Source of the DNA: Massilia soli
Lineage (GTDB): Bacteria > Pseudomonadota > Gammaproteobacteria > Burkholderiales > Burkholderiaceae_D
NCBI RefSeq assembly: GCF_016809835.1
Contig: NZ_JAFBIL020000002.1
Location: 62,001-126,000 of the forward strand
Direction of reading: 5' to 3'
DNA: 64,000 nt
Shown piece after piece: positions 1-64,000 of this stretch. How positions within the stretch are numbered: the first letter of the stretch is position 1; every line of letters begins with the position of its first letter. The notes beneath the pieces are model-generated. The model did no database searches. It was not told the origin of the DNA and saw only the letters and a program-made list of their open reading frames with translations. A program made the translations under genes and the position numbers.

Positions 1-120
1 GCGGCCTTGCGCTTCGCTCCAGCGCGCCTGTGGCGCTCGGCGGAATGCTGCTGCTGGCGGCGAGCAGGTGCGCCATCGGGGAGCATGAAAAACCCTGAAG
101 TGAGGACGATCCGCTTCAAG

Positions 121-270
121 GGGCGCGCCAGCGAAACCCGTGATGTCACGCCCATTGAGCCGCCGCTTGCGCTGTGAAGCCGGCAGTGGTTCGTCGCCGA
201 GTCGGCGGGTGACATTGAGGGCTGCGCCAGCAAACCCAGCTGTCACAGCCCTCTAGCCGCCGCTAGCGCT
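121..270. repeat. imperfect ~52 bp direct repeat, possible degenerate origin-region DNA
   Basis: Bases 121-173 and 219-270 are alike: both contain GCGCCAGC, AAACCC, TGTCAC and AGCCGCCGCT in the same order. Between them, near 208-222, is GGTGACATTGAGGGCTG, which resembles an IncP TrfA iteron (TGACA-N2-TGAGGGGC) with a base missing. In IncP-1 plasmids oriV lies on this side of korC. One degenerate iteron is far too little to call an origin, so this is only a repeat of unknown function. No gene is supported in bases 1-358. Confidence 0.35.
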
Positions 271-274
271 AGAT

Positions 275-292
275 TAGGGCAGTTTTGCCCTA
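275..292. promoter_or_regulatory. KorC-type operator upstream of korC
   Basis: The sequence TAGGGCAGTTTTGCCCTA is a perfect inverted repeat with 7-base arms and a 4-base centre. It closely matches the IncP-1 KorC operator as I recall it (TAGGGCA/TGCCCTA arms). It lies 66 bases before korC, and TAGACT at 291-296 could be a -10 box overlapped by the operator. This suggests korC represses itself. The -35 region is not convincing. Confidence 0.7.
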
Positions 293-358
293 GACTGTTA
301 CCTGTACTCGGGTGTTTGACTTGGTCAACGGGCTTATCGGATAAGGAATATACGAAGA

Positions 359-613
359 ATGAACAGCAACATCAGGGGCGCGTGCTTGCAACCTGCAGGA
401 CCTCACTTTCAGCGGCCGAGCGGTGATGAAGTACGCGAAGTACTGCATCTTGCCGGTTTTACAGCTGGTCAGGCATCGAGAGCGGTCGGACTTGGTGCCC
501 AAGGTGACCGGACTGTGCGGCGCTGGATCAGCGAAGAGTCGGCAATCCCCTATGCCTGTTGGGCTTTGCTATGCGAGTTCGCGGGTTTGGGCTGCATCTG
601 GAAGAGCGATTGA
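359..613 (+). CDS. korC: KorC transcriptional repressor
   Basis: This 84-residue protein matches the length (about 85) and pattern I recall for KorC of IncP-1 plasmids. The recognisable core is EVREVLHLAGFTAGQASRAV, followed by GDRTVRRWISE and IPYACWALLCEFAGLG. Residues about 22-55 form a helix-turn-helix. KorC represses the klc and kle operons in IncP-1 plasmids. Here KorC-type palindromes sit upstream of korC itself and upstream of the kleE-like gene, which fits that role. The ATG follows an AAGGAA ribosome-binding site. It is the first gene of the recognisable backbone; klcA and klcB, if present, would lie to the left. Confidence 0.85.
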   Translation: MNSNIRGACLQPAGPHFQRPSGDEVREVLHLAGFTAGQASRAVGLGAQGDRTVRRWISEESAIPYACWALLCEFAGLGCIWKSD

Positions 614-680
614 AAGACGTTTGTACGCCAGGGGAAATTCATGAATGTGTATCAATGTTTAGCTATATATTTCGGCTAAT

Positions 681-697
681 TAGGACATTTTGCCCTA
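681..697. promoter_or_regulatory. KorC-type operator and promoter of the kle-nrdB gene cluster
   Basis: TAGGACATTTTGCCCTA is a 17-base palindrome with one mismatch, the same spacing as the IncP-1 KorC operator. TATACT at 696-701 is a good -10 box overlapping the operator, so bound KorC would block it. No strong -35 is visible. The genes downstream are the kleE-like gene, the DUF3717 gene and nrdB, all on the plus strand with no terminator seen between them. Confidence 0.65.
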
Positions 698-845
698 TAC
701 TGTGTGTATGGACGAGGCACTTATGTCCTGATCGCGGAAGTACCCCGGAATGCTCGGGGGGCTTGGATTGAGCACTGACATACTCAGACGCAGGCGCGGA
801 TACCTGTACCTCCGTTGAACCTGGAAACCGGGAAAGGGTCAAGCC

Positions 846-1157
846 ATGAAGAACGTCATCAAGTTTCCGGCTCCAGAGACCGTGCCGCCCACGACTACGG
901 CAAGCCAGATTGTGCCTGTTGGCCCTGCAGAACAGGAGCGTGGCAATCTAGTCCTCAAAGCTATCTGGGTACTGACTGTCCTGCTGTGGCCTGTGCTCCG
1001 TTACGTCGTCATTCTCGATTGCGTCTACCAGTTCTTCCGCATGCTCTGGTTCTGGGATACCCCAGGCACTTACGCCGGGTTCACTTTCATGCTTCACTTT
1101 GCGGTTCTGACCGGCCTGACCTGGTTCGTTTCTGTGTATCAGCCAAAGGGTCTTTGA
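846..1157 (+). CDS. KleE-like small membrane protein
   Basis: This 103-residue protein begins with MKNVIKFP, reminiscent of the KIVKFP start of IncP-1 KleE. A Pro/Thr-rich stretch follows, then two or three hydrophobic segments (about residues 36-65 and 75-97), so it should sit in the inner membrane. KleE is a stable-inheritance protein of unknown mechanism. The position right after a KorC-type operator, where the kle operon lies in IncP-1 plasmids, supports the call; sequence similarity past the N-terminus is weak. The start has a GGGAAAGGG ribosome-binding site. Confidence 0.55.
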   Translation: MKNVIKFPAPETVPPTTTASQIVPVGPAEQERGNLVLKAIWVLTVLLWPVLRYVVILDCVYQFFRMLWFWDTPGTYAGFTFMLHFAVLTGLTWFVSVYQPKGL

Positions 1158-1181
1158 TTGGTGGTTTAGCTGGAGAAAGTC

Positions 1182-1475
1182 ATGACCGTCATCACGATCG
1201 TGCAACTTGAGTCTGCTATCAATCGCGCCCGGGATCAGCACCCTCCGATCGACTGTGTTTTGCACTGGAGCGTAAAGATGTTGGCCGAAGTCTATAGCCA
1301 GATGATCTACCAGAAAGCATCGACGTTAGAGCTGGACAACTTGCCGAATTCAATTAGGGATGAGGTATTCCTGTGGATACCTGGAGACGTCGAGCCTTTC
1401 GTTGCTGGAACCTCGCAGGCATGTTCCTATCGCACTGGTGATCCTGGCTTTGATTCATGTGAGGCGTGCCAGTAA
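1182..1475 (+). CDS. DUF3717 family protein
   Basis: This 97-residue protein has the pattern of DUF3717, a small family common in Burkholderiales: MTVITIVQLESAINRARDQHP, then LAEVYSQMIYQKAST and a short helical end. The usual cysteine-containing middle (PE-aLaevYa) is recognisable. The C-terminus adds a tail with three cysteines (ACSY, SCEACQ). Function is unknown. It starts 24 bases after the kleE-like gene behind a GGAGAAAG site and is probably co-transcribed with it and with nrdB. Confidence 0.7.
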   Translation: MTVITIVQLESAINRARDQHPPIDCVLHWSVKMLAEVYSQMIYQKASTLELDNLPNSIRDEVFLWIPGDVEPFVAGTSQACSYRTGDPGFDSCEACQ

Positions 1476-1535
1476 TACTGGTCCGGCTCGTGACGGCTGA
1501 ACGCAATCTCTCATTTGTGTGCAAAGAAGACGATC

Positions 1536-2639
1536 ATGTTGACTTGGGATGATGAACGACCTGGCCAGGAAGGGACAACTCCGGCTCAATCGATGCCATC
1601 GGACGGTGCGGGGTTGCTCGCCAAGCGTGTCAACGCCGATGACAAGCGCATCATCAACGGTAAGACTGACGTTAATCAGCTTGTCCCGTTCAAGTACAAG
1701 TGGGCATGGGACAAGTACTTGGCCGGCTGCGCGAACCACTGGATGCCACAAGAAGTGAACATGCAGCGTGACATCGAGCTTTGGAAGAATCCGGCCGGCT
1801 TGACGGATGACGAGCGTCGCTTGGTCAAGCGCAACCTTGGTTTCTTTGTGACGGCTGATTCCCTTGCCGCCAATAATATTGTGCTCGGCACTTACCGCCA
1901 CATCACGGCACCCGAATGCCGCCAGTATCTGCTTCGCCAGGCTTTTGAAGAAGCGATCCATACACACGCTTACCAGTACATTGTTGAGTCGCTGGGCCTA
2001 GACGAGCAGGAGATTTTCAATGCCTACAATGAAGTGCCGTCGATCCGCGACAAGGACCAGTTCCTGATTCCATTTATCGATACCTTAACCGATCCGGCGT
2101 TTAAAACGGGTACGGTTGAGGCCGACCAAAAGCTGCTTCGCTCGCTTATCGTGTTTGCCTGCCTGATGGAAGGCTTGTTTTTCTACGTCGGTTTTACACA
2201 GATCCTCGCGCTTGGTCGACAGAACAAGATGACTGGCGCCGCCGAACAGTACCATTACATCCTGCGCGACGAGTCGATGCACTGCAACTTCGGCATAGAC
2301 CTCATCAATGCCGTCAAGGGCGAGAACCAGGATTTGTGGACGCCCACCTTCCGTAAAGAGATCCGTACCCTGTTCTTGGACGCTGTTGAGCTGGAATACC
2401 GCTACGCGGAGGACACCATGCCGCGGGGCGTGCTGGGGTTGAACGCGGCGATGTTCCAGGGTTACCTGCGCTTTATTGCCAATCGTCGCGCAGTGCAGAT
2501 CGGCCTCGATCCACTGTTCGCGAACGAAGCAAATCCGTTCCCGTGGATGAGTGAAATGATCGATCTAAAGAAGGAACGAAATTTCTTTGAAACACGCGTG
2601 ACCGAATATCAGACCGGAGGTGCGCTGAGTTGGGAATGA
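1536..2639 (+). CDS. nrdB: orphan class Ia ribonucleotide reductase beta subunit
   Basis: NrdB carries the diiron-tyrosyl radical cofactor that the alpha subunit needs to reduce ribonucleoside diphosphates. This 367-residue protein looks intact. The ligand set is visible: D108 (TAD), E139 and H142 (EEAIH), E212 (MEGLFF), E246 and H249 (RDESMH). The radical tyrosine is Y146, four residues after H142 as in E. coli. The C-terminal tail ending GALSWE is the alpha-subunit docking peptide. The ATG at 1536 gives the MLTWDDE start usual in Burkholderiales; an upstream TTG at 1515 is unlikely. No nrdA is in the window. It lies between DUF3717 and the korA promoter, probably within the KorC-controlled transcript, and is not a normal part of an IncP control region. 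Confidence 0.93.
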
Positions 2640-2676
2640 CCAGCTGCGAGGTGATGCAGCAAGCGTCACAGTAGAC

Positions 2677-2723
2677 TTTAGCCGCTAAATTCATTTGAGA
2701 TGTCAGTAAAGTTTCGCTAAATA
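2677..2723 (+). promoter_or_regulatory. korA-korB promoter with KorB and KorA-like operators
   Basis: A perfect KorB operator, TTTAGCCGCTAAA, is at 2677-2689. A promoter follows: TTGAGA at 2695-2700, 17 bases, then TAAATA at 2718-2723. GTTTCGCTAAAT at 2711-2722 overlaps the -10 and differs at two positions from the IncP-1 KorA operator GTTTAGCTAAAC. The layout (KorB site upstream, KorA site over the -10) is that of the autoregulated korA promoter of IncP-1 plasmids. Confidence 0.7.
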
Positions 2724-2794
2724 ATTGATATGATCGCTGGCTGACACCCGCAATTTTCAACCGAGGCGCGGAGCGATGACCATTGGGGAACCGG

Positions 2795-3100
2795 ATGAAG
2801 AAGCGGGTAACCGAGGCACAGTTCCAGACAAGCATCATGGACCTGGAAGTAGGCCAGCAGACAATCGAGATAGCGCGAGGCGTCTTGGTGGAAGGGCTGC
2901 AGCAATCGAGCTTCGTAAGAACGCTGGGCCTGACCAGGGGCGCAGTATCGCAAGCCGTCAATCGGGTTTGGACGGCCCACCTGGAGAAGAGCCTGCCAGA
3001 AGGTTACGAGCGAGTCTCAGTGGTACTGCCAGAACAGCAGGCGTTCATCGTGAAGAAATGGGCACAGCAAGCCGCCTTGAAACGGGAATCCAAACAATGA
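2795..3100 (+). CDS. korA: KorA global repressor
   Basis: This 101-residue protein has the length of IncP-1 KorA and its signature regions: MKKRVTEAQFQ, LEVGQQTIEIARGVLVEG and the helix-turn-helix LGLTRGAVSQAVNRVW at about residues 38-53. The C-terminal dimerisation part (GYERVSVVLPEQQAFIVKKW) resembles that of TrbA at 30,583. KorA co-represses plasmid promoters with KorB. The ATG at 2795 is chosen over an upstream TTG at 2783 because it gives the family start MKKR. Its stop overlaps the korB start (ATGA). In IncP-1 plasmids korA lies inside incC in another frame; here no incC surrounds it. Confidence 0.92.
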   Translation: MKKRVTEAQFQTSIMDLEVGQQTIEIARGVLVEGLQQSSFVRTLGLTRGAVSQAVNRVWTAHLEKSLPEGYERVSVVLPEQQAFIVKKWAQQAALKRESKQ

Positions 3101-4089
3101 AAATTGGTGCAGCAGCGCGGCAAACGGACCCGGCACCCGCCGCGGCGCCAGCGGAGGCTACAGCGGTACCGCGCGATCGCGGGCCGCTGATGATTTCGAT
3201 CGACCTGATTGACGAGGACCCCGAGCAGCCGCGTTCGGCTGACAATCCCGGCTTCCGGCCGGAGAGCATCCAGGAGCTGGCCAACAGCTTTGGACCCAAA
3301 GGGCCGAAGACGCCATTGTCCCTGCGCGATAATCCTAAGGAGTCGGGGCGCTACATCATCAACCACGGTCATCGCCGTTTCCGTGCCTGCAAGGTCAAGA
3401 AGCTGGATGAGGTACCGGCATTCATCGACAACGACTACGACGTCGACGACCAGATCATCGAGAACATTCAGCGTGAGGGCCAGTCTCCGCGAGAAATTGC
3501 GGAGCGCATTGGCATCAAGCAGGCTGCGGGCGCGAAGAACAAGGACATCGCGGCACGCTGGGGCAAATCCGGATCATGGGTTACTCAGTATGCGACCCTG
3601 CTGGATCTTCCAGAGCCGATCGCAGCTGTGTTTAATGCCGGCCGGGCGAATGACGTCACCGTGGTCAACGAGCTCGTGACTGCCTATAAGGGCAATCCCG
3701 AAGAGGTCACGGATTGGCTGAGTGTTCCAACCCAGGAAATCAGCCGTGGCGAGGTCAGGCTGCTGCGCGAGTTCCTGGCTGAGAAGAACAAAGGAGGTTC
3801 AACCATGCGTGATCCAAATACGCTGGATATTGTCTTTGGTGAAACGGACGCTGAAGCCGACGAGGGCGCGCAAGGCGACAAGCCTAAGAAGGAAAAGGGA
3901 CGCAATACTGACCCGGACAAGCTTAAAAAGGCGATCGTACAGGTCGAGCATGACGGACGTCCAGCTCGCCTCATGCTGAGCAAGCGCCCGCCGGCCGAAG
4001 GCTACGCATGGATCAAGTACGAAGACGATGGCCAGCAATTTGAAGCCAGCCTGACCGATGTGCGGCTCGTTGCTTTGATCGAAGGATAG
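3097..4089 (+). CDS. korB: KorB, ParB-family global repressor
   Basis: KorB binds TTTAGC(C/G)GCTAAA sites and represses many plasmid promoters; in IncP-1 it also works with IncC in partition. With the ATG at 3097 the protein is 330 residues, slightly shorter than IncP-1 KorB (about 358). Visible are IDLIDEDPEQPRSADNPGF (residues 35-53), the ParB nucleotide box NHGHRRFRA (89-98), a central helix-turn-helix domain (about 125-170), and a C-terminal SH3-like dimer domain ending EASLTDVRLVALIEG. A larger frame open from 2776 overlaps korA and is rejected. Six perfect KorB sites lie in this window. IncC, its usual ATPase partner, is absent here. Confidence 0.95.
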   Translation: MKIGAAARQTDPAPAAAPAEATAVPRDRGPLMISIDLIDEDPEQPRSADNPGFRPESIQELANSFGPKGPKTPLSLRDNPKESGRYIINHGHRRFRACKVKKLDEVPAFIDNDYDVDDQIIENIQREGQSPREIAERIGIKQAAGAKNKDIAARWGKSGSWVTQYATLLDLPEPIAAVFNAGRANDVTVVNELVTAYKGNPEEVTDWLSVPTQEISRGEVRLLREFLAEKNKGGSTMRDPNTLDIVFGETDAEADEGAQGDKPKKEKGRNTDPDKLKKAIVQVEHDGRPARLMLSKRPPAEGYAWIKYEDDGQQFEASLTDVRLVALIEG

Positions 4090-4197
4090 GTGCTTTTCGA
4101 CCATGCCGGCGTGTCGTCACGCCATCATGGTCGTGCATCTAGCAGGCGGCTCGCCATCACATTGCTGGGTCCAACATTTGCTATGTCAGACATCAAG

Positions 4198-4221
4198 AAC
4201 TCGCACCAGCGAGTTTTTTTT
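4198..4221 (+). terminator. rho-independent terminator after korB
   Basis: AACTCGC (4198-4204), loop ACCA, GCGAGTT (4209-4215), then a run of eight T. It ends the korA-korB transcript about 110 bases after korB. Confidence 0.85.
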
Positions 4222-4550
4222 CGCCTGATTAATTGGCCCGGGCGCGAACAGACACGCCAGCACCTGGCACTCCGCGGCCAGGAGGCACGTGCAAGGGAAC
4301 AGACAACCAACTGCGGGGTCAGATGATTCGACCGGAGTGCAAAATTCGCTGTTGCTGCAGACAGTCAAGCCTTCCGGCAAGGAATAGGGTTTCAATGGAT
4401 ATGTCGGGTCGTCATCGATCCGGCAGAAGGCGGCAAAACAGCCTACGATTTCGCACTGCTTATGCTTTAATCGGCTAGAATGGCTTGCTTGATTGTAATC
4501 AAATCTCCTATGCCACCCGCCCGCATCCATCCAATTCGACGGAGACTGTC
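4222..4550. other. intergenic stretch without a supported gene
   Basis: In IncP-1 plasmids korF, korG and kfrA would follow korB. None of these is recognisable here. Open frames in this stretch are short, with poor coding character. It presumably contains the promoter of the kfrB-like gene, but I see no clear boxes. Confidence 0.5.
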
Positions 4551-4895
4551 ATGAAGCAGCGCCTTCTTGTAATGAACGGCCAGCGCCTTCTACAGATCGA
4601 GAAAGAGGGCCAGTGGGCGACTGATAAGGTGGAGAAGGCCGGGGCATTGAAGCCTGGCATCTACAACATTCACTTGGCCGTTCAGGCGGACAAAGCCAAG
4701 ACGCACGAAGGGATGATCATCTACCATGACCACACGCATATTTATCAGCAGACCGGTAAATCATTCGTAAAGCACGCTCTCTCTGATTTCGATAAAGTAC
4801 CTGAGATCGGCAGTAATTCCAGCATTAGATATGAGCAGGGCGCTGCTCAGTCGTCGCAGTCCACATCGCTCAAACTGGGCCGAGGAATCTCTTGA
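4551..4895 (+). CDS. kfrB: KfrB-domain protein
   Basis: This 114-residue protein begins MKQRLLVMNGQRLLQIEKEG and runs on through ALKPGIYNIHLA. Residues about 50-95 form a KfrB domain: an exchange of short strands with HEGMIIYHDHTHIYQQTGKS and FDKVPEIGS-SIRYEQG. KfrB proteins are associated with KfrA and KfrC, which improve stability of IncP plasmids. The ATG follows GGAGACTGTC; an upstream frame from 4485 is not needed. A KorB operator lies 6 bases after the stop, between this gene and the kfrC-like gene. Confidence 0.72.
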   Translation: MKQRLLVMNGQRLLQIEKEGQWATDKVEKAGALKPGIYNIHLAVQADKAKTHEGMIIYHDHTHIYQQTGKSFVKHALSDFDKVPEIGSNSSIRYEQGAAQSSQSTSLKLGRGIS

Positions 4896-4900
4896 TCGAC

Positions 4901-4913
4901 TTTAGCCGCTAAA
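4901..4913. promoter_or_regulatory. KorB operator between kfrB and kfrC
   Basis: Perfect TTTAGCCGCTAAA, 14 bases before the ATG of the kfrC-like gene and next to its GGAG ribosome-binding site. Confidence 0.85.
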
Positions 4914-4926
4914 ATCGGAGGCAGTC

Positions 4927-5547
4927 ATGGATCAGAAGCAGAGGCACCTACAGCAACAAACGAGGCCCGGGCAGGCCGGCATTCAGGCCCAGGACGCCGA
5001 GGCCCAAGCCGACGGCTTGATGGAGCGAAGCCGGGAACTGCAGGTCGAGCAGGCCGCATTGGCCGAATTCAACACGGTTGAGGAATCGTACGGAACGGCG
5101 CTCGCGGTCCAGATCGAGGCGAAACATGACCAAGCTGAACGGATCGAGGACCGGCTTGAAAAGCTTATCGAACAGCAAGCATCAAAACTGCAGCAGTGCC
5201 GATCGGAACAGCCTGCCCTGATCGCGTTGCCTGGTGCACGTGCGCGCTGGCAGCAGAAATTGGAGCAGCAGCAGAGTACGATGCAGCGGTTACAGGGACG
5301 TCTGGAAGGAGTGCGTGAGATCAAGGATGGCATGAGCATCCACGGGCCGCGAATCGAGGAACTTGCAATTCGCAGGCTTCGTCATCAGGATCCTGGCTTG
5401 GCTTCGCAATGGGCCGAACTTCAAGAGGCTCAACGATTGAACCAGGCGCACCAGCGCCGGATGCAGAAAGAGAAAGAGCAGCGGGAGCAGCAGCGAACAG
5501 CTGCCGGATTGTCGCAGACGTTGACGATAAGCAATCGACTAGTCTAG
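4927..5547 (+). CDS. kfrC: KfrC-family coiled-coil protein
   Basis: This 206-residue protein is mostly charged alpha-helix and predicted coiled coil, rich in Gln and Glu. The C-terminal block VREIKDGMSIHGPRIEELAIRRL matches the pattern I recall for KfrC of IncP plasmids (IREGMGLHSPRIEELATRK). KfrC works with KfrA and KfrB in stable inheritance, possibly through a filament or partition complex. It follows the KfrB-domain gene with a KorB operator between them. It is convergent with traM, 53 bases away. KfrA, the DNA-binding member, is not seen in the window. Confidence 0.7.
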   Translation: MDQKQRHLQQQTRPGQAGIQAQDAEAQADGLMERSRELQVEQAALAEFNTVEESYGTALAVQIEAKHDQAERIEDRLEKLIEQQASKLQQCRSEQPALIALPGARARWQQKLEQQQSTMQRLQGRLEGVREIKDGMSIHGPRIEELAIRRLRHQDPGLASQWAELQEAQRLNQAHQRRMQKEKEQREQQRTAAGLSQTLTISNRLV

Positions 5548-5600
5548 CAAATTGACCGCGCTCGCGCGCGGCAGTCCAGCAGTTGCCGCTACGTGGTCGA

Positions 5601-6032
5601 TCACGAACCAGCCCACAGCACGATCGCCGCAGCAAACAGCGTCGCGCACGACGCGAACACATTAAGCCAGGCGATCGTGCGGGCCTGTTGAACACGAAAC
5701 GCAGACCCACTCAACGCCGTACTCACCTCGGCCGCCACAGCTGCCGCGGCCTTCTTAGCGCCGTCCTGCATCAGCTGCTCCATCGCACCTTTGCTGGCAT
5801 CGAGTGCAGCATTCAGGATGCGCTCGGCCTTTTCCTTGGCGTCATTTCCCCAACGCTGGGACAGCAGTTCGAGCTCTTCCTTGAACTGGTCCAGCTGCAC
5901 CTGGTGGGCCTTTGAGCTTTCCTGCATCAGCCTCAGATTAATCGTCTGCAGTACCAGGATCGGATCATCCCGGCCTACTACGATGCCGTGCTTCTCGGCG
6001 ATCTCCCGTATTAAGGCGTCGAACTGGTCCAT
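5601..6032 (-). CDS. traM: TraM, conjugal transfer protein
   Basis: This 143-residue protein matches IncP TraM in length and sequence: LIREIAEKHGIVVGRDDPIL, then LQLDQFKEELE-like helices, AERILNAALDASKGAMEQLMQDGAKKAA, and a C-terminal hydrophobic segment (about residues 118-140) that anchors it in the membrane. TraM is part of the IncP leader operon traK-traL-traM transcribed away from oriT. Its exact function is not settled. Its ATG overlaps the stop codon of traL. Confidence 0.9.
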   Translation of the reverse strand: MDQFDALIREIAEKHGIVVGRDDPILVLQTINLRLMQESSKAHQVQLDQFKEELELLSQRWGNDAKEKAERILNAALDASKGAMEQLMQDGAKKAAAAVAAEVSTALSGSAFRVQQARTIAWLNVFASCATLFAAAIVLWAGS

Positions 6033-6760
6033 CAGAGCACCATGGAACTGTCAAGTTGTGCGAAGACTTGGGCCTTGATGATTTTCAGCCGTTGCCGGGT
6101 CATGATGGTCAGCGAGTCGAGCGCGAGCGCTTCATCGAAGGTCAGGCGCTGCTGCAGCATTTCGGACAGGTCGCGGCCATACGTTTCTTCCTTGAGGGTT
6201 GGAAGCCGCACGATCGCCGATACCCTGGCCTTGTTGTTCACGTACGCCTTCATCTGCTCAAACGACTTACCTTCATGTTCGATCGGGCCGTAGTACGGGT
6301 TCAGCCACACCACGAACATGGTGTTTTCGGGAAACTGCGTCACAAGCTGGTTGAACCCGCTGACGGTATCGACCAAGGCCTGACCCCCGGTAATGACAGT
6401 GTGGACCACCAGGTCGCGGCCCATCTCCGCCAACAACGCTGGTACCTGGTTGCTGATGAGGTAGTGCGAAAGCGGCACGAACGAGGATGCGCCATTGTCG
6501 ATCACCACATCACCACAGGCGGCCGCGACCATTTCGATCAGCTCGTCAAAGCTGCGCGGGTTGATCTCGTCGTTCTCCATGATATTAAGGCGCTTAACGT
6601 TGAGGCCCTTGTAGCTATGAAAGGTTGCATTGACAGGATCCGTGTCGATATTCGTCGGCGCCAGTCCCTTGCTTGCCAGGTACTGCGCCAAAAACGCGGC
6701 GTCGGTCGATTTTCCGACTCCGCCTTTTCCCTGCAGCTTTATATGTACTTTCGGCTTCAT
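6032..6760 (-). CDS. traL: TraL, P-loop ATPase of the conjugation leader operon
   Basis: This 242-residue protein closely follows IncP TraL: the Walker A LQGKGGVGKS is at residues 8-17, followed by DTDPVNATFHSYK, DVVIDNGASSFVPLSHYLI and FVVWLNPYYGPIEHEGKSFEQMK. It belongs to the ParA/MinD-like ATPases but is a transfer protein, not the partition protein IncC. The ATG at 6760 shares its A with the traK stop and gives MKPKVHI, matching the family; a GTG three bases upstream is possible. Its role in transfer is poorly known. Confidence 0.93.
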   Translation of the reverse strand: MKPKVHIKLQGKGGVGKSTDAAFLAQYLASKGLAPTNIDTDPVNATFHSYKGLNVKRLNIMENDEINPRSFDELIEMVAAACGDVVIDNGASSFVPLSHYLISNQVPALLAEMGRDLVVHTVITGGQALVDTVSGFNQLVTQFPENTMFVVWLNPYYGPIEHEGKSFEQMKAYVNNKARVSAIVRLPTLKEETYGRDLSEMLQQRLTFDEALALDSLTIMTRQRLKIIKAQVFAQLDSSMVL

Positions 6761-7176
6761 CACATTAGCTCCTTAATGTTCGGTGCTGGGTTGAAGGTAA
6801 ATCCGGCCGGTTCACTGGCGGCCGGCGCGGCTCGTTGGTGCGGGATGGGTTTCGACGGAACAGGTTTGTCAGCAGCATTGCGCAGATGCGCTTTCCGAAA
6901 GGTTGGGACGTTGGCGGCCTGGCTGGTCGCGAGCACAGGCTGGTCGACCGAGCGAAGGTAGCGGTTGACATAGTTAAGGAAGGTGTCATAACCGAACTCG
7001 ATCCGTTTGCTGTCGTGCATATGTGCCCACACGGTTTTGACAGCGTACCCCTCATCCAGGGCCTGCCTCACATCGTCGCGCACGGCCAGGAATGCGACCA
7101 GGTTCTTGTCGCGTCTGGTCGGGGCCGGCCGGCGCTTTACCCACTCGGCCAGCTGTTCTGTATATGACTTAGCCAT
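6760..7176 (-). CDS. traK: TraK, oriT-binding accessory protein
   Basis: TraK binds the leader side of oriT in IncP plasmids and bends it to help the relaxosome. The 138-residue protein has the IncP start (MAKSYTEQLAEWVKRR), KNLVAFLAVRDDVRQALDEGYAVKTVW and the C-terminal GFTFNPAPNIKELM. A Pro/Ala-rich linker lies between them. It is the first gene of the traKLM leader operon, divergent from traJ, with oriT in the 355-base gap. Confidence 0.9.
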   Translation of the reverse strand: MAKSYTEQLAEWVKRRPAPTRRDKNLVAFLAVRDDVRQALDEGYAVKTVWAHMHDSKRIEFGYDTFLNYVNRYLRSVDQPVLATSQAANVPTFRKAHLRNAADKPVPSKPIPHQRAAPAASEPAGFTFNPAPNIKELM

Positions 7177-7359
7177 GTCGCCTTTCTTGCCCTACTGGAT
7201 GTTGCTTTGTTTGGGTGTAACCCGCCTACGCTTGGGTCTAAGTATAGGCTCAGCTGCCGAAGTTTTCGCTATATCCGCTGAAAAAACTACCTGTTTTCTT
7301 GACGAAGTCGAGGTTAAATCGAAAGTCGGGTGGTACCCTGACTTGGCGTAATCGGCTCG

Positions 7360-7480
7360 TAGAGGCGGGCAGGATAGGTGAAGTTAGCTAACCAGCGGAG
7401 CTGGTTATCTATCTTCCCATTCCCTTATTCGCGCCTTCGGCGCTCAACGGGATCCTGCTCTGCGAGGCCAGCCGGCTGCC
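7360..7480 (-). other. oriT: IncP-type origin of transfer (oriT)
   Basis: Read on the minus strand, 7384-7366 is ACTTCACCTATCCTGCCCG, the RK2 nic region. The nick is expected in ATCCTG/CCCG, opposite the 7370/7369 junction. An inverted repeat TAACCAGC-GGA-GCTGGTTA (7389-7407) sits where RK2 has the TraJ-binding hairpin, but with a different sequence. A second block at 7425-7478 closely matches the RK2 segment with AATAAGGGA, a short hairpin (GCGCC-TTC-GGCGC), CCCGTTGAGC and GAGCAGGAT. So the nick site is conserved while the TraJ recognition hairpin has diverged. Confidence 0.92.
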
Positions 7481-7502
7481 GCCGTCGATAAGCGTACGCA
7501 GC

Positions 7503-7515
7503 TTTAGCCGCTAAA
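7503..7515. promoter_or_regulatory. KorB operator upstream of traJ
   Basis: Perfect TTTAGCCGCTAAA, 16 bases before the traJ ATG, between oriT and traJ. It would put the relaxosome operon under KorB control. Confidence 0.85.
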
Positions 7516-7531
7516 GAACCTGGAGGCCGTC

Positions 7532-7903
7532 ATGACGAAGAAGTCGTTAGGTCCGACTCGCGATCGGAAGCACTTACGCGTGCCAGTGCTGCCGGACGAG
7601 GAAGCGGAAATCAAGCGATTGGCGAAAGCCGCAAACAAATCCGTTGCCGACTATCTGCGTTGCGTTGGCCTTGGCTATGAAGTCCGGGGGATCTTGGATA
7701 ACCGCCGCGTAGAAGACCTGTTGCGCATCAATGGGGACCTTGGACGTTTGGGTGGCCTACTCAAGCTCTGGCTGACCAACGACGAGCGAACGATGGCTTT
7801 TGGCGAATCGACCATTCGAGCGCTGCTATTCAAACTTGAAGCTACTCAAGACGAGATACATGCCGTCGTTCGCACGGTCGTGATGCCGCGTGCGGAGCGG
7901 TAG
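7532..7903 (+). CDS. traJ: TraJ, oriT-recognition protein of the relaxosome
   Basis: TraJ binds the hairpin beside nic and recruits the TraI relaxase. The 123 residues equal the length of RK2 TraJ. The N-terminal half has a ribbon-helix-helix-like DNA-binding region (LRVPVLPDEEAEIKRLAKAA-NKSVADYLR). The C-terminal half, DLLRINGDLGRLGGLLKLWL, is nearly as in RK2. The DNA-contacting N-terminus is the more divergent half, in keeping with the changed hairpin at oriT. It is flanked by KorB operators on both sides (7503 and 7908). Confidence 0.92.
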   Translation: MTKKSLGPTRDRKHLRVPVLPDEEAEIKRLAKAANKSVADYLRCVGLGYEVRGILDNRRVEDLLRINGDLGRLGGLLKLWLTNDERTMAFGESTIRALLFKLEATQDEIHAVVRTVVMPRAER

Positions 7904-7907
7904 GAAT

Positions 7908-7920
7908 TTTAGCCGCTAAA
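7908..7920. promoter_or_regulatory. KorB operator between traJ and traI
   Basis: Perfect TTTAGCCGCTAAA, 4 bases after the traJ stop and immediately before a GGAGGG ribosome-binding site. Confidence 0.82.
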
Positions 7921-7930
7921 GGAGGGTGCA

Positions 7931-7990
7931 ATGAAGGTTACCGAATATATGGATATTCGCGATCGCCTCGCGAACCTGCGGCTCATCTGA
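7931..7990 (+). CDS. 19-residue open frame between traJ and traI
   Basis: ATG at 7931 behind a strong GGAGGG site encodes MKVTEYMDIRDRLANLRLI, ending 54 bases before the traI start. It resembles no protein I can name. The strong ribosome-binding site and its place straight after a KorB operator suggest it is translated, perhaps as a leader peptide coupling to traI. There is no direct proof of expression. Confidence 0.4.
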   Translation: MKVTEYMDIRDRLANLRLI

Positions 7991-8044
7991 GAACAACATG
8001 TCAGCGTCGCGCCTCTCGCTGGTCTGTCCGCATTGGAGCTTGTC

Positions 8045-10606
8045 GTGATCGTCAAGCACATGCCTCTGACTGCGCCCCAAAAAAGCAGCTTTGGGCGCCT
8101 GGCAGATTACATCACTGATCCGCAAGAGAAGAACGTACGTGTTGGGATTGTGAGCCTTACCAACTGCATTTCCAATGACATCGATCTTGCCGTGCTTGAG
8201 ATCCGTAACACGCAAGCACAAAACACCCGCTCGACCGCCGACAAGACCTATCACCTGATGGTCAGCTTTCGGGAGGGGGAGCAGCCGGACGATGCGACCT
8301 TGAAGGCGATTGAGGAACGTATCTGCAATGCTCTGGGCTTTGCCGGCCACCAGCGGATGAGCGCGGTGCATCACGACACCGACAACCTGCACGTTCACAT
8401 TGCCATCAACAAGATCCATCCCAGCCGGTACACGATCCATGAGCCATTCAACGCCTATTACAAGCTGGGCCAACTAGCCGAGAAGCTAGAACGCGAGTTC
8501 GGACTGGAAGTCGACAACCATAAGCCCAACAAGACCGAAGCCGAAAATCGCACGGCCGACATGGAGCATCAATCTGGCGTGGAGAGCCTGCTGGGCTGGC
8601 TCAAGCGCGAATGCAAAGGGCAGATCGAGGGCGCGCAGTCATGGGAGAGCCTGCACCAGGTCATGCGCGAGAACGGACTGCAGATCCACGAACGGGCGAA
8701 CGGGTTGGTTATTACCGCCGAGAACGGTGTCACCGTCAAAGCCAGTTCGGTCAGCCGCGAATTATCCAAGGGGAAGCTGGAGCAGCGTTACGGCGCTTTT
8801 CGGGCGGCGCCAGAACGGCTGGCGAGCGTGAAGTCACGGAATCGCTACGAAAAGAAGCCGGTGGCATCGAGGACCAACACGGTCGAACTGTACGCGCGGT
8901 ACCAGACAGCTCAAGCGACCGCCAGCACGACCCGGGCCGACGAATGGGCGAAGGCCAAAGCGAAGAAGGACAGGCTGATCGAGGCAGCAAAGCGCAGCGG
9001 ACGGCTCAAGCGCGCCGCGATCAGGCTCGTCAGCGCATCGGGCATCGCCAAGAAACTGATGTACATGGCAACCAGCAAATCACTCAAGGACGAAATCAAC
9101 AATATCAACAGGACGTATCGCAATGAACGCCAGGAGATCTACACGAGGTTTCAGCGCCGGACGTGGGCTGACTGGCTGCGCGATAAGGCAATGGCCGGCG
9201 ACGGGGAGGCCCTGGGCGCGCTCCGCGCGCGGGAATCTGCCACCGGCCTCAAGGGAAACACCGTCGCCGGCGAGGGTCGTACATCGGCTGCAGCCAGGCA
9301 TTCCCAGCACGACAGCATCACCAAGAAGGGCACGATCATCTACAGCGTCGGCGCCAGCGCCGTCCGGGATGACGGCAACAAGCTCAAGGTGTCAAAGGGC
9401 ATCGACGAGGCTGGGCTGCAAGCGGCCTTGCGGCTGGCGATGGAGCGATACGGCAACCGTATCACGGTCAACGGCTCGGCGGCTTTCAAGGAAAAAATTG
9501 CATGGGTGGCTGCTTCGGCGAACCTGCCTGTGACCTTCGATGACGAAGCCCTGGAGCGTCGTCGTCAGCAGTTGACCAACCCATCCACGACGAAGGAGAA
9601 GAGACATGGAAACGACAGTATCGGACGAGGACCTGTTGGCAGACGCGATGAGCAAGATCGACATGGCGACGCTAGAGCCGCATTCGCAGCCCGAAGCGGC
9701 GCCAGAAAACCCGGTGTCGGAGATTCCATCCGTCCCGAGTCCGACCCTGCAAGGGTTGCCAAAACAGCGCCGCCCGCCGCTCGCGACGGTGTGCGAGACA
9801 TGCCCAAACTCGGTGTGGTTCAGCAGCCCGAGGGAGGTCAAGTGCTATTGCCGGGTCATGTACGTGGTGGTGTGGAGCACCAAGGACCCGAATCAGATCA
9901 CGGGTTGCGACGGCCTGTTCATCGGGCAGGAAGAGTAGGCATCCCGCCCGCAGGCGGCGGCAAGCCCTCTGTCAGCCGGCCCGGCGCCGCCCGGCCGCCG
10001 GTGGACAACGACTCTCTGCAGCAGCTGCCACAAGTCGGTACCGACCAGGTCGGCATCCGGATGGAACCGGCCAAGTCCAGTGCTGCAACGAAGCCGCGGG
10101 TAAAGCGCATGGGCACGTCGCCGCCACCGGCCAGCAAGGACAGGCTACAGCGCTTGTCCCAACTCGGCGCCATCGCAATCGCTAGTGGTACGCCGGCAGC
10201 GAAAGTACCGTTCGCGCCGTTGCTGCCGGCTGTCCAGGTGACGTCAACGACACCGGCAGCGACGCCGCCGAAGGCAGGCGCGACGACGCGATTGACGGCT
10301 GGCAGGCAGGGTGCAGACGCAGCACATGCTGTTGCCAAGTATATCGCTGAGCGAGATCAAAAAAGGGCGCTTGGATTCGATATACCGAAACACGAACGTT
10401 ATACTGGAGATAACGGCCTCACAGCAATCTATGCCGGCCTTCGCCGTGTTGATGGGCAAGCGATGGCTCTGCTCAGTACGGGTGAAGAAGTTCAGATATT
10501 GCCAGTGGACGAAGCCACGGCACTGCGCCTCAAGCGGATCTCGTTGGGAACGCAGTTGGACGTGTCCAGCAAGGGTGTCGTTAAAAGGAAAGGACGAAGC
10601 AGATGA
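8045..10606 (+). CDS. traI: TraI relaxase (MOBP1, IncP type)
   Basis: TraI nicks oriT and stays covalently bound to the transferred strand. The GTG at 8045 gives MIVKHMPL, matching the RK2 start MIAKHVP, so it is preferred to a TTG at 8033. The protein is 853 residues, longer than RK2 TraI (732). The catalytic tyrosine lies in RLADYITD (about residue 22). The metal-binding motif is HHDTDNLHVHIAINKIHP (about 110-127). An LPD7-type domain (YSVGASAVRDDGNKL...VTFDD) is at about 440-510. A Pro/Ala-rich linker follows, then a C-terminal domain ending KGVVKRKGRSR. TraH is nested inside it. The stop overlaps traG (ATGA). Confidence 0.94.
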   Translation: MIVKHMPLTAPQKSSFGRLADYITDPQEKNVRVGIVSLTNCISNDIDLAVLEIRNTQAQNTRSTADKTYHLMVSFREGEQPDDATLKAIEERICNALGFAGHQRMSAVHHDTDNLHVHIAINKIHPSRYTIHEPFNAYYKLGQLAEKLEREFGLEVDNHKPNKTEAENRTADMEHQSGVESLLGWLKRECKGQIEGAQSWESLHQVMRENGLQIHERANGLVITAENGVTVKASSVSRELSKGKLEQRYGAFRAAPERLASVKSRNRYEKKPVASRTNTVELYARYQTAQATASTTRADEWAKAKAKKDRLIEAAKRSGRLKRAAIRLVSASGIAKKLMYMATSKSLKDEINNINRTYRNERQEIYTRFQRRTWADWLRDKAMAGDGEALGALRARESATGLKGNTVAGEGRTSAAARHSQHDSITKKGTIIYSVGASAVRDDGNKLKVSKGIDEAGLQAALRLAMERYGNRITVNGSAAFKEKIAWVAASANLPVTFDDEALERRRQQLTNPSTTKEKRHGNDSIGRGPVGRRDEQDRHGDARAAFAARSGARKPGVGDSIRPESDPARVAKTAPPAARDGVRDMPKLGVVQQPEGGQVLLPGHVRGGVEHQGPESDHGLRRPVHRAGRVGIPPAGGGKPSVSRPGAARPPVDNDSLQQLPQVGTDQVGIRMEPAKSSAATKPRVKRMGTSPPPASKDRLQRLSQLGAIAIASGTPAAKVPFAPLLPAVQVTSTTPAATPPKAGATTRLTAGRQGADAAHAVAKYIAERDQKRALGFDIPKHERYTGDNGLTAIYAGLRRVDGQAMALLSTGEEVQILPVDEATALRLKRISLGTQLDVSSKGVVKRKGRSR
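9606..9938 (+). CDS. traH: TraH, nested within traI in another frame
   Basis: In RK2, traH lies inside traI in a different frame and its acidic product stabilises the relaxosome. Here a 110-residue frame in the same place starts METTVSDEDLLADAM and has an acidic, Pro/Ser-rich first half. The second half has four cysteines in two CxxC-like pairs (VCETCPNSVWF, VKCYCRVMYVVVW), then ACDG-like TGCDGLFIGQEE, as I recall for IncP TraH. A GAAGGAGAAGAG ribosome-binding site 3 bases before the ATG, inside traI, is strong evidence that it is real. The overlapped part of TraI is its low-complexity linker. Confidence 0.8.
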   Translation: METTVSDEDLLADAMSKIDMATLEPHSQPEAAPENPVSEIPSVPSPTLQGLPKQRRPPLATVCETCPNSVWFSSPREVKCYCRVMYVVVWSTKDPNQITGCDGLFIGQEE

Positions 10607-12582
10607 ACGACAGGTTCAACAACGCGGTTGGTCCCCAGGTGCGGACCAAGAGGCGGCGCCCGAACAAGGTCATACCGGCGCTCGCGACACTCACCCTCGG
10701 CGGCGGGATGCAGGCAGCAACGCAGTTCTTCGCGCACGACATGCGCTATCAGGCAGCACTGGGACCCCACATCGACCACATTTACGCGCCTTGGGGGATC
10801 GTCCAGTGGGCATCGAAGTGGTACGCCCATTATCCCGACGCTTTCATGCGTGCGGGAAGCGTCGGCATCACGTTCGCCGGGATCGGTCTGATCGGCCTCG
10901 TTATTGCGAAGATGGTTGCGTCCAATACCTCCAGGGCTAATGAATACCTGCACGGTTCGGCCCGCTGGGCGAACAAGAGCGACATTCAGGATGCCGGCCT
11001 GCTGCCGCAGCCGCGCAAGTGGCACGAAATTGCGCGCGGTGTCCAGGCGACGAAGAGCAGCGGCGTCTATGTGGGCGCGTGGGCGGACACGAGCGGCAAG
11101 CTGCACTATCTGCGTCATGAGGGACCGGAGCACGTTCTGACCTATGCACCGACGCGCTCCGGTAAGGGCGTCGGGCTGGTCGTGCCAACCCTGTTGTCCT
11201 GGGACGGAAGCGCGCTGGTGACGGACCTGAAAGGCGAGCTGTGGGCAATGACGGCCGGCTGGCGGCAGAAATATGCCAAGAACAAAGTGCTGCGCTTCGA
11301 GCCGGCCGATCCGAACAACGATGTATTCATTAACCCGATGGAGGAAGTCCGGCTGGGCACCGGGTATGAGGTTGGCGACGTGCAGAACCTGGCGACCCTG
11401 CTCGTCGATCCAGACGGGAAAGGGTTGGAAACGCACTGGCAGAAAACCAGCCAGGCTTTGCTTGTCGGCCTGATTCTGCATGTCCTGTACAAGGCCAAGA
11501 ACGAGGGCACGCCGGGCAATCTTCCTCAAGTGGACTTCATGCTGGCCGATCCCAACCGCAGCACGGCAGAGCTGTGGATGGAAATGGTCACGTACGGTCA
11601 TATCAACGGCCAGAATCATCCGGCCGTGGGATCGGCCGGAAGGGACATGATCGACCGCCCCGAGGAGGAAGCCGGATCGGTGCTGTCCACTGCCAAGTCC
11701 TTCCTCGCGCTGTACCGGGATCCCGTTGTGGCGCGCAACGTAAGCCGGTCGAGCTTCCGTATCAAGGACCTGATGAACCAGGACAGCCCGGTCAGCCTGT
11801 ACATCGTCACCCAGCCGAACGACAAGGCGCGGCTGCGCCCCCTGGTGCGCGTGGTTATCAACCAGGTTGTACGGCTGCTTGCCGACAAGATGGAGTTTGA
11901 ACGGATCAGCTCGACCATGCCGTTGTGGCGGCGCATGCTGGCGAAGATCGGTTTCAAGCGGGCCGCGACGACGTATGTGCGGACCAAGAAGAACTACAAG
12001 CATCGGCTGCTCGGCATGATCGACGAATTTCCGAGTCTTGGAAAACTCGAAATCCTGCAAGAAAGTCTGGCTTTTGTGGCCGGATACGGCATCAAGTTTT
12101 ATCTGATCTGTCAGGACATCAACCAGCTAAAAAGCCGGGAAACCGGCTACGGCCCGGACGAAACAATCACATCGAACTGCCACGTACAGAACGCCTATCC
12201 GCCGAACCGGGTTGAAACGGCCGAACATTTGTCGAAACTGACCGGCACCACAACCGTGGCAAAGGAACAGGTAACCACCAGCGGCCGGCGTACCAGCGCC
12301 TTGCTCGGTCAAGTCTCGCGCACCATCCAGGAGGTCCAGCGTCCGCTGCTGACGCCTGACGAGTGCCTGCGCATGCCAGGGCCCAGGAAGGATGGCGAAC
12401 TGATTGTCGAGCCGGGCGACATGGTGGTCTATGTGGCGGGCTATCCCGCCATCTACGGCCGGCAGCCGCTTTACTTCCAGGATCCCATCTTTACCGCGCG
12501 CGCCGCCGTGCCGGCACCGCAAAAAAGCGACGAGTTGCGGCCGACAAAAACTCGCCAAAATGAGGCGGGGATAACGATATGA
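10603..12582 (+). CDS. traG: TraG, VirD4-type coupling protein
   Basis: TraG is the hexameric inner-membrane ATPase that passes the relaxosome to the transfer channel. The 659-residue protein has two N-terminal membrane segments (about residues 25-45 and 85-105), Walker A APTRSGKGVG (about 184-193), and Walker B LLGMIDEFPSLGKLE (about 467-481). The family motif NPMEEVRLGTGYEVGDVQNLATLL and C-terminal RPLLTPDECLRMP are present. It overlaps traI and traF by ATGA junctions, as expected for a translationally coupled operon. Confidence 0.95.
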   Translation: MNDRFNNAVGPQVRTKRRRPNKVIPALATLTLGGGMQAATQFFAHDMRYQAALGPHIDHIYAPWGIVQWASKWYAHYPDAFMRAGSVGITFAGIGLIGLVIAKMVASNTSRANEYLHGSARWANKSDIQDAGLLPQPRKWHEIARGVQATKSSGVYVGAWADTSGKLHYLRHEGPEHVLTYAPTRSGKGVGLVVPTLLSWDGSALVTDLKGELWAMTAGWRQKYAKNKVLRFEPADPNNDVFINPMEEVRLGTGYEVGDVQNLATLLVDPDGKGLETHWQKTSQALLVGLILHVLYKAKNEGTPGNLPQVDFMLADPNRSTAELWMEMVTYGHINGQNHPAVGSAGRDMIDRPEEEAGSVLSTAKSFLALYRDPVVARNVSRSSFRIKDLMNQDSPVSLYIVTQPNDKARLRPLVRVVINQVVRLLADKMEFERISSTMPLWRRMLAKIGFKRAATTYVRTKKNYKHRLLGMIDEFPSLGKLEILQESLAFVAGYGIKFYLICQDINQLKSRETGYGPDETITSNCHVQNAYPPNRVETAEHLSKLTGTTTVAKEQVTTSGRRTSALLGQVSRTIQEVQRPLLTPDECLRMPGPRKDGELIVEPGDMVVYVAGYPAIYGRQPLYFQDPIFTARAAVPAPQKSDELRPTKTRQNEAGITI

Positions 12583-13115
12583 AACCCACTTTCAAGAAGA
12601 TCATCGCGGGAATCAGCCTGGCCGGTACCAGCGTCGTTGCGTTGGGCATGGTGTGCTACGCCGTAGGCGTGCGCGTCAACACGAGCAAGAGCATCCCGGT
12701 CGGTTTGTACTGGATCAGTGGCAAGCCGGTGGAGAAGGGCGAGTACGTGCTTTTCTGTCCCCCGCAAGTTGGCGTCATCGAGGAAGCGAAACGCCGGGGC
12801 TACCTGGCGGCGGGATTCTGCCCCGGCAATTACGGCTACATGATGAAGCGAATTTTAGCGGCCAAAGGCGATCACGTGACCATTGCCGCCGATGGCGTGC
12901 GAGTCAACGGCGAATTGCTGCCACATAGCGCGCCACTTTCACAAGACGGCGCCGGCCGCCCACTGCCACGTTTCCAGGCCACCAATTTCGTGATCGGCAA
13001 CACGGAAGTGCTGCTCATGTCCGACCTGAGCGGTACGTCGTTCGACGGCCGCTACACCGGGCCGATCGGGCGCTCGCAAATCAAGACCGTTATCGTTCCG
13101 GTCCTCACGTGGTAG
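12579..13115 (+). CDS. traF: TraF, pilin-maturing serine protease
   Basis: TraF of IncP plasmids belongs to the S26 signal peptidases; it trims and cyclises the TrbC pilin. The 178 residues include an N-terminal membrane anchor (about 8-30). The catalytic serine is S38 in TSKSIPVGLYW and the lysine K90 in GYMMKRILAAKGD, almost the same positions as in RK2. The C-terminal SFDGRYTGPIGRSQI is also typical. Its substrate trbC is at 28,968. traE (topoisomerase) normally follows but is absent. Confidence 0.92.
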   Translation: MKPTFKKIIAGISLAGTSVVALGMVCYAVGVRVNTSKSIPVGLYWISGKPVEKGEYVLFCPPQVGVIEEAKRRGYLAAGFCPGNYGYMMKRILAAKGDHVTIAADGVRVNGELLPHSAPLSQDGAGRPLPRFQATNFVIGNTEVLLMSDLSGTSFDGRYTGPIGRSQIKTVIVPVLTW

Positions 13116-13208
13116 GAGGAGTGCGAACAGAGGTACCCCAACAGCAAGCGCCGACCGGACGACAGCAAGGTTACAGCCGCAGTTTAAACCCACCACCAGG
13201 AGCCAATC

Positions 13209-13475
13209 ATGAGCAACGACACAACGACTTTCCAGGCTGATCCAGCCGACCCTGCCGACAACCTGCACGGGCTGGCCATCACCGACGAAGAGCGCCTTTT
13301 TATCGTCGTTCAGCAGGACGCGACAACGACAAGCGAGAGCGCGCGCAGCAAGCTCGCGGACGCCATGACGCCAGGTTTTCAGGCCGAGTTCGATCCGGTC
13401 GAAGCGGAGGCCGCCGGCGCCTTCCAGGAAAGTGCGCTGAGCGAGGTCGACGCGATCGAAAGCACCCACGACTAG
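13209..13475 (+). CDS. small acidic protein of the Tra1 operon
   Basis: This 88-residue protein is strongly acidic and starts behind CAGGAGCC. Residues 24-50 ([20 protein letters not shown]) look ordered; the rest is Ala/Glu-rich. I cannot name its family. It lies between traF and the traC-type gene, where IncP-1 plasmids have traE and traD, so it may be a counterpart of traD; this is position-based only. Confidence 0.55.
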
Positions 13476-13521
13476 CGCGCCGGCAGATCAACTCATCGGA
13501 ACCAAACGGAAGGGAATCGAA

Positions 13522-16500
13522 ATGAAAAACGATCAAAAGCCGTTCTACGAAACCGTCGCCGAGAAGCTTATCGAGCAGCTGCGCGAAGGCACCGCGCCGT
13601 GGCAGAAACCGTGGGAGCCGGGCGAGGTCGGCGCGTTTATGCCCATCAATCCCACAACTGGCAAACGCTACAGGGGAATCAATGCACTGCAGCTCATGAG
13701 CGAGGGTCGATCGGACCAGCGCTGGTTGACTTACAAGCAGGCTGAGGGGCTCGACGCCCAGGTGCGCAAGGGCGAGAAGGGCACGCCGATCCAGTACTGG
13801 AAATTCACCGACGAGCAGAACAAGATGGTGGATGGAAAGCAGGTTTTCGACAACAGGGGTGAACCTGTGAAGGAAACCGTGATGCTGGAACGGCCGCGCG
13901 TGTTTTTGGCGACCGTGTTCAATGCCGAGCAGATCGACGGGCTGCCGCCACTGGCGCCGCGTATGGAACAAAGATGGAGCGCCCAGGAGAATGCCGAGCA
14001 GATCCTGCGGGCATCGGGCGCTACATTTCGCCAAGGCGAACATGATCGCGCTTTCTACCGCCCATCGAGCGACAGCATTCACCTGCCGGCGAGAGAACAG
14101 TTCGCGACGGCGGACAACTACTATGCGACGGCCCTGCACGAGCTGGGTCACTGGACCGGCCACAGCACGCGTCTGAACCGCGACCTGGCGCATCCCTTCG
14201 GCAGCGAAGGCTATGCCAAGGAAGAGCTGCGCGCGGAGATAGCCAGTATGATCCTTGGCGACGAACTTGGTATCGGACACGATCCTAAGCAGCACGCCGC
14301 CTACGTTGGGTCTTGGATCAAGGCCCTCCAAGATGACCCGCTGGAGATCTTTCGGGCAGCGGCCGATGCTGAAAAAATTCAGGAGTACATCATGGGCCTG
14401 ACGCAGAAGCAAATCGAGCGGGAAAATCTTGACATCGCCAGCAACCTGCGGGAAATCAGGAATGCGTACATCAGGTCGGCTGCCGTGGATCAGGCGCGCC
14501 ATACGTTTGCTGCCGAAGTGACCGCCCTTGAAAAGCTCGATGCGGCCATCGATGCAGGGCTGGCCGAGGCTGTCTCTATACCACCCGAATGGACCGGCGG
14601 CACCCAGATATTGGGTATGATCGAAGACAATGTCGAGGCTAAATCGGATCAAATACCGAGTTATTATCGCCTCACAGGCGAAAGGCCAGATGGATCATAC
14701 GAAACAATGGCCGATTATTTGGAGCTGGCGAACGCAAACGAGCTAGAGGCCCGTCTGCGTGAAATTCACCAGCTGGCCGAATCCGTGCAGCTGGCGCGCC
14801 AGCCGATCATGCCTCCGGCGGACGATTCGAAAGCGCTTGCTGGGGCCACTAGCGCCGATCGTGCCGAAGCGTGGACGCTGGCGCGCATCGACACGGGCAA
14901 ACTGGCGCGTTCCCTGGACGGGGCTACCTTGGCACAGCTCCAGCGTGTCCATACCATCTTTGCTGACATGGAGCCGCTATCGGCAGACACCAATTCGTTC
15001 TGGCAGCGCCATGAGTTGCCGCGGGACGTACCAGCGTTGGCTGACCAGATTGAGAGTGCCAAAAAGCTGGTAACAGTACGTCAGTCCGATGCCGTCGTTG
15101 CCGCCGCCAGGCTTGATCTAGTTTCGGGCGAAGCCGTTGACCGCGAGCGTCTCGGCGCTGCGCTGGATCGCGAGGCCAAGGGGAACCTTGGCTTCGTACT
15201 GCCGCACGATTGGACCGGCCGCACGTACGTTCGGGGCAACGTCACTGAGGAAGTGGATGGCAAGCTGATTGTGTCGATGGCGGAAGCAAAGGGCGTAGAG
15301 GCCGAGTCATGGGGCGTGTACGCACAGGTCAGCGACGGATTGTACGAATTCCTGGACGACCGGCCGACCGAGCAACTGGCTGACGATCTGGCCGAACGCC
15401 TGGCCGTGATCGATGCTCGCTCCACTGTCAGCGAGCACGAGAAGGCGGCCAAGCTGGCTCGCATTAATGAACAACGGGTTCGTCGCAACCCGGACAGTAC
15501 AGACGAGGACATTTCAGCGGCTAAAGAAGCCCGGAAGAACGCCGAGTTCGTTGCCAGCACCAACGACGCCGAACTGCAGCGGAGGATCGAGCTTGAAGAG
15601 CTCCAGCGCACCCAGCAGGCCGCGCCGGTCGACGCCCACAAGGCTGCGCCGAAAAACCTGATCTCTGTGCCCTACAAGGAGAAGGAAGAAGCGAAGGCGA
15701 AGGGCGCCAAATGGGACCGCAACGAACAGTCCTGGTACGTTCCTCAGAACATAGATCCGGCTCCGTTCGCCAAATGGGCGCGGAAGCCGTCCCAAAGGGC
15801 GCCAGGCGAGGCGCAAGCGCCGGCGGCGGCCGAAGCACAGCCCTCCGCCGCGAAAGCCGCGGAGGGCCGCATTTACCTTGCGGTGCCGTACAGCGAACGG
15901 ATGGATGCCAAGGCGGCCGGTGCCGTGTGGGACAAGGTAGCCAAGTCGTGGTACGCCGGTCCCGACGCTGACATGGCGAAGCTGGACAAGTGGAAGCCTG
16001 AGAACGTGCCGGCGCAACAGACCCCGGCGATGACGCCAAAGGAGGAGTTTGCCGAGGCACTGACATCGATCGGCTGCATCATCAGTGGTGAGCATCCTGT
16101 TTTGGACGGCAAGCCGCACCGTATCTCGGTGGAGGGCGAGAAATTCAGCAAGAATTCCGGCTCCGGCTTTTACGTTGGGCACATGGACGGTCACCCAGCC
16201 GGCTACATGAAGAACAACAAAACCGGCGAAGAACTGACCTGGAAGTCGAAGGGTTACACACTGTCCGCCGAAGACAGGGCGCAGCTGGCGGCCGAGGCGG
16301 CGCAAAAGCTGCAGCAGCGCGAGGCCCATCAGAGCCAGCTGCAGGAGCAGGCCGCAAAACGGGTCGCGACGCAGCTGCGCAAACTGGACCCGGTCGAACA
16401 TGCCACGCCGTACATGCTGGCCAAGGGCATCGAGCCGCAAGCCGGGGCTTTCACTGACAAAGATGGCAAGAAGACTTACCTCCCAGCGGTCGACGTCGAT

Positions 16501-17235
16501 GGCAAGCAGTGGACCATGCAGTACATTCAGGCCAACGGGACCAAGCGCTTCGCCAAGGATAGCCGGAAGGAGGGGTGTTTCCACGTAGTCGGCGGTGACC
16601 TGGACGACTTGGCAAAGGCGCCCGCGATCGTCGTTGGCGAAGGGTATGCCACCATGTCCGACGTGACCAGGTCGCTCGGCTTTGCAACCGTCTCGGCATT
16701 CGACTCGGGCAACCTTATCCAGGTGGCGCAGGCCCTGCACCAAAAATTCCCGGGCAAGCCAATGGTCATTGCCGGAGACGACGACCGCCATCTGGAGCTC
16801 ACCCTTGGCGTCAACCCTGGCCGGACCAAAGCCGAGGAAGCTGCCGACCTTGTCGGCGGCAAGGCACTGCTGCCCGTCTTCGCGCCAGGGGAGGCCAGCT
16901 ACCCGGCCGGGCTAGATCCAGTCACGCCCGACTCCTACCGTGAACACCAGAAGACTGGTAACACGCTCAGCGGCGAGCAGCTGGCGGCGATCGAGCAAAT
17001 GAAACGGCACACCGACTTCAACGACGTCGCCAACCGGAGTGCGCTTGGGCGTGAAGGGGTCGATCGCCAGGTGCGCTCCTTCGTTGATGTCGTGATCGCG
17101 AAGCACCACGGCGTGCAGGTCGACCAGCTGCAACCACTCGACCAGATGGACGTCCAGCAACAGGAGCAAACAAAAGTGCAGCCGCTCCAGGATGACAAGC
17201 CGAAACGTCAGCGCAAGGTGGCCAAGGTTGCGTAA
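13522..17235 (+). CDS. traC: TraC-type DNA primase fused to an ArdC antirestriction domain
   Basis: IncP TraC makes primers on transferred single strands and is itself sent to the recipient. This 1237-residue version has an N-terminal ArdC/DUF1738 domain (residues about 1-150: PFYETVAEKLIEQLREGTAP, WQKPW, GINALQL). A zincin-like segment LHELGHWTGHSTRLNR follows at about 204-219. The middle is long and helical. Two DUF5710 repeats come next (about 712-752 and 785-825: VPYKEKEEAKAKGAKWD, VPYSERMDAKAAGAVWD). A C-terminal TOPRIM-type primase has the motif VVGEGYATMSDV (about 1038-1049). It is larger than RK2 TraC (about 1061). It would protect entering DNA from restriction and prime its second strand. 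Confidence 0.85.
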   Translation: MKNDQKPFYETVAEKLIEQLREGTAPWQKPWEPGEVGAFMPINPTTGKRYRGINALQLMSEGRSDQRWLTYKQAEGLDAQVRKGEKGTPIQYWKFTDEQNKMVDGKQVFDNRGEPVKETVMLERPRVFLATVFNAEQIDGLPPLAPRMEQRWSAQENAEQILRASGATFRQGEHDRAFYRPSSDSIHLPAREQFATADNYYATALHELGHWTGHSTRLNRDLAHPFGSEGYAKEELRAEIASMILGDELGIGHDPKQHAAYVGSWIKALQDDPLEIFRAAADAEKIQEYIMGLTQKQIERENLDIASNLREIRNAYIRSAAVDQARHTFAAEVTALEKLDAAIDAGLAEAVSIPPEWTGGTQILGMIEDNVEAKSDQIPSYYRLTGERPDGSYETMADYLELANANELEARLREIHQLAESVQLARQPIMPPADDSKALAGATSADRAEAWTLARIDTGKLARSLDGATLAQLQRVHTIFADMEPLSADTNSFWQRHELPRDVPALADQIESAKKLVTVRQSDAVVAAARLDLVSGEAVDRERLGAALDREAKGNLGFVLPHDWTGRTYVRGNVTEEVDGKLIVSMAEAKGVEAESWGVYAQVSDGLYEFLDDRPTEQLADDLAERLAVIDARSTVSEHEKAAKLARINEQRVRRNPDSTDEDISAAKEARKNAEFVASTNDAELQRRIELEELQRTQQAAPVDAHKAAPKNLISVPYKEKEEAKAKGAKWDRNEQSWYVPQNIDPAPFAKWARKPSQRAPGEAQAPAAAEAQPSAAKAAEGRIYLAVPYSERMDAKAAGAVWDKVAKSWYAGPDADMAKLDKWKPENVPAQQTPAMTPKEEFAEALTSIGCIISGEHPVLDGKPHRISVEGEKFSKNSGSGFYVGHMDGHPAGYMKNNKTGEELTWKSKGYTLSAEDRAQLAAEAAQKLQQREAHQSQLQEQAAKRVATQLRKLDPVEHATPYMLAKGIEPQAGAFTDKDGKKTYLPAVDVDGKQWTMQYIQANGTKRFAKDSRKEGCFHVVGGDLDDLAKAPAIVVGEGYATMSDVTRSLGFATVSAFDSGNLIQVAQALHQKFPGKPMVIAGDDDRHLELTLGVNPGRTKAEEAADLVGGKALLPVFAPGEASYPAGLDPVTPDSYREHQKTGNTLSGEQLAAIEQMKRHTDFNDVANRSALGREGVDRQVRSFVDVVIAKHHGVQVDQLQPLDQMDVQQQEQTKVQPLQDDKPKRQRKVAKVA

Positions 17236-17293
17236 TGATCGCCAGGCGGCTATTCAGCGCCGCCTGGTTCGTCTAACAATTAGAGGACACATC

Positions 17294-17584
17294 ATGAACC
17301 TTACCGAAGAACAGTTAGCAAAGGGACGAAAGCGATTCCTGGAGGGATACCCCAAGATCAGGTTATATATCGATGCGTTGACTCAACAGGAAGCAGACGC
17401 AATGGGTATTACGCTCGAACGTCTACGCGAAACCGAAACGATGCGTTATCTGCGCAAGGTGGCGGACGCAACCGGAATCGATTCGACGGAGCTATTCTGG
17501 AGTGGTATTGCCGACACTGCCGAAGAACTGGGCCAGATGCTGGAACGCCAGGAAGCGGCGATGAACCTGCACCTCGAAATTTAG
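17294..17584 (+). CDS. hypothetical protein downstream of traC
   Basis: A 96-residue, mostly helical protein (MNLTEEQLAKGRKRFLEGYP, ITLERLRETETMRYLRKVAD). No domain is recognised. It starts 58 bases after traC with a GAGGACAC site, in the place of traB in IncP-1 plasmids, and is probably the tail of the Tra1 operon. Confidence 0.55.
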   Translation: MNLTEEQLAKGRKRFLEGYPKIRLYIDALTQQEADAMGITLERLRETETMRYLRKVADATGIDSTELFWSGIADTAEELGQMLERQEAAMNLHLEI

Positions 17585-17593
17585 TGGGGAGTC

Positions 17594-17986
17594 ATGACGT
17601 CAATGGTGGACTACCTGGCCACTGCCCAGCGCTGGCGTGAACAGTGGGACTATACCGGCCGCGGCGGCGTCGTCGTGGTGAATGACGGTAAGGTGCAAAG
17701 CTGGGTGAAGGAGTTGCGCACCCCGTATGATTGGCAACCTGGCTGCGTCGCAGTTGATGAGGACGGCAAAGGATGGAAAGCCATCGCCGGTACCGCAGAG
17801 GATGGCGCATTGATGTGGTTGCCAATCGACCCGATCGCAGCTAGAAGGGGAAGCGCAATGCTTCGTGATTTCCTATTCGTTCGTGTGCATGTCCCACATG
17901 TCTACCGCCGCTTGTGCGCCGGAGTGGTCGAAGCCCAATTTACGAAGTCGTTTGTACATGCTACCCGAGAACAGTCCCAAGTCTAA
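17594..17986 (+). CDS. hypothetical protein at the end of the Tra1 operon
   Basis: A 130-residue frame starting behind GGGGAGTC, 9 bases after the previous gene. Residues 1-80 look like a compact beta-rich domain (GGVVVVNDGKVQSWVKELR, WQPGCVAVDEDGKGWKAIAG, GALMWLPID). After about residue 85 the composition changes, so the end may come from a frameshift or be non-native. Function unknown. Confidence 0.5.
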   Translation: MTSMVDYLATAQRWREQWDYTGRGGVVVVNDGKVQSWVKELRTPYDWQPGCVAVDEDGKGWKAIAGTAEDGALMWLPIDPIAARRGSAMLRDFLFVRVHVPHVYRRLCAGVVEAQFTKSFVHATREQSQV

Positions 17987-17995
17987 GGTTTCGTA

Positions 17996-18211
17996 CTAGC
18001 TGTGCGCGTTTGCGCCACCAGTATTTAAGCGGTAGACCGCGCAGGCCTGGTCATGCCGGCGTTCGCACTGGTCTTGGTGTGAGCAGTCGTAATCGCTCTG
18101 CGAGTAGCCGGCGACGTCGCCAATGCAGGCGATCGCCGGTAATGTCTGCCTGGTGACGACGACCCGGACGCCGATCGCGGGGCAGGAATACGAATATTTT
18201 TTTGTCAGCAT
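17996..18211 (-). CDS. small cysteine-rich hypothetical protein
   Basis: A 71-residue protein with five cysteines, including CSHQDQCERRHDQAC. TCAGGAGCATCAGCC before the ATG gives a good ribosome-binding site. It lies 58 bases downstream of the membrane-protein gene on the same strand, at the distal end of the trb operon. The spaced Cys/His residues could bind a metal. No family is recognised. Confidence 0.5.
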   Translation of the reverse strand: MLTKKYSYSCPAIGVRVVVTRQTLPAIACIGDVAGYSQSDYDCSHQDQCERRHDQACAVYRLNTGGANAHS

Positions 18212-18269
18212 GGCTGATGCTCCTGAGTATGTGGAGCCATCAGCATGTCGTCACGACAGGAAACGCTGG

Positions 18270-18710
18270 TTACTTTTGAAGAAATTTGTGCATCAGATAG
18301 GCCGGCCACAGCCAAGCGTGAAAGAGGCGAAGCCAGAGTCGGTCGTTCATGTTCAATCCCGTCAAATCCGAGGCCGTTGGCACTCCGGCGCGGTTCAGGA
18401 CGAAGAAGCCAATGCCTTGGTAAAAGAACAAGCTCCAGAAGACTAGCTTGGAAGCCGGCGCGTAGTACATCCATGCCAGAAGCAGCCCCAAGTTCACCAA
18501 GTGGATCGTCAGCGTCCGCGACCGTGAGCCGTATTTGGTCGCCTGGCGTTGTTGCTCTTCCATTGGGGACATGATCGCGCGATCGAGCATTTCGAAGGTT
18601 GTTAGTTCTTTTCGTTGCTCGTAGATTGGCCATAACCATCGAATGAGTCGATACGCCAGGTAGCCGCAGAAAGCCAGCAAAAGCAATGTCGCAAGGTCAC
18701 GGGTGTCCAT
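18270..18710 (-). CDS. hypothetical membrane protein at the distal end of the trb operon
   Basis: A 146-residue protein with hydrophobic segments near residues 5-27, 72-85 and 88-108. A charged, possibly cytoplasmic stretch (YEQRKELTTFEMLDRAIMSPMEEQQRQ) lies between the first two. I do not recognise it. It starts one base after the OmpA-like gene ends, so they are co-transcribed. IncP-1 plasmids have trbO and trbP here; this is not clearly either. Confidence 0.6.
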   Translation of the reverse strand: MDTRDLATLLLLAFCGYLAYRLIRWLWPIYEQRKELTTFEMLDRAIMSPMEEQQRQATKYGSRSRTLTIHLVNLGLLLAWMYYAPASKLVFWSLFFYQGIGFFVLNRAGVPTASDLTGLNMNDRLWLRLFHAWLWPAYLMHKFLQK

Positions 18711-18711
18711 T

Positions 18712-19149
18712 CTAGTATTCCTCCTCGTTCCCCAAATGGATAATGTCTATCTCGACGCGCTGGTTCAACTCACGGCCGGCAACAGTCGAATTGTCAGCTA
18801 CAAAATCGGCCGCTGACACGTAGTTGAGCGTGATCTTTAACGGCGAGACACCGCGCTCGATCAGATAGGCGCGAGCCGAGATCGCTCGGGCGAGGGCTAG
18901 AGCTTCATCCTTCGTGGTCGGCTTCGCGGTGCTCGTGCGGCCACGAATTGTAACCAGCGCGGCGGTCGGCGCGCTTGCCAAGAGCGCGATCCCTTCTATA
19001 TTTGGGGTAAAACGGGCACTGCCGTTCGCAAATGGCACATACACCGTTGTGGAAACCGGTATACCTGCATACTCGTTCGATTGCGCATGCGCGGCCAAGG
19101 CGACAGGCAGGAGAATCAGGCCAATGGCAAGTGACTTGGTACTACGCAT
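18712..19149 (-). CDS. periplasmic OmpA-C-like protein
   Basis: The start at 19149 follows AAGGAGTCAG and gives a clear signal peptide (MRSTKSLAIGLILLPVALAAHA); a frame open from 19209 is rejected. The mature part has the OmpA-C (peptidoglycan-binding) pattern: TVYVPFANGSARFTPN, then ALARAISARAYLIERGVSP, ending LNQRVEIDI. At 145 residues it is only this domain, without a barrel. It is not one of the standard IncP trb genes. It might anchor the transfer apparatus to the cell wall, close to the TrbN transglycosylase encoded upstream. A one-mismatch KorB site lies before its start. Confidence 0.65.
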   Translation of the reverse strand: MRSTKSLAIGLILLPVALAAHAQSNEYAGIPVSTTVYVPFANGSARFTPNIEGIALLASAPTAALVTIRGRTSTAKPTTKDEALALARAISARAYLIERGVSPLKITLNYVSAADFVADNSTVAGRELNQRVEIDIIHLGNEEEY

Positions 19150-19183
19150 ACTGACTCCTTGTAGAGCGAGGTGGCGGTTCATG

Positions 19184-19196
19184 TTTAGCCGCTTAA
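19184..19196. promoter_or_regulatory. near-match KorB operator
   Basis: TTTAGCCGCTTAA differs at one base from the KorB site and lies 35 bases upstream of the OmpA-like gene, just past the trbN stop. It could set the distal three or four genes under separate KorB control, but a mismatch in the outer arm may weaken binding. Confidence 0.45.
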
Positions 19197-19208
19197 GACG
19201 ATAGTGCA

Positions 19209-19811
19209 TCAGGGTTCGGCGCTGACCAGCAGCTTGCGTGGAACGTAACTCGGTGTCGGCCAGATCCGCGGCGACGCTTGCGGCTTGGCTGCAGGGGCTG
19301 CAGGGGCTGCAGGAACTGCAGCCACGATCGTTACCGGCACCCGTGCCGCCCGCTGTTGGGTATCAGGCGCAAGCACATTGTGGGTCGGGAACCGCGCCTC
19401 AAGCCAATCGGCCCACTTAACCGCGCGACGTATCAGGTCGGCACGGTACACGGCGTTGATCGCTGGCGTGCGCGAATGATAATTAGATGCGCGTGTCCAA
19501 AGATCGCCGGAATCCTTTTTGATGTGCATTCTGATCCGCCAGGCGGCCAGGTCATGCGAATAGCAGCCCGCAGCGGCCACATGCTCTGGCTTGATCCCGT
19601 AGCGCGCCAGGTCCGCCAAATACCTGGTGTTCGCCTGCATATAACCCACGTCATATGTCCCGTTGCTATTGCGAACCCACTGCCCAGGTTTGCCGCCTTC
19701 TTTCTCGTCCACCGCCAAGACGACGTTTGCCGCTACCTCGTACTTGACAGCGGCCGAGATTGAGCACACCACCCGTTCCTGCATTTGGGGAGGAAGATCG
19801 AGAAATGGCAT
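19209..19811 (-). CDS. trbN: TrbN, lytic transglycosylase
   Basis: TrbN cuts peptidoglycan to let the transfer apparatus through. The 200-residue protein matches IncP TrbN: MPFLDLPPQMQERVVCSISA, then the catalytic-glutamate region VVLAVDEKEGGKPGQWVRNSNG, YDVGYMQANTRYLADLARYG and SNYHSRTPAINAVYR. The C-terminal third is an Ala/Pro-rich tail. No signal peptide is evident, as in the family. It follows trbL by 18 bases; trbM, which separates them in RK2, is missing. Confidence 0.9.
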   Translation of the reverse strand: MPFLDLPPQMQERVVCSISAAVKYEVAANVVLAVDEKEGGKPGQWVRNSNGTYDVGYMQANTRYLADLARYGIKPEHVAAAGCYSHDLAAWRIRMHIKKDSGDLWTRASNYHSRTPAINAVYRADLIRRAVKWADWLEARFPTHNVLAPDTQQRAARVPVTIVAAVPAAPAAPAAKPQASPRIWPTPSYVPRKLLVSAEP

Positions 19812-19829
19812 GATTTACCCCGCTGCTGG

Positions 19830-21464
19830 TTAGGACGCTTTGTTACCGCGATCGCGAAAAGCGGCCACCTCCGACTCCGCATCCAGGCCCTTGTCGTCGA
19901 CCGCGGCCGACAGGCTGTCAGTGCCGAACTTCGCCACCTTGTCGGCTGCGGCCCGAGTATTGATCGCGTTAGCTATCTTGCCGCCCGTTGATTCGCCTAT
20001 TCGGTCCGCCGCGCTCTGCCGCAAATCAGCGCCCTTTGCCTTTGCAACGTCCCAGGCGCCCACAGCCAGGTTGGCAGCAGTGCCGGCCGCGATCTTGCCG
20101 GCACGGGCCGCCTTTATACCCAACCCGCCTTGCTTCGCGTCTCCTGCCGCCTCGCCTTTATCTGCCGCTGCAGCGCCCTTGTCACCGCCTTCAGCTGCAG
20201 CCTCCTTCTGGCCGGCGCCTTCGCCGGCTCCCCCGGCCTGCTCTGCGCCTTCTGTCGCGCCACCCGAGCTGCCCGAGCTGCCCGAGCCGGTGAGGCCGCT
20301 CGAGCTACCCGTGCTAGACCCGCCGCCGTCGCCCATCGCTGCCGCGAGAGGACTGCCCACAGCCGCATCGTTAGCTGCATCATCGCCGCCACTACCACCG
20401 CCACCCCCAGCCGCTGCCAGCAGGGAACCGGCGCCGCCGCTTGCGCCCTCCGCGGCACTCGCCTTCGAATATGCCGCCATCAACGCTTGTGCACCGCCCG
20501 CTGCCCCTGCGGCACCGGCCGCGATCGCGGCACCGGCCGTCGCAATTGCAGCACCAGCCATCGCCGCTGCCCCTACCACCGCGCCCGCCCCGAACCCTTG
20601 GCCAAGCGCCCCGGTGCTACCGCCTGCGAGACTGCCAACAACGCCGGGAACAGTACGGACCAGCGCCAGCAAGATTATCGAGACAAGCAGCATCACAGCC
20701 AATTCCTTAATCAGCAGGCCGTTACTCAAGCCGGCGTAATATTGGTCCACGAACGACTTGCCAATCCCGATAAGAAGAATCATCGCGAAAAGCTGGCCGG
20801 CGATACCCAGGACCGTCTTGAAATAAGTGATCGCCATATCCGACGTCCAACGCGAGCCGCCAAAGCCAAGGAAGAAAACGCCGGCATATGCGAGGATCCA
20901 GCCGCTGACCAATAGGAGGAGCATGTTCACCCCGATTAGTGCGAACACAACCAAAATGATGAGCGCCATAATCATCCCGATCAAGCTATCAATCGGCTTC
21001 CACATATCGGTCTGATTGAGCGCCTTCACAAAAATATCGAAACCAATATCGACAATTCCAGAAGGTGCCATGGTGTTAGGAATTCCAGCAGCTTCGGCCC
21101 CGACCATTCGGAGTGAGCGCATGATCGACTCCGCGAACGCCGAGCCATTTGTCAGCAACCACCAGAAGAAGCCTGTAAAGATTGTGAATCGGATGAACTC
21201 GGCGTAAAACTCGCCAATATCCGCTTTGCGCAGTGCCATCATTCCGAAGGTCCAGACCATACTAATAACTGCCAGCGTCCAGAACAACCAGGTTGCACGC
21301 GTGATTATGATCGCGCCCCAGGTAGCCGCCGCAGTTGTGTAGCGTTCAAGAACGGTATCGAGGACCCCCACATTGTCGATAGCTGCAGCGGCTTGCACTG
21401 AAAAGAGTGCCAGCCAAATAAGCACAAGTATCGATGGGTGTTTAAGGATGACAGGCTTTTCCAT
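19830..21464 (-). CDS. trbL: TrbL, polytopic inner-membrane channel protein (VirB6-type)
   Basis: The ATG at 21464 (MEKPVILKHPSILVLIW) follows GAGGTAAC and starts just after trbK; longer frames are rejected. The 544-residue protein has a signal-like N-terminus, six or so membrane segments over residues 15-300 including FIRFTIFTGFFWWLLTNG and AYAGVFFLGFGGSRWTSD, and a long Gly/Ala/Ser-rich C-terminus. RK2 TrbL is 528 residues with the same layout. It forms the inner-membrane part of the mating channel. Confidence 0.92.
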   Translation of the reverse strand: MEKPVILKHPSILVLIWLALFSVQAAAAIDNVGVLDTVLERYTTAAATWGAIIITRATWLFWTLAVISMVWTFGMMALRKADIGEFYAEFIRFTIFTGFFWWLLTNGSAFAESIMRSLRMVGAEAAGIPNTMAPSGIVDIGFDIFVKALNQTDMWKPIDSLIGMIMALIILVVFALIGVNMLLLLVSGWILAYAGVFFLGFGGSRWTSDMAITYFKTVLGIAGQLFAMILLIGIGKSFVDQYYAGLSNGLLIKELAVMLLVSIILLALVRTVPGVVGSLAGGSTGALGQGFGAGAVVGAAAMAGAAIATAGAAIAAGAAGAAGGAQALMAAYSKASAAEGASGGAGSLLAAAGGGGGSGGDDAANDAAVGSPLAAAMGDGGGSSTGSSSGLTGSGSSGSSGGATEGAEQAGGAGEGAGQKEAAAEGGDKGAAAADKGEAAGDAKQGGLGIKAARAGKIAAGTAANLAVGAWDVAKAKGADLRQSAADRIGESTGGKIANAINTRAAADKVAKFGTDSLSAAVDDKGLDAESEVAAFRDRGNKAS

Positions 21465-21474
21465 TTTTGTTACC

Positions 21475-21675
21475 TCACCAATTTCGGACCGGACTCGGCG
21501 TATGTACCGCGCCTCTGCGCGGGCAGCGCTTTTCCAGCTCTGCTTTTGCCGCGGCATCGGTCCTTGTTTCTAGCGCCTTGCAATCAACGTATGCGACACT
21601 GTCGCTACAAGCGGTGACTGCTGAAAAGGCCGCCAACGCGGCCACCAGGGAGATATAACGTGTTGTTCTCGACAT
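21475..21675 (-). CDS. trbK: TrbK, entry-exclusion lipoprotein
   Basis: A 66-residue protein in the trbK position, between trbJ and trbL. It has a short signal peptide with a lipobox-like SAVTAC (cysteine at residue 23), then a small Cys-containing mature part. TrbK blocks entry of related plasmids into cells that already carry one. The mature region differs from the RK2 sequence I recall, which is normal for this fast-changing gene. Confidence 0.75.
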   Translation of the reverse strand: MSRTTRYISLVAALAAFSAVTACSDSVAYVDCKALETRTDAAAKAELEKRCPRRGAVHTPSPVRNW

Positions 21676-21684
21676 TGCTCCTCC

Positions 21685-22464
21685 TTACCAAGTTCTGACA
21701 GGACTACGCTGGAAAGTGCCAGCCCTTTGCAACGCTGCGTTTGCAGCCTCTTTTGCTTCCCGATCGGCGAGCACCTGATTGCGCGTCGCAATCGCATTCT
21801 GCTGCGCGAGCAGGAGGCCACGAATCTGCAGCAGCTGGTTCGACTGGTGGCTGGCCAGCTGGTTTGCGTAACCGATCGCCTGCATTTGGCCGGTGGCACC
21901 CTGCGCCGAGGCCTGCAAGCGCTCCAGCTGATGCGCATCCGTTTCCAGCGAGTCCTGCTGCTGGTCGATCCCGCGGAACAGCGCATCGTTCGCCTTCTTT
22001 TGAGCCTCTGAACCCAGGCGCTCTTGCGCCTTCATCGCGTCCCATTGGGCTTGCGTGCAACCATTCACCGAATAGCACGGGTGCGCTTGGTAGCCGGCCG
22101 TGTCCTTGAACTCGCGCAGATATGCATCGATGTTGCCCATTTGAGTCTTGTAGTGATTCAGCGTGTCGATCGAGCCGCGGAGTGCAGTCATCGTGCGCTG
22201 TGCCTGGTCCCAAATATGCGTCGCCGGCGATGCCGTATTGCGCAGCATGTTCTCGTACTGCTGCAACTGAGTCCTGTACTGCTCGATTTGCTTTAGGGTT
22301 TGAGAAACGCTCTCAATTGCCGAAATCGTGCTTTGCGACGCATTCACGGCATCGAACACTGGCAGTCCACTCGCCAGTGTCGGCGCTGCCGCGCCAATTG
22401 CGGCTGCTAAAGCCACAGCTGCCCCGAATTTGGCGGCTAAAACGTGACGACCTTTCCTTTCCAT
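21685..22464 (-). CDS. trbJ: TrbJ (VirB5-type) periplasmic transfer protein
   Basis: A 259-residue protein, as in RK2 (258). It has a signal peptide (about residues 1-32), then long helices (SQTLKQIEQYRTQLQQYENMLRN), a Cys pair in HPCYSVNGCTQAQWDAM, and a Gln-rich C-terminal coil ending QLLQIRGLLLAQQNAIATRNQ. VirB5-type proteins sit at the pilus tip. Confidence 0.92.
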   Translation of the reverse strand: MERKGRHVLAAKFGAAVALAAAIGAAAPTLASGLPVFDAVNASQSTISAIESVSQTLKQIEQYRTQLQQYENMLRNTASPATHIWDQAQRTMTALRGSIDTLNHYKTQMGNIDAYLREFKDTAGYQAHPCYSVNGCTQAQWDAMKAQERLGSEAQKKANDALFRGIDQQQDSLETDAHQLERLQASAQGATGQMQAIGYANQLASHQSNQLLQIRGLLLAQQNAIATRNQVLADREAKEAANAALQRAGTFQRSPVRTW

Positions 22465-22481
22465 GATTTTTCTCCTTAAGG

Positions 22482-23903
22482 TTAATAATCAAAGGCTTGA
22501 TACGGCTTGGAAAACGTCATGTCTTTGGTGACGATGACATTGAAACGGTAGCCTGGCCGGATCTCCAGCGTGGGCGAGACGCTGAGGTTCTTTGCGATGA
22601 GTTGCGCCGTGACCTGGCCCAGTTGCTGCCCCACGGACTGGCTGAGCGCGCTGCTAAAGCTCGGGCTGCCGTATGGCGTACTCTCGGGCTGGCTCTTCGC
22701 AATGCCAGCCGTTACAGCGGACATGAGGAAGGCAGACCCGAAGATGCGGAAGTAATGGTTGTTCACCTCATCCTTGAAGCCGGCGTATCCAGCGCTGTCG
22801 GCCCCAGGCATTGCGCCAATGTCCATCGCTTTACCATCAGGGAAAATAATGCGCTGCCACGCGATTAGCACTCGTGACTGGCCGTAAATAACCTCACTGT
22901 TGTATGCGCCGAAAAGGCGCGAACCGCGCGGGATCAGCCGCCACTTGCCCGTCGGCGTGTCGTACACGTCCTGGCTGGTTTGCGCCACGATGGTTCCGGG
23001 CAATTCTGAATTGATTCCGGAAATGAGCAAGGCTGGAACAACGAAGCCAGCGCGCAGTTCGTAAGGCGTCCTTGGCGCTTCGGGCTTCGAGTCGAGCCGC
23101 CAGCGGTCACCATGGCCCGATCCGGCAAAGCGGGCGATATCGTTGCTGCCGACGCCAGCCTGGACGAGCTGGGTAGCATTGGCGCCTGCTTCGCCTGCGC
23201 CGGTACGTGCCGCGCCTTGCAGCTGCTGCAGCTGCTGGAGCCGCGCCTGATAGGTCGTTGTTGGATCGTCCCGGGTTGCGGCATCGATCTGCTGCCTCAC
23301 GGCCGCAAGACCCGCCAGGACCTCGGCGTTGCTGGCGGGCGCCGTGCCTGCCGCGGCGAGGGCGGCCGGTGGCGAACCCGAACTGCGCGGGGTGCTGAGC
23401 TGGATACCCGTCCGCGCCTTGACGGCCTCATCGAGCTGTTGCAGCTTCATCATGCGGATGCGCTCAGCCTCTTCTTCGCGTGTACTACGTGGCGCCATTC
23501 CCTGCGCTTGCGGCCCTGACCCGGCGCGTTCCTGCGACGTCGGCGGCTGGGGCGGCAAATCCAGGTCTGCAGGCCTGGCGATCGGAATGCTGCCCGGCTG
23601 CTCGGCAGATGCAAGATCAGGGACCACAAGCGGCGACGCCTTCGCCTGAATGATGCCGTCCTTCTGGTCGCCGGCCAGCTCTTGGGCGAACATTACGGTA
23701 GAGCCCGTCTTGGGTTGCTGCTGTTGGGCCGGTTGATTCTGCTGTGCAGCCCTGTCCGACGCGACCAAGACCATGATGAGGAGAAAGACGCCAATAAGCG
23801 CGCCGATGATATAGACGGGCAGATTGTTTACGCGCCGGATTCCCCCGGTACGGGCGCCGGGCGAGGCGTCTGGCAGCATGTCATCTTCTGAAATCGTGCT
23901 CAT
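22482..23903 (-). CDS. trbI: TrbI (VirB10-type) scaffold of the transfer channel
   Basis: A 473-residue protein (RK2: 463). A membrane anchor is at about residues 28-47 and a Pro/Gln-rich periplasmic linker follows. The conserved VirB10 barrel comprises ELRAGFVVPALLISGINSEL, GTIVAQTSQDVYDTPTGK, LIPRGSRLFGAYNSEV and the C-terminal RPGYRFNVIVTKDM. It spans from inner to outer membrane and links TrbE/TrbB energy to channel opening. Confidence 0.95.
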   Translation of the reverse strand: MSTISEDDMLPDASPGARTGGIRRVNNLPVYIIGALIGVFLLIMVLVASDRAAQQNQPAQQQQPKTGSTVMFAQELAGDQKDGIIQAKASPLVVPDLASAEQPGSIPIARPADLDLPPQPPTSQERAGSGPQAQGMAPRSTREEEAERIRMMKLQQLDEAVKARTGIQLSTPRSSGSPPAALAAAGTAPASNAEVLAGLAAVRQQIDAATRDDPTTTYQARLQQLQQLQGAARTGAGEAGANATQLVQAGVGSNDIARFAGSGHGDRWRLDSKPEAPRTPYELRAGFVVPALLISGINSELPGTIVAQTSQDVYDTPTGKWRLIPRGSRLFGAYNSEVIYGQSRVLIAWQRIIFPDGKAMDIGAMPGADSAGYAGFKDEVNNHYFRIFGSAFLMSAVTAGIAKSQPESTPYGSPSFSSALSQSVGQQLGQVTAQLIAKNLSVSPTLEIRPGYRFNVIVTKDMTFSKPYQAFDY

Positions 23904-23909
23904 GGCCTG

Positions 23910-24353
23910 TCACTCCTTTCTTGCCCAATAGCCGGCGGGAGTCAGCGCCCCGTCCTTGGTCGCGTACACCCGCGACAAGGCTTCATGATTGAAAAACAGG
24001 GTGACGCTATAGAGGTCGGTGCCGGCCAGCTGGTCGAACACATACGCAAAGGCATACGATCCGGGCGCCGGGGCGGCCTGCGTGGCCGTATATTCATCCA
24101 ACGCATAGCCCTTGGTGCGCATGGTCGCCACCAGGGCGGTTCCGAACCGATCCGTCGCCGGATGTCGCAGGTTGAGCCTGGTCCGCGCAGGCGGATATAC
24201 GCTGGTCAGGCGCTTCACAACATCCTGAACCACGACTTTCTCATTGGCCGGGCTGACGGTCGCATAACTGCCGTAGCCGGCCGTCCGTTGATTGGTGGCT
24301 GAGCAACCGGCGAGACAAGCCAGCAGCAGGACGGGGAGCGTAGCTGTACGCAT
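23910..24353 (-). CDS. trbH: TrbH (VirB7-like) lipoprotein
   Basis: The ATG at 24353 lies one base after the trbG stop and gives MRTATLPVLLLACLAGCSAT, a textbook lipoprotein signal with lipobox LAGC. The product is 147 residues (RK2: about 160). TrbH is an outer-membrane lipoprotein of the core complex. Confidence 0.88.
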   Translation of the reverse strand: MRTATLPVLLLACLAGCSATNQRTAGYGSYATVSPANEKVVVQDVVKRLTSVYPPARTRLNLRHPATDRFGTALVATMRTKGYALDEYTATQAAPAPGSYAFAYVFDQLAGTDLYSVTLFFNHEALSRVYATKDGALTPAGYWARKE

Positions 24354-24354
24354 G

Positions 24355-25293
24355 TTATTTCTCCCGAATGATGGTGACGCTTTGCTGATCCCGGCCGACG
24401 CCGGCTGACAAGATACCTTTGTGGAATACGGCGTCGACGATGTAGCGATCCTCATGGATGCGGTAGTTCACCTGAGCCATCACATCGTCGCTGAACAGGC
24501 CGCCGTCCTTCAGAACGACCCTCAAGATTGGCGCTTCCGTTTCCGCCATTGCTGCTGGCATCTGAATGATGGTTCTGACGCCATCGTTATAGACACGAAC
24601 AGGCTTCCAGGGGGCCTTGCCTTTGATGTCGTAAGCGAAGCTGAGATTAGCAATGCTCTCCTTGGTCTCCGGAATAATTTGTTCCTGCATTAGCTTCGCC
24701 TCCCGCATCTTGACGGCATCCCACTTGGCCAGAGCATCCTCGGGGTAGATGAATCCGACTCGGGCCATGAACTCGGTACGGTGCGAGCGCAGATTGATGT
24801 GGTAGGAACGGCGGTTGGTGGTCACGATCAGATTGGTGTTGAGGCCGACGTCCTGCGGTTTCAGGATCAAATGCTGCACTTCGGTTGCGCCGGACCCGCT
24901 CACGGCCGGTTCCACGATAAAGCGCGGATCGCCCCCGTTGAGGTTGTTGACCTGTTCGCCCGGCTGCAGCTCGATATCGCACGCCTTCAACACTGCGCAC
25001 ACGACGCTGATTTGCTGGGTGCCGTACACGAAGCGCACCATGCCGTCGTTACCGGCCACTGGCTTCATGCCGGTGGCGCTCGCGGCTTGCCATTTTTGAG
25101 CAATCGCCAGTGCAGCTTTTTCCTGTGCCGTGAGCTTGGGCGCTTTCTTCGAGAAATAGGCCTCTGCTGCGTCGCGTTCCTGAACGGGCGTTGTGTTTTT
25201 GCCTGATTGCTTGCCGCTGGCCGCGTTACCGCTGGTCGCTATCGCGAACAAGGGCGCAGCGCTCAGTATCATCGCTATCAAATGCTTGTTCAT
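24355..25293 (-). CDS. trbG: TrbG (VirB9-type) outer-membrane core protein
   Basis: The ATG at 25293 follows AAGGGGCAATTCC and gives a signal peptide ending near GNA-ASG; the frame open from 25323 is rejected. The 312-residue protein has VirB9 features: VRFVYGTQQISVVCAVLKACDIELQPGEQV, LILKPQDVGLNTNLIVTTNRRSYHINL and a C-terminal domain (VYNDGVRTIIQMP). It forms the periplasmic/outer-membrane ring with TrbH and TrbI. Confidence 0.93.
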   Translation of the reverse strand: MNKHLIAMILSAAPLFAIATSGNAASGKQSGKNTTPVQERDAAEAYFSKKAPKLTAQEKAALAIAQKWQAASATGMKPVAGNDGMVRFVYGTQQISVVCAVLKACDIELQPGEQVNNLNGGDPRFIVEPAVSGSGATEVQHLILKPQDVGLNTNLIVTTNRRSYHINLRSHRTEFMARVGFIYPEDALAKWDAVKMREAKLMQEQIIPETKESIANLSFAYDIKGKAPWKPVRVYNDGVRTIIQMPAAMAETEAPILRVVLKDGGLFSDDVMAQVNYRIHEDRYIVDAVFHKGILSAGVGRDQQSVTIIREK

Positions 25294-25304
25294 GGAATTG
25301 CCCC

Positions 25305-26078
25305 TTAAAGTTGTTTCGACCAAGCGAAGTCGCGCAGGTGGATACCCAGCGGGTTATCGTTCATTTCCTGTTCCGTTTTTTCCGGGCCGGCCGGCACCGT
25401 GTAGACCGTCAAGAGCGCACGCCAGCGCTGGGGCTTGCTCTTCAAGACTCCCTGCCGATCGCGCGTTGTTTCGATCCAGTCGACCTGGTACGTGTCGGGT
25501 GTCTGCGCCAGGACGGTTTCGATTTCGACGCTGACCAGTTCTTTTTCTGCCCGCTTGAATGGACTGCTGCTGTCCGTACCGTTAAGCCATTCGTTGGTCT
25601 TCGCAGTGGCTGGGTCATTTGGTGCGAGCATCGCGTACACGCGGAATACCGCCTTGCGTTGCAACGATACGTCGGGCGTCACCAGACGTACGTCGCTGAT
25701 CCATGCCGCCACGCTGGCGCGCAGGATGGCCGGATCGGCTGCTGTGGTGCGCTGGGCCGGGGCCACCGCCACCACCTGGCCCAGCTTGTCCACCTGGACG
25801 ATGTAGGGCACGAACTTGGACTGACTGCCGATATGGATCATGCCGCCCACGCTGGCCAGCATAAGCAGCAACGCCGCCATAGCGACGACTTGCCACATCT
25901 GACGACTGGCGGCACTCGCCGCGTAAATGTCGTTCCAGGTCCGGCGCGCTGAGAGCCACGGGTTTTCGCTCTCGCCATGGCGACGACCGCCGTCGACCAG
26001 TTCCTTATCGCGGCGCGTGTCACTGTCCGGCCGCTTCATGACCAGTTTCTTGATCCGCTCTCCGAAGCTCATATTCAT
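25305..26078 (-). CDS. trbF: TrbF (VirB8-type) inner-membrane assembly protein
   Basis: 257 residues (RK2: 260). A short cytoplasmic N-terminus is followed by a membrane segment (about residues 60-82) and a periplasmic NTF2-like VirB8 fold (WISDVRLVTPDVSLQRKAVF, YQVDWIETTRDRQGVL). Its ATGA start overlaps the trbE stop. Confidence 0.93.
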   Translation of the reverse strand: MNMSFGERIKKLVMKRPDSDTRRDKELVDGGRRHGESENPWLSARRTWNDIYAASAASRQMWQVVAMAALLLMLASVGGMIHIGSQSKFVPYIVQVDKLGQVVAVAPAQRTTAADPAILRASVAAWISDVRLVTPDVSLQRKAVFRVYAMLAPNDPATAKTNEWLNGTDSSSPFKRAEKELVSVEIETVLAQTPDTYQVDWIETTRDRQGVLKSKPQRWRALLTVYTVPAGPEKTEQEMNDNPLGIHLRDFAWSKQL

Positions 26079-28657
26079 GCTGTCACCTCTTCATCTTTGC
26101 GTTGCTGTTTCGTCGGCTGCTCCATTCCCACGTAATCGCTGAGCTTGAGTCCCTTCGCTGACAGCCATTCGTGTACCCATTCATCGCCGTATTTCGCTTC
26201 AAGCCGCTCGATTTCCGCGATCGAATCGAGGTCAGTAGCGCCCGCAAATGCAAGGGCCATCGGGCCGAGGGCCAGCTCGTACAGGCGCCGGCCATTCTCC
26301 GAAACGCAGTAGTACTGCTTCTTCGGAATGGCAGTGGCGACAATTTCAATCTGGCGTTTGTTGAGGCCCATCCGGCGATACAGGGCCGCGGTATCAGGAT
26401 CTCGGGCGTACACGTTGGGGAGGAAGATCTTGGTCGCGGTCGATTCCACGATCACATCGAGGATGCCGCTGTTCTCGGCATCCGTCAGGTTTTGCGTCGC
26501 CATCACAACCGAACAGTTCTTCTTCCCGAATGCCTTGAGCCATTCCCGGATCTTCTCCCGGAAGGCGGGATGCCCCAACATGATCCAGGCTTCGTCCAGG
26601 AACAGGATCGCCGGCTGGCCATGCAGGCTGCGCTCGATGCGACGGAACAGGTAGAGCAGCACCGGCAGCGCGTACTTTTCGCCCAGGTTCATCAGGTCTT
26701 CGATCTCGAAGGTGGTGAACTTCGACAGTTTCAGGCCATCATGCTCCGCGTCGAGCAGCTGGCCCATCATCCCGTCGACCGTGTACTGTTTCAGCGCTTC
26801 GCGGATCGGCTCGTCCTGTACCGTCATCGTGAACTCAGACAGGGTGCGGGCGCCGCTTTCATGCATGTTGATGATCGCAGTGCCAATTTCGTTGCGTTGC
26901 GCCGGCGTCGTGATAAGACCGTTGAGCGCGAGGATCGTGTCAATCCATTCCATCGCCCAGGCCCGATCGCCCTTGGTGTCGAGGAACTGAAGCGGGCAGA
27001 AGGCCAACCGGCTGCCCTCGGCACCGACAGCGAAGTGAAGGCCACGCACGCCCTTTGTCGTGGGATACATTGACTTGCCTTTTTCAAAGCAGTAGACCGA
27101 CATGCCCTGATAGCGCAGCGCCTGCAGCGCGAGAAGTGCCAGCTTGGTCGACTTGCCGGAGCGGGTCCGGCCGGCCATGAAGCAGTGGCCCAGGTCCGCT
27201 ACATGCAGGTTGAACCGGAACGGCGTCGAACCATTCGTCACGCAGTGCATCAAGGGCGGCGCATGTGGCGGGTACAGCGGGCAAGGCGCGTAATTCAGGC
27301 CAGTCCAGATCGTACTTGTCGGCAGCATGTCGGCCAGGTTCATCGTGTTAATGAGCGGCCGGCGCACGTTTTCGACGCCGTGCCCTGGCAGGCTTCCCAA
27401 GAACGCGTCAAGCGTGTTGATGGTCTCTATGCGCGCCCCGAAGCCAAGGCGGCGGATCGCTTTCGACAGCTGCAGCGCGCCAGCTTCCACATGCTCGCGG
27501 CTCTCGTCCATCAGCACCACGACACTGGTGTAGTAGCCGTCTGCCACCAGGCCGCTGTTCACTTCCGCGATGGCCGATTCGGCATCGCTGACCATCGACA
27601 CAGCATCTTGGTCGATAGACCCGGTGTTTGTATTGAACACCTGGTCGAAGAAGCCGCGGACCTTCTGCTTCCACTTCTTCCGATACTTCTCCAGGTGCGA
27701 AACGGCTTCGTGCGGGTCCATGAAGATGAAGCGGCTCGACCAGCGATATTCACAAGGCTGTTCCGCGAGAGCCGACAGGATCCCGGGCGAAGACTCAAGT
27801 GGGAAGCCGTCGATCGCGACGACCTGGATATAGTGACGCCCTATTTTCGGCACCACGCCGCCCCAAAGTTCCTGGCCCCCGATCAGCATGTCCAGGTACA
27901 TCGGATTGCTGGGCAGCTGAATCGGCTGATTCAGGCCGGTTGTGCAGAACTGCAGCCAGCGCAGGAAATCATCGTGCGTGACCGTGCCGCCGTCTTCCTG
28001 TACGAACTTGTTACACCGAAGGCGTGACAGCCTCACCGCAGCTGACAGGCGGGAGTCGATCGTCACGCAATCGCGCTTGAACATATCGATCAGGCCTTGC
28101 GTGCGCGCCTGGTGGTTGAGCGCTACAGCCTCGTCATCGAACATCATTTCGACAAACTTCCGCTCAGCCAGCAAGGGCGGAAAGTACGTCAGGGTAAGGA
28201 CGAAGTAGCCTTCATACATTGTTCCCAGGCGCTCGAAGAGGCGGCGCCGCTCTTCCTCGACTGCGGCCGACACGGGATCGGGGAAATGCGACAGGCCACG
28301 ATCAGAATAGCCAGCAGCTGGCCTGCGCACCGCGTCCACGTGCATCATCCAGCCGTTGCCAAGGCCCGATAGGGCCTGGTTGATCCTGAATGACACCATT
28401 TCCCGATTCTCTTCGGTACTGCTCTCGTTGTCGTCGCCCTGGTACAGCCAGGCGGCCATCAACGAGCCGTTCTTGCCGACAATGACACCGTCGTCGACCA
28501 CGGCCGCGTAGTTCAGCAGATCGGCGAACCCGGCCGCCTTGGACCGGTGCTTTTTCAGCTGGGCCTCGTTGTTCACGGCGCGGATGCGCGCGTAGAGCAA
28601 CAGCAGCATCAGTCCGCCGAGGCCAGCCAGGGCGTATGCGATGGTTGTGACTATCAT
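26075..28657 (-). CDS. trbE: TrbE (VirB4-type) transfer ATPase
   Basis: The ATG at 28657 (MIVTTIAYALAGLGG) overlaps the trbD stop as ATGA; an open frame reaching 28810 is not needed. The 860-residue protein (RK2: 852) has an N-terminal membrane segment, Walker A AGRTRSGKSTKLALL (about residues 487-501) and Walker B PAILFLDEAWIML (about 684-696), plus VVMATQNLTDA. VirB4 ATPases drive pilus assembly and DNA transfer. Confidence 0.95.
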   Translation of the reverse strand: MIVTTIAYALAGLGGLMLLLLYARIRAVNNEAQLKKHRSKAAGFADLLNYAAVVDDGVIVGKNGSLMAAWLYQGDDNESSTEENREMVSFRINQALSGLGNGWMMHVDAVRRPAAGYSDRGLSHFPDPVSAAVEEERRRLFERLGTMYEGYFVLTLTYFPPLLAERKFVEMMFDDEAVALNHQARTQGLIDMFKRDCVTIDSRLSAAVRLSRLRCNKFVQEDGGTVTHDDFLRWLQFCTTGLNQPIQLPSNPMYLDMLIGGQELWGGVVPKIGRHYIQVVAIDGFPLESSPGILSALAEQPCEYRWSSRFIFMDPHEAVSHLEKYRKKWKQKVRGFFDQVFNTNTGSIDQDAVSMVSDAESAIAEVNSGLVADGYYTSVVVLMDESREHVEAGALQLSKAIRRLGFGARIETINTLDAFLGSLPGHGVENVRRPLINTMNLADMLPTSTIWTGLNYAPCPLYPPHAPPLMHCVTNGSTPFRFNLHVADLGHCFMAGRTRSGKSTKLALLALQALRYQGMSVYCFEKGKSMYPTTKGVRGLHFAVGAEGSRLAFCPLQFLDTKGDRAWAMEWIDTILALNGLITTPAQRNEIGTAIINMHESGARTLSEFTMTVQDEPIREALKQYTVDGMMGQLLDAEHDGLKLSKFTTFEIEDLMNLGEKYALPVLLYLFRRIERSLHGQPAILFLDEAWIMLGHPAFREKIREWLKAFGKKNCSVVMATQNLTDAENSGILDVIVESTATKIFLPNVYARDPDTAALYRRMGLNKRQIEIVATAIPKKQYYCVSENGRRLYELALGPMALAFAGATDLDSIAEIERLEAKYGDEWVHEWLSAKGLKLSDYVGMEQPTKQQRKDEEVTA

Positions 28658-28965
28658 TTGTATTGCCTCCCTTGACTGCCTGTGTTCAAGCGGAATGGCG
28701 TGCTGCGCGCGGCGTAATACGGCTTGTACTTCCGGTGCCGCATGTACACCTTGCGCATCTGAGGGTCTGACTTGGCCATGCGCCGGGTCGCAAAAAGCGC
28801 CCCGAACCATAGCGAGAGTCCGACCACCGTTGCCCTCAACTCTTGTGCGTTGAAAATCAGTGAGAACGCCAGCAACCCCGAGAACATCACCAGTTCACGA
28901 TCCCCACCCATGAACAGGTTGTGTCGATTGCCGGCCCGACGAATGGGTATCGTGCGGAGCGCCAT
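28654..28965 (-). CDS. trbD: TrbD (VirB3-type) membrane protein
   Basis: 103 residues, the same as RK2 TrbD. It has MALRTIPIRRAGNRHNLFMGGDREL, two membrane segments (about 25-62) and RMAKSDPQMRKVYMRHRKYK. It works with TrbE, to which it is translationally coupled. Confidence 0.93.
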   Translation of the reverse strand: MALRTIPIRRAGNRHNLFMGGDRELVMFSGLLAFSLIFNAQELRATVVGLSLWFGALFATRRMAKSDPQMRKVYMRHRKYKPYYAARSTPFRLNTGSQGRQYK

Positions 28966-28967
28966 CG

Positions 28968-29396
28968 CTATGCCTCCTGGCCTGCAGCCGCCATTGCCAT
29001 CATGCGGACGCTCGTCACGGCCGCATCGCCGATGGCGGCAATTTCAGCGCCGCGGCCGAAGAAGGTGCTCATGACGTTCTGCGCGCCGACCAGCAGGGCC
29101 ATTACCAATACCAGGAAGATCAGGGTACGGAAGAAACCATTGAGGTCGCCGCCGAAGACCAGCACGCCGCCGGCGACGACGATGCCGATCGTCGACAGCG
29201 CGAACGCAACCGGCCCGGTCACGGAGTTGCGCAGGTTGGTCAACCAGCTTTCGTACGGCAGCGAGCCGCCCGTTCCTTCGGCAGCAAACGCCGTATGTGG
29301 GGCAAAAACGATGACGAAGAGCAGCAGTCCGGCGCAAGCGTAGAACGTCAGGGTACGTTTGTAGGCATCGGACTGGCTGATGGGTATTGCGCGCAT
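28968..29396 (-). CDS. trbC: TrbC, cyclic pilin precursor
   Basis: 142 residues. A long signal peptide ends near AFAA at about residue 38. The mature part, from [19 protein letters not shown] through two hydrophobic helices to STFFGRG, is almost that of RK2. AEIA, the tetrapeptide that TraF removes before joining the ends in RK2, is present after GRG. With TraF at 12,579 this implies a circular pilin. The extreme C-terminus, discarded in maturation, has diverged. Confidence 0.93.
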
Positions 29397-29405
29397 GACA
29401 AGCTC

Positions 29406-30368
29406 CTATAGAGTTTTGGTGAGGTAATCGCCGCTGGCGTAGCCGGAAACTTCCAGCACTTCCTGCACGCGACGGCCTTCGGGGATACGGGCGATGTGAA
29501 TGACCACATGAACCGCCTCGCCGATCAGCGGTTCAATTTCGGCCGGGGCCGATTCGTTACGTGAAATCAGGGATTTGAGCCTGGTCAGGCCGGCATGCGC
29601 GCAGTTTGCATGCAGTGTGGCGGCGCCGCCTTCGTGCCCGGTATTCCAGGCATCAAGCAGGTCAAGCGCTTCGGCGCCGCGCACCTCGCCGACTAGAATC
29701 CGGTCCGGACGCATCCGCAAAATGGTCTTGAGCAGCGCGGTCATCGAGACTTCAAGCGAGGTGTGATACTGGACAAAGTTCTCGGCGTTGCACTGAATCT
29801 CGGCGGTATCCTCGATGATGCAGATCCGCTCGTGGGAATTGCTGACAACCATTTCATTGATGATTGCGTTCACCAGCGTTGTCTTGCCCGAGCCGGTTCC
29901 ACCTGTAACCAGGATGTTTCGATGGGCAAGTACGGCCTTGATAATCGCGTCGCGCTGCGCCGACGTCATGATTCCGGCCTCGACGTACTGGTCGAGGGTG
30001 AAAATATGGATCGCTTTTTTTCGGATCGAGAACGCCGGCCCTTGGACCACGGGCGGCAGCTGGCCAGCGAAGCGCATGCCCTTAATGGGCAGTTCGCCTT
30101 CGATCAGCGGCTTTAGATGCCTGACTTCCTTGCCGTGATAGGCAGCGACCGTCTTTATGATCGCCTCGGCCTGAGCGGGACGAAGCGTGCCGATGCACTT
30201 CATGCGCTCGCCCAGGCGCTCATGCCACAGCCGCCCGTCCGGGTTGCACATCACCTCTGCCGTCCGCGGATCGTTAAGCGCAGTCATGAGCGTAGGACCC
30301 ATGTCGCGCTCTAGCTTAACCTTCGCCCGATCTTTCACGGTCGCCAAGTTGTCGTCTGGCTCATCCAT
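29406..30368 (-). CDS. trbB: TrbB (VirB11-type) traffic ATPase
   Basis: 320 residues, equal to RK2 TrbB. Visible are Walker A LVTGGTGSGKTTLVNAI (about 154-170), the Asp box IIEDTAEIQCNAENFV, Walker B RPDRILVGEVRGAEALDLL and the His box GGAATLHANCAHAGL. It forms a cytoplasmic hexamer at the base of the channel. It is the first gene of the trb operon, with a KorB operator about 210 bases upstream. Confidence 0.95.
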   Translation of the reverse strand: MDEPDDNLATVKDRAKVKLERDMGPTLMTALNDPRTAEVMCNPDGRLWHERLGERMKCIGTLRPAQAEAIIKTVAAYHGKEVRHLKPLIEGELPIKGMRFAGQLPPVVQGPAFSIRKKAIHIFTLDQYVEAGIMTSAQRDAIIKAVLAHRNILVTGGTGSGKTTLVNAIINEMVVSNSHERICIIEDTAEIQCNAENFVQYHTSLEVSMTALLKTILRMRPDRILVGEVRGAEALDLLDAWNTGHEGGAATLHANCAHAGLTRLKSLISRNESAPAEIEPLIGEAVHVVIHIARIPEGRRVQEVLEVSGYASGDYLTKTL

Positions 30369-30574
30369 AGCTTATCCCCTACTGACCGCCTCGATAATAC
30401 ATCGCTGCGGATATACCGAAAGCAGACACAGGACAAACAAGGGGGATTTCTAGCGCGTTGGTTTACTCAGGTTTGACCAAGCGCAAACTAAAGCGCATTG
30501 GTCCTGTCGGAAGGGGAGGGCGAGCCGCTGTCGGGGGAGGCAGGAAGGCGAGGCGTTGCGCGCTCGCCTGAATA

Positions 30575-30587
30575 TTTAGCCGCTAAA
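30575..30587. promoter_or_regulatory. KorB operator between trbA and trbB
   Basis: Perfect TTTAGCCGCTAAA that includes the TAG stop codon of trbA (30585-30583). It lies about 205 bases before the trbB start, in the trbB promoter region, as in IncP-1 plasmids where KorB represses trbB from a distance. Confidence 0.85.
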
Positions 30588-30993
30588 GCTTCTTTTCCTG
30601 GCGTTCAACCTTTCGGTTGTCTGGGTTCATTTTTGCCAGCTTCTTACGATTCTCCTGATCCCACTGCCGGACCTGGAATGCCTGGAATTCCGTCAGAGTG
30701 GCGGCCACTCGAACGTAGCCGCCGGGAAGACTAAGCCGGGCATGACCGCCTGCTAGTACGTCCAGCGATTCCTTGTCCAAGTCCGTTGACTCAAGCAAGG
30801 TCGCCAGCGGCGTTTCCAGTGCTGCCGCAATCTGTTCCATGATCCGCAGCGAGGGGTTACCTTGGCCAGTCGTCAGGTCCGATAGGAACGATATGGAAAT
30901 GTTGGCTTTGGTCGCTAGATCTGACTTCGTAAGTCCCTTTTCGTCCAGGATACGAAGGATATTGGTAAAGAAAATGATGTGATAAAAGTACAC
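30583..30993 (-). CDS. trbA: TrbA, repressor of transfer genes
   Basis: TrbA represses tra and trb promoters in IncP-1. The helix-turn-helix region GLTKSDLATKANISISFLSDLTTGQGNPSL and the following TPLATLLESTDLDKESLD match RK2 TrbA. The C-terminal part (PGGYVRVAATLTEFQAFQVRQW) resembles that of KorA. The start is uncertain: GTG at 30993 gives 136 residues against 121 in RK2, and no strong ribosome-binding site is visible. Confidence 0.88.
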   Translation of the reverse strand: MYFYHIIFFTNILRILDEKGLTKSDLATKANISISFLSDLTTGQGNPSLRIMEQIAAALETPLATLLESTDLDKESLDVLAGGHARLSLPGGYVRVAATLTEFQAFQVRQWDQENRKKLAKMNPDNRKVERQEKKL

Positions 30994-31024
30994 GGCCGTT
31001 TTTAGTTATTGTTTGTTAGGAGAT

Positions 31025-31037
31025 TTTAGCCGCTAAA
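31025..31037. promoter_or_regulatory. KorB operator upstream of trbA
   Basis: Perfect TTTAGCCGCTAAA 32 bases before trbA. In IncP-1 plasmids this operator lies in the divergent trbA/trfA promoter region. Here nothing resembling ssb or trfA follows on the other side, so the backbone appears to break at this point. Confidence 0.85.
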
Positions 31038-31961
31038 TTCTCGTTCAGGTAACAATTGCTAGCGTTCCCCTGCAGTGCCTCGTAGCTAGTCGTAAAAGCT
31101 TATCTCGAGGATCCGAAATATTCGTTACGCTCAAGTGCAGAATAGCTCGATTAATCCTTGAAACAAATGCTGCGCATCAAACAGAGCGTGCAAAGCCGTT
31201 GACTATGGGGAGGGGAATTTTCGCTGCGCGAAAACCGGCTATGTCGTGCGCGAGCTCATCGAGCCTCCGGTGGAGTCTCGCCCCTTCGGGCTTCCAGCGC
31301 CTTTCCAACGGCATCCCTAGCCTAAAAGCAGACGCGCTCGCTGCGGCAGCTCCCGGCGCGAAATTGGCGTTACTGTGCCAGCTTGAGTTGCGCTTGGCCG
31401 GAGCGTGAGTGGGAGTCAAACCCCGAGGGTCATTGAAGTAGGGGTGAAGATTAGCCGAGTAGGTAGTAGGTCCCGCTTACAGGTCACTTAGATTGATCAC
31501 CTCAACGGTGATTGACTCCCAGGCGAGGCCCAAAGAAGCATTCGATAGAGCGCTATGCTGCAGTCCTCGTCGCTTGCTGAGCGAAGCCGGCAGAGCGGTA
31601 GGTCTTGCTTACGGGTCGCTCTCGCAACCTTTCAATTGTCTTCGCATCAAAAGACCCGCAGAGTAGACACGGATCAATTTCGGCTTTATACTGTATTTAA
31701 ATACAGTGTCTAGTCGTCAAAAGAGCGATGAAAGACAGGTCAGCGCGGGGGTGAAGTTAAGGACGGGTTGCCAGCGGTAGTGTAACGCCCGTTCGAGTTC
31801 GCAATGATGTTATTGCGGGTACCACCCCAGTGAGCATTTGCGCACTGGTAACTACGCACGACCTACCGGTTCGACAGCTTCACCATTATTTAAGACCTCT
31901 GTAATACAAGGGTTTTCGGTAATGGTTTTGGTAGGTTGGGCATGTCCTGTAAGGATTACAT
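31038..31961. other. gene-free stretch at the end of the IncP backbone
   Basis: I see no supported gene. It contains two alike 23-base segments of the form GTAGGTC-N2-GCTTAC-N-GGTC near 31,464 and 31,599, an SOS-box-like palindrome at 31,691, and short frames without ribosome-binding sites. ssb and trfA would be expected here in an IncP-1 plasmid; no trace is recognisable. Confidence 0.6.
31691..31706. promoter_or_regulatory. SOS (LexA) box-like palindrome
   Basis: CTGTATTTAAATACAG is a perfect palindrome fitting the LexA consensus CTGT-N8-ACAG. No gene starts close downstream; the DUF1508 gene begins 255 bases later. It may be a leftover of a lost SOS gene. Confidence 0.6.
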
Positions 31962-32348
31962 ATGTATTTCACGATCTACCCGGCCGAGCAAGGCCAGTTC
32001 CGATGGAACCTGAAGTCGGCGAACCACGAGAACATTTGCAGTGGTGAGAGCTACCACAACAAGGCCGACTGCGTGAAGGCTATTCAACTGGTGAACGGGA
32101 TGAACAACTATCCGACTCGCGACCTAACACTGATGGCTTCCGCCTTCGGCACCGGCTTGATGTCTCCATGGCGGGCAGCAATGGCTGGAATCGAATCAAT
32201 CCCAGCGAGTAAAGGAATGCTTTCTAGCGCGTCCATTGCTAGCGCCGGATTGTTAGGTCATGCGATCGAAAGCGCGTCCTCGACATGGAAACCAACAGGA
32301 CTGCTGAGCGATTTCTTAGGTAACGGCTTCGCTCAGCCGAAGCGGTAG
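31962..32348 (+). CDS. DUF1508 (YegP-type) domain protein
   Basis: A 128-residue protein starting behind GTAAGGATTACAT. Residues 1-48 (MYFTIYPAEQGQFRWNLKSA, then ANHENICSGESYHNKADC) form one DUF1508 unit, as in E. coli YegP, which carries two. The second unit is replaced by an unrelated stretch with a hydrophobic middle (about 55-105). Function unknown. Confidence 0.65.
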   Translation: MYFTIYPAEQGQFRWNLKSANHENICSGESYHNKADCVKAIQLVNGMNNYPTRDLTLMASAFGTGLMSPWRAAMAGIESIPASKGMLSSASIASAGLLGHAIESASSTWKPTGLLSDFLGNGFAQPKR

Positions 32349-32647
32349 CAGTACCGGGGCGGCCGCTGGAAATGCAGCAACTAGCCGCCCTGTTCAATCC
32401 TTGACCTGACCGCAACCATCTTGGTTCGCTGGTAGTCACGGCGGATTGACCCGCCTACGGTCGGCGATGCCCCGACGAAGCTCACAATTGAGCTGTATAT
32501 AGGTCACCAGGATATCAAAAAACCGGCGATCGAGGATGCAACGGATTATCGCGCCAGGCGGGCCAGGCATACCAACACCGCGCCCTGTTCTGGGCGACGC
32601 GGCAGCAAAAGTCTAGGAGGAACGCATGCGCGACGCCCAGCAGCTAG
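32349..32647. other. intergenic stretch without a supported gene
   Basis: Short frames only. AGGAGGAACGC before an ATG at 32,626 is a good ribosome-binding site, but the frame it opens runs antisense into the next gene and resembles nothing known. Confidence 0.45.
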
Positions 32648-33394
32648 CTATTGCTCCATGTGGTCGACGCCGTGTATTTGATTTAGCTCCGCAACAATCG
32701 TGTGTGCGTCGTCGTATGCTACCTTTGCCGGCGGATGTCCATCCAGTACGTAAGACATCATCGCCAACATATACGCTCCTGCGGCAACTACGTTGCTGGT
32801 GATATGGAAAACAGCGAGAGAGTCAGCTGGATGAATGCAACGCAGTTGGGCTAACCAATGTTCTCCGCCATCCTCAACGTTCATGTGCGGAAGCACTGCA
32901 TCTACATTAGGGTGCGCACCGGAATCTATCGCCATCGAATAAAAAGTTTGTACTACGGTATGCAGTTCGGGATTGAGCTTCGCTAGCTCCCGCAGTCCAT
33001 TTGACGCCGTGAAGCTTTCGCGGCACTTTTTTTCGGCTGACTTGCTCCTTGCCCTGTTCGTCCAAATCTCTTCTTTACCTGGGTCCGCTGTCATTATCAA
33101 ACCGAACAAAACACTTTCCAGTCCTGCGCGCACCACTGGATACACAGGCGGCATTTGCCCGCCCAAGGCAATTCTTACTCCAGCCAAAAAGTAACCGTGG
33201 GCAGTAAGTAGTAGGAACGCAGGAGTTGGTCGCCCCTCGTACGATCCTCCCATCAAGTTCTCAAAGCTCTGATGAATCCTGTCCATCAAGGCATAGATTT
33301 CCGGATGCTGGTTTTTGATCTGCCGTTCGTTTTGATGCGTTACATCCAGAAATTTAGCCAATTCGCGTTCGCTTGGTTCTCGACCATTGGTCAT
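32648..33394 (-). CDS. hypothetical protein
   Basis: A 248-residue, mostly helical protein. Stretches such as FLLLTAHGYFLAGVRIALGG, PVYPVVRAGLESVLFGLIM and ITSNVVAAGAYMLAMMSYVL are moderately hydrophobic. The centre is charged (WTNRARSKSAEKKCRESF). The pattern resembles a family of cargo proteins of unknown function on genomic islands; I cannot name it. It stands alone on the minus strand. Confidence 0.6.
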   Translation of the reverse strand: MTNGREPSERELAKFLDVTHQNERQIKNQHPEIYALMDRIHQSFENLMGGSYEGRPTPAFLLLTAHGYFLAGVRIALGGQMPPVYPVVRAGLESVLFGLIMTADPGKEEIWTNRARSKSAEKKCRESFTASNGLRELAKLNPELHTVVQTFYSMAIDSGAHPNVDAVLPHMNVEDGGEHWLAQLRCIHPADSLAVFHITSNVVAAGAYMLAMMSYVLDGHPPAKVAYDDAHTIVAELNQIHGVDHMEQ

Positions 33395-33604
33395 GGTTTG
33401 TCCGCAGATAAAGTAAGAAAAAAGGTCTAGGCCAATCGTGCGGCTTAGAGCCTGACCCGATTAAGGTCAAGCGTGATCTCCGGACGCTCAGGCGTGAGCT
33501 GTATCCAGGTCACTGTACAAGTCACTGTGAATTCCCGCGGCATGCAACTCTGGAGGCGTCATTGCAGCCAGACGGTAGTTCGCATTTGTTAGCGGGGCCG
33601 GATC

Positions 33605-34099
33605 TCAGTATCTAGTAGCCACACCACAAACCATCAAAGCCGCACCCAGGATGAAGAAAAAAATACTCGCCCTAATGCACCACATAACTCCAGCAATTGC
33701 TGGAGCAGGTGTGTCCTCGATGAGGGCGATCAACGCCGACTCAGTGTGAACGAGAAATGTTAGACAAGCGCTTACCGCGCCGATCAAGAACGAACTGAGG
33801 ATGGCGATTGCAAACCATTTGAACGGACCGAAACTATCTTTGACGATCAGGGCTTGAGTCATTGCAAGCATAGCGGCTACGCCTGCACTGTTCAGAACTG
33901 TGAATGCTTTTGCAGCCTCCAGCACTGTAGCTCTGACACCGGCGGAACCGGCGATACCATTAGCGACTCGCATTTCGAGCTTCGCGTTTTCTTTAGTCAG
34001 CGCCGCAAGGTCTTTTTTTGCATCCACAAGTTCAATTTGGCCGACCGCAAGTTCTTCGCTTGGATTCAAGGTGAAATCTCCACTGTTGTCTCTTGGCAT
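33605..34099 (-). CDS. hypothetical membrane protein with coiled-coil N-terminus
   Basis: A 164-residue protein. Residues about 18-48 are predicted coiled coil (IELVDAKKDLAALTKENAKLEMRV). Three membrane segments follow (about 68-87, 96-118 and 136-160). No family is recognised. A 2-4 helix membrane protein with a coiled coil could be an effector in a defence or stress system, but no partner gene is visible. Confidence 0.6.
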   Translation of the reverse strand: MPRDNSGDFTLNPSEELAVGQIELVDAKKDLAALTKENAKLEMRVANGIAGSAGVRATVLEAAKAFTVLNSAGVAAMLAMTQALIVKDSFGPFKWFAIAILSSFLIGAVSACLTFLVHTESALIALIEDTPAPAIAGVMWCIRASIFFFILGAALMVCGVATRY

Positions 34100-34408
34100 C
34101 GTAACACGACCGCGAATGCGGACTGCATTAGTAGGAGACGATGGGACAGGCTTTTGGCCACCTACCTAGTCCTTTGGAGTATGCCCTTTTCACCGCTGGA
34201 ATCCGGTACTGCCGTTTGCTTCTACCGACCAAACCGAACCAGTACGCCCAAACGACTCTAACAAGACTCAACATATGAGCAGCTTCATCCGGGTTTACCT
34301 ACGCGCATCGACCGAGTTCGCTCGCTACCGATGGCCTCGGCAGCGCTCGCCATTTGTCGTTGTTGCAACTTGCGATCGCTCTTCCCGTTTCCGGGGTTAC
34401 TCGCTATA

Positions 34409-34424
34409 CTGTGTTTTTATACAG
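34409..34424. promoter_or_regulatory. SOS (LexA) box
   Basis: CTGTGTTTTTATACAG fits CTGT-N8-ACAG and lies 180 bases upstream of the imuB remnant on the same strand. imuA-imuB operons are normally LexA-controlled, so this is probably the original operator of the broken operon. Confidence 0.7.
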
Positions 34425-34603
34425 TAGTCTTGAGGTCGACATGTCATCTACGTTTGGTACTTGTTCCTTGCAGACGCCGCGTTATGGTGGCCGATCGATG
34501 TCATCCACAGTAACGGTGCTCAAGGAGGGTACCCTGTTGGGTCTGGATGCCGGGGCGGATGGCGCGCCGTGCAAGAGCCAGAGCAGCGGCGACGCCCTAG
34601 CCA

Positions 34604-35083
34604 ATGGAGCCTCCGACCGAGTCGCTTTTCCCGGAGCCAGGTGGCACAGAGGAAGACCAGGTGCGCATGATTGAGTTGCTGGTAGCACGCCTTGGGAGCG
34701 ATAAGGTCCGTCAAGTGAAGCCAATCGCAGATCATCGGCCGGAGATCGCTAATGCCTGGGTTCCAATTCATGAAAAGGTTCGGGAAGCGGGGGTTGCTAG
34801 TCAGCTTCCGCCAAACTTGGGGAGCATGCAGCGACCGATCTGGTTGCTGGTTAAGCCTATTCCACTGCTTGTCCGAAACCATAGGCCGTTCTACGGATCT
34901 CCACTGCGAATGGTGTCAGGTCCAGAGCGCGTAGAAGCAGGGTGGTGGGGAGATACGGCTGCTAGAGATTACTGGATTGCAGAAGGCCAGGAACACGCTT
35001 TGTACTGGGTCTATCGGGAGCGGGTCGCCGGAGCAGGCGAGGATCCAGAACCACGCTGGTTCCTCCACGGGCTGTTTGGATAG
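34604..35083 (+). pseudogene. imuB: 3' fragment of imuB (Y-family polymerase-like, error-prone repair)
   Basis: The 159 residues match only the C-terminal end of ImuB: ESLFPEPGG, MIELLVARLGSDKV, DHRPEIAN, RPIWLLVKPIPL, SGPERVEAGWW, DYWIAEGQEHALYWVYRE and the final WFLHGLFG. The polymerase-like N-terminal two thirds are missing. Between the SOS box (34,409) and this fragment is about 175 bases of broken sequence that may hold a trace of the imuA start, but I cannot confirm that. The gene cannot make a working ImuB. Confidence 0.8.
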
Positions 35084-35089
35084 TCAAAT

Positions 35090-35626
35090 TAGCACTATCG
35101 AATTGCAAGGATTGACTTTCGAATACTCTCGGCGCTCGACGGCATGGCCCGCACTCAAGCGCTAATTTGTGAAACTCCTCCGCAGCATCGTGAGGGCTAA
35201 GTCGAGCCGATCGCACAGAGGCACGTGCATCAGGAACCAAGTCATCTATGTCCCCAGCGGTCAAATACCCGGAGAACGACATGGTCTCCTTGAATTTCGC
35301 GACGATGCTCGACGGGAGGTTGGGTCCATAAATGAAGTATTCGAGATACTTCAAGAAGTGCGGATGAGCATAGATTTCTTCGCCCGAGGTGCCGTTTTTT
35401 CGAAAATCTGCTGACGAGACTTCCCACGCCCTCCCGGATTGTGCTCAGGATCGGTGAAGTCTAGAAGGCGTACTTCAGGAATCGCTTCGCGTTTCAATAA
35501 GGACTCGGTCAAGGCAGCCATCGGCACGAGAGATGCGCGTAGCTCGTCATGAGATGTATGGCGGAATTTGATTTGAGTCAAGAGACCCATCTCGCGCTCG
35601 GTCAATTCGATATCCGGCACTCTCAA
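35090..35626 (-). pseudogene. frameshifted hypothetical gene, truncated at its 3' end
   Basis: Two minus-strand frames join into one protein if a base is restored in the run of six A (T on the plus strand) at 35,395-35,400. The first half is MRVPDIELTEREMGLLTQIK to SRQQIFEK. The second continues GTSGEEIYAHPHFLKYLEYF, IYGPNLPSSIVAKFKETM, DIDDLVPDARASVRSARLS, EEFHKLALECG. After that the frame runs antisense through the imuB fragment, so the natural end is probably lost. Family unknown. The break could be a true mutation or a sequencing error in a homopolymer. Confidence 0.6.
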
Positions 35627-35791
35627 ATGGAGACCTCTTAAACAGGATTAAAAAGCTATCGTATCTGGCTCGGTGTCTGATGCTGCTGACCGCTAAGTGT
35701 ACCAAAACCGATTTTTTAAAGCAGTCAAGTAATGCAGTTTCAGCGAAATCTATCGCCGAACCGCCGGGAACGCCTCGTCCAGTGTCCGACC

Positions 35792-36142
35792 TTAAAGAAG
35801 GGTAATTCCGAATCGCTTTACCGCCAGTGCAAACGCTCCAAAACAAGCGATCGTGATCAATGCGCAGGAACCCAAGGTCCACCAGAACCCCAACCGCTGC
35901 AGCAGCCACGGAAATGCAAGGAACATTGGCAGAGTCGGCACCACATACCAGAAGGTGTACCACGCATGATTCGCGAGCTTAGCCTGTGGCTGGTTTTCGA
36001 TATGTAGCCACACCAAGGTGAGCAACGTGATCATCGGCAGCGCGGCAACGAACCCACCGAAGCGATCGCTACGTTTCGCCACCTCCGACACCAGTACGAC
36101 GACCGCCGCGGTAATCAAGTATTTTGTGATGAGCCACTTCAT
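35792..36142 (-). CDS. DUF3147 family membrane protein
   Basis: The ATG at 36142 (MKWLITKYLITAAVVVLVSE) follows a GGGAGAAC site; a frame from 36259 is rejected. The 116-residue protein has four membrane segments and the family pattern VSEVAKRSDRFGGFVAALPMIT. Function unknown. It is the last gene of the metal efflux operon, 58 bases after the previous gene, where DUF3147 genes are often found. Confidence 0.8.
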   Translation of the reverse strand: MKWLITKYLITAAVVVLVSEVAKRSDRFGGFVAALPMITLLTLVWLHIENQPQAKLANHAWYTFWYVVPTLPMFLAFPWLLQRLGFWWTLGSCALITIACFGAFALAVKRFGITLL

Positions 36143-36200
36143 TGTTCTCCCTTTCACTTGGTTATTCCGGTGGACGTCGGAACGGCCACCGGAACTGCGC

Positions 36201-36575
36201 TTACTTGATTGAGAAGCGCACGCTGACAGCCTTCTTGTCCGCGAAGGTGATTGCCGCAACCGCCTTACTGCCTGGTGCCAGCTTAGCGTCGCCCTTGACG
36301 ACTAAGGTGTTGTCTGCGCCGGCCCCGAGTGGCAGCGCCGTCTTTTGCGTGCCCTTGAGCACCGTCAAGGTACCGGTTGCACCTGCGGTCGGCAATGCCT
36401 GATCGTGGTCGTCGACGTAAATCGTAGTGCTACCCTCTTTAGCCACCAGTTCGAACGCGAGGTCGCCTGCGCTCTGCACGATGCCACCGTGCTTGGCCTT
36501 GGCACCGTGCGCAAGAGCGTTACCTGACAGGGCAACACTGGCCGCGAGGGCTACTACTGCAAAGATCTTTTTCAT
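36201..36575 (-). CDS. periplasmic protein of the metal efflux operon
   Basis: The ATG at 36575 gives a signal peptide (MKKIFAVVALAASVALSGNALAHG). The mature part begins with HGAKAKHGGIVQ, two histidines that could bind metal. A compact beta-rich domain of about 90 residues follows. I recall such small proteins encoded next to CzcA-type pumps but do not know their role. It follows the pump gene by 59 bases. Confidence 0.7.
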   Translation of the reverse strand: MKKIFAVVALAASVALSGNALAHGAKAKHGGIVQSAGDLAFELVAKEGSTTIYVDDHDQALPTAGATGTLTVLKGTQKTALPLGAGADNTLVVKGDAKLAPGSKAVAAITFADKKAVSVRFSIK

Positions 36576-36634
36576 TTCATGCTCCAGAAAACTGTAGCGG
36601 CTTGGGATGGGCGCCGCCACTTGGCCCATATGAA

Positions 36635-39600
36635 TCAATAGGTGTAGCCGCCTTTTTCAGCCAGCAACCGCTCCAGCGGCTTGCGGCCGACCTTCCAGAA
36701 GATGAGCGGTGTGAGCAACGAATCGAGGAGGGTGGAACTGATCAGTCCCCCGAAAATGACGACCGCGACCGGATGCAGGATTTCCTTGCCCGGTGCGTCG
36801 GCAGCCAGCAACAGCGGCGTCAATGCAAAGGCAGCGACGAGCGCCGTCATCAGGACCGGCGTCAAACGCTCGATCGAGCCACGCACGATCATTGGCCAGC
36901 CGAAGGTCTCGCCCTCGAACTTGCAGAGGTTGATGTAGTGGCTCACCTTCAAGATGCCGTTACGGGTCGCGATGCCGGCCAGGGTAATGAAGCCAACCAT
37001 CGAGGCGACCGACAGTGACACCCCGGCAATCCACATGGCGACGACGCTGCCGACCAGGGCGAACGGAATGTTGCCCATGATGACGAGTGCCAGTGTCGAG
37101 GATCGATAGCGCGAATAGAGCACCAGGAAGATCAGCACGAGCGAGGCCAGCGACAGACCGGCAATGAGCTGTTGAGCCTGTTCCTGGGCCTGGAACTGGC
37201 CTTCGACGCTCACAAAATAGCCGCCCGGGAGCTGGCTGGCGGACACTGTCTTGCGCACGTCTTCGATGATCCGAGACATGTTAGAGCCGTCCGTATTTGC
37301 GTATACGACTATGCGGCGGCGCCCATTTTCACGACCGATCTGGTTTGGGCCATCGCCTTCTTCCACAGTCGCAACACTCGACAGCGGGATCTGTCCCGCC
37401 GGGGTGGTGAGCATCACGCGCGCGAGGTCCTGTGGTGAGCGGTCCACGTCTGCCAGGCGCACAACGAGGTCAAAGCGGCGCGCGCCGTCGATCACCTGTG
37501 TGACACGCGTGCCTTCTGCCAGCGACTGCAGCGCCTGGAGCACGTCACCTGCGGCCAGACCATACTGCGCAGCCTTGCGGTAGTCGATGCGCACCTTGAT
37601 CTGCGGGATCAGGACCTGACGCTCCACCGATAAGTCGACGAGTCCAGGCACGGCCCGCAGGCGCCCCTGCAACCCGTCGGCCAGGCCACGCAGGGTATCA
37701 ATGTCGTCGCCGTAGATTTTCAGGGCAATCTGCGCGCGCACCCCAGACAACAAATGGTCCAGACGATGCGAGATGGGCTGCCCGATTGCTACCGATGCCG
37801 GAATAACAGAGAGCTGGTTGCGAATGCTGGCCATGATCTCTTCGCGCGACCGCTCGGATGGCTTCAGGTCGACGTCGATCTCGGATGAATGGACGCCCTC
37901 GGCATGCTCGTCCAGCTCCGCGCGGCCAGTACGACGCCCGACCCTGGTGACTTCCGGCACCTGGGCAATTAGGGTTTCAGCGAGGGAACCCATGCGATTG
38001 GCCTCCGCAAGCGAGGTACCCGGCGTGAACGTCATGCCCATCACCAGCGAGCCTTCGTTAAACGCCGGCAGGAATGCACGCGGGAAGAAAGGAACCGATG
38101 CAGCGGCCGCCACGACAGCGATGAGGGCAATTGCCAGCATCAGGCGGATACGCGGGAAGGTCCAGTTCAGCGCGGCGGTATCCCATTGCTTCATGCGACG
38201 TACGATCGGGCTGTCGCCACGGTGCAGGGACTTCATGCGGGGGAGCAGGTAGTACGCCAGGGCAGGCGTAACCGTCATGGAGACCAGCATCGAGGCCAGG
38301 ATCGAGGCGATGTAGGCAATGCCCAGCGGCGCGAACAACCGTCCCTCGATACCAGGCAGGGCAAACAGCGGCACGAACACGAGTACCACGATCACGGTGG
38401 CATAGACGATGCCCGAGCGCACCTCAACGGAGGCATGCCAGATCACCTCCAGTACTGACTGACCGTCTTCTTTGCGCTGCTTGAGCCGGCGTACGATGTT
38501 TTCGACATCGACCACGGCATCGTCAACCAGTTCGCCGATCGCGATGGCCAGGCCCCCTAGTGTCATCACGTTAATGGACTGCCCCAGCAGGTGGAAGGCG
38601 AGCGCAGTCACCGCCAGCGAAAGTGGGATGGCAATCAACGAGATTAGCGTAGTGCGAACGCTGAGCAGGAAAGCGAACAGCACGATGGCGACTAAAATGG
38701 CGCCGTCGCGGAGGGCCTCTACAACGTTCCCGATCGAGGACTCGATGAAGTTGGCTTGCCTGAACAGGACCACGGGCTGCGAAATGCCGGCCGGCAGACC
38801 CTGCTTGAGTTCCGCCATCGCCGTCTCGATGTCGCGCGTCAGGCGCACCGTGTCGCCCGCCGGCTGTTTCTGGACGCTGACAATCACCGCCGGCTTGCCG
38901 TTCAGGCCTGCATCGCCGCGCTTGAATGCCGGCGCGTAGCGCACGCTGGCGACCTGTTCGAGAAGGACTGGTGCCCCGTTGCGATAGGCTACAGCCAGGC
39001 CGCTGATGTCTTCCAGGCGATTAGTACGGCCGAGGTTGCGGATCAGGTATTCGCGGTTGTTCAGGTCGACGAACCCGCCACTGGTGTTGGCCGCGAAGCC
39101 GCGTAGCGCAGTAGTAACTTGTTCGAGAGATACCCCAAATTGCGCCATGTGGGCCGTATCAGGCTCGACCCGCAACTGGCGCACTTCACCGCCGATCGGG
39201 ATCACCTGCGACACGCCCGGGATCGACAGCAGGCGTGGCCGCAACACGAAGTCGGCATACTCGCGCGCCTTCATCGGATCGGTTTTGGCGACGTCGATCG
39301 GCAACGCGATTAGCATGATCTCGCCCATGATCGAGGACACCGGTCCCATTACGGGCGCGATGTTGCCAGGGAGTTGTTCCTTGACCAAGGTGATCCGCTC
39401 CGATACAAGCTGGCGGTTGCGGTAGATATCGGTACCCCAGTCGAACTCGGCATACACGATTGACAGACCTACGCCCGAGACCGAGCGCACGCGCGTTACC
39501 CCTGGCATGCCGTTGAGCGAGGTCTCGATCGGGAACGAGACCAGCTGCTCGACTTCTTCCGGAGCCATGCCTCCGGCTTCGGTCAGCACAGTGACGACCG

Positions 39601-39733
39601 GCTTATTCAGGTCAGGGAACACGTCTACTGGCGTGCGCCATGCCGTCATGGCACCGTAGACCATCAGCATCATTGCCGCCGCCAGGACGAACAGGCGGTT
39701 GTGGAGGCTGAAGCGAACTATAGAATTAAACAT
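36635..39733 (-). CDS. CzcA-type heavy-metal RND efflux pump
   Basis: A 1032-residue inner-membrane proton/cation antiporter of the HME-RND family. It has the N-terminal helix and [24 protein letters not shown], and the fourth-helix motif [19 protein letters not shown] carrying the acidic residues needed for proton flow. Two large periplasmic loops and the second half ([20 protein letters not shown]) follow. It belongs to the branch with DDAVVDVEN rather than the DGAVVIVEN of CzcA proper, so the metal is not certain. It forms a tripartite system with the adaptor and outer-membrane protein encoded upstream. Confidence 0.92.
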
Positions 39734-39739
39734 GGATGG

Positions 39740-40855
39740 TCACCTGATCTGGTTGATCAGGGAGGTGCCAATGACCACCACCCTGTTGTCGGGTGTAAGC
39801 CCCTTGGTGACGATGACAGTACGCGCATCGAGCGCGTTTGCCTCCACCGGCAGGGCAATGAAGCGCTGGGCACCAGATTTGATCCACACCACTGTTTCAT
39901 TGGCCGGATTGCGCGCCAGTGCCGCCGCAGGCAGGGCAATTCCCTTGACCTTCGTATCTAGCTTGGCCAACACCGTGACCGGCTGACCTACCGCGAGGTC
40001 GAGGTTTGTACCGCTCGCACGGAAATTGATCGGCACGGCGCCGTCTCGTAGAGTGCGGCCGCCGCCCAGCAGCGACAGCTTGACGTCCGGCACGTCAACG
40101 AGCGTTGCAGTGCTGATTTTGCGGGCTATGCCCGCATCGGTAGACAAGGCTTCAATCACCATGCGCTGCGGATCGACGATCTCGAAAAGCACGTCGCGCG
40201 ATTCGACGATCTGGCCGTTGAGGACCGACGCACTCGCAATGATGCCGCTGGCAGGGGCAACAATCGCTTCGCTGCCGCTGATCGATCCGGCCACCGCACG
40301 TTCCTGGCCGATCGTGCTGGTCAGTTCTGCCTGGGCCGCTTCAATTTCCTTCGCTGGCACCACGCCTTCGAGCGATTTCAGGCGTGTTACCCGCTTGGCC
40401 AGTAAGGTCTTGTTGGCGCGCAGTTCGGCAAGCTCCGCGGCTTGGTTGCCGCGCTCGATTGCAGCACCGGTTGGGCGCAGGCGAGCCAGAACCTGACCCT
40501 TGACGACACGTTGACCCGCGACCGGCAGGCCATTTGGCCCCGGCGTGATTTGCCCGGCGAACGGCGCCTGTACTCGGCCGCCAGCGTTCGGATCAATGCT
40601 TGCGCGGCCGTTCAAAGCCACGCTGCGTGCAAATTCCCCTTCTTTGACCATTAACGTTCGTACGCCCATGCGGCGCTGCGCCAGTTTTGGCACATTGACG
40701 CTGCCGTCAGGCAAACGCGCGAGGCCACCGACACTGGCAGTGGCCTGGCCATCCAGATGTTCGCCGTTCGGGCCGTGTGCGCCAGGGGCTGCCAGCAGGG
40801 AGGTCGCAAACATGCCAGCGACAAGGCCGGCAACAATTCGTTGAGTCATCTTCAT
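39740..40855 (-). CDS. RND efflux periplasmic adaptor (CzcB-like)
   Basis: The ATG at 40855 gives a signal peptide (MKMTQRIVAGLVAGMFATSLLA). The 371-residue protein has the barrel-sandwich/hairpin layout of membrane fusion proteins: QAPFAGQITPGPNGLPV-like lipoyl part, a helical hairpin (LRANKTLLAKRVTRLKSLEG), VAPASGIIASASVLNGQIVE and a C-terminal beta barrel. The mature N-terminus carries PGAHGPNGEHLDGQA, which recurs exactly in the neighbouring 184-residue protein. It links the pump to the outer-membrane factor. Confidence 0.88.
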   Translation of the reverse strand: MKMTQRIVAGLVAGMFATSLLAAPGAHGPNGEHLDGQATASVGGLARLPDGSVNVPKLAQRRMGVRTLMVKEGEFARSVALNGRASIDPNAGGRVQAPFAGQITPGPNGLPVAGQRVVKGQVLARLRPTGAAIERGNQAAELAELRANKTLLAKRVTRLKSLEGVVPAKEIEAAQAELTSTIGQERAVAGSISGSEAIVAPASGIIASASVLNGQIVESRDVLFEIVDPQRMVIEALSTDAGIARKISTATLVDVPDVKLSLLGGGRTLRDGAVPINFRASGTNLDLAVGQPVTVLAKLDTKVKGIALPAAALARNPANETVVWIKSGAQRFIALPVEANALDARTVIVTKGLTPDNRVVVIGTSLINQIR

Positions 40856-40856
40856 A

Positions 40857-41411
40857 TCAAACTTCCTTGCGTTGACGGCGACGGCGGGTGACGAATACTG
40901 CGGCGGCTCCGAGAATGGCGGTGGCAATTGCAGCCAGCAGCCAGCGGCTCAAGCCGTGCTCGTGCCCGTGGTCATCGGCCGCTGCGGCGACCGTCAGCGT
41001 GCCTTCGAGCAGATCGCTTTCTTCACCGGCGACCAGCGTGAACAGCAGGGCATGGCTACCCGGTTTGGCAATTGCAGCGAGAAATTTCGGATCATCGATC
41101 GCGTAGTCGCCGAGGTCGGCGTGAAACTTAGCTTTGGCCTTGAGGTCTTTGTACTGAACCTCAAGCACGCCGTTCAGTACAGGTTCGTTCGTCTCGTAGC
41201 GATCGATCATGATCGACAGCTCGCCACCGGAGAGGTGGCCGAGCAGTTCGAACGCTTCGGTAAAGGTCTCTATGCGGGGGACGGTGGTCGTGGCACCCGT
41301 AGCGTTTGCCTGGCCGTCGAGGTGTTCACCGTTCGGTCCGTGGGCGCCGGGGCTGGCGAGTGTCGACGACATGGCGAGCATGGCGGCGAAAAACAGATTC
41401 AGGTATCTCAT
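40857..41411 (-). CDS. membrane-anchored periplasmic protein of the metal efflux operon
   Basis: 184 residues: signal peptide (about 1-19), the segment PGAHGPNGEHLDGQA, a periplasmic domain (FTEAFELLGHLSGGELSIMI, YETNEPVLNGVLEV), a His-rich spot (DDHGHEHG), one C-terminal membrane helix and a basic tail RRRRQRK. The first residues repeat those of the adaptor. Function unknown; the histidines suggest metal sensing or delivery. It overlaps the outer-membrane factor gene by 4 bases and precedes the adaptor gene by one base. Confidence 0.75.
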   Translation of the reverse strand: MRYLNLFFAAMLAMSSTLASPGAHGPNGEHLDGQANATGATTTVPRIETFTEAFELLGHLSGGELSIMIDRYETNEPVLNGVLEVQYKDLKAKAKFHADLGDYAIDDPKFLAAIAKPGSHALLFTLVAGEESDLLEGTLTVAAAADDHGHEHGLSRWLLAAIATAILGAAAVFVTRRRRQRKEV

Positions 41412-42634
41412 GGAAGGATTCCTAAGGCTTGATTGAGTTGGGCATGGGCGAGCCCGAGTGCGACTTTTTGCTGGGCCACGGCAACATCGGCCTCATGCGT
41501 GAGAGCCCGCGAGCGAAGCAGTTCAGCTAGGCCCCGTTCACCTACGCGGAACGCTTTTTCGAAGAGGGCTGTGTGTTCGTGCAGGGCCGCGGCGCGTTCA
41601 GTAGCGGTCTCTAGCGCGGAACGTGCATTTGCAAGCCGCTCCTTGGCGATCTCAATGTCTGCATCGGCATTCGCCTGTATCTCGGCCGCCTCCGCAGCAG
41701 CGGTCGCGATCACGGTCTGCGCCTGGGCTTCAACGGTACGATTGCGTGCAGCGGTTCCGATCGGGATCTGTAGGGCCAAGCCGATGCTGTTGACAGGCTC
41801 GCGCAGCAGCCTTTCGTCTTCGCGACGAACCGACAAGGCGATAGTCGGCGGCGCCGAGCGGGATGCCGCAGCCAGGCGCAGGACAGCGCGTGCACGCCGT
41901 TCGGACGCCTGCGCCGCCACCAGGCGTGGATTAGCAGAAGCGGCCGTATCGTGCAGCGGCTCGGGTTCGAGTGCCGGCAGGCTTGAGAGACCCGTCGTGA
42001 CCCGGTAGCGCGACAGTGCTTCGATTGCTGCTGTGCGGGCATTCGTTACGTCGATCTGGGCGGCTAGGGCTTCCTGCTGCGCTAGCAGGCCGTCGCTGCG
42101 TGCCAGGTCGCCGGCCTTGACACGCCGCTGTACCTCGTCACGGAGTTCCTCGAGATGGTGCAGATGGTCCTGCTTTTCCTCAAGACGGACCTGGGCGGCA
42201 GCGGCTTCCCATATGCGGTTGCGTACCACGGCGGCAACGGCCAGGCGTGTCGCGCTTATGTGAACGGCGACTTCGTCTATGCTGCGTGCGGCTAGTGCTG
42301 AGCGAGCGCTTTTCTGGCTTGGCAGCCAAAGCGATGACGATACCGAGATCTCGGATTCTCGCTGATCGCGTTCGGTCGCACCCTGGTCTACCCGCTGGGA
42401 CAAACCGATCGTCGGGTTGGAGGCGAGCCAGGAACGGGCATTGTCGCGCGCAGCAAGCACTTCGTCCTGGCGCGCTTCGAGCGTGCGGGCGGCAGGCGCG
42501 CGTTGCCACGCACTATCGACGGCTTGTTTTAATGTAATGCCGATCGCAGTCGGCGCGGGCGGTGCAGCTATGACCTGGCAGGGCAGGACAAGGGAAGCAC
42601 CGATAAGGTAAAGGGACAGGCGGCAGGTGCGCAT
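41408..42634 (-). CDS. outer-membrane efflux protein (CzcC/TolC family)
   Basis: A 408-residue TolC-type protein: signal peptide (about 1-23), two repeats of long helices (LKQAVDSAWQRAPAARTLEA; ERAAALHEHTALFEKAFRVGERGLAELLRSRAL) and Ala/Arg-rich coiled coils. It forms the outer-membrane tunnel of the tripartite pump and is the first structural gene of the operon after the czcI-like gene. Confidence 0.88.
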   Translation of the reverse strand: MRTCRLSLYLIGASLVLPCQVIAAPPAPTAIGITLKQAVDSAWQRAPAARTLEARQDEVLAARDNARSWLASNPTIGLSQRVDQGATERDQRESEISVSSSLWLPSQKSARSALAARSIDEVAVHISATRLAVAAVVRNRIWEAAAAQVRLEEKQDHLHHLEELRDEVQRRVKAGDLARSDGLLAQQEALAAQIDVTNARTAAIEALSRYRVTTGLSSLPALEPEPLHDTAASANPRLVAAQASERRARAVLRLAAASRSAPPTIALSVRREDERLLREPVNSIGLALQIPIGTAARNRTVEAQAQTVIATAAAEAAEIQANADADIEIAKERLANARSALETATERAAALHEHTALFEKAFRVGERGLAELLRSRALTHEADVAVAQQKVALGLAHAQLNQALGILP

Positions 42635-42713
42635 GTGTTCTCCATCGGGTGATATTCAGAATCACCGAGGGCGAGCACGTCAGCGCAACATACGTCGCGC
42701 CTGAATCTATCGA

Positions 42714-43121
42714 TTATGCGTGCAGCGTTCCCCCGGCAGCATGGCCGAGGGCGAAGGCAGGGGGTCTGTGCGGTCCATCGAGGAACAGTTCCGGGACTGC
42801 TTGGGCAACATAAGGCCCAAGTTCTGACACTGCCTGTTCAGGAGGGACTGTCAGGCGCGAGAGGCCGAAGCCCGCCGGCTGTGAAGGAGAGGAGTGTTCC
42901 TGGGCATGATCGAGGGACTCATCGGATTCGTCGTAATGGACCGACCCGTCGTCCTCATGGTGATGATGGGCGCCCGCATTGTGCTCCACCACGTGCTCCA
43001 GTTCGTGAACGAGGGACGCCGCGCCGGCAGCAGGCGGCAAGCTACCCTGCATGGCGAAACCATACAAAGGCAAGCACAACAGCAGGAAGAGGTAGACGAT
43101 GCGGCGCAAAAGAATCACCAA
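42714..43121 (-). CDS. His-rich periplasmic protein, CzcI-like
   Basis: 135 residues with a signal peptide (about 1-23). The mature region is rich in His and Asp (AGAHHHHEDDGSVHYDESDES, LDHAQEHSS), a plausible metal-binding surface. Such small proteins, for example CzcI of Cupriavidus, precede czc operons and take part in their control. It lies 80 bases upstream of the outer-membrane factor gene on the same strand. Confidence 0.7.
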   Translation of the reverse strand: MVILLRRIVYLFLLLCLPLYGFAMQGSLPPAAGAASLVHELEHVVEHNAGAHHHHEDDGSVHYDESDESLDHAQEHSSPSQPAGFGLSRLTVPPEQAVSELGPYVAQAVPELFLDGPHRPPAFALGHAAGGTLHA

Positions 43122-43245
43122 GTGAATTTGGCGCGATTATAGCAGTAGCCTCTACTGCTCCGCATCAGGATATGTTTCAATTCTGTCGGCTTGGCCAGAC
43201 TCGACTGGCTACATACGTATTTTTCTGAACGACAAAGGTTTCTAT

Positions 43246-43431
43246 ATGAACGAGGCCATAAACGGCGACGGTAAACCGTGCTACACACCATGGCAGATGG
43301 TCCCCTACATGCTCTGCCTGGGTGCACTCGGATTTGGCGGCTCCGTCATATTGGTCGGGTACATGCCTCGCACGTTTTCTATGCTGCGCCACCCAGAGCG
43401 CTACGGCAAGTGTGCCACCGCGACGTTCTAA
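43246..43431 (+). pseudogene. 5' remnant of a chromate transporter gene (chrA)
   Basis: Residues 12-42 (CYTPWQMVPYMLCLGALGFG, GSVILVGYMPR) match the N-terminus of ChrA proteins (YTLWQLV-YMLRLG-GFGGPVALVGYMHRD). After about 43,370 the similarity stops and a stop codon follows, so only the first helix remains. Substitutions such as GGS for GGP suggest decay. Confidence 0.7.
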
Positions 43432-43582
43432 AACATCGCCCCTGCACGCGAAAGCACAGCATGCTGCTGCTCTACCGGGCAGCCGAAAAAAATAATTGCT
43501 CCGGAATGGAATAAAGCAGCGGTAGATCCGTTCACCCATGTAGGAACAGTTCGTTCTATCAGACCACACTAGAGAGCCCATC

Positions 43583-44011
43583 ATGAAAACTTCACCTCTT
43601 GCCCTTCTGCTTGCCATCACTGCTGGTGTCGCACACCCGGCCTTCGCCGGACCGGCCCTCGACGCCGCCCAAGCCCATATTGCAGCAGTCGGCGCCGGCG
43701 AGCGCGCCGTCATTGTGCGCGACTACTCCGACGACGCCCGCTTGACCTGGGTCGGCGGCCCTCTAGACGGCACCTATACCGGCCCGGCAGCCATCGGCGC
43801 GGTCTGGGACAAGTTCGGCGCTGCCGCCGGGCCGGCCCGCGTGACCGTCATGGGCATAGACGAAACGGCCAACCCTAAGGGCGCCACAGTGGTTGCCACC
43901 GTACGCTTCGACGGGAAAACCCAGGTCAAGGTACGCTACGTGCTGACCTACCGCGACGGCAAGCTCGTGAACGAAACCTGGCAGGTCGATCCCAAGCCGG
44001 CCGCCAACTGA
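43583..44011 (+). CDS. secreted SnoaL/NTF2-like protein
   Basis: 142 residues with a signal peptide ending at PAFA. The mature part is a single NTF2-like cone fold (AAQAHIAAVGAGERAVIVRDYSDDARLTWVGG shape, then IGAVWDKFGA and VRYVLTYRDGKLVNETWQV). Function unknown. It is followed after 11 bases by an ECF sigma factor gene, so it may be part of the regulon or operon. Confidence 0.72.
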   Translation: MKTSPLALLLAITAGVAHPAFAGPALDAAQAHIAAVGAGERAVIVRDYSDDARLTWVGGPLDGTYTGPAAIGAVWDKFGAAAGPARVTVMGIDETANPKGATVVATVRFDGKTQVKVRYVLTYRDGKLVNETWQVDPKPAAN

Positions 44012-44022
44012 TCCACGAAACT

Positions 44023-44541
44023 ATGCGAACCTTGCCACCCGACGCCGGTGAGCAGCTCCTTGCCTGTATTCCGAGGCTGCGACGCTATGCCCGCGCTTTG
44101 GCCGGGGATCGTGCCGACGCCGACGACCTGGTGCAGGACACGGTGGAACGTGGCTGGGTCCAGCTCGCTGCATGGCAGCCGGGCAGCGACATGCGGGCAT
44201 GGCTGTTCTCGATCATGCATAACGTACGTATCGACCAAGGGCGGCGGCGCAAAGTGCCAACCGAGCCGCTGGACGACGAGACGCCCCAGCCCGCTGCCCC
44301 GGAACGTGCCTCTGCCGGCCTAGAACTGCGCGACGTGGACGCCGCGTTGCGCCTGCTGCCGGAGGAGCATAGGGAGATTCTGCTGCTGGTTGGACTCGAA
44401 GAAATGCGCTATGAGGACGTGGCGCTGACCCTGGGCCTCCCGGTCGGGACTGTTATGTCCCGGCTGTCTCGCGCCCGCGAGAAACTGCGTGTCTTGATGG
44501 AAGGCCGTGCCCCCGTCGTTGCCCTGAAAGTCGTCAAATGA
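44023..44541 (+). CDS. ECF RNA polymerase sigma factor
   Basis: 172 residues. Region 2 is visible as DADDLVQDTVERGWVQLAAW and MRAWLFSIMHNVRID. Region 4 is LLLVGLEEMRYEDVALTLGL with VGTVMSRLSRAREKLR. Its stop overlaps the start of the anti-sigma gene (ATGA), the usual coupling that keeps the pair balanced. Promoters it reads cannot be predicted from this alone. Confidence 0.92.
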   Translation: MRTLPPDAGEQLLACIPRLRRYARALAGDRADADDLVQDTVERGWVQLAAWQPGSDMRAWLFSIMHNVRIDQGRRRKVPTEPLDDETPQPAAPERASAGLELRDVDAALRLLPEEHREILLLVGLEEMRYEDVALTLGLPVGTVMSRLSRAREKLRVLMEGRAPVVALKVVK

Positions 44542-45338
44542 GTATCTTCCCCATTACTGAAGCCGACCTGCACGCCTATGTCGATGGGCGCCTCCCTTCT
44601 GCCCGCATGGCCGAAGTCGAAGCCTATCTTGCAGCGCACCCGGATGAAGCAGATCGACTGCAAGTCTACGCGGCCCAGAACGCAGCCCTGCACGCTTTGT
44701 TCGATCCGGTGCTCGAGGAAATCGTGCCGTCGCGCGTTAGTGCGCCAGTGCGCCTTGGGTGGCAGTGGCGGTGGCAAAACCTGGCCGCGGGGCTGGCTAT
44801 CGCCGTCCTCGGCGGCGGCGCGGGCTGGGGACTGCGCGGCGCCACCGACTACGACCCGCGGCTCGCGTCCGATTACACCCGTCCCGCCTTCAGCCAGCCA
44901 GCCAGAGGATTGGCGCATCAGGCCGCTGTTGCCCATGTGGTGTACAGCCCCGACGTGCGTCGCCCGGTTGAAATCGGCGCAGAACAGGAAGATCAGTTGG
45001 TCGCATGGCTATCGAAACGGCTTGGCAGCAAGATTCATCCACCGCGTCTCGGCAAGCTGGGCTACGAGCTCATCGGCGGACGCCTCCTGCCTGGTACCAG
45101 CGGCCCGGTGGCCCAGTTTATGTACCATGACCGCACTGGCCAGCGCCTCACGCTGTATGTTTCTAACGAACAGGCGCACAACCGCGATACGGGCTTCCGT
45201 TTTGCTGCAGAAGGTCCCGTTAACGTCTTCTACTGGATCGACGGCAAATTTGGCTATGCGCTCTCTGCCGGCATCGACAAGGGAAAACTAGCGCGGGTGG
45301 CAAGCGCCGTCTACGAACAACTGGAGACACCCGTATGA
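44538..45338 (+). CDS. membrane anti-sigma factor
   Basis: 266 residues. The N-terminal anti-sigma domain (EADLHAYVDGRLP, VEAYLAAHPDEADRL) lacks a clear zinc-binding HxxxCxxC. One membrane helix (about 77-98, LAAGLAIAVLGGGAGWGL) leads to a periplasmic sensor domain of about 160 residues (HVVYSPDVRRPVEI, KLGYELIGGRLL, VNVFYWIDGKFGYALSA). It would hold the sigma factor until a cell-envelope or metal/oxidant signal. Confidence 0.87.
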   Translation: MSIFPITEADLHAYVDGRLPSARMAEVEAYLAAHPDEADRLQVYAAQNAALHALFDPVLEEIVPSRVSAPVRLGWQWRWQNLAAGLAIAVLGGGAGWGLRGATDYDPRLASDYTRPAFSQPARGLAHQAAVAHVVYSPDVRRPVEIGAEQEDQLVAWLSKRLGSKIHPPRLGKLGYELIGGRLLPGTSGPVAQFMYHDRTGQRLTLYVSNEQAHNRDTGFRFAAEGPVNVFYWIDGKFGYALSAGIDKGKLARVASAVYEQLETPV

Positions 45339-45769
45339 AATTCTCGCAACTGTTTACCGCAGTACTCTGGAGCACTGCAGCGGCGGCTCAGGGCCAGCCA
45401 GTGCCACTCCACAACCATAATGGGAGCGCACCACCTTACTTCGTCGCCAGTAGCAACAGGCCCTACACAGCGCTGGCGGGCGACGCGATGGCGATTATGG
45501 ACCAGGGCATGCGGCGCGCGAATACCAATGGGGTTCCAGAGCACGACTTCGTCACGATGATGATTCCGCACCACCAGGGCGCCATTGACATGGCCAAAGC
45601 CATCCTGGTGCATAGCAAAGATCCAGGGCTTCGTAACCTGGCCCAAGGAATTATTGTAGAACAGCAAAACGAAATCAAGATCATGCAGGCCTGGCTACAA
45701 CGCTACCAGGCCTCCCGTAGCAAGCCGCAAAAGACCTCCACCGAAAAGGACTCACATGTACACCAATGA
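45335..45769 (+). CDS. DUF305 periplasmic protein
   Basis: 144 residues with a signal peptide. The DUF305 core is FVTMMIPHHQGAIDMAKAIL, with IIVEQQNEIKIMQAWLQRY; the HH and Met residues are likely metal (often copper) ligands. It overlaps the anti-sigma gene by 4 bases and the next gene by 14, so it belongs to the same operon. Confidence 0.85.
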   Translation: MKFSQLFTAVLWSTAAAAQGQPVPLHNHNGSAPPYFVASSNRPYTALAGDAMAIMDQGMRRANTNGVPEHDFVTMMIPHHQGAIDMAKAILVHSKDPGLRNLAQGIIVEQQNEIKIMQAWLQRYQASRSKPQKTSTEKDSHVHQ

Positions 45770-47177
45770 AATCCGCTGCGCGAGCACAAGCGCCTCAATT
45801 GCTATTGCCCTCGCTTCTCTCGTCGTGCTGGCAACGCCCGCATACGCGCTTCCCGGCCCCCAGGATCGTGTCTACACCGCGGACCAGAACAGCAATACCG
45901 TCTCGGTCATAGACCCGTCCACGAATACCCTGCTGGGCCAGATCCGCTTGGGCAACCAGCGCCCCGACGTGCTCTCGCCACTGTATAAGGGCGAGATCAA
46001 CGTGCACGGGTTGGGCTTCTCGCCTGACCACAAGACACTGCTCGTGGTGTCCAATGGCTCCAATTCAGTCACCTTCATCGACACCGCGACCAACAAGGTC
46101 AAGGGCGTGACCTACATCGGCCGCTCGCCGCACGAGGGCTTCTTCACGGCCGATGGGCGTGAGGTCTGGGTCGTGGTGCGCGGCGAAGACTACATCTCGG
46201 TGATCGACCCAGCCACGTTCAAGGAAAAGCGCCGTATCCAAACAACTGGCGGACCCGGGATGGTGCTGTTCCATCCGAACGGTAAGCTCGCGTTCGTAGT
46301 GTCGAGCTTCAACCCGACTGTCGACGTCATCGACGTCAAGTCGCACAAGGTCGTCAAGCGCATTCCGGTGACGAGCCCGTTCTCACCCTTCCTGCAGTTC
46401 ACTCCGGACAACAAAGAAGTCTGGATGACCCATAAGGACGTCGGCAAGGTCACCCGCATTGACACCGCTACGCTTGCTGTCAAAGGCGTGATCGACACCG
46501 GCTTCATCACCAATCACCTGGCCTTCGTCAAGACCGCCAGCGCCACGCATGCCTACGTAACCGTGGGCGGCGAAAACGTCGTTAAGGTCTTCACTACCGG
46601 CAACGCGCCCACACTGGTGGCGAGCATCCCCACTGGCGCCCTGCCTCACGGAATCTGGAGCTCAGATGATAGTAGCCGTCTCTACGTCGGCCTCGAGAAT
46701 GGCGACGCGGTTGACGTCATCGACAGCGCCAGCAACAAGGTCATCGCGCGCGTGCCGGTTGGACAAGCGCCACAGGCACTGGTCTATGTTTCGAAGGCAG
46801 CACCCGCCGGGGAGGGCAAGGCCAACCTCAGTCCGCGCGCGAATAGCGAGCCACTCAACATCGCGCTTAAAGCGGGCAGCGGCGACGCAACGGGATCGGT
46901 CGTGGCACGCAACTTGGGTGTTACCGATGCGCTAGAGGTAACGCTGCACAAGCTCAAGCCGGAAACTGTGTACAAGGTGTACGCCAGCGGCCAGGCGACG
47001 CCGGTAGCCAGTTTTAGGACAAATCCGAAAGGCATGGCCAATGGCACGGCCATCGGCCCAATGCGCGAAGTCGTCGGAAGCCTTTCCGCCAAGCAGGGCA
47101 CGGCCAGCCGCATTCTAGTCATGGAAGGCGATGTGCCCGCAGATCCGGGCAAAGCGGTGCTGATGAGCATGCAATAA
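45756..47177 (+). CDS. secreted YVTN beta-propeller protein
   Basis: 473 residues with a signal peptide ending near AYA. Residues about 35-340 contain repeated beta-propeller blades (VYTADQNSNTVSVIDPSTNT, VVVRGEDYISVIDPATFKEK, YVGLENGDAVDVIDSASNKV). A C-terminal domain of about 110 residues follows, resembling a CHRD/anti-like beta domain. Such proteins often accompany DUF305 genes under ECF control; the ligand is unknown. It ends the operon. Confidence 0.85.
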   Translation: MYTNEIRCASTSASIAIALASLVVLATPAYALPGPQDRVYTADQNSNTVSVIDPSTNTLLGQIRLGNQRPDVLSPLYKGEINVHGLGFSPDHKTLLVVSNGSNSVTFIDTATNKVKGVTYIGRSPHEGFFTADGREVWVVVRGEDYISVIDPATFKEKRRIQTTGGPGMVLFHPNGKLAFVVSSFNPTVDVIDVKSHKVVKRIPVTSPFSPFLQFTPDNKEVWMTHKDVGKVTRIDTATLAVKGVIDTGFITNHLAFVKTASATHAYVTVGGENVVKVFTTGNAPTLVASIPTGALPHGIWSSDDSSRLYVGLENGDAVDVIDSASNKVIARVPVGQAPQALVYVSKAAPAGEGKANLSPRANSEPLNIALKAGSGDATGSVVARNLGVTDALEVTLHKLKPETVYKVYASGQATPVASFRTNPKGMANGTAIGPMREVVGSLSAKQGTASRILVMEGDVPADPGKAVLMSMQ

Positions 47178-47364
47178 GCCGGCAAGCCACGGCAAGGATA
47201 GTGAAATTAAAGAACGGGAATCAGCATGCTGCGCTTCTCTCCTGCCAGCATGCCGTGCTTTCCTGCGCCACATACTGCGCAGGAAAGCAAAGCAATGGTG
47301 ACCACTTGCTAAAGGGAATTTTAGCTAGGGAGCGTCGACAATAGTCGTAGTGAGTTAGCGTAGA

Positions 47365-47720
47365 TACACTAGCGAGATGAGTGTGCCAGCAAAAACGAAG
47401 TATTGAACGATCAACTCGGAAGAGTAAAACGCAGCGTTAGGGCGCCTGACTCTCTGCTCACCTGGTTGGACAAGGAGATGTGCAGGCAGGGCCGTACCAG
47501 CGGTTAGCGAGGCCGATGTCCAAAGCACAGCGACACTGCAATTCATTCCTGCCCGGCGATTAAGGGTCTGTTCATCTGCTTCTGCGTCAGACGAAATGGA
47601 TGTCGCAGAGCCTGCTCAAGCTGGACGGTCTAGATTAGGAGGGTCCCTACTTCGGCACCGTCAGTCGACGCCAAAAGCAATTGGCGGTAACGATCGTCAT
47701 CTACGTTTTGTGAGCCTGCT
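47365..47720 (+). mobile_element. decayed IS5-family remnant, copy 1
   Basis: This stretch is similar along its length to 52,735-53,100 (GCGAGATGAGTG-GCC-GCAAA, ACGAAGTATTGAACGA, then TTGGACAA-GAGATG, CTGCTCAAGCTGG). It has several frameshifts and stops. Its partner copy encodes a recognisable IS5-type transposase piece. I see no intact terminal repeats. The flanking bases 47,178-47,364 and 47,721-47,901 hold no supported gene. Confidence 0.6.
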
Positions 47721-47901
47721 GACTTCTCTTGAAGCCCTATTGGCCGTCGCAGGTCAGTCGTAAGACTGAAAACACGTTGGACGCCTATGGCAAAGCTTGA
47801 TCACAAAAATGTTCTATGTCAGAAATCAGGTGAAGAATTAAAGAATAAATGTGCGTAAAGCTACGCTATTCCGAATCCGCCCAATAGTCACGGAACCCGC
47901 G

Positions 47902-48234
47902 TTACTTCCCTGCCGCGGTAACGGTAGCCACGTACTGTCCGAGCAACTTGATCTGCTCGTCGGTCAAATTCTTAAACGCAGGCATTTGGCCGATACCGTT
48001 GCGAACCGCCTTTTCCACCCTTGTTGCGTCAGGCTTCAGTTCATCCAAACTGGGCCCGATGGCACCCTCCGCGCCAGCATTCTTTAGTGCATGGCACACC
48101 GCGCACGCTGGCACGGCCGTCTTGTTGAACAGCGTTCTGCCAGCCTCTAATTTGTCCTGCGCGAAAGCTGGCGAGCCAACAAGTGCTGCTGCAATTGCGG
48201 CGGACGTGGCCATGTGTGTAATCGACGAAAACAT
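47902..48234 (-). CDS. sorB: class I cytochrome c subunit of sulfite dehydrogenase
   Basis: 110 residues with a signal peptide ending at AFAQ. The haem site is CAVCH, with the sixth-ligand methionine probably in IGQMPAF. It lies 9 bases after sorA on the same strand, the arrangement of SorAB sulfite:cytochrome c oxidoreductases, where SorB passes electrons from SorA to the respiratory chain. Confidence 0.85.
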   Translation of the reverse strand: MFSSITHMATSAAIAAALVGSPAFAQDKLEAGRTLFNKTAVPACAVCHALKNAGAEGAIGPSLDELKPDATRVEKAVRNGIGQMPAFKNLTDEQIKLLGQYVATVTAAGK

Positions 48235-48243
48235 TGATATCCC

Positions 48244-49494
48244 TTAAACGACGGTAATGGTCAGCGCGTGATCACGCCAGCTGTTATTGTTGTAGCCACC
48301 AGTATTTTCCACACGGCCCTCTGGCTGGCGATTGCCCCGTGAATCAGTCACGACGCAGGCGATGGTGTGGGTACCGGGCTCGAGCTTCACCGGCAAAACG
48401 AACTGGCGCCATGCATAGCGGCCCAGATCCGGCCCTACCAGGCGCGCCGTCTTCCACGTCTTGCCACCGTCGACTGATACCTCGACTGACTTCACCGCAT
48501 TCAGGCCACCAAACGCCACGCCCTTGATCTGTGCCCTTCCGGCCGATACCGCACCAGTTTCGGGCGCTGGCGAGTTGATCCATGATTTCGGTGACATCTC
48601 CCATACCGAAGGATGGCTCGGGTCGCCCTTCTGTCCCGGTGGTGAGATGCGGTAGCCGGTCTTCTGGATGGCAGCATCGGTTTGGGCTGCCGTAAACGCC
48701 AGCCTCTTGATGTACTTGATGTTGTTGACACCGGTGTAGCCGGGCACGATTAAACGCAGCGGCCCACCATGCGCGAGGGGAATCGGCTCGCCATTCATTT
48801 CCCAGGCCAGCATGGCGTCAGCCATGGCCTTCGCGGGTACCGACCGCTCAACAATCACGCTTTTTGGGTCCAAACCCTCCGGCAATTTCTCTCCACCAGT
48901 ACCAGTCATATACTGCATGCCGTCGATAATGCCGCCGAGCGCTTCCGTCAGGACGCGTACCGGCACACCGCTCCAAACGACGCAGCCCGCAGCGCCAACC
49001 TGCCAGGGAGTGCCGCTCGGCTTGTTCGGAAACAGGCCACGGCCATTGCCTGAGCATTGCAGTACCATCGCCATTGTCTCCAAGCCCATCGATTTCAAAT
49101 CCTTCACGCTCAATGTGCGGGGATTCTTTACGCCCTCGATCACTACTTGCCAGCCGTCGCGGTCGGCGACAACCGATGCATCGGGCGCCGGCAGGTTATT
49201 GCGGATGTAGAGCTGGCTGGTTGGAGTTACGATACTTGTACCGAACGCGCTGCGCTTCGTCTCCAACGTGCTAGCGGTATGCACGATCATCGATTCCGGA
49301 TTTTTCCAGTTGACATACGCTGGTAACGGTTTTGCTGCAATAGCAGTATCTGCCACCGCCTGTGCCATTGCAGATCTGGTGAATCCGGCTAACCCTGCTG
49401 CTGCCATGGCAGCAGTACTACCTGCCAGCAGACGGCGACGGTTTGGGTTGGTAATGGGGTTCGGCCGGTCGGCATTTTCCAGTATGTACGACAT
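48244..49494 (-). CDS. sorA: molybdenum sulfite dehydrogenase catalytic subunit
   Basis: The ATG at 49494 follows AAAGGAGACAACG and gives a Tat signal (NRRRLLAGSTAAMAAAGLAGF). The 416-residue protein has the sulfite-oxidase fold: the molybdenum-ligand cysteine in MVLQCSGNGRG, GAAGCVVWSGVPVRVLTE, and the dimerisation domain (VSVDGGKTWKTARL, WRQFVLPVKLEPGTHTI, RVENTGGYNNNSWRDH). It oxidises sulfite to sulfate in the periplasm. Near-SoxC proteins are similar, but the adjacent small cytochrome favours SorA. Confidence 0.88.
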   Translation of the reverse strand: MSYILENADRPNPITNPNRRRLLAGSTAAMAAAGLAGFTRSAMAQAVADTAIAAKPLPAYVNWKNPESMIVHTASTLETKRSAFGTSIVTPTSQLYIRNNLPAPDASVVADRDGWQVVIEGVKNPRTLSVKDLKSMGLETMAMVLQCSGNGRGLFPNKPSGTPWQVGAAGCVVWSGVPVRVLTEALGGIIDGMQYMTGTGGEKLPEGLDPKSVIVERSVPAKAMADAMLAWEMNGEPIPLAHGGPLRLIVPGYTGVNNIKYIKRLAFTAAQTDAAIQKTGYRISPPGQKGDPSHPSVWEMSPKSWINSPAPETGAVSAGRAQIKGVAFGGLNAVKSVEVSVDGGKTWKTARLVGPDLGRYAWRQFVLPVKLEPGTHTIACVVTDSRGNRQPEGRVENTGGYNNNSWRDHALTITVV

Positions 49495-49792
49495 CGTTGT
49501 CTCCTTTGGATTTTTTAAATTATTGCTTCGGCGAACGCCCGACCTTTCCAATCCTACTCCTCATTACACGCGGTATCAATCATATTCACCGCGTCACTGT
49601 TTTCCGGACTGATGTACATCCGAATGCTGCCATCGGAAGCTCAGATGCCGTGCGGTAGTGCGGCAACCGGGACAATGGCAACTTTTTTGATACGGCGTCA
49701 AGCGTATAGACCTTGACCGCATTCTAGCCAACGATTGTGATATAGGTTAGCTGTCAAGATCTGCTTGAACGTCACGCAGATCACAAAGTTTT

Positions 49793-52540
49793 CTAATGCA
49801 ACAGAACGTCTCTACAACCTGCTTGCCTATAGAGCCAAGCGCTAATTGGCATTGGCTTGTCGTATAAATATCCCTGAAAAACCTGACATTGCGACTTAAT
49901 CAAGAAGTCCGCTTGCTGGCGCGTCTCTACCCCTTCTGCCACCACGCGCAACCGCAGGAGCTTCGCCATTGAAATAATCGACTGCACGATTGCCGTGTCG
50001 TCGCTGTTGTCGTGTATGTCCTGGATGAAGCTCTTGTCGATTTTCACTTCAAATAACGGCAGCCGCTTCAAGTACGACAGGCTTGAATAACCGGTGCCGA
50101 AGTCGTCGATCGAGAAGCGGATGCCCAGGGCTGCAATCTCGCGCATGCGGTCAATCGTCTGTTCGACATTTTCAATTAAAAGTCCTTCTGTAATCTCGAA
50201 GATCAGCTTCGTCGCATCGGCGCTGGATTGGTCAATCGCCCTCTCCACCTGCTGAACGAAATCAGCCTGACGGAACTGATATGGGCTGACATTGATCGAC
50301 AGTGACAGGTCATGGCCCGCGCTAGCTAAACTAACCAGCGCCTGGCAACCTTGGTGCAGTGTCCAGGTACCCAATTGCAGAATTAGTCCCGATTCTTCCG
50401 CGACCGGTATGAAAACCGCAGGCGGGATGACGCCGCGCACAGGGTGATTCCACCGCATCAGCAGCTCCGCGCCAACGGTCTTGCAGTCCGCATTGACTTG
50501 GGGCTGCATGAACATTTCCAGCTGACCCGCGGCGATGGCTAGCGCGAGGTCCCGTTCAATGGACAGGCGTTCCTCGACTTCATCCTGCATGGACATTTCG
50601 AAAAACGCGACGCGGTTGCGCCCGGTGGCCTTGGCGCGATACATAGCTGTGTCGGCCTCACGCAGGAGATCGTCTGCCGTTGACCCGAACCTGGGTAGCA
50701 AGGTCACACCAATGCTGCCGCTGACGATGTATTCCTGGTTTTCTATCCGCACTGGCAAAACCAGCTCATCGCGGATCTTTTCGGCTGTAGCCTGCGCAAT
50801 ACGAGTGGCGTCATCAAGGTCAAGCCCGAGGTTCTTAAGCAGGACGACGAATTCGTCGCCTCCGATGCGGGAAAGTAGATCTTCTTCACGTAGCAGAGCT
50901 GACAGACGAGCGCCAATGCGCTGAAGGACGGCGTCGCCCACTCCGTGCCCCCGCGCATCGTTAATGTACTTGAAATGATCCAGGTCAATGAAGAGCAGGG
51001 CGGCGAGGTTGTTGACACCGGGGCCATCTGATAGTGCCTCACCGAGTCGGTCCATCAGGAGGCGTCGGTTGGGAAGGCCTGTGAGCGAATCAAAAAAGGC
51101 TAGTTTGTGGATCTCGGCCTCGGCTTCGCGGCGTTGCGTGATATCCCGGATGATTATGCTTGCGTAGGTCTGGTCGGCCTGATCCTTGTAAGTTCGGGAG
51201 CTGATTTCGACTTCGAACCGACTGCCGTCGCCACGGACCATGAACAGCTCGCCATTGACACTTCCAGTCTGACTGCGTTTGGCCAGTAATGCGGGCAGGC
51301 GCGGGACGCTCGTGTCGACGAGTTCTTCAAAGCTACGACGACGGATTTCCTCTTCGTTCAACCCTAACATAGTGCAGGCCGTAGTGTTTGCGGCAATGAC
51401 CTCGCCAGCGCTCGTCGTCTGTAGTACACCATCCATGCTGTTCTGGAAGAGCAAGTGATACCGATTCTCGCTGTCCGCCGCAGCCGTCGTCGCATTCTTG
51501 TGCGCGGTGACATCAACCTGAATACCTGCAACCCGATAGGGTGTTTTAGTATCATCGAAATAAAAACGACCTTTAGAAAGCAACCAGTGAATCGAGCCAT
51601 CAGGCCAGACGACGCGAAACTCGACGTCATAATTGCCCAACCCTCCCAGTGCTCGTTGAAACGCTTCGTTGACACGCTCGCGATCAAGTTCATGAACGTG
51701 TGCCAAAAAAGTGTCGTAACCCCAATGTGGCACGGCCTCTTGATAACCGAAACATCGGTCATGCTGCAGCGAGCGATAGGCCACGTTAGTTCGCAGGTCC
51801 ATGTTCCAGTCACCGATACCAGCCGCTTCCAGGGCAAAGCTCAGGCGCTGGTCACTTTCCTGCTGGCGTAATTCCGCTTCCTTGCGCTGGGTGATATCTA
51901 GGTGCGTGCCCAGCATCCGTAGAGGTCGGCCTTGGTCATCGCGCGCGACGATAGCGCCGACAGAAGAGATCCATCGATAAGTGCCGTCAGCCGAACGCAA
52001 GCGAAATTCAACCTGGTAGTCCGGACGGACGCCCGCAATGTAGTCGCGGTATATAGTCCCTACCATCGCACGGTCTTCCGGATGCAGGCGCTCACGCCAG
52101 CTTGTGTCGGTTTCGCGAAAGCCCTCGAACGGGTAACCAAGTATAGTCGCGTATGCCGGATTAACGGTGACTTCGCCGGTTTTAATGTCGAGGTCATACA
52201 GACCCTGGTTGTTCGTCAACAGGGCCAGCTGAAGCCGTTCTTCGTTTTCTTGCAATACTTGCTGACTTGCCTGGGTACGAGTGATGAGCAGGTTGAACCG
52301 GTCCACGATGTCGTCCCATCGTGTTAAGTTTGCGGGGTCTATGCGCGCATACGCATCGAAGATGTCGTCTGCAGCATCCAGCCAGTCGTATAGCTGTGAA
52401 AGCGGCGATAGGACGAAGCGTTTCAGCGTAAGCCACACTACCAGCATGAGCGCTGCCAGCATGAAAATAGGAATCGCATGGTCAGAACCACTGGCGCCGC
52501 CGGGAAGCTGGGCATACAGAAAAACTGCCGCGGCAGGCAT
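49793..52540 (-). CDS. PAS-GGDEF-EAL cyclic di-GMP signalling protein
   Basis: 915 residues from ATG 52540. After one or two membrane segments (about 1-45) come three PAS domains (about 100-230, 232-355, 360-480). The GGDEF domain has RIGGDEFVVLL intact and an RxxD inhibitory site (REED) five residues before it. The EAL domain has GAELLMRWNHP, i.e. ELL in place of EAL with the glutamate kept, FEITEGLLIEN and DDFGTGYSSL. Both synthesis and breakdown look possible. The start is doubtful: the frame is open further upstream and would complete a membrane helix, but offers no ATG, GTG or TTG. Confidence 0.88.
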   Translation of the reverse strand: MPAAAVFLYAQLPGGASGSDHAIPIFMLAALMLVVWLTLKRFVLSPLSQLYDWLDAADDIFDAYARIDPANLTRWDDIVDRFNLLITRTQASQQVLQENEERLQLALLTNNQGLYDLDIKTGEVTVNPAYATILGYPFEGFRETDTSWRERLHPEDRAMVGTIYRDYIAGVRPDYQVEFRLRSADGTYRWISSVGAIVARDDQGRPLRMLGTHLDITQRKEAELRQQESDQRLSFALEAAGIGDWNMDLRTNVAYRSLQHDRCFGYQEAVPHWGYDTFLAHVHELDRERVNEAFQRALGGLGNYDVEFRVVWPDGSIHWLLSKGRFYFDDTKTPYRVAGIQVDVTAHKNATTAAADSENRYHLLFQNSMDGVLQTTSAGEVIAANTTACTMLGLNEEEIRRRSFEELVDTSVPRLPALLAKRSQTGSVNGELFMVRGDGSRFEVEISSRTYKDQADQTYASIIIRDITQRREAEAEIHKLAFFDSLTGLPNRRLLMDRLGEALSDGPGVNNLAALLFIDLDHFKYINDARGHGVGDAVLQRIGARLSALLREEDLLSRIGGDEFVVLLKNLGLDLDDATRIAQATAEKIRDELVLPVRIENQEYIVSGSIGVTLLPRFGSTADDLLREADTAMYRAKATGRNRVAFFEMSMQDEVEERLSIERDLALAIAAGQLEMFMQPQVNADCKTVGAELLMRWNHPVRGVIPPAVFIPVAEESGLILQLGTWTLHQGCQALVSLASAGHDLSLSINVSPYQFRQADFVQQVERAIDQSSADATKLIFEITEGLLIENVEQTIDRMREIAALGIRFSIDDFGTGYSSLSYLKRLPLFEVKIDKSFIQDIHDNSDDTAIVQSIISMAKLLRLRVVAEGVETRQQADFLIKSQCQVFQGYLYDKPMPISAWLYRQAGCRDVLLH

Positions 52541-52734
52541 TAGTACAATGGCAATAATTAGGATACGCAGCAGAACGAGCGAGTGTCTAATGCGATATCT
52601 CCGGTTGGCAATGAAGATAAAAACATTATTCTAGATGAAATAAACTGCTATGACACCTGTCCTGAATTTTGCAGCAGCCAAGTGTTGTTTTGTCAGGGTT
52701 TTTTGCAAAAATCTGCCCACTGCATCTGAACTTG

Positions 52735-53180
52735 CGAGATGAGTGCGCCGGCAAACACGAAGTATTGAACGACCACCTGAAAAGAGTACAACTCAGCGTC
52801 AAAGAAGCATGGCCCTCCGCTAATCATATTGGACAAAAGATGTGGTGGCATGGCAGTGCCATCGGCAGGCGAGGTCGAAGTCCAAATATAGCGACGCGGC
52901 GATTTAGTTCTGCCTGACGATTAAGAGTCCTTTAAATCTGCCTCTGCATTAGGCGAAGGGGGGGGCGCAGAGCATGCTCAAGCTGGCCGGTCTGGACTGG
53001 CAGGTTCTCGACTTACGGACCGTCAGCCGGTGCCAGAAGCAGTTTGTGCCAACGATAGGGGCGCAGCCGACGACGATAGGACTGCTCCTTCTGGTCGACA
53101 ACACCGGCATCAAAACGCTTGGCGAATGCAAATGGAACGCGAAGAAAAAGGGCGCCGACTTCCATTGCCAGTGGAGCTAG
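52735..53180 (+). mobile_element. decayed IS5-family transposase remnant, copy 2
   Basis: From 52,974 a frame reads MLKLAGLDWQVLDLRTVSRC, then LLLLVDNTGIKTLGECKW, which matches IS5-family transposases (LLKLAGLDW-PDFSTVSRRQK, LLVDSTGIK). The 5' part is frameshifted (DKRCGGMAVPSAG in another frame) and the 3' end is missing. It is similar to 47,365-47,720 and in the same direction. Together they flank sorAB and the GGDEF-EAL gene. Confidence 0.72.
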
Positions 53181-53210
53181 GAGGCCACGCACTGCACGCC
53201 TGCCTGGAGC

Positions 53211-54806
53211 CTATACTGCGATGGCCTGGCCATCGCGGCGATGATCGGAACCGGCGACGTATGCTGCACCTTCGCCAGGTTTGGTCGGCAGGCAAGCTGC
53301 GAGCTGGGCGCTGCCGAAGTCGAGGTTATCCGCCGCCAGAACCACCGGCGCGTGACCCATTGCTGTCAATGCCGCTACTACGTCGGGCGGCACGGTCGGC
53401 TCGACCGTAAGCGTAGCGGTGTCGTTAATGCGCCAGCGCGGCGCGTCCGAGCACGCCTGCGGGTTCAGGCCTTCCACGACATGACGCAAGATTATCTGGA
53501 CGTGACCCTGTGCCTGCATATTGCCGCCCATGACGCCGAAGGCCATAACCGGCTTGCCGTCCTTGGTGAGAAACGCCGGGATGATGCTGTGCGAGGGGCG
53601 TTTGCCACCGCCGACTTCGTTTGGATGACCCGGCGTCGTGACGAACCCAGAGCCACGGTTATGCAGCGAAATCCCAGTGCCCGGCAGTACGACACCCGAA
53701 CCGAAGCCACGATAGTTCGACTGGATATAGGAAACCATGCGGCCCTGCGCATCGGCTGCGCACAAGTAGACGGTACCCCCGATGGGCGGAGCGCCGGAAA
53801 CATGCTTGCTCGCGCGCGCCGGGTCGATGCTGCCTGCGCGGGCATCCAGATAAGCCGGGGCGAGCAGCTGGGCCGGGGTAAAGCGCATGTGCTCGATATC
53901 GCCGAGATGGGCGTGGGTATCTGCGAACGCGGCCCGCATCGCTTCGATTTCCAGGTGCATGCGTGCGGCCGACCCGACCGCCGTGCCCTTGTACGGCAGG
54001 CGTTCCAGGATGCCAAGGGCGAGCAGCGCCGCAAGCCCCTGACCATTCGGGGGAATTTCGTGGAGCTGGTAGCCGTGGAAATCGACGGCGATCGGATCGA
54101 CCCAGGCGCTGCGATGCGCGCCCAGATCGTCGTTTGTCATCGCACCGCCGTGTACCTGCGCGAAGTCTACGAGCGCAGCGGCAAGGCGACCGGTATAGAA
54201 CGATGCGCCTTCGGTCCTGGCGATTTCCTCGAGCGTATCGGCCTGATCGGAGAAACGCCAGATCTCGCCTGCTTCGGGGGCCCGGCCTTCTAGCGTGAAC
54301 GCGTCGAAACCTGGATGCGTGCGCAGGTCGGCGACGCCTTGTTTCCATTGACGCGCGATCACGGGACTGACCGGAAAACCATCGCGGGCATGGCGAATCG
54401 CATCGACGAACAGGTCAGCGAAGGGCAGGGCGCCGAAACGGCGCGACAGGTCGATCCAGCCGGCCACCTGGCCCGGCACCGTGACGCTTTCCCATCCGCG
54501 CTCTGGCATGATTCTCAGGTCCTTGAAACGGTCGGAATCCCAAGCAGCTGGCGCGCGTCCAGACGCGTTCAAGCCATGCAGCTTCCCGTCTTCCCATACC
54601 AACGCAAAGGCATCGCCGCCTATGCCGCTCATGGTTGGCTCAACGACGGTCAACGTAATTGCCGCGGCTAGCGCGGCGTCGATCGCGTTGCCGCCTCGAG
54701 CGAAGGCAGCAGCGCCGGCTTGCGCTGCCAGGGGCTGCGAAGTAGCGATCACATTGCGCCCCATGACAGGCTGACGACCTGATGGGTAAGGTAAGTTCCA
54801 GTTCAT
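53211..54806 (-). CDS. gamma-glutamyltransferase family protein
   Basis: The ATG at 54806 (MNWNLPYPSGRQPVMGRNVI) follows CGGAGATATGCA; a frame from 54848 is rejected. The 531-residue Ntn hydrolase has AARGGNAIDAALAAAITLTVVEPTMSG-like opening, HEIPPNGQGLAALLALGIL, and the processing-site threonine in GGTVYLCAADAQGRM. It ends GSDHRRDGQAIAV. No signal peptide is apparent, which is typical for the cytoplasmic YwrD-like branch. It may act on glutathione or gamma-glutamyl compounds. Confidence 0.88.
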   Translation of the reverse strand: MNWNLPYPSGRQPVMGRNVIATSQPLAAQAGAAAFARGGNAIDAALAAAITLTVVEPTMSGIGGDAFALVWEDGKLHGLNASGRAPAAWDSDRFKDLRIMPERGWESVTVPGQVAGWIDLSRRFGALPFADLFVDAIRHARDGFPVSPVIARQWKQGVADLRTHPGFDAFTLEGRAPEAGEIWRFSDQADTLEEIARTEGASFYTGRLAAALVDFAQVHGGAMTNDDLGAHRSAWVDPIAVDFHGYQLHEIPPNGQGLAALLALGILERLPYKGTAVGSAARMHLEIEAMRAAFADTHAHLGDIEHMRFTPAQLLAPAYLDARAGSIDPARASKHVSGAPPIGGTVYLCAADAQGRMVSYIQSNYRGFGSGVVLPGTGISLHNRGSGFVTTPGHPNEVGGGKRPSHSIIPAFLTKDGKPVMAFGVMGGNMQAQGHVQIILRHVVEGLNPQACSDAPRWRINDTATLTVEPTVPPDVVAALTAMGHAPVVLAADNLDFGSAQLAACLPTKPGEGAAYVAGSDHRRDGQAIAV

Positions 54807-55314
54807 TGCATATCTCCGTGTAATCGACGCTCCAAGGGGCGCCAGCAAGTTTCTTCGAACATGAGCGTGAATCAGCCTGTGCCGGGAAGTGCTAGCTTGC
54901 TGAATATGAAGAACAAATTATAGAAGCTAGGATAGAACATTGTCCCGGCTAAAGAGCGAGGGGCGCCGAAGCTCATCCTCTGACCCGCAGGATTCCATCG
55001 ACACTTTTTGGGCGTGAGGATCTTGTCGTATATGCGATGATCCGCAAGGAAGATTTTAAGAAAGTGACTCCTGGAAAAAAAATAATGTAGCGATCGATTA
55101 ACGGATCGATCGCCGCCAGAGGTTTTCTCACGTGGCTGTCTTTTTGCGTGCGATGCGCCGATCAGCCGCTTGGAAAGGAATTGGGCATTTGAGACTCAAG
55201 AAGGTCGCGCTAACCTGCTTCTTAGGAACCGAAAGTGCTCCTTCCACGAATGTAAGGGGGAAAATGGGTCAGGAGGTCGCTTGGCACTGCTCATTTCTGA
55301 TAACGTTAATAAAA
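54807..55314. other. gene-free stretch with a perfect palindrome
   Basis: No gene is supported. GCGATCGAT-TAACGG-ATCGATCGC at 55,090-55,113 is a perfect inverted repeat with 9-base arms. It has no T run, so it is not an obvious terminator; it could be a protein site. A frame from 55,132 has poor coding character and runs antisense into the cupin gene. Confidence 0.5.
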
Positions 55315-55995
55315 TCAGAGGACAATCGGCAGGTCGATAAAGCGCAGATGACCTTGCTTTATCCAGACCCGGGCACCTTGGCTCCCGGCTAATGCAGCAA
55401 GTCGGCCACCGCGTGGTAACCGCATCCAAGACATGGCGTGCAGATGGTCGCCGGCGTCGCAGAAGTCGCCTGCCAATACGAGCAGCTCTGCGCCATCTGG
55501 GTAAGTAAGCTGCACTTGCGCGCCTGGTTCCCAGTGTTCTAGCTGGACGGTTTCGCGTTCATCTTCGAACAGCGGCGTGACCGCTACGCCAGGGCGCAAC
55601 AGATCGCCAATCTTCCCCATCTTGTTCATGTCGACGATGACATGCGTACGGTCCTTGGGTGCGAACTGCCAAAGTTTGACGAAGATGATGCAGCCTTCTG
55701 TCGAACCCGGAGTGTGCCGGCTTGTAGGGGGATTGCGAATATAGGAGCCCGGTGAGTACTCGCCGTGTTCGTCCTGGAACACGCCATCAAGCACGATAAA
55801 CTCCTCGCCGCCACCATGAGTGTGCGCAGTAAATCGACTTCCCGGTGCATAGCGAACGATAGTAGTAGCACGGGCGACTTCATCTCCGATTCGGTCCAGC
55901 ATCCGGCGCTGCACGCCGGCTACGGGAGAGTCCGCCCAAGCCATGGCGGCACCATGCAAGACGACGCGCAGGCTGAAATCGGCGTTAATATCCAT
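55315..55995 (-). CDS. ChrR-like cupin protein
   Basis: 226 residues with two cupin halves. The first has YAPGSRFTAHTHGGGEEFIVLDGVFQDEHGEY, with the His-His-Glu metal ligands typical of the ChrR cupin domain. The second half (EPGAQVQLTYPDGAELLVLAGDF) lacks the histidines. No sigma-binding zinc domain is fused, so it is not a full ChrR anti-sigma factor. The substrate or signal is unknown. Confidence 0.82.
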   Translation of the reverse strand: MDINADFSLRVVLHGAAMAWADSPVAGVQRRMLDRIGDEVARATTIVRYAPGSRFTAHTHGGGEEFIVLDGVFQDEHGEYSPGSYIRNPPTSRHTPGSTEGCIIFVKLWQFAPKDRTHVIVDMNKMGKIGDLLRPGVAVTPLFEDERETVQLEHWEPGAQVQLTYPDGAELLVLAGDFCDAGDHLHAMSWMRLPRGGRLAALAGSQGARVWIKQGHLRFIDLPIVL

Positions 55996-56048
55996 GGGTT
56001 GATTCGGTCATTGTCCTGTGCTGTGCGAATCGGTTAGGAACCAGTTGA

Positions 56049-56678
56049 TTAAACGCTCGTACCACCACCCATGCTGGGGCGCTGGGCCATGCGGGAGCGC
56101 CAGGCGAGCAGCGTGTTGCAGTTGGCCGGAATAGTGATCTTAGCAAAGTCGGCGAACGACAGGCCGACGAAGAGCGTAATGTCGGCAACCGAAAAATTTT
56201 CACCGGCGGCAAACGGTTGATTAGCCAGCACACTATTAAAGTAGTGCATGCCCGACAGCGCTCGCTCATGCTGTTTCATGCCCCATTCCTTGTTCTGGTA
56301 GAGCTCCAGCGCACCCAGCCCCGGGGTGGCATGATGGAAATATGCGCCCACTGCATCCATAACTCCTTGTTCCGCGCGACGCTGCATCATGTGGATTACA
56401 GCTCGTTCCTTGGCAGTAGTTCCGGTCAATGAGATCCCCTCAAATGCATGGTCTATATATTCGGTGATGGCCGAGCATTCGCTAATGAAGGTGCCATCGT
56501 CGAGCTCGAGCACCGGCACGGACGCGCTCGGGTTCTTGCTTACGAAAGCGGGGAGGCGATGTTCACCTTTCATGACATCCACATGCACGAACTGTACCTT
56601 GTCAGTCAGCCCCTTTTCAGATAAAGCGATTCGAACTCGGGCCGGATTAGGGAAACCTTCGTAGTCGTAGATCTTCAT
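56049..56678 (-). CDS. glutathione S-transferase
   Basis: The ATG at 56678 gives MKIYDYEGFPNPARVRIALS, the thioredoxin-like N-domain start. The 209-residue protein has SASVPVLELDDGTFISECSAI for glutathione binding (VP cis-proline, ES/CS pair) and an all-helical C-domain with FSVADITLFVGLSFADF. It is 53 bases from the cupin gene on the same strand, so both may respond to oxidative or electrophile stress. Confidence 0.88.
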   Translation of the reverse strand: MKIYDYEGFPNPARVRIALSEKGLTDKVQFVHVDVMKGEHRLPAFVSKNPSASVPVLELDDGTFISECSAITEYIDHAFEGISLTGTTAKERAVIHMMQRRAEQGVMDAVGAYFHHATPGLGALELYQNKEWGMKQHERALSGMHYFNSVLANQPFAAGENFSVADITLFVGLSFADFAKITIPANCNTLLAWRSRMAQRPSMGGGTSV

Positions 56679-56699
56679 GATGAGTGCTTTCGTGTTGAG

Positions 56700-57310
56700 A
56701 TAAGTTAAAAAAGCCAAAGCTCTAAGGCAGGACGCGGAGCACGCGCCGCAGATAAAAAATCCGGGTGACCAGCTATTTCAATGCATCCAGCATATCTCAA
56801 AATTACCATCTTGCTTTCTAGCGCGCGTTTTTTTAGGTGGCCCGGTTCATTGTGACTGCTGTCGCAGGTTTTGCCCGTCGAAGCCGAGCAGATGATCCGT
56901 CATTACCGCCTCCAACGTCTCTGGCAGGTACACTCGCGGTTGCGCTGCACCCGGATGCCCACAAGCGCCGTCGCCGGTTAATAGCGGCGGCCCGTTTGAC
57001 CAGCGGGATGTTTGGCAGAGTAGCTTACCCAAATCGGCCGATGGCAGCTAAGGGCGCGAGCGACGGGCCATACCATGGCAGTCGCCCGCGTCTTTCGATC
57101 AGAACGAACCGTTCAGACCTGGTGTGTGAATCGCCACAAGTTTGCTGGACGCTTGCAAGCCCCATGGAAATACTGCTTCCCATGTTCAACTGCTTTGCTA
57201 TTCCTGTAGTCTCAACGACGCCCGCATATGAATGCTCAGGTGGGGAGGAAGTGGAAACTTTATTCGATTGATGACGATTCTATTCAGCCAGTGAAGTTTT
57301 TATTCATTAT
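56700..57310. other. gene-free stretch
   Basis: Frames on both strands lack ribosome-binding sites and resemble nothing I recognise. It may be residual mobile DNA, judging by the broken imuA beside it, but there is no positive evidence. Confidence 0.45.
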
Positions 57311-57712
57311 CTACATTTGCTGTTCTGGGCTGCGCACATGCGATCCGAGAGTCTACGGCGATTGCACCTGGCTGCGCAGGCCGGCCATACCTTGTTCTGC
57401 ATGCTGCGCCCGCTGGGGGCGGCGCAGGACGCGTCGCCCGCCCCCCTGCGGCTGTCTTTGCGGCCGGCGGCGGGCGGAATCGAGATTGGTTTTGTAAAGC
57501 GGCGTGGGCCGCAGCGCGATGCGCCGCTGTATCTACCGCTGCCGACCGTAGGCGGCTTGCGCGAAGGGCGCCAGAATGTCGCACATACCGAGCCGGGGCG
57601 CTCACGCATGGCGACAGCGACTTCAGGTGTGCTGGGCCACGCGGTGCCATCGGGCGCATCGCTGGCGTCGACGGATGCCAAGGGCCGCAACCCGTCGCTG
57701 TCTGAGCACTAG
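57311..57712 (+). pseudogene. imuA: 3' fragment of imuA (error-prone repair accessory protein)
   Basis: The frame matches only the C-terminal end of ImuA: LFWAAHMRSESLRRLHLAAQ, LFCMLRPLGAAQDASPAPLR, LSLRPAAGGIEIGFVKRRGP. The RecA-like N-terminal domain is missing and the upstream DNA is unrelated. In intact operons imuA is followed directly by imuB; here a different gene follows, and an imuB 3' fragment lies 22 kb to the left on the same strand. Confidence 0.78.
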
Positions 57713-57717
57713 GGCGA

Positions 57718-58053
57718 ATGATGCGGGTGATCCTGGCAAAGCTGTATGAAGACGGCGGGCGGCCGTTGGCGCGCCATCGCGCCGTGTCTCTCGCGCCGAG
57801 CCACGAGGGTATCCTGTCGTTGCATGAGGCCCATGATCGGGAGTTGCGGCGCACAGTACGCAAAGCGCGCGTGAGCAATCTGGCGGGGACGGAGACACTT
57901 TTGGAACTGTATGACGCCGTGGTGCTGTTCATCGATGACGGGGTGATGACGATCGCCGGCATGGAAATCGATCCGGGGACTCGCAAGGCAACGGCGCAGT
58001 CCTGGTACGTCGAGATTGTGGATGTGCGCAAGCGGGAGGTCCAGCGCCCCTGA
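57718..58053 (+). CDS. conserved hypothetical protein
   Basis: A 111-residue protein (LAKLYEDGGRPLARHRAVSL, RELRRTVRKARVSNLAGTET, LYDAVVLFIDDGVMTIAGME, SWYVEIVDV) with good coding character. It looks like a small conserved Burkholderiales protein, but I cannot assign a function. It starts 5 bases after the imuA fragment ends; the ribosome-binding site (AGGGCGA) is modest. Confidence 0.6.
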   Translation: MMRVILAKLYEDGGRPLARHRAVSLAPSHEGILSLHEAHDRELRRTVRKARVSNLAGTETLLELYDAVVLFIDDGVMTIAGMEIDPGTRKATAQSWYVEIVDVRKREVQRP

Positions 58054-58190
58054 CCTCGACTTCCCTGAATGCAGAACATCCCCTATAGTCGGCGTCGACT
58101 CTGCGAACTCGATTGTTACAAAGGCAGCGGGCGTGGAAGGTTTGTGCTGTTTCATACAGCGGCTTTCGAGCCCCAACCCGCCGCGCTGTG

Positions 58191-58272
58191 TGCAAGCATT
58201 TATTTAAAAGATGCTTGCAAGCGGCAGGTTAAGCCTTTAGGATGCAAGCATTAACTCAAAAGGTGCTTGCAT
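58191..58272. promoter_or_regulatory. tandem palindromes over the start of the P63C gene
   Basis: Two inverted repeats share the half-site TGCAAGCA. The first has TGCAAGCAT at 58,191-58,199 and ATGCTTGCA at 58,211-58,219. The second has ATGCAAGCA at 58,242-58,250 and TGCTTGCAT at 58,264-58,272. Their centres are 52 bases apart, about five helix turns. The last arm includes the A and T of the start codon at 58,271. This suggests autoregulation or a protein-RNA control site. Confidence 0.65.
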
Positions 58273-59308
58273 GAGCGACGAAAACAAGGATATGAGCAAG
58301 GCAATCGGTGGCAGAGCGAGAAAGGCCGCGCTCGCACCTGAGGAGAGGATTGAGATCGCGAAGAAGGCTGCGGCGGCGAGGTGGAATGCCGAGGTCACTC
58401 TACCCACGGCCACACATGAGGGCGATTTAAAGATCGGGGAGGCATCCATTCCATGCGCTGTGCTGGATGACGGTCGTCGCCTTTTGACACAGAGTGGTTT
58501 TATGGTAGCTCTTGGTCGCGCGCGGCAAGCCAAGGGTAGGCAGCACTATGATGGCGACGTCAACATGCCTGCATTCCTGACCGCAAAGAACCTAAAACCC
58601 TTTATTCCCATCGACTTGGCCGTGACGTCGAGTCAGGTGGAGTTCAAAACTGCACGAGGGACAAAGGCATTTGGTTATGCCGCTGAACTATTGCCTAAGG
58701 TTTGCGAGGTTTTTCTAAAAGCCGAATCCGCAGGCGCCCTGTTGTCGAGCCAAAAGCATATTGCAGTGCAAGCGCGAGTTCTGCTCATCGGTCTTGCAAG
58801 CACTGGTATCGTCGCACTCGTGGATGAGGCGACTGGATATCAAGCAATACGGCCTCAAGATGCGTTACAGGCGTACTTGGAAAAGGTGATCAGCAAAGAG
58901 CTTGCAGCATGGGTAAAGAAATTCCCGGACGAATTCTACGAGAATATTTATAAACTGCGGGGGTGGACCTGGCCCGGAATGGGTAAGAACCGCTATAGCG
59001 TGGTCGGCACCTATACCCGCGATTTGGTCTTCGAACGGCTCGCTCCAGGTCTGCTGCCTGAACTTGAAAGCAAGAGTCCAAAAAATGAAAAGGGCAATCG
59101 TTCTCACAAGCTACATCAGTGGCTGAGTGATGAAATCGGCAATCCTATGCTTGCCCAGCACATGCATTCACTCGTGATGTTCCAGCGTCTTGCCATAGCT
59201 AACGGCTACGGCTGGAATCGCTTCGTAAAAATGGTGGACCAGGTTCTTCCGAAGAAGGGAAGCACCCTGGAGCTTCCGTTGGACGAACCAGATCAGCCAA
59301 AAAATTGA
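58271..59308 (+). CDS. P63C-domain protein
   Basis: 345 residues. The N-terminus is a basic, Ala-rich stretch (AIGGRARKAALAPEERIEIA, KKAAAARW). The middle has TQSGFMVALGRARQAKGRQH and a KilA/phage-antirepressor-like part. The C-terminal P63C domain includes FPDEFYENIYKLRGWTWPGM and LPELESKSPKNEKGNRSHKLHQWLSDEIG. P63C proteins occur on phages and islands; their role is unknown but probably DNA-related. It is the last gene before the tRNA fragment. Palindromes at its start suggest self-control. Confidence 0.82.
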   Translation: MSDENKDMSKAIGGRARKAALAPEERIEIAKKAAAARWNAEVTLPTATHEGDLKIGEASIPCAVLDDGRRLLTQSGFMVALGRARQAKGRQHYDGDVNMPAFLTAKNLKPFIPIDLAVTSSQVEFKTARGTKAFGYAAELLPKVCEVFLKAESAGALLSSQKHIAVQARVLLIGLASTGIVALVDEATGYQAIRPQDALQAYLEKVISKELAAWVKKFPDEFYENIYKLRGWTWPGMGKNRYSVVGTYTRDLVFERLAPGLLPELESKSPKNEKGNRSHKLHQWLSDEIGNPMLAQHMHSLVMFQRLAIANGYGWNRFVKMVDQVLPKKGSTLELPLDEPDQPKN

Positions 59309-59534
59309 CGGGAGCGATGCCGCTACGGCCGTGCTGCGTCCGCTACCGACCGACTTAAAGAGGACGTTATGCTTTGTCTGCACACGGTCGAGTACCATCA
59401 AGGCAGCTTGGGTATTATGGGATTATTCGTGGGATTTTTGGGGGGATTCACGGGGCCTCGAGGGGAGGGCGTCATAGGGAGGCGGCCCCCTCCGTACCCC
59501 CTCAGATCCCCCATTACGTAGGTTCATAGCCTAT

Positions 59535-59563
59535 CCGGGGTTCGAATCCCCGTCTCTCCGCCA
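59535..59563 (+). other. 3' end of a tRNA-Ser-like gene (putative attachment site)
   Basis: The bases are CCGGGGTTCGAATCCCCG (a complete T arm with GTTCGAATC) followed by TCTCTCCGCCA, an acceptor strand with encoded CCA. TCTCTCC pairs with GGAGAGA, the usual start of tRNA-Ser in this group. The sequence just upstream does not form a variable arm or the rest of a tRNA, so this is only the 3' end. The region 59,309-59,534 has no supported gene. Confidence 0.75.
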
Positions 59564-59611
59564 GAACAAACAAAAATGGCCACCCCTGCGGGTGGCCATT
59601 TTTGTTTGTTC
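59564..59611 (+). terminator. strong terminator after the tRNA 3' end
   Basis: A perfect hairpin with 22-base arms (59,564-59,585 and 59,590-59,611) and loop CTGC. The stem core is TGGCCACCC/GGGTGGCCA, flanked by A and T runs. It directly follows the CCA, as for a native tRNA terminator, so the DNA to the right is probably the original chromosome. Confidence 0.88.
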
Positions 59612-59742
59612 GGACGGAGCGACGGGTATTCGAAGGGCTGGGCCTACCGGCCCAGCCCTCTCCGAATCGCCCATCTGCCGCCGCGCAAGCGGCGGCGCGC
59701 CGGAGGCGCAGCGCGCAGCGCAATTTCCCATTGGCAAGGAGG

Positions 59743-59816
59743 AGCGGGTGGGGTCAGAGCGGGTGGGGTCAGGCGGGTGGGGTCAGCAGGCGGGTGGGGT
59801 CAGCGGGTGGGGTCAG
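59743..59816 (+). repeat. short tandem repeat, GCGGGTGGGGTCA
   Basis: Five near-identical 13-base units with 1-4 base spacers, at about 59,743, 59,759, 59,773, 59,790 and 59,804. The unit ends in GGGGTCAG, which runs into GTGCCGAC, the complement of the dispersed repeat just downstream. Confidence 0.8.
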
Positions 59817-59892
59817 TGCCGACAAACGTACACGGGCTCTACAGTTGCCGGCTCAGCACAGTGGCGTCAGTGCCAACAAATCTCCGGTTTCC

Positions 59893-60050
59893 GAATGTCG
59901 GCACTGACCCTGTACCTCCTTAACCTCCTTAACGCCGCAGCCTAAAAATATGGTGTCGGAATGTCGGCATTGCCCCTGTACGTCGCTGACCCTGTGCCTC
60001 GGTGTCGGAATGTCGGCACTGACCCTGTACCGCTGACCCTGTACCGTTTT
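59893..60050 (+). repeat. dispersed repeat units AATGTCGGCACTGACCCTGTAC
   Basis: Copies of GAATGTCGGCA(C/T)TG(A/C)CCCTGTAC start near 59,894, 59,953 and 60,009, with extra partial TGACCCTGTAC units. An inverse copy (GGGGTCAGTGCCGACA) is at 59,807-59,822. I recall similar intergenic repeats in Massilia-type genomes, but cannot verify this. Confidence 0.7.
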
Positions 60051-60116
60051 TGACGAGAGCGCCGGCTTGAATCGCTGATGGTAGCGCCCAGCTGTACATG
60101 GCCGCTGCGCTTGCCG

Positions 60117-60665
60117 CTACTCCGCCGCCTGCGGCGCGCTCAGGCTCTTGCTGTAGTAGCCCGAAGGATCGAAGCAGCAGACCCGCTTTTTTCCTGAGGC
60201 AAGCATGTCACACGCACTGTCCACCCGCCGTTGCCGCGTCTCTGCCTGTTTGGCCGTCTCGATCCAGTGGATCCAGTCGAGACGCGCGATTGTCGTCGTG
60301 TCGTCCCAGACCGCCTTGGCGGCAGGCGCTGCGGCAAGCGCCGTCTTCAGGTCGGCCGGAAGATCCGGTTCTGGTTCCCGGTCCACCGGAGCGATCTGAA
60401 CTGTCACCGTGTTTCCGGCGCTCGCTCCGGCAGCCTCGCCCAGATCCTTGCTCACCTTAAGCCAGTGACTCAACTGGCCGTCCGGTTCGAGCGTGGCGAC
60501 GAAAGGTGCGCCGTTCAGTGTGCCTTCGACCGAGGTGCGTCCGCGCCGCGGCAACTTGTCGCTCACGCTCTTCGGCAGAACGAGATAGCGCCACCCTTCG
60601 TCCATGCCGGGCTTCGACGGTCGATGCAGCTTCGTCTCGAATACCAATGCATCCGATTTTCCCAT
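60117..60665 (-). CDS. DUF1905 / YdeI-OmpD-associated family protein
   Basis: 182 residues. The N-terminal half is DUF1905 (FETKLHRPSK, WRYLVLPKSVSDKLPRRGRT, VEGTLNGAPFVATLEPDG). The C-terminal half has the YdeI/OmdA pattern (DLPADLKTALAAAPAAKAVW, LDWIHWIETAKQAETRQRRV). Function unknown; proteins of this type are linked to peptide or envelope stress. It is encoded alone. Confidence 0.82.
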   Translation of the reverse strand: MGKSDALVFETKLHRPSKPGMDEGWRYLVLPKSVSDKLPRRGRTSVEGTLNGAPFVATLEPDGQLSHWLKVSKDLGEAAGASAGNTVTVQIAPVDREPEPDLPADLKTALAAAPAAKAVWDDTTTIARLDWIHWIETAKQAETRQRRVDSACDMLASGKKRVCCFDPSGYYSKSLSAPQAAE

Positions 60666-60825
60666 TTCTCAAATCCCTTTGGAAATAGACTCGATTGTTC
60701 ATTTGATCATGCTGATTCTACGGATTTGGACCGTGCCATGCAATGCATCGACGGCGCCGCGCTGCGTGATCCGTACCTCGCCCAGCTATAATCCTGCCTT
60801 CACGAAGAGAGGGTGATGAAGGGTG

Positions 60826-61743
60826 ATGTCAACAGAGAAGAAGTCGAAACCGCGTGCCTTGCCCGCTCTCGAGTCATCAAGGCCGGCGACGCCTGAGGAC
60901 GCGATTGCAAGGAAGCACGAGCGGGAGCTGCGCGACGCGCACGTCCGCGGTGTCGCTTCAATACAGGAGATGCGGGAGGCGATCAAACGCGCGGCGCGCG
61001 ACCTGCCTGTCATCGCCGAAGTGCCGCGCCTTGGCCAGATCGATACCCAGGCGTTCCGCGCACGCGCAGCCGAAGGCCTGCCGTTCGTCACCAGCGGCAT
61101 CGTCAAGCGATGGCCGCTGTTTAGCCTGACGCCAGAGACCTTGCGCGAGCGGTTCAGCCACTTGCCCGTCCGCGCAAGGGTCGGCGACTACATCAACACC
61201 GCCTTCGCGGCCGACCGCGCCATGCAGGACATGTCGATGCTGGAATATCTTGAGCTGGTCGCCGAAGGCAAGCATGAGCTGCCGCCCTATCTCGGCAATC
61301 TGGAACTGCGCGAATTGAACAAGCTGTGTCACTGGCCAACGTATTTCGACAAGATGGGGCCGCCGCGTTTCTGGCTCGGACCCGCGGGCACCGTCACGCC
61401 GCTGCATTGCGACTACGACGACAATATTTTCGCGCAAGTGTGGGGCACCAAGCGCATCTTCCTGTCGCCGCCGCACCATGACGCATTCCTGTATCCGCGC
61501 GAGGCCAACGCCATTCTGTTCGGCTCGCCGTTCGACCCGGAGGCGCCGGATTTCGACAAGTTTCCCCTCGCGCGCGAGGCGACCATGATCGAGTGCATCA
61601 TGAATCCGGGCGAGATGCTGTACGTGCCTGCCGGCTGGTATCACCAGGTCCGGTCGCTGACCTTCTCGCTGTCGTCCAACCGATGGGCGAGGGCGGTGCC
61701 GTTCTCGTTGAAGGGCGATTCGTCGGTGCTGGCCAAACCTTAG
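60826..61743 (+). CDS. JmjC-type cupin-like oxygenase
   Basis: 305 residues from ATG 60826 (a GTG three bases before is possible). The central domain is a JmjC/cupin_8 fold: PFVTSGIVKRWPLFSLTPE, then the iron motif in TPLHCDYDDNIFAQVWG (HxD), FLSPPHHDAFLYP, and the second histidine in MLYVPAGWYHQVRSL. Such enzymes are Fe(II)/2-oxoglutarate hydroxylases; the target protein is unknown. Its stop overlaps by 4 bases the end of the convergent SDR gene. Confidence 0.85.
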   Translation: MSTEKKSKPRALPALESSRPATPEDAIARKHERELRDAHVRGVASIQEMREAIKRAARDLPVIAEVPRLGQIDTQAFRARAAEGLPFVTSGIVKRWPLFSLTPETLRERFSHLPVRARVGDYINTAFAADRAMQDMSMLEYLELVAEGKHELPPYLGNLELRELNKLCHWPTYFDKMGPPRFWLGPAGTVTPLHCDYDDNIFAQVWGTKRIFLSPPHHDAFLYPREANAILFGSPFDPEAPDFDKFPLAREATMIECIMNPGEMLYVPAGWYHQVRSLTFSLSSNRWARAVPFSLKGDSSVLAKP

Positions 61744-62654
61744 CGCGCCGAGATCAGCTGCAGCGTCCTGTCCCACAGCCGTTCTGCATTGCCAGGGTCG
61801 AGCGCATACCTTGCGACGCCGCGGTAATCGGCTGGACGTTGCAGGACCATTTGCGCCTCGTTGCAGTCTTCAAAATAGCGGCCGCCGACTCCATCGAGCA
61901 GCGGGGATGCCGCCAGCAGCACGGAGGTGGCGGCGCCCTGGGCGACGCTCTTGCGACGCTCAGGCGGCGTCTTCAATCCGCCGGTGTGCTTTTGAAGGTT
62001 GGTGGCGATCGCGCCAGGGTTGAGCGCGTTGGCGACAATGCCCTCCGCCTTCCAGCGCCGTGTTGCTTCCACCGCCAGCAAGGCGCACGCGGTCTTCGAC
62101 TGCCCATAAGCGAGAAACGGATCATATGGGATGAAGTCAAAATGAAGATCATCGAAGAACACTGGCGCGAACAGGTTGCCGCTGGAACTGACTGAGACGA
62201 CCCGTGCACCGTCGGCGGCGGCAAGCGCAGGATGCAGCCCGACAGTCAGCGCAAAATGGCCGACAAAGTTGGTGGCGAACTGCATCTCCCATCCTTCCCG
62301 CGTTAGTTCAAGGGTCGGCAGTGCCATGATGCCGCCGTTGTTGATGAGCATGTGCAGCGGTCCCTGCCAGTGGGCCACAAAACTCGTGACCGATCCCTGG
62401 TCGCTGAGGTCGATGTGGGCAACTCGGACATTGTTGTGCCGGCCAGCGGCGTTGAGCGCATCGGCGACCTGCTGGCCGGCATCCATATTGCGTACCGCCA
62501 GCGTGACTTCGGCGCCAGCCGCAGCCAGCGCACGGGCCGTCTCGATGCCGATGCCCGACGAGCCGCCGGTCACGATGGCGCGCTGGCCAGATAGGTCAAT
62601 ATCGCGCAGCACGTCGTGTGCGGTCGAGGCAAAACCGAAAGGGGTAGTGATCAT
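61740..62654 (-). CDS. short-chain dehydrogenase/reductase
   Basis: The ATG at 62654 gives a 304-residue protein with the Rossmann motif TGGSSGIGIETARAL (about residues 30-44), NNGG (about 108), and the catalytic YxxxK in LAYGQSKTACALLA, serine upstream in VSVSSSGNL. It resembles the retinol-dehydrogenase/WWOX-like branch of SDRs. An open frame extends to 63,254 but runs antisense through the LysR gene. It is divergent from that regulator, which probably controls it. Confidence 0.88.
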   Translation of the reverse strand: MITTPFGFASTAHDVLRDIDLSGQRAIVTGGSSGIGIETARALAAAGAEVTLAVRNMDAGQQVADALNAAGRHNNVRVAHIDLSDQGSVTSFVAHWQGPLHMLINNGGIMALPTLELTREGWEMQFATNFVGHFALTVGLHPALAAADGARVVSVSSSGNLFAPVFFDDLHFDFIPYDPFLAYGQSKTACALLAVEATRRWKAEGIVANALNPGAIATNLQKHTGGLKTPPERRKSVAQGAATSVLLAASPLLDGVGGRYFEDCNEAQMVLQRPADYRGVARYALDPGNAERLWDRTLQLISAR

Positions 62655-62799
62655 TGGGTGAATTCCATCAGCGGCAGCGTGGTCAACGCCATGTGCGCCA
62701 GCATAGGCCCTGCAGTCTGTTGAAGCAATCCGCATAATCAAGGATGGCTTAGTGAAATAAATGGGATAATATTTCCGCCGACAATAACCCAATCCACGG

Positions 62800-63693
62800 A
62801 TGACCACACTTGCCGAGCTCGATGCCGTACTCGCCGTCGCGCGCCTTCGCAGCTTTCGCGCCGCCGCCGATGTGCTGGATGTATCGACCTCCGCCCTGAG
62901 CCACACCATTGCGGCGCTGGAAAAGCGCCTGGGCGTGCGCTTGTTCAACCGTACGACGCGCAGCGTCGGGGTCACGGCCGCTGGCGAGGAGTTTGTCGCC
63001 AACATCACGCCCGCGTTGCTCGAGCTGCGCAGGGCATTCGAGATCGCCGGCAGCAGCGGCGGCGCACCGTCGGGAACATTGCGTATCAACACCTCCGCCG
63101 CCGCCGCGGTACGCTGCATGCCATTGTTCACTGAATTCGCCAGGAAATATCCGTCAGTGAAATTGGATGTCGTCACCGAAGGCCGGCTGATCGACATTGT
63201 GGCAAACGGATTTGACGCCGGCATCCGGCTTGCCGAAAGTGTTCCACAGGACATGATCGCAGTGCAAATCGAGCCCGCGCTGCGCTATGTCGTCGTTGCC
63301 AGTCCGGCGTGCCTGGACGCGATCGGACGTCCGGCCACGCCGTCTGATTTGCTGGCGATGCCATGCGTGCGCATGCGCTTGCCCAGTGGGGCAATTTATC
63401 GCTGGGAATTCATGCATAACGGCACGCCAAGCGCGATCGACGCGCATGGCACCTTGACCTTCGATCATCCGGCGCTGATGCGTGAAGCCGCGCTCGAGGG
63501 GCTTGGCCTGGCGTATCTCGCAGAATGGCACGTTGCCGACGCCCTCGCCCAGGGAAGCCTGGAGCAGGTGCTGGGGGCGTGGGCTGTTAGCGTCGACGGG
63601 CTTTGCCTCTATTATCCCGGCCGCCGCCATGTGCCACCTGCGCTGCGCGCGTTGGCCGAGCTGGCGCGTGAGCGCTTCCGTTCGCGCAGCTAA
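62800..63693 (+). CDS. LysR-family transcriptional regulator
   Basis: 297 residues. The N-terminal winged helix-turn-helix is clear: LDAVLAVARLRSFRAAADVL, SALSHTIAALEKRLGVRLFN. The effector domain follows from about residue 90 (GTLRINTSAAAAVRCMPLFTEF). It is divergent from the SDR gene with a 145-base gap, the standard LysR-target layout. Confidence 0.9.
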   Translation: MTTLAELDAVLAVARLRSFRAAADVLDVSTSALSHTIAALEKRLGVRLFNRTTRSVGVTAAGEEFVANITPALLELRRAFEIAGSSGGAPSGTLRINTSAAAAVRCMPLFTEFARKYPSVKLDVVTEGRLIDIVANGFDAGIRLAESVPQDMIAVQIEPALRYVVVASPACLDAIGRPATPSDLLAMPCVRMRLPSGAIYRWEFMHNGTPSAIDAHGTLTFDHPALMREAALEGLGLAYLAEWHVADALAQGSLEQVLGAWAVSVDGLCLYYPGRRHVPPALRALAELARERFRSRS

Positions 63694-63704
63694 CGGGCCC
63701 GCAG

Positions 63705-63732
63705 CAAAAAAAAGGCCACCCGAAGGTGGCCT
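63705..63732 (-). terminator. rho-independent terminator for the minus-strand membrane gene
   Basis: AGGCCACC-CGAA-GGTGGCCT (63,713-63,732) with a run of eight A on its left, i.e. a T run on the minus strand. It ends the gene at 63,745 and might also work weakly for the LysR gene. Confidence 0.8.
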
Positions 63733-63744
63733 GCGATGCGCTGA

Positions 63745-63999
63745 TCAAGCAGCCGGCGCGCCCACCGCGCCAGCCCCTGCGCTCAGCAGCCAGGACAGCA
63801 TCAGCAGGAACAGCACCACTATCACGAACAGCGTCGACACGCGGCGCGCGTCGGCGGCGTTCTCGAACACCGGCGGCTTGCCGTACGCAACGCCAATGAA
63901 ATAGGCCGTGAACACGGTCGCGAGGTAATGCACAGCGCCGAACATTTCGCCCAATTCGCCCTTGCGCGGGTGCTCGATCAGCAGGTGCGAGAGGATCAC
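63745..63999 (-). CDS. partial membrane protein at the window edge
   Basis: Only the last 84 residues are visible and the frame continues past the window edge. Two membrane segments (FGAVHYLATVFTAYFIGVAY and TLFVIVVLFLLMLSWLLSAG) are present. No family is recognised. Confidence 0.6.
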   Translation of the reverse strand: MILSHLLIEHPRKGELGEMFGAVHYLATVFTAYFIGVAYGKPPVFENAADARRVSTLFVIVVLFLLMLSWLLSAGAGAVGAPAA

Positions 64000-64000
64000 C

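Follow-up and report, generated by a model that had tools for sequence, protein, structure and literature searches.

Massilia soli very probably harbors an integrative and conjugative element (ICE) derived from an IncP-1-type plasmid, with the IncP-1-type backbone at positions 359 to 30993 of the window (the whole stretch of 64,000 nucleotides analyzed) and lying inside a larger element of 74,274 bp. Judged from its sequence, the element looks like an IncP-1 plasmid that lacks replication and partition genes of its own, has gained an integrase and sits in a tRNA gene.

Element ends and insertion site

The element extends over C22:47293-121566 (window −14707 to 59566, both repeats counted), within a 642,646-bp contig. 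A perfect 48-bp direct repeat, corresponding to the 3′ end of tRNA-Ser(GGA), is found at both ends. The sequence-only reading had noticed a tRNA 3′ fragment at 59.5 kb, which is the right-hand copy (attR; Table 1), and had proposed a search left of base 1, where we find both an intact tRNA-Ser (C22:47247-47337) and, near the tRNA end of the element, a tyrosine integrase of 389 aa with Arm-DNA-bind_2 and Phage_integrase domains (C22:52507-53676). A small excisionase-like ORF adjoins the integrase and matched no Pfam family. Joined flanks were matched in 4 of 16 other genomes of the genus (G450, G415, G518, and G488); in G450 both flanks lie on one contig, with about 5.2 kb of different sequence between the matched blocks and no ICE sequence within the 42 kb examined. 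The element thus combines a site-specific recombinase, att repeats at a chromosomal target and an empty target site in relatives with a predicted relaxase, oriT, coupling protein and type IV secretion genes, as is characteristic of ICEs. Together with the absence of trfA and iterons described below, this supports the IncP-derived ICE suggested by the sequence-only reading. The genome is a draft of 39 contigs, in which a plasmid could have been misjoined to the chromosome, but we regard such an artifact as extremely improbable in view of the element's own integrase, the tRNA-end repeats at both ends and the same layout, with 123-bp repeats, in G526.

Backbone, replication, and partition functions

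Based on Pfam and comparison with relatives, the gene order is korC, kleE, korA, korB, kfrB, kfrC, traM-L-K, oriT, traJ-I-G-F, traC, trbN-B, and trbA, confirming the collinear backbone first read from the sequence (Table 1). In IncP-1, traH sits within traI. Collinear tra and trb regions and KorB operators are shared with IncP-1 plasmids, whereas the TrfA initiator, the oriV iterons and the IncC-KorB partition pair are lacking. The gene-content matrix showed no kfrA, traE, klcA, klcB, kleA, kleF, ssb, trbK, trbM, trbO, or trbP in the element; because the query set included the element's proteins, its own column reads 100/100 by construction, and the gene identities given here come from Pfam and relatives instead. 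These absences were not part of the sequence-only reading, and neither were the loss of incC with a korB fusion and the presence of two further genes, nrdB and one of the DUF3717 family, that separate kleE from korA. A second copy of nrdB is found in the genome at C34:161000 (85% amino acid identity), and a search with the DUF3717 gene matched one plasmid record.

Table 1. Features of the Massilia soli element in window coordinates
Feature	Position	Strand	Basis or remark
ICE part inside window	1..59566		whole element 74,274 bp
korC	359..613	+	relatives
KorC-operator-like site	681..697		3 mismatches to consensus
kleE	846..1157	+	Pfam KleE
DUF3717 gene	1182..1475	+	Pfam
nrdB, ribonucleotide reductase small chain	1515..2639	+	Pfam, relatives
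KorB operator, perfect	2677..2689		upstream of korA
korB frame	2776..4089	+	~108 incC1-like codons first (overlapping korA), then KorB
korA	2795..3100	+	69% to KorA of pAV3334-2
kfrB	4551..4895	+	relatives
KorB operator, perfect	4901..4913		upstream of kfrC
kfrC	4927..5547	+	relatives
traM	5601..6032	-	Pfam
traL	6032..6763	-	Pfam, relatives
traK	6760..7176	-	Pfam, relatives
nic-like octamer TATCCTGC of oriT	7369..7376	-	
KorB operator, perfect	7503..7515		upstream of traJ
traJ	7532..7903	+	relatives
KorB operator, perfect	7908..7920		upstream of traI
traI, relaxase	8045..10606	+	relatives
traG, coupling protein	10603..12582	+	relatives
traF	12579..13115	+	relatives
ORF at traD position	13209..13475	+	64% to G408 ORF between traE and traC
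traC	13522..17235	+	relatives
trbN	19209..19811	-	relatives
trbL	19830..21557	-	relatives
trbJ	21685..22464	-	relatives
trbI	22482..23903	-	relatives
trbH	23910..24455	-	relatives
trbG	24355..25323	-	relatives
trbF	25305..26078	-	relatives
trbE	26075..28657	-	open frame extends to 28810
trbD	28654..28965	-	relatives
trbC	28968..29396	-	relatives
trbB	29406..30368	-	relatives
KorB operator, perfect	30575..30587		between trbA and trbB
trbA	30583..30993	-	relatives
KorB operator, perfect	31025..31037		upstream of trbA
Cargo	36201..59308		RND efflux set, sigma factor, sulfite oxidase-like, GGDEF-EAL, gamma-glutamyltranspeptidase, GST
attR	59519..59566		perfect copy of tRNA-Ser 3′ end

With respect to replication, TrfA had no match anywhere in the Massilia soli genome, in agreement with the sequence-only reading, while 6 of the 12 genomes or records covered by the same search did match, including both annotated TrfA plasmids. 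The IncP-1 iteron TGACACTTGAGGGGC, at up to 2 mismatches, occurs in 10, 10, 11, 10, and 10 copies in five TrfA plasmids and in none in the element; the single degenerate iteron-like site reported left of korC was not recovered at that threshold. However, the plasmid-type relatives G408, G605, and G399 also have 0 iterons, and G399 has a RepL-type gene in place of TrfA; missing trfA or iterons alone are therefore no proof of an ICE. An alternative initiator like the L012 RepL-type gene was rejected, as the element has no homologue. A plasmid residing temporarily in the chromosome and replicating by an unrecognized initiator might be imagined from the swap in G399, a close relative, and our ORF scan covered part of the element's ORFs; with neither a homologue of the G399 RepL-type protein nor TrfA or iterons, and with the partition ATPase lost, we consider this quite unlikely.

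The ATPase part of incC is gone, and the incC 5′ end continues in frame into korB: IncC1 of G408 aligns to the first ~108 codons of the korB frame, which has an alternative start at 3100 overlapping the korA stop. The IncC-interacting peptide, as defined in PMC11790492, is missing from the element's KorB, which retains the residues corresponding to R117, N146, and F249. The motif is not a perfect marker. KorB operators with at most 1 mismatch number 10, against 0.02 expected from shuffles, and six of those in the element are perfect. The KorA operators are eroded, the best sites carrying 2 mismatches, so the full KorA/KorB/KorC network proposed earlier is only partly kept.

The element is, on balance, probably still capable of transfer. 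It may instead be immobile, since trbK, trbM, trbO, trbP, and traE are missing and it contains an IS21-like pair, identified by eye. An IncP-derived ICE that is past excision or transfer, to which the eroded KorA operators could also point, is a possibility that we hold to be the lesser one: the integrase and the traM-to-trbA genes that were found have open frames, and the att repeats are perfect across 48 bp. In RK2, TrbM, TrbO, TrbP, and TraE are dispensable.

Relatives, direction of change, and a proposed life cycle

Among 12 other genomes of the family with an IncP TraM, 7 hold ICE-like versions, all without trfA, incC, korA, korC, and traE, while G460, G513, and G742 (contigs of 5,292, 49,052, and 7,251 bp, with no korB found) were counted as neither ICE nor plasmid. 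IncP-type elements in large contigs are not rare in the family, whereas the retention of korA and korC, restricted to the Massilia soli element among the eight ICE-like forms, is rare. No second att copy was found for G421 or G623, the repeat search in G648 gave a 17-bp match only, and the G781 contig yielded no integrase at E 0.001.

Four gene trees reject a single ICE clade, and with it one shared origin for all ICE-like forms. The element pairs with the plasmid-type G408 in the TraG (96/93), KorB (99/94), and TrbB (84/87) trees, and the placement of both is not resolved in the TraL tree. The groups compared were defined with the first trees already in view, and several rows are long-branched; L015 was omitted from the first-round TraG tree and the second-round trees, and the last-round trees were built without L015, L016, and L017 (TrbB also without G421). 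For this element, a change from plasmid to ICE is indicated by the incC remnant that stays in frame with korB and by its nesting with relatives of the plasmid type. The reverse, in which the element is ancestral and IncP-1 plasmids arose from such ICEs, could draw on the ICE-like form of G421, which is deep or unplaced in some trees, but it is very improbable given the incC1-like stretch fused to korB and that nesting, a point limited to this element and not extending to the other ICE-like clade.

As an ICE, the element would be excised as a 74-kb circle by the integrase and the excisionase-like ORF, TraI with TraJ and TraK would nick oriT, and the Trb channel would pass a single strand into the recipient, where the integrase would insert it at tRNA-Ser(GGA). 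KorB, detached from IncC, would be out of partition and still act as a CTP-type clamp repressor. It would load at the six operators and act jointly with TrbA and KorA to silence the korA-korB, kfrC, traJ, traI, trbB, and trbA promoters.

The related chromosomal elements suggest that such plasmid-to-ICE conversions occurred more than once. We lean toward a joint reading in which IncP-1 plasmids became ICEs repeatedly through one syndrome: the trfA-oriV-klc-incC block and traE would be lost, a tRNA-targeting integrase would enter that end, and KorB would be retained minus its ParA-binding peptide, whose loss would turn a ParB-type partition clamp into a pure long-range transfer repressor. TrbA would be the lock of KorB, with KorA added only in the Massilia soli element. 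Routes from plasmid to ICE have so far mostly been deduced from large surveys; in this case the broad-host-range plasmid family that has been studied best appears caught mid-conversion, with a remnant of the partition gene it lost still attached to korB. This would be a natural split of the two jobs of KorB, partition and long-range silencing, and predicts that the ICE KorB fails to bind IncC but silences with TrbA or KorA. A further consequence is that trfA-based searches for IncP elements will miss chromosomal carriers.

Comparison with known systems

The closest DNA match is pAV3334-2 and the closest by protein is the TrfA-bearing contig G408:C27; searches of an open-access library turned up no IncP-1-derived ICE. 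The element shares the korC-to-trbA gene order and the KorB operator with the IncP-1 plasmids R751 and pBS228, but differs from them by the lack of trfA, IncP-1 iterons, ssb, klcA, klcB, kleA, kleF, kfrA, traE, the incC ATPase and the IncC-interacting peptide of KorB, and by the presence of the integrase with att and the inserted nrdB. Tn4371-family ICEs are likewise chromosomal and have IncP-related trb genes; PMC2789088 describes them with a VirD2/RlxS-like relaxase, RepA, ParA, a truncated ParB, trb order BCDEJLFGI, and attB TTTTTCAT. In contrast, the element has TraI/J/K, Kor regulators, the IncP trb order, and a tRNA-Ser site. Membership in that family was rejected on the basis of tRNA-Ser rather than TTTTTCAT, an IncP TraI rather than RlxS, and the order trbB-J, L, N. 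SXT/R391 ICEs reportedly replicate and partition actively; both they and the element are ICEs that blur the boundary with plasmids, whereas the Massilia soli element has lost its partition ATPase.

Borders of the element and its empty site

Within C22:1-186000, the stretch examined around the window, which spans C22:62001-126000 on the 642,646-bp contig C22 of Massilia soli (genome 4.99 Mb, 39 contigs), we observe the same 48 bp at both borders of a 74,274-bp candidate integrative conjugative element (ICE), the left copy covering the 3' end of tRNA-Ser(GGA). The sequence-only reading had proposed a larger integrated element, with a tRNA 3' fragment at 59.5 kb; the fragment proved to be a perfect copy of the repeat, and the integrase and intact tRNA-Ser both lie left of window base 1, which supports the proposal. 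Also near the tRNA end is a 105-aa excisionase-like ORF without a Pfam match. Genes that are DprA-like, phosphoribosyltransferase, trypsin-like and CoiA-like sit directly inside attL, and a 94-bp imperfect palindrome at attR forms the tRNA-side terminator.

Features of the element and its borders
Feature	Coordinates	Strand	Remarks
Intact tRNA-Ser(GGA)	C22:47247-47337
48-bp repeat, left	C22:47293-47340
48-bp repeat, right	C22:121519-121566 (window 59519-59566)		unchanged copy
Genes inside attL	C22:47494-52493, 55694-56446
Tyrosine integrase, 389 aa	C22:52507-53676	minus	Arm-DNA-bind_2 and Phage_integrase domains; near tRNA end
DUF3717 gene and extra nrdB (ribonucleotide reductase small chain)	window 1182-2639		between kleE and korA
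korB frame, 437 codons	window 2776-4089		KorB domains (Pfam)
Perfect KorB operators, six	window 2677, 4901, 7503, 7908, 30575, 31025
Cargo	window 43369-49720		96% identical to plasmid NZ_CP103372.1 (Massilia sp. H6)
Palindrome at attR	window 59541-59634

The joined flanks (513 bases, junction at base 441) were searched in a genus set of 17 including M. soli itself, and four of the 16 other genomes (G450, G415, G518, G488) gave a one-piece match reaching at least 41 bases beyond the junction. In G450 both flanks share one contig, with about 5.2 kb of other sequence between the matched blocks and no match to the element within the 42 kb fetched.

Replication functions and IncP-type relatives

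Left of base 1 lay the place to look for trfA and oriV: TrfA (PF07042) has no match in the genome, in a search that matched 6/12 genomes or records, and IncP-1 iterons, of which five TrfA plasmids have 10 or 11 apiece, number zero in the element and likewise in the genomes G408, G605 and G399. Nor did the element yield a homologue of the RepL-type protein that replaces trfA in a Rugamonas MAG contig, where the gene (L012:4001-4642) occupies the trfA position of an IncP backbone, with repeats before it. As far as tested, the element does not appear to be a replicon. Taken together, att repeats, integrase, joined flanks in 4/16 genomes and the lack of TrfA side with the earlier preference for an IncP-derived ICE over a free plasmid, and we consider an IncP-1-derived ICE very likely.

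Of 392 family genomes, 15 gave a TraM (PF11657) match, and 13 of these, M. soli included, passed the cut-off; among the other 12, TrfA matched only in G408 and G605, in the latter on a contig different from that of its IncP region. By gene content, seven are ICE-like (G781, G421, G755, G526, G648, G623, G409), two, which have incC, are plasmid-like (G605, G408), and three without korB on the contig were left unclassed. Each ICE-like relative keeps korB and kfrB, and incC, korA, korC, trfA, klcA, kleA and traE were not found in any (korA-query matches in five are trbA). Their contigs measure 6.7 Mb and 623, 321, 264, 149, 143 and 42 kb. At the kleE-korB end, long integrase frames occur in G648, G755, G421 and G526, a partial match in the open frame of kleE in G409 and a degenerate one in G623, with none found in G781. 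Repeats of 123 bp (97%) surround tRNA-Cys in G526, and G755 has a candidate, a 52-bp, 88% match to a tRNA-Ser end; att repeats were not found in the remaining five.

At order level, TraM matched in 9/399 genomes, and TrfA in 0/5 TraM genomes in a search whose controls gave no match either. In G015 (C1, ~401600-402900) and G332 (C5, ~73000-74300), of another family, korB lies at most ~0.3 kb from trbA, as if the replication and stability block had been excised; incC had no match within the stretches fetched. G183 shows a partial incC-like match. In Massilia sp. Root351 (L018:6798-13442), a truncated-looking integrase ORF by tRNA-like repeats is followed by kleE, korB, part of kfrA and kfrB; its genome has no TraG at E 1e-20.

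The element pairs with G408 in the TraG (96/93), KorB (99/94) and TrbB (84/87) trees, while TraL leaves both unresolved; five ICE-like rows form one TraG clade (100/99). A single clade of all ICE-like rows was rejected (TraG P = 8.5e-7, KorB 5.8e-46, TrbB 0.0059, TraL 2.2e-4); these groups were defined with the first trees already in view, and long branches are present.

KorB, loss of incC and proposed repression

Over its first ~108 codons, the korB frame runs across korA in another reading frame and can be aligned with the beginning of IncC1 from G408. An incC2-type start overlaps the korA stop, and two codons past it the KorB sequence begins; by gene-content comparison, the ATPase part of incC is missing. 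According to PMC11790492, the N-terminal 30 residues of KorB are the IncC-interacting peptide, R117 is required for CTP binding and F249 contacts KorA. Scored by exact match to our own motif across 26 KorB sequences, the peptide is present in 10/15 with an incC-type neighbour (of the other five, G605, G399 and L015 seem to have variant forms, and it is absent from L014 and L016) and in 0/10 without incC. It is kept in L017, a Methylococcales contig (4382-11095) with a TrfA-like gene, korA, korB and a mere scrap of incC. By these counts and L017, the tie between incC and the peptide is strong but not perfect, and incC is also lost outside ICEs. R117 and N146 are conserved in 26/26, and position 249 is occupied by F (23 sequences) or Y (3). 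In M. soli, contig C33 has a further, distant KorB-like protein (L048, C33:87253-87408) whose neighbour is IncC-like, and, at other places, integrases and a TraG-like match.

Four further KorB operators carry one mismatch, giving 10 at ≤1 mismatch versus 0.02 expected from shuffles, and none occurs across 111 kb of flanks. KorA operators at ≤1 mismatch are absent from the element, the best two having 2 mismatches. The seven ICE-like relatives have 2 to 4 KorB sites each (≤1 mismatch) and no KorA sites. By alignment, KorA and TrbA have in common a C-terminal helix carrying an aromatic residue, at position 84 of KorA. Transfer would be silenced by KorB together with TrbA and, in M. soli, also KorA.

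Transfer origin, nrdB and comparison with known elements

The element, 7/7 ICE-like relatives, R751, pBS228 and pAV3334-2 have a nic-like octamer in the traK-traJ interval; none was found there in G408 and G399. A second nrdB elsewhere in the genome is 85% alike in amino acids to that of the element, and nrdB occurs at E 1e-40 in 170/72,556 plasmid records (best 83.6%); as a guess, the element copy might help DNA synthesis after transfer.

We found no IncP-1-derived ICE in the open-licence literature searched. ICEs as a concept, and exchange between plasmids and ICEs, are already known; what is novel is the IncP-1 case, with KorB detached from IncC.
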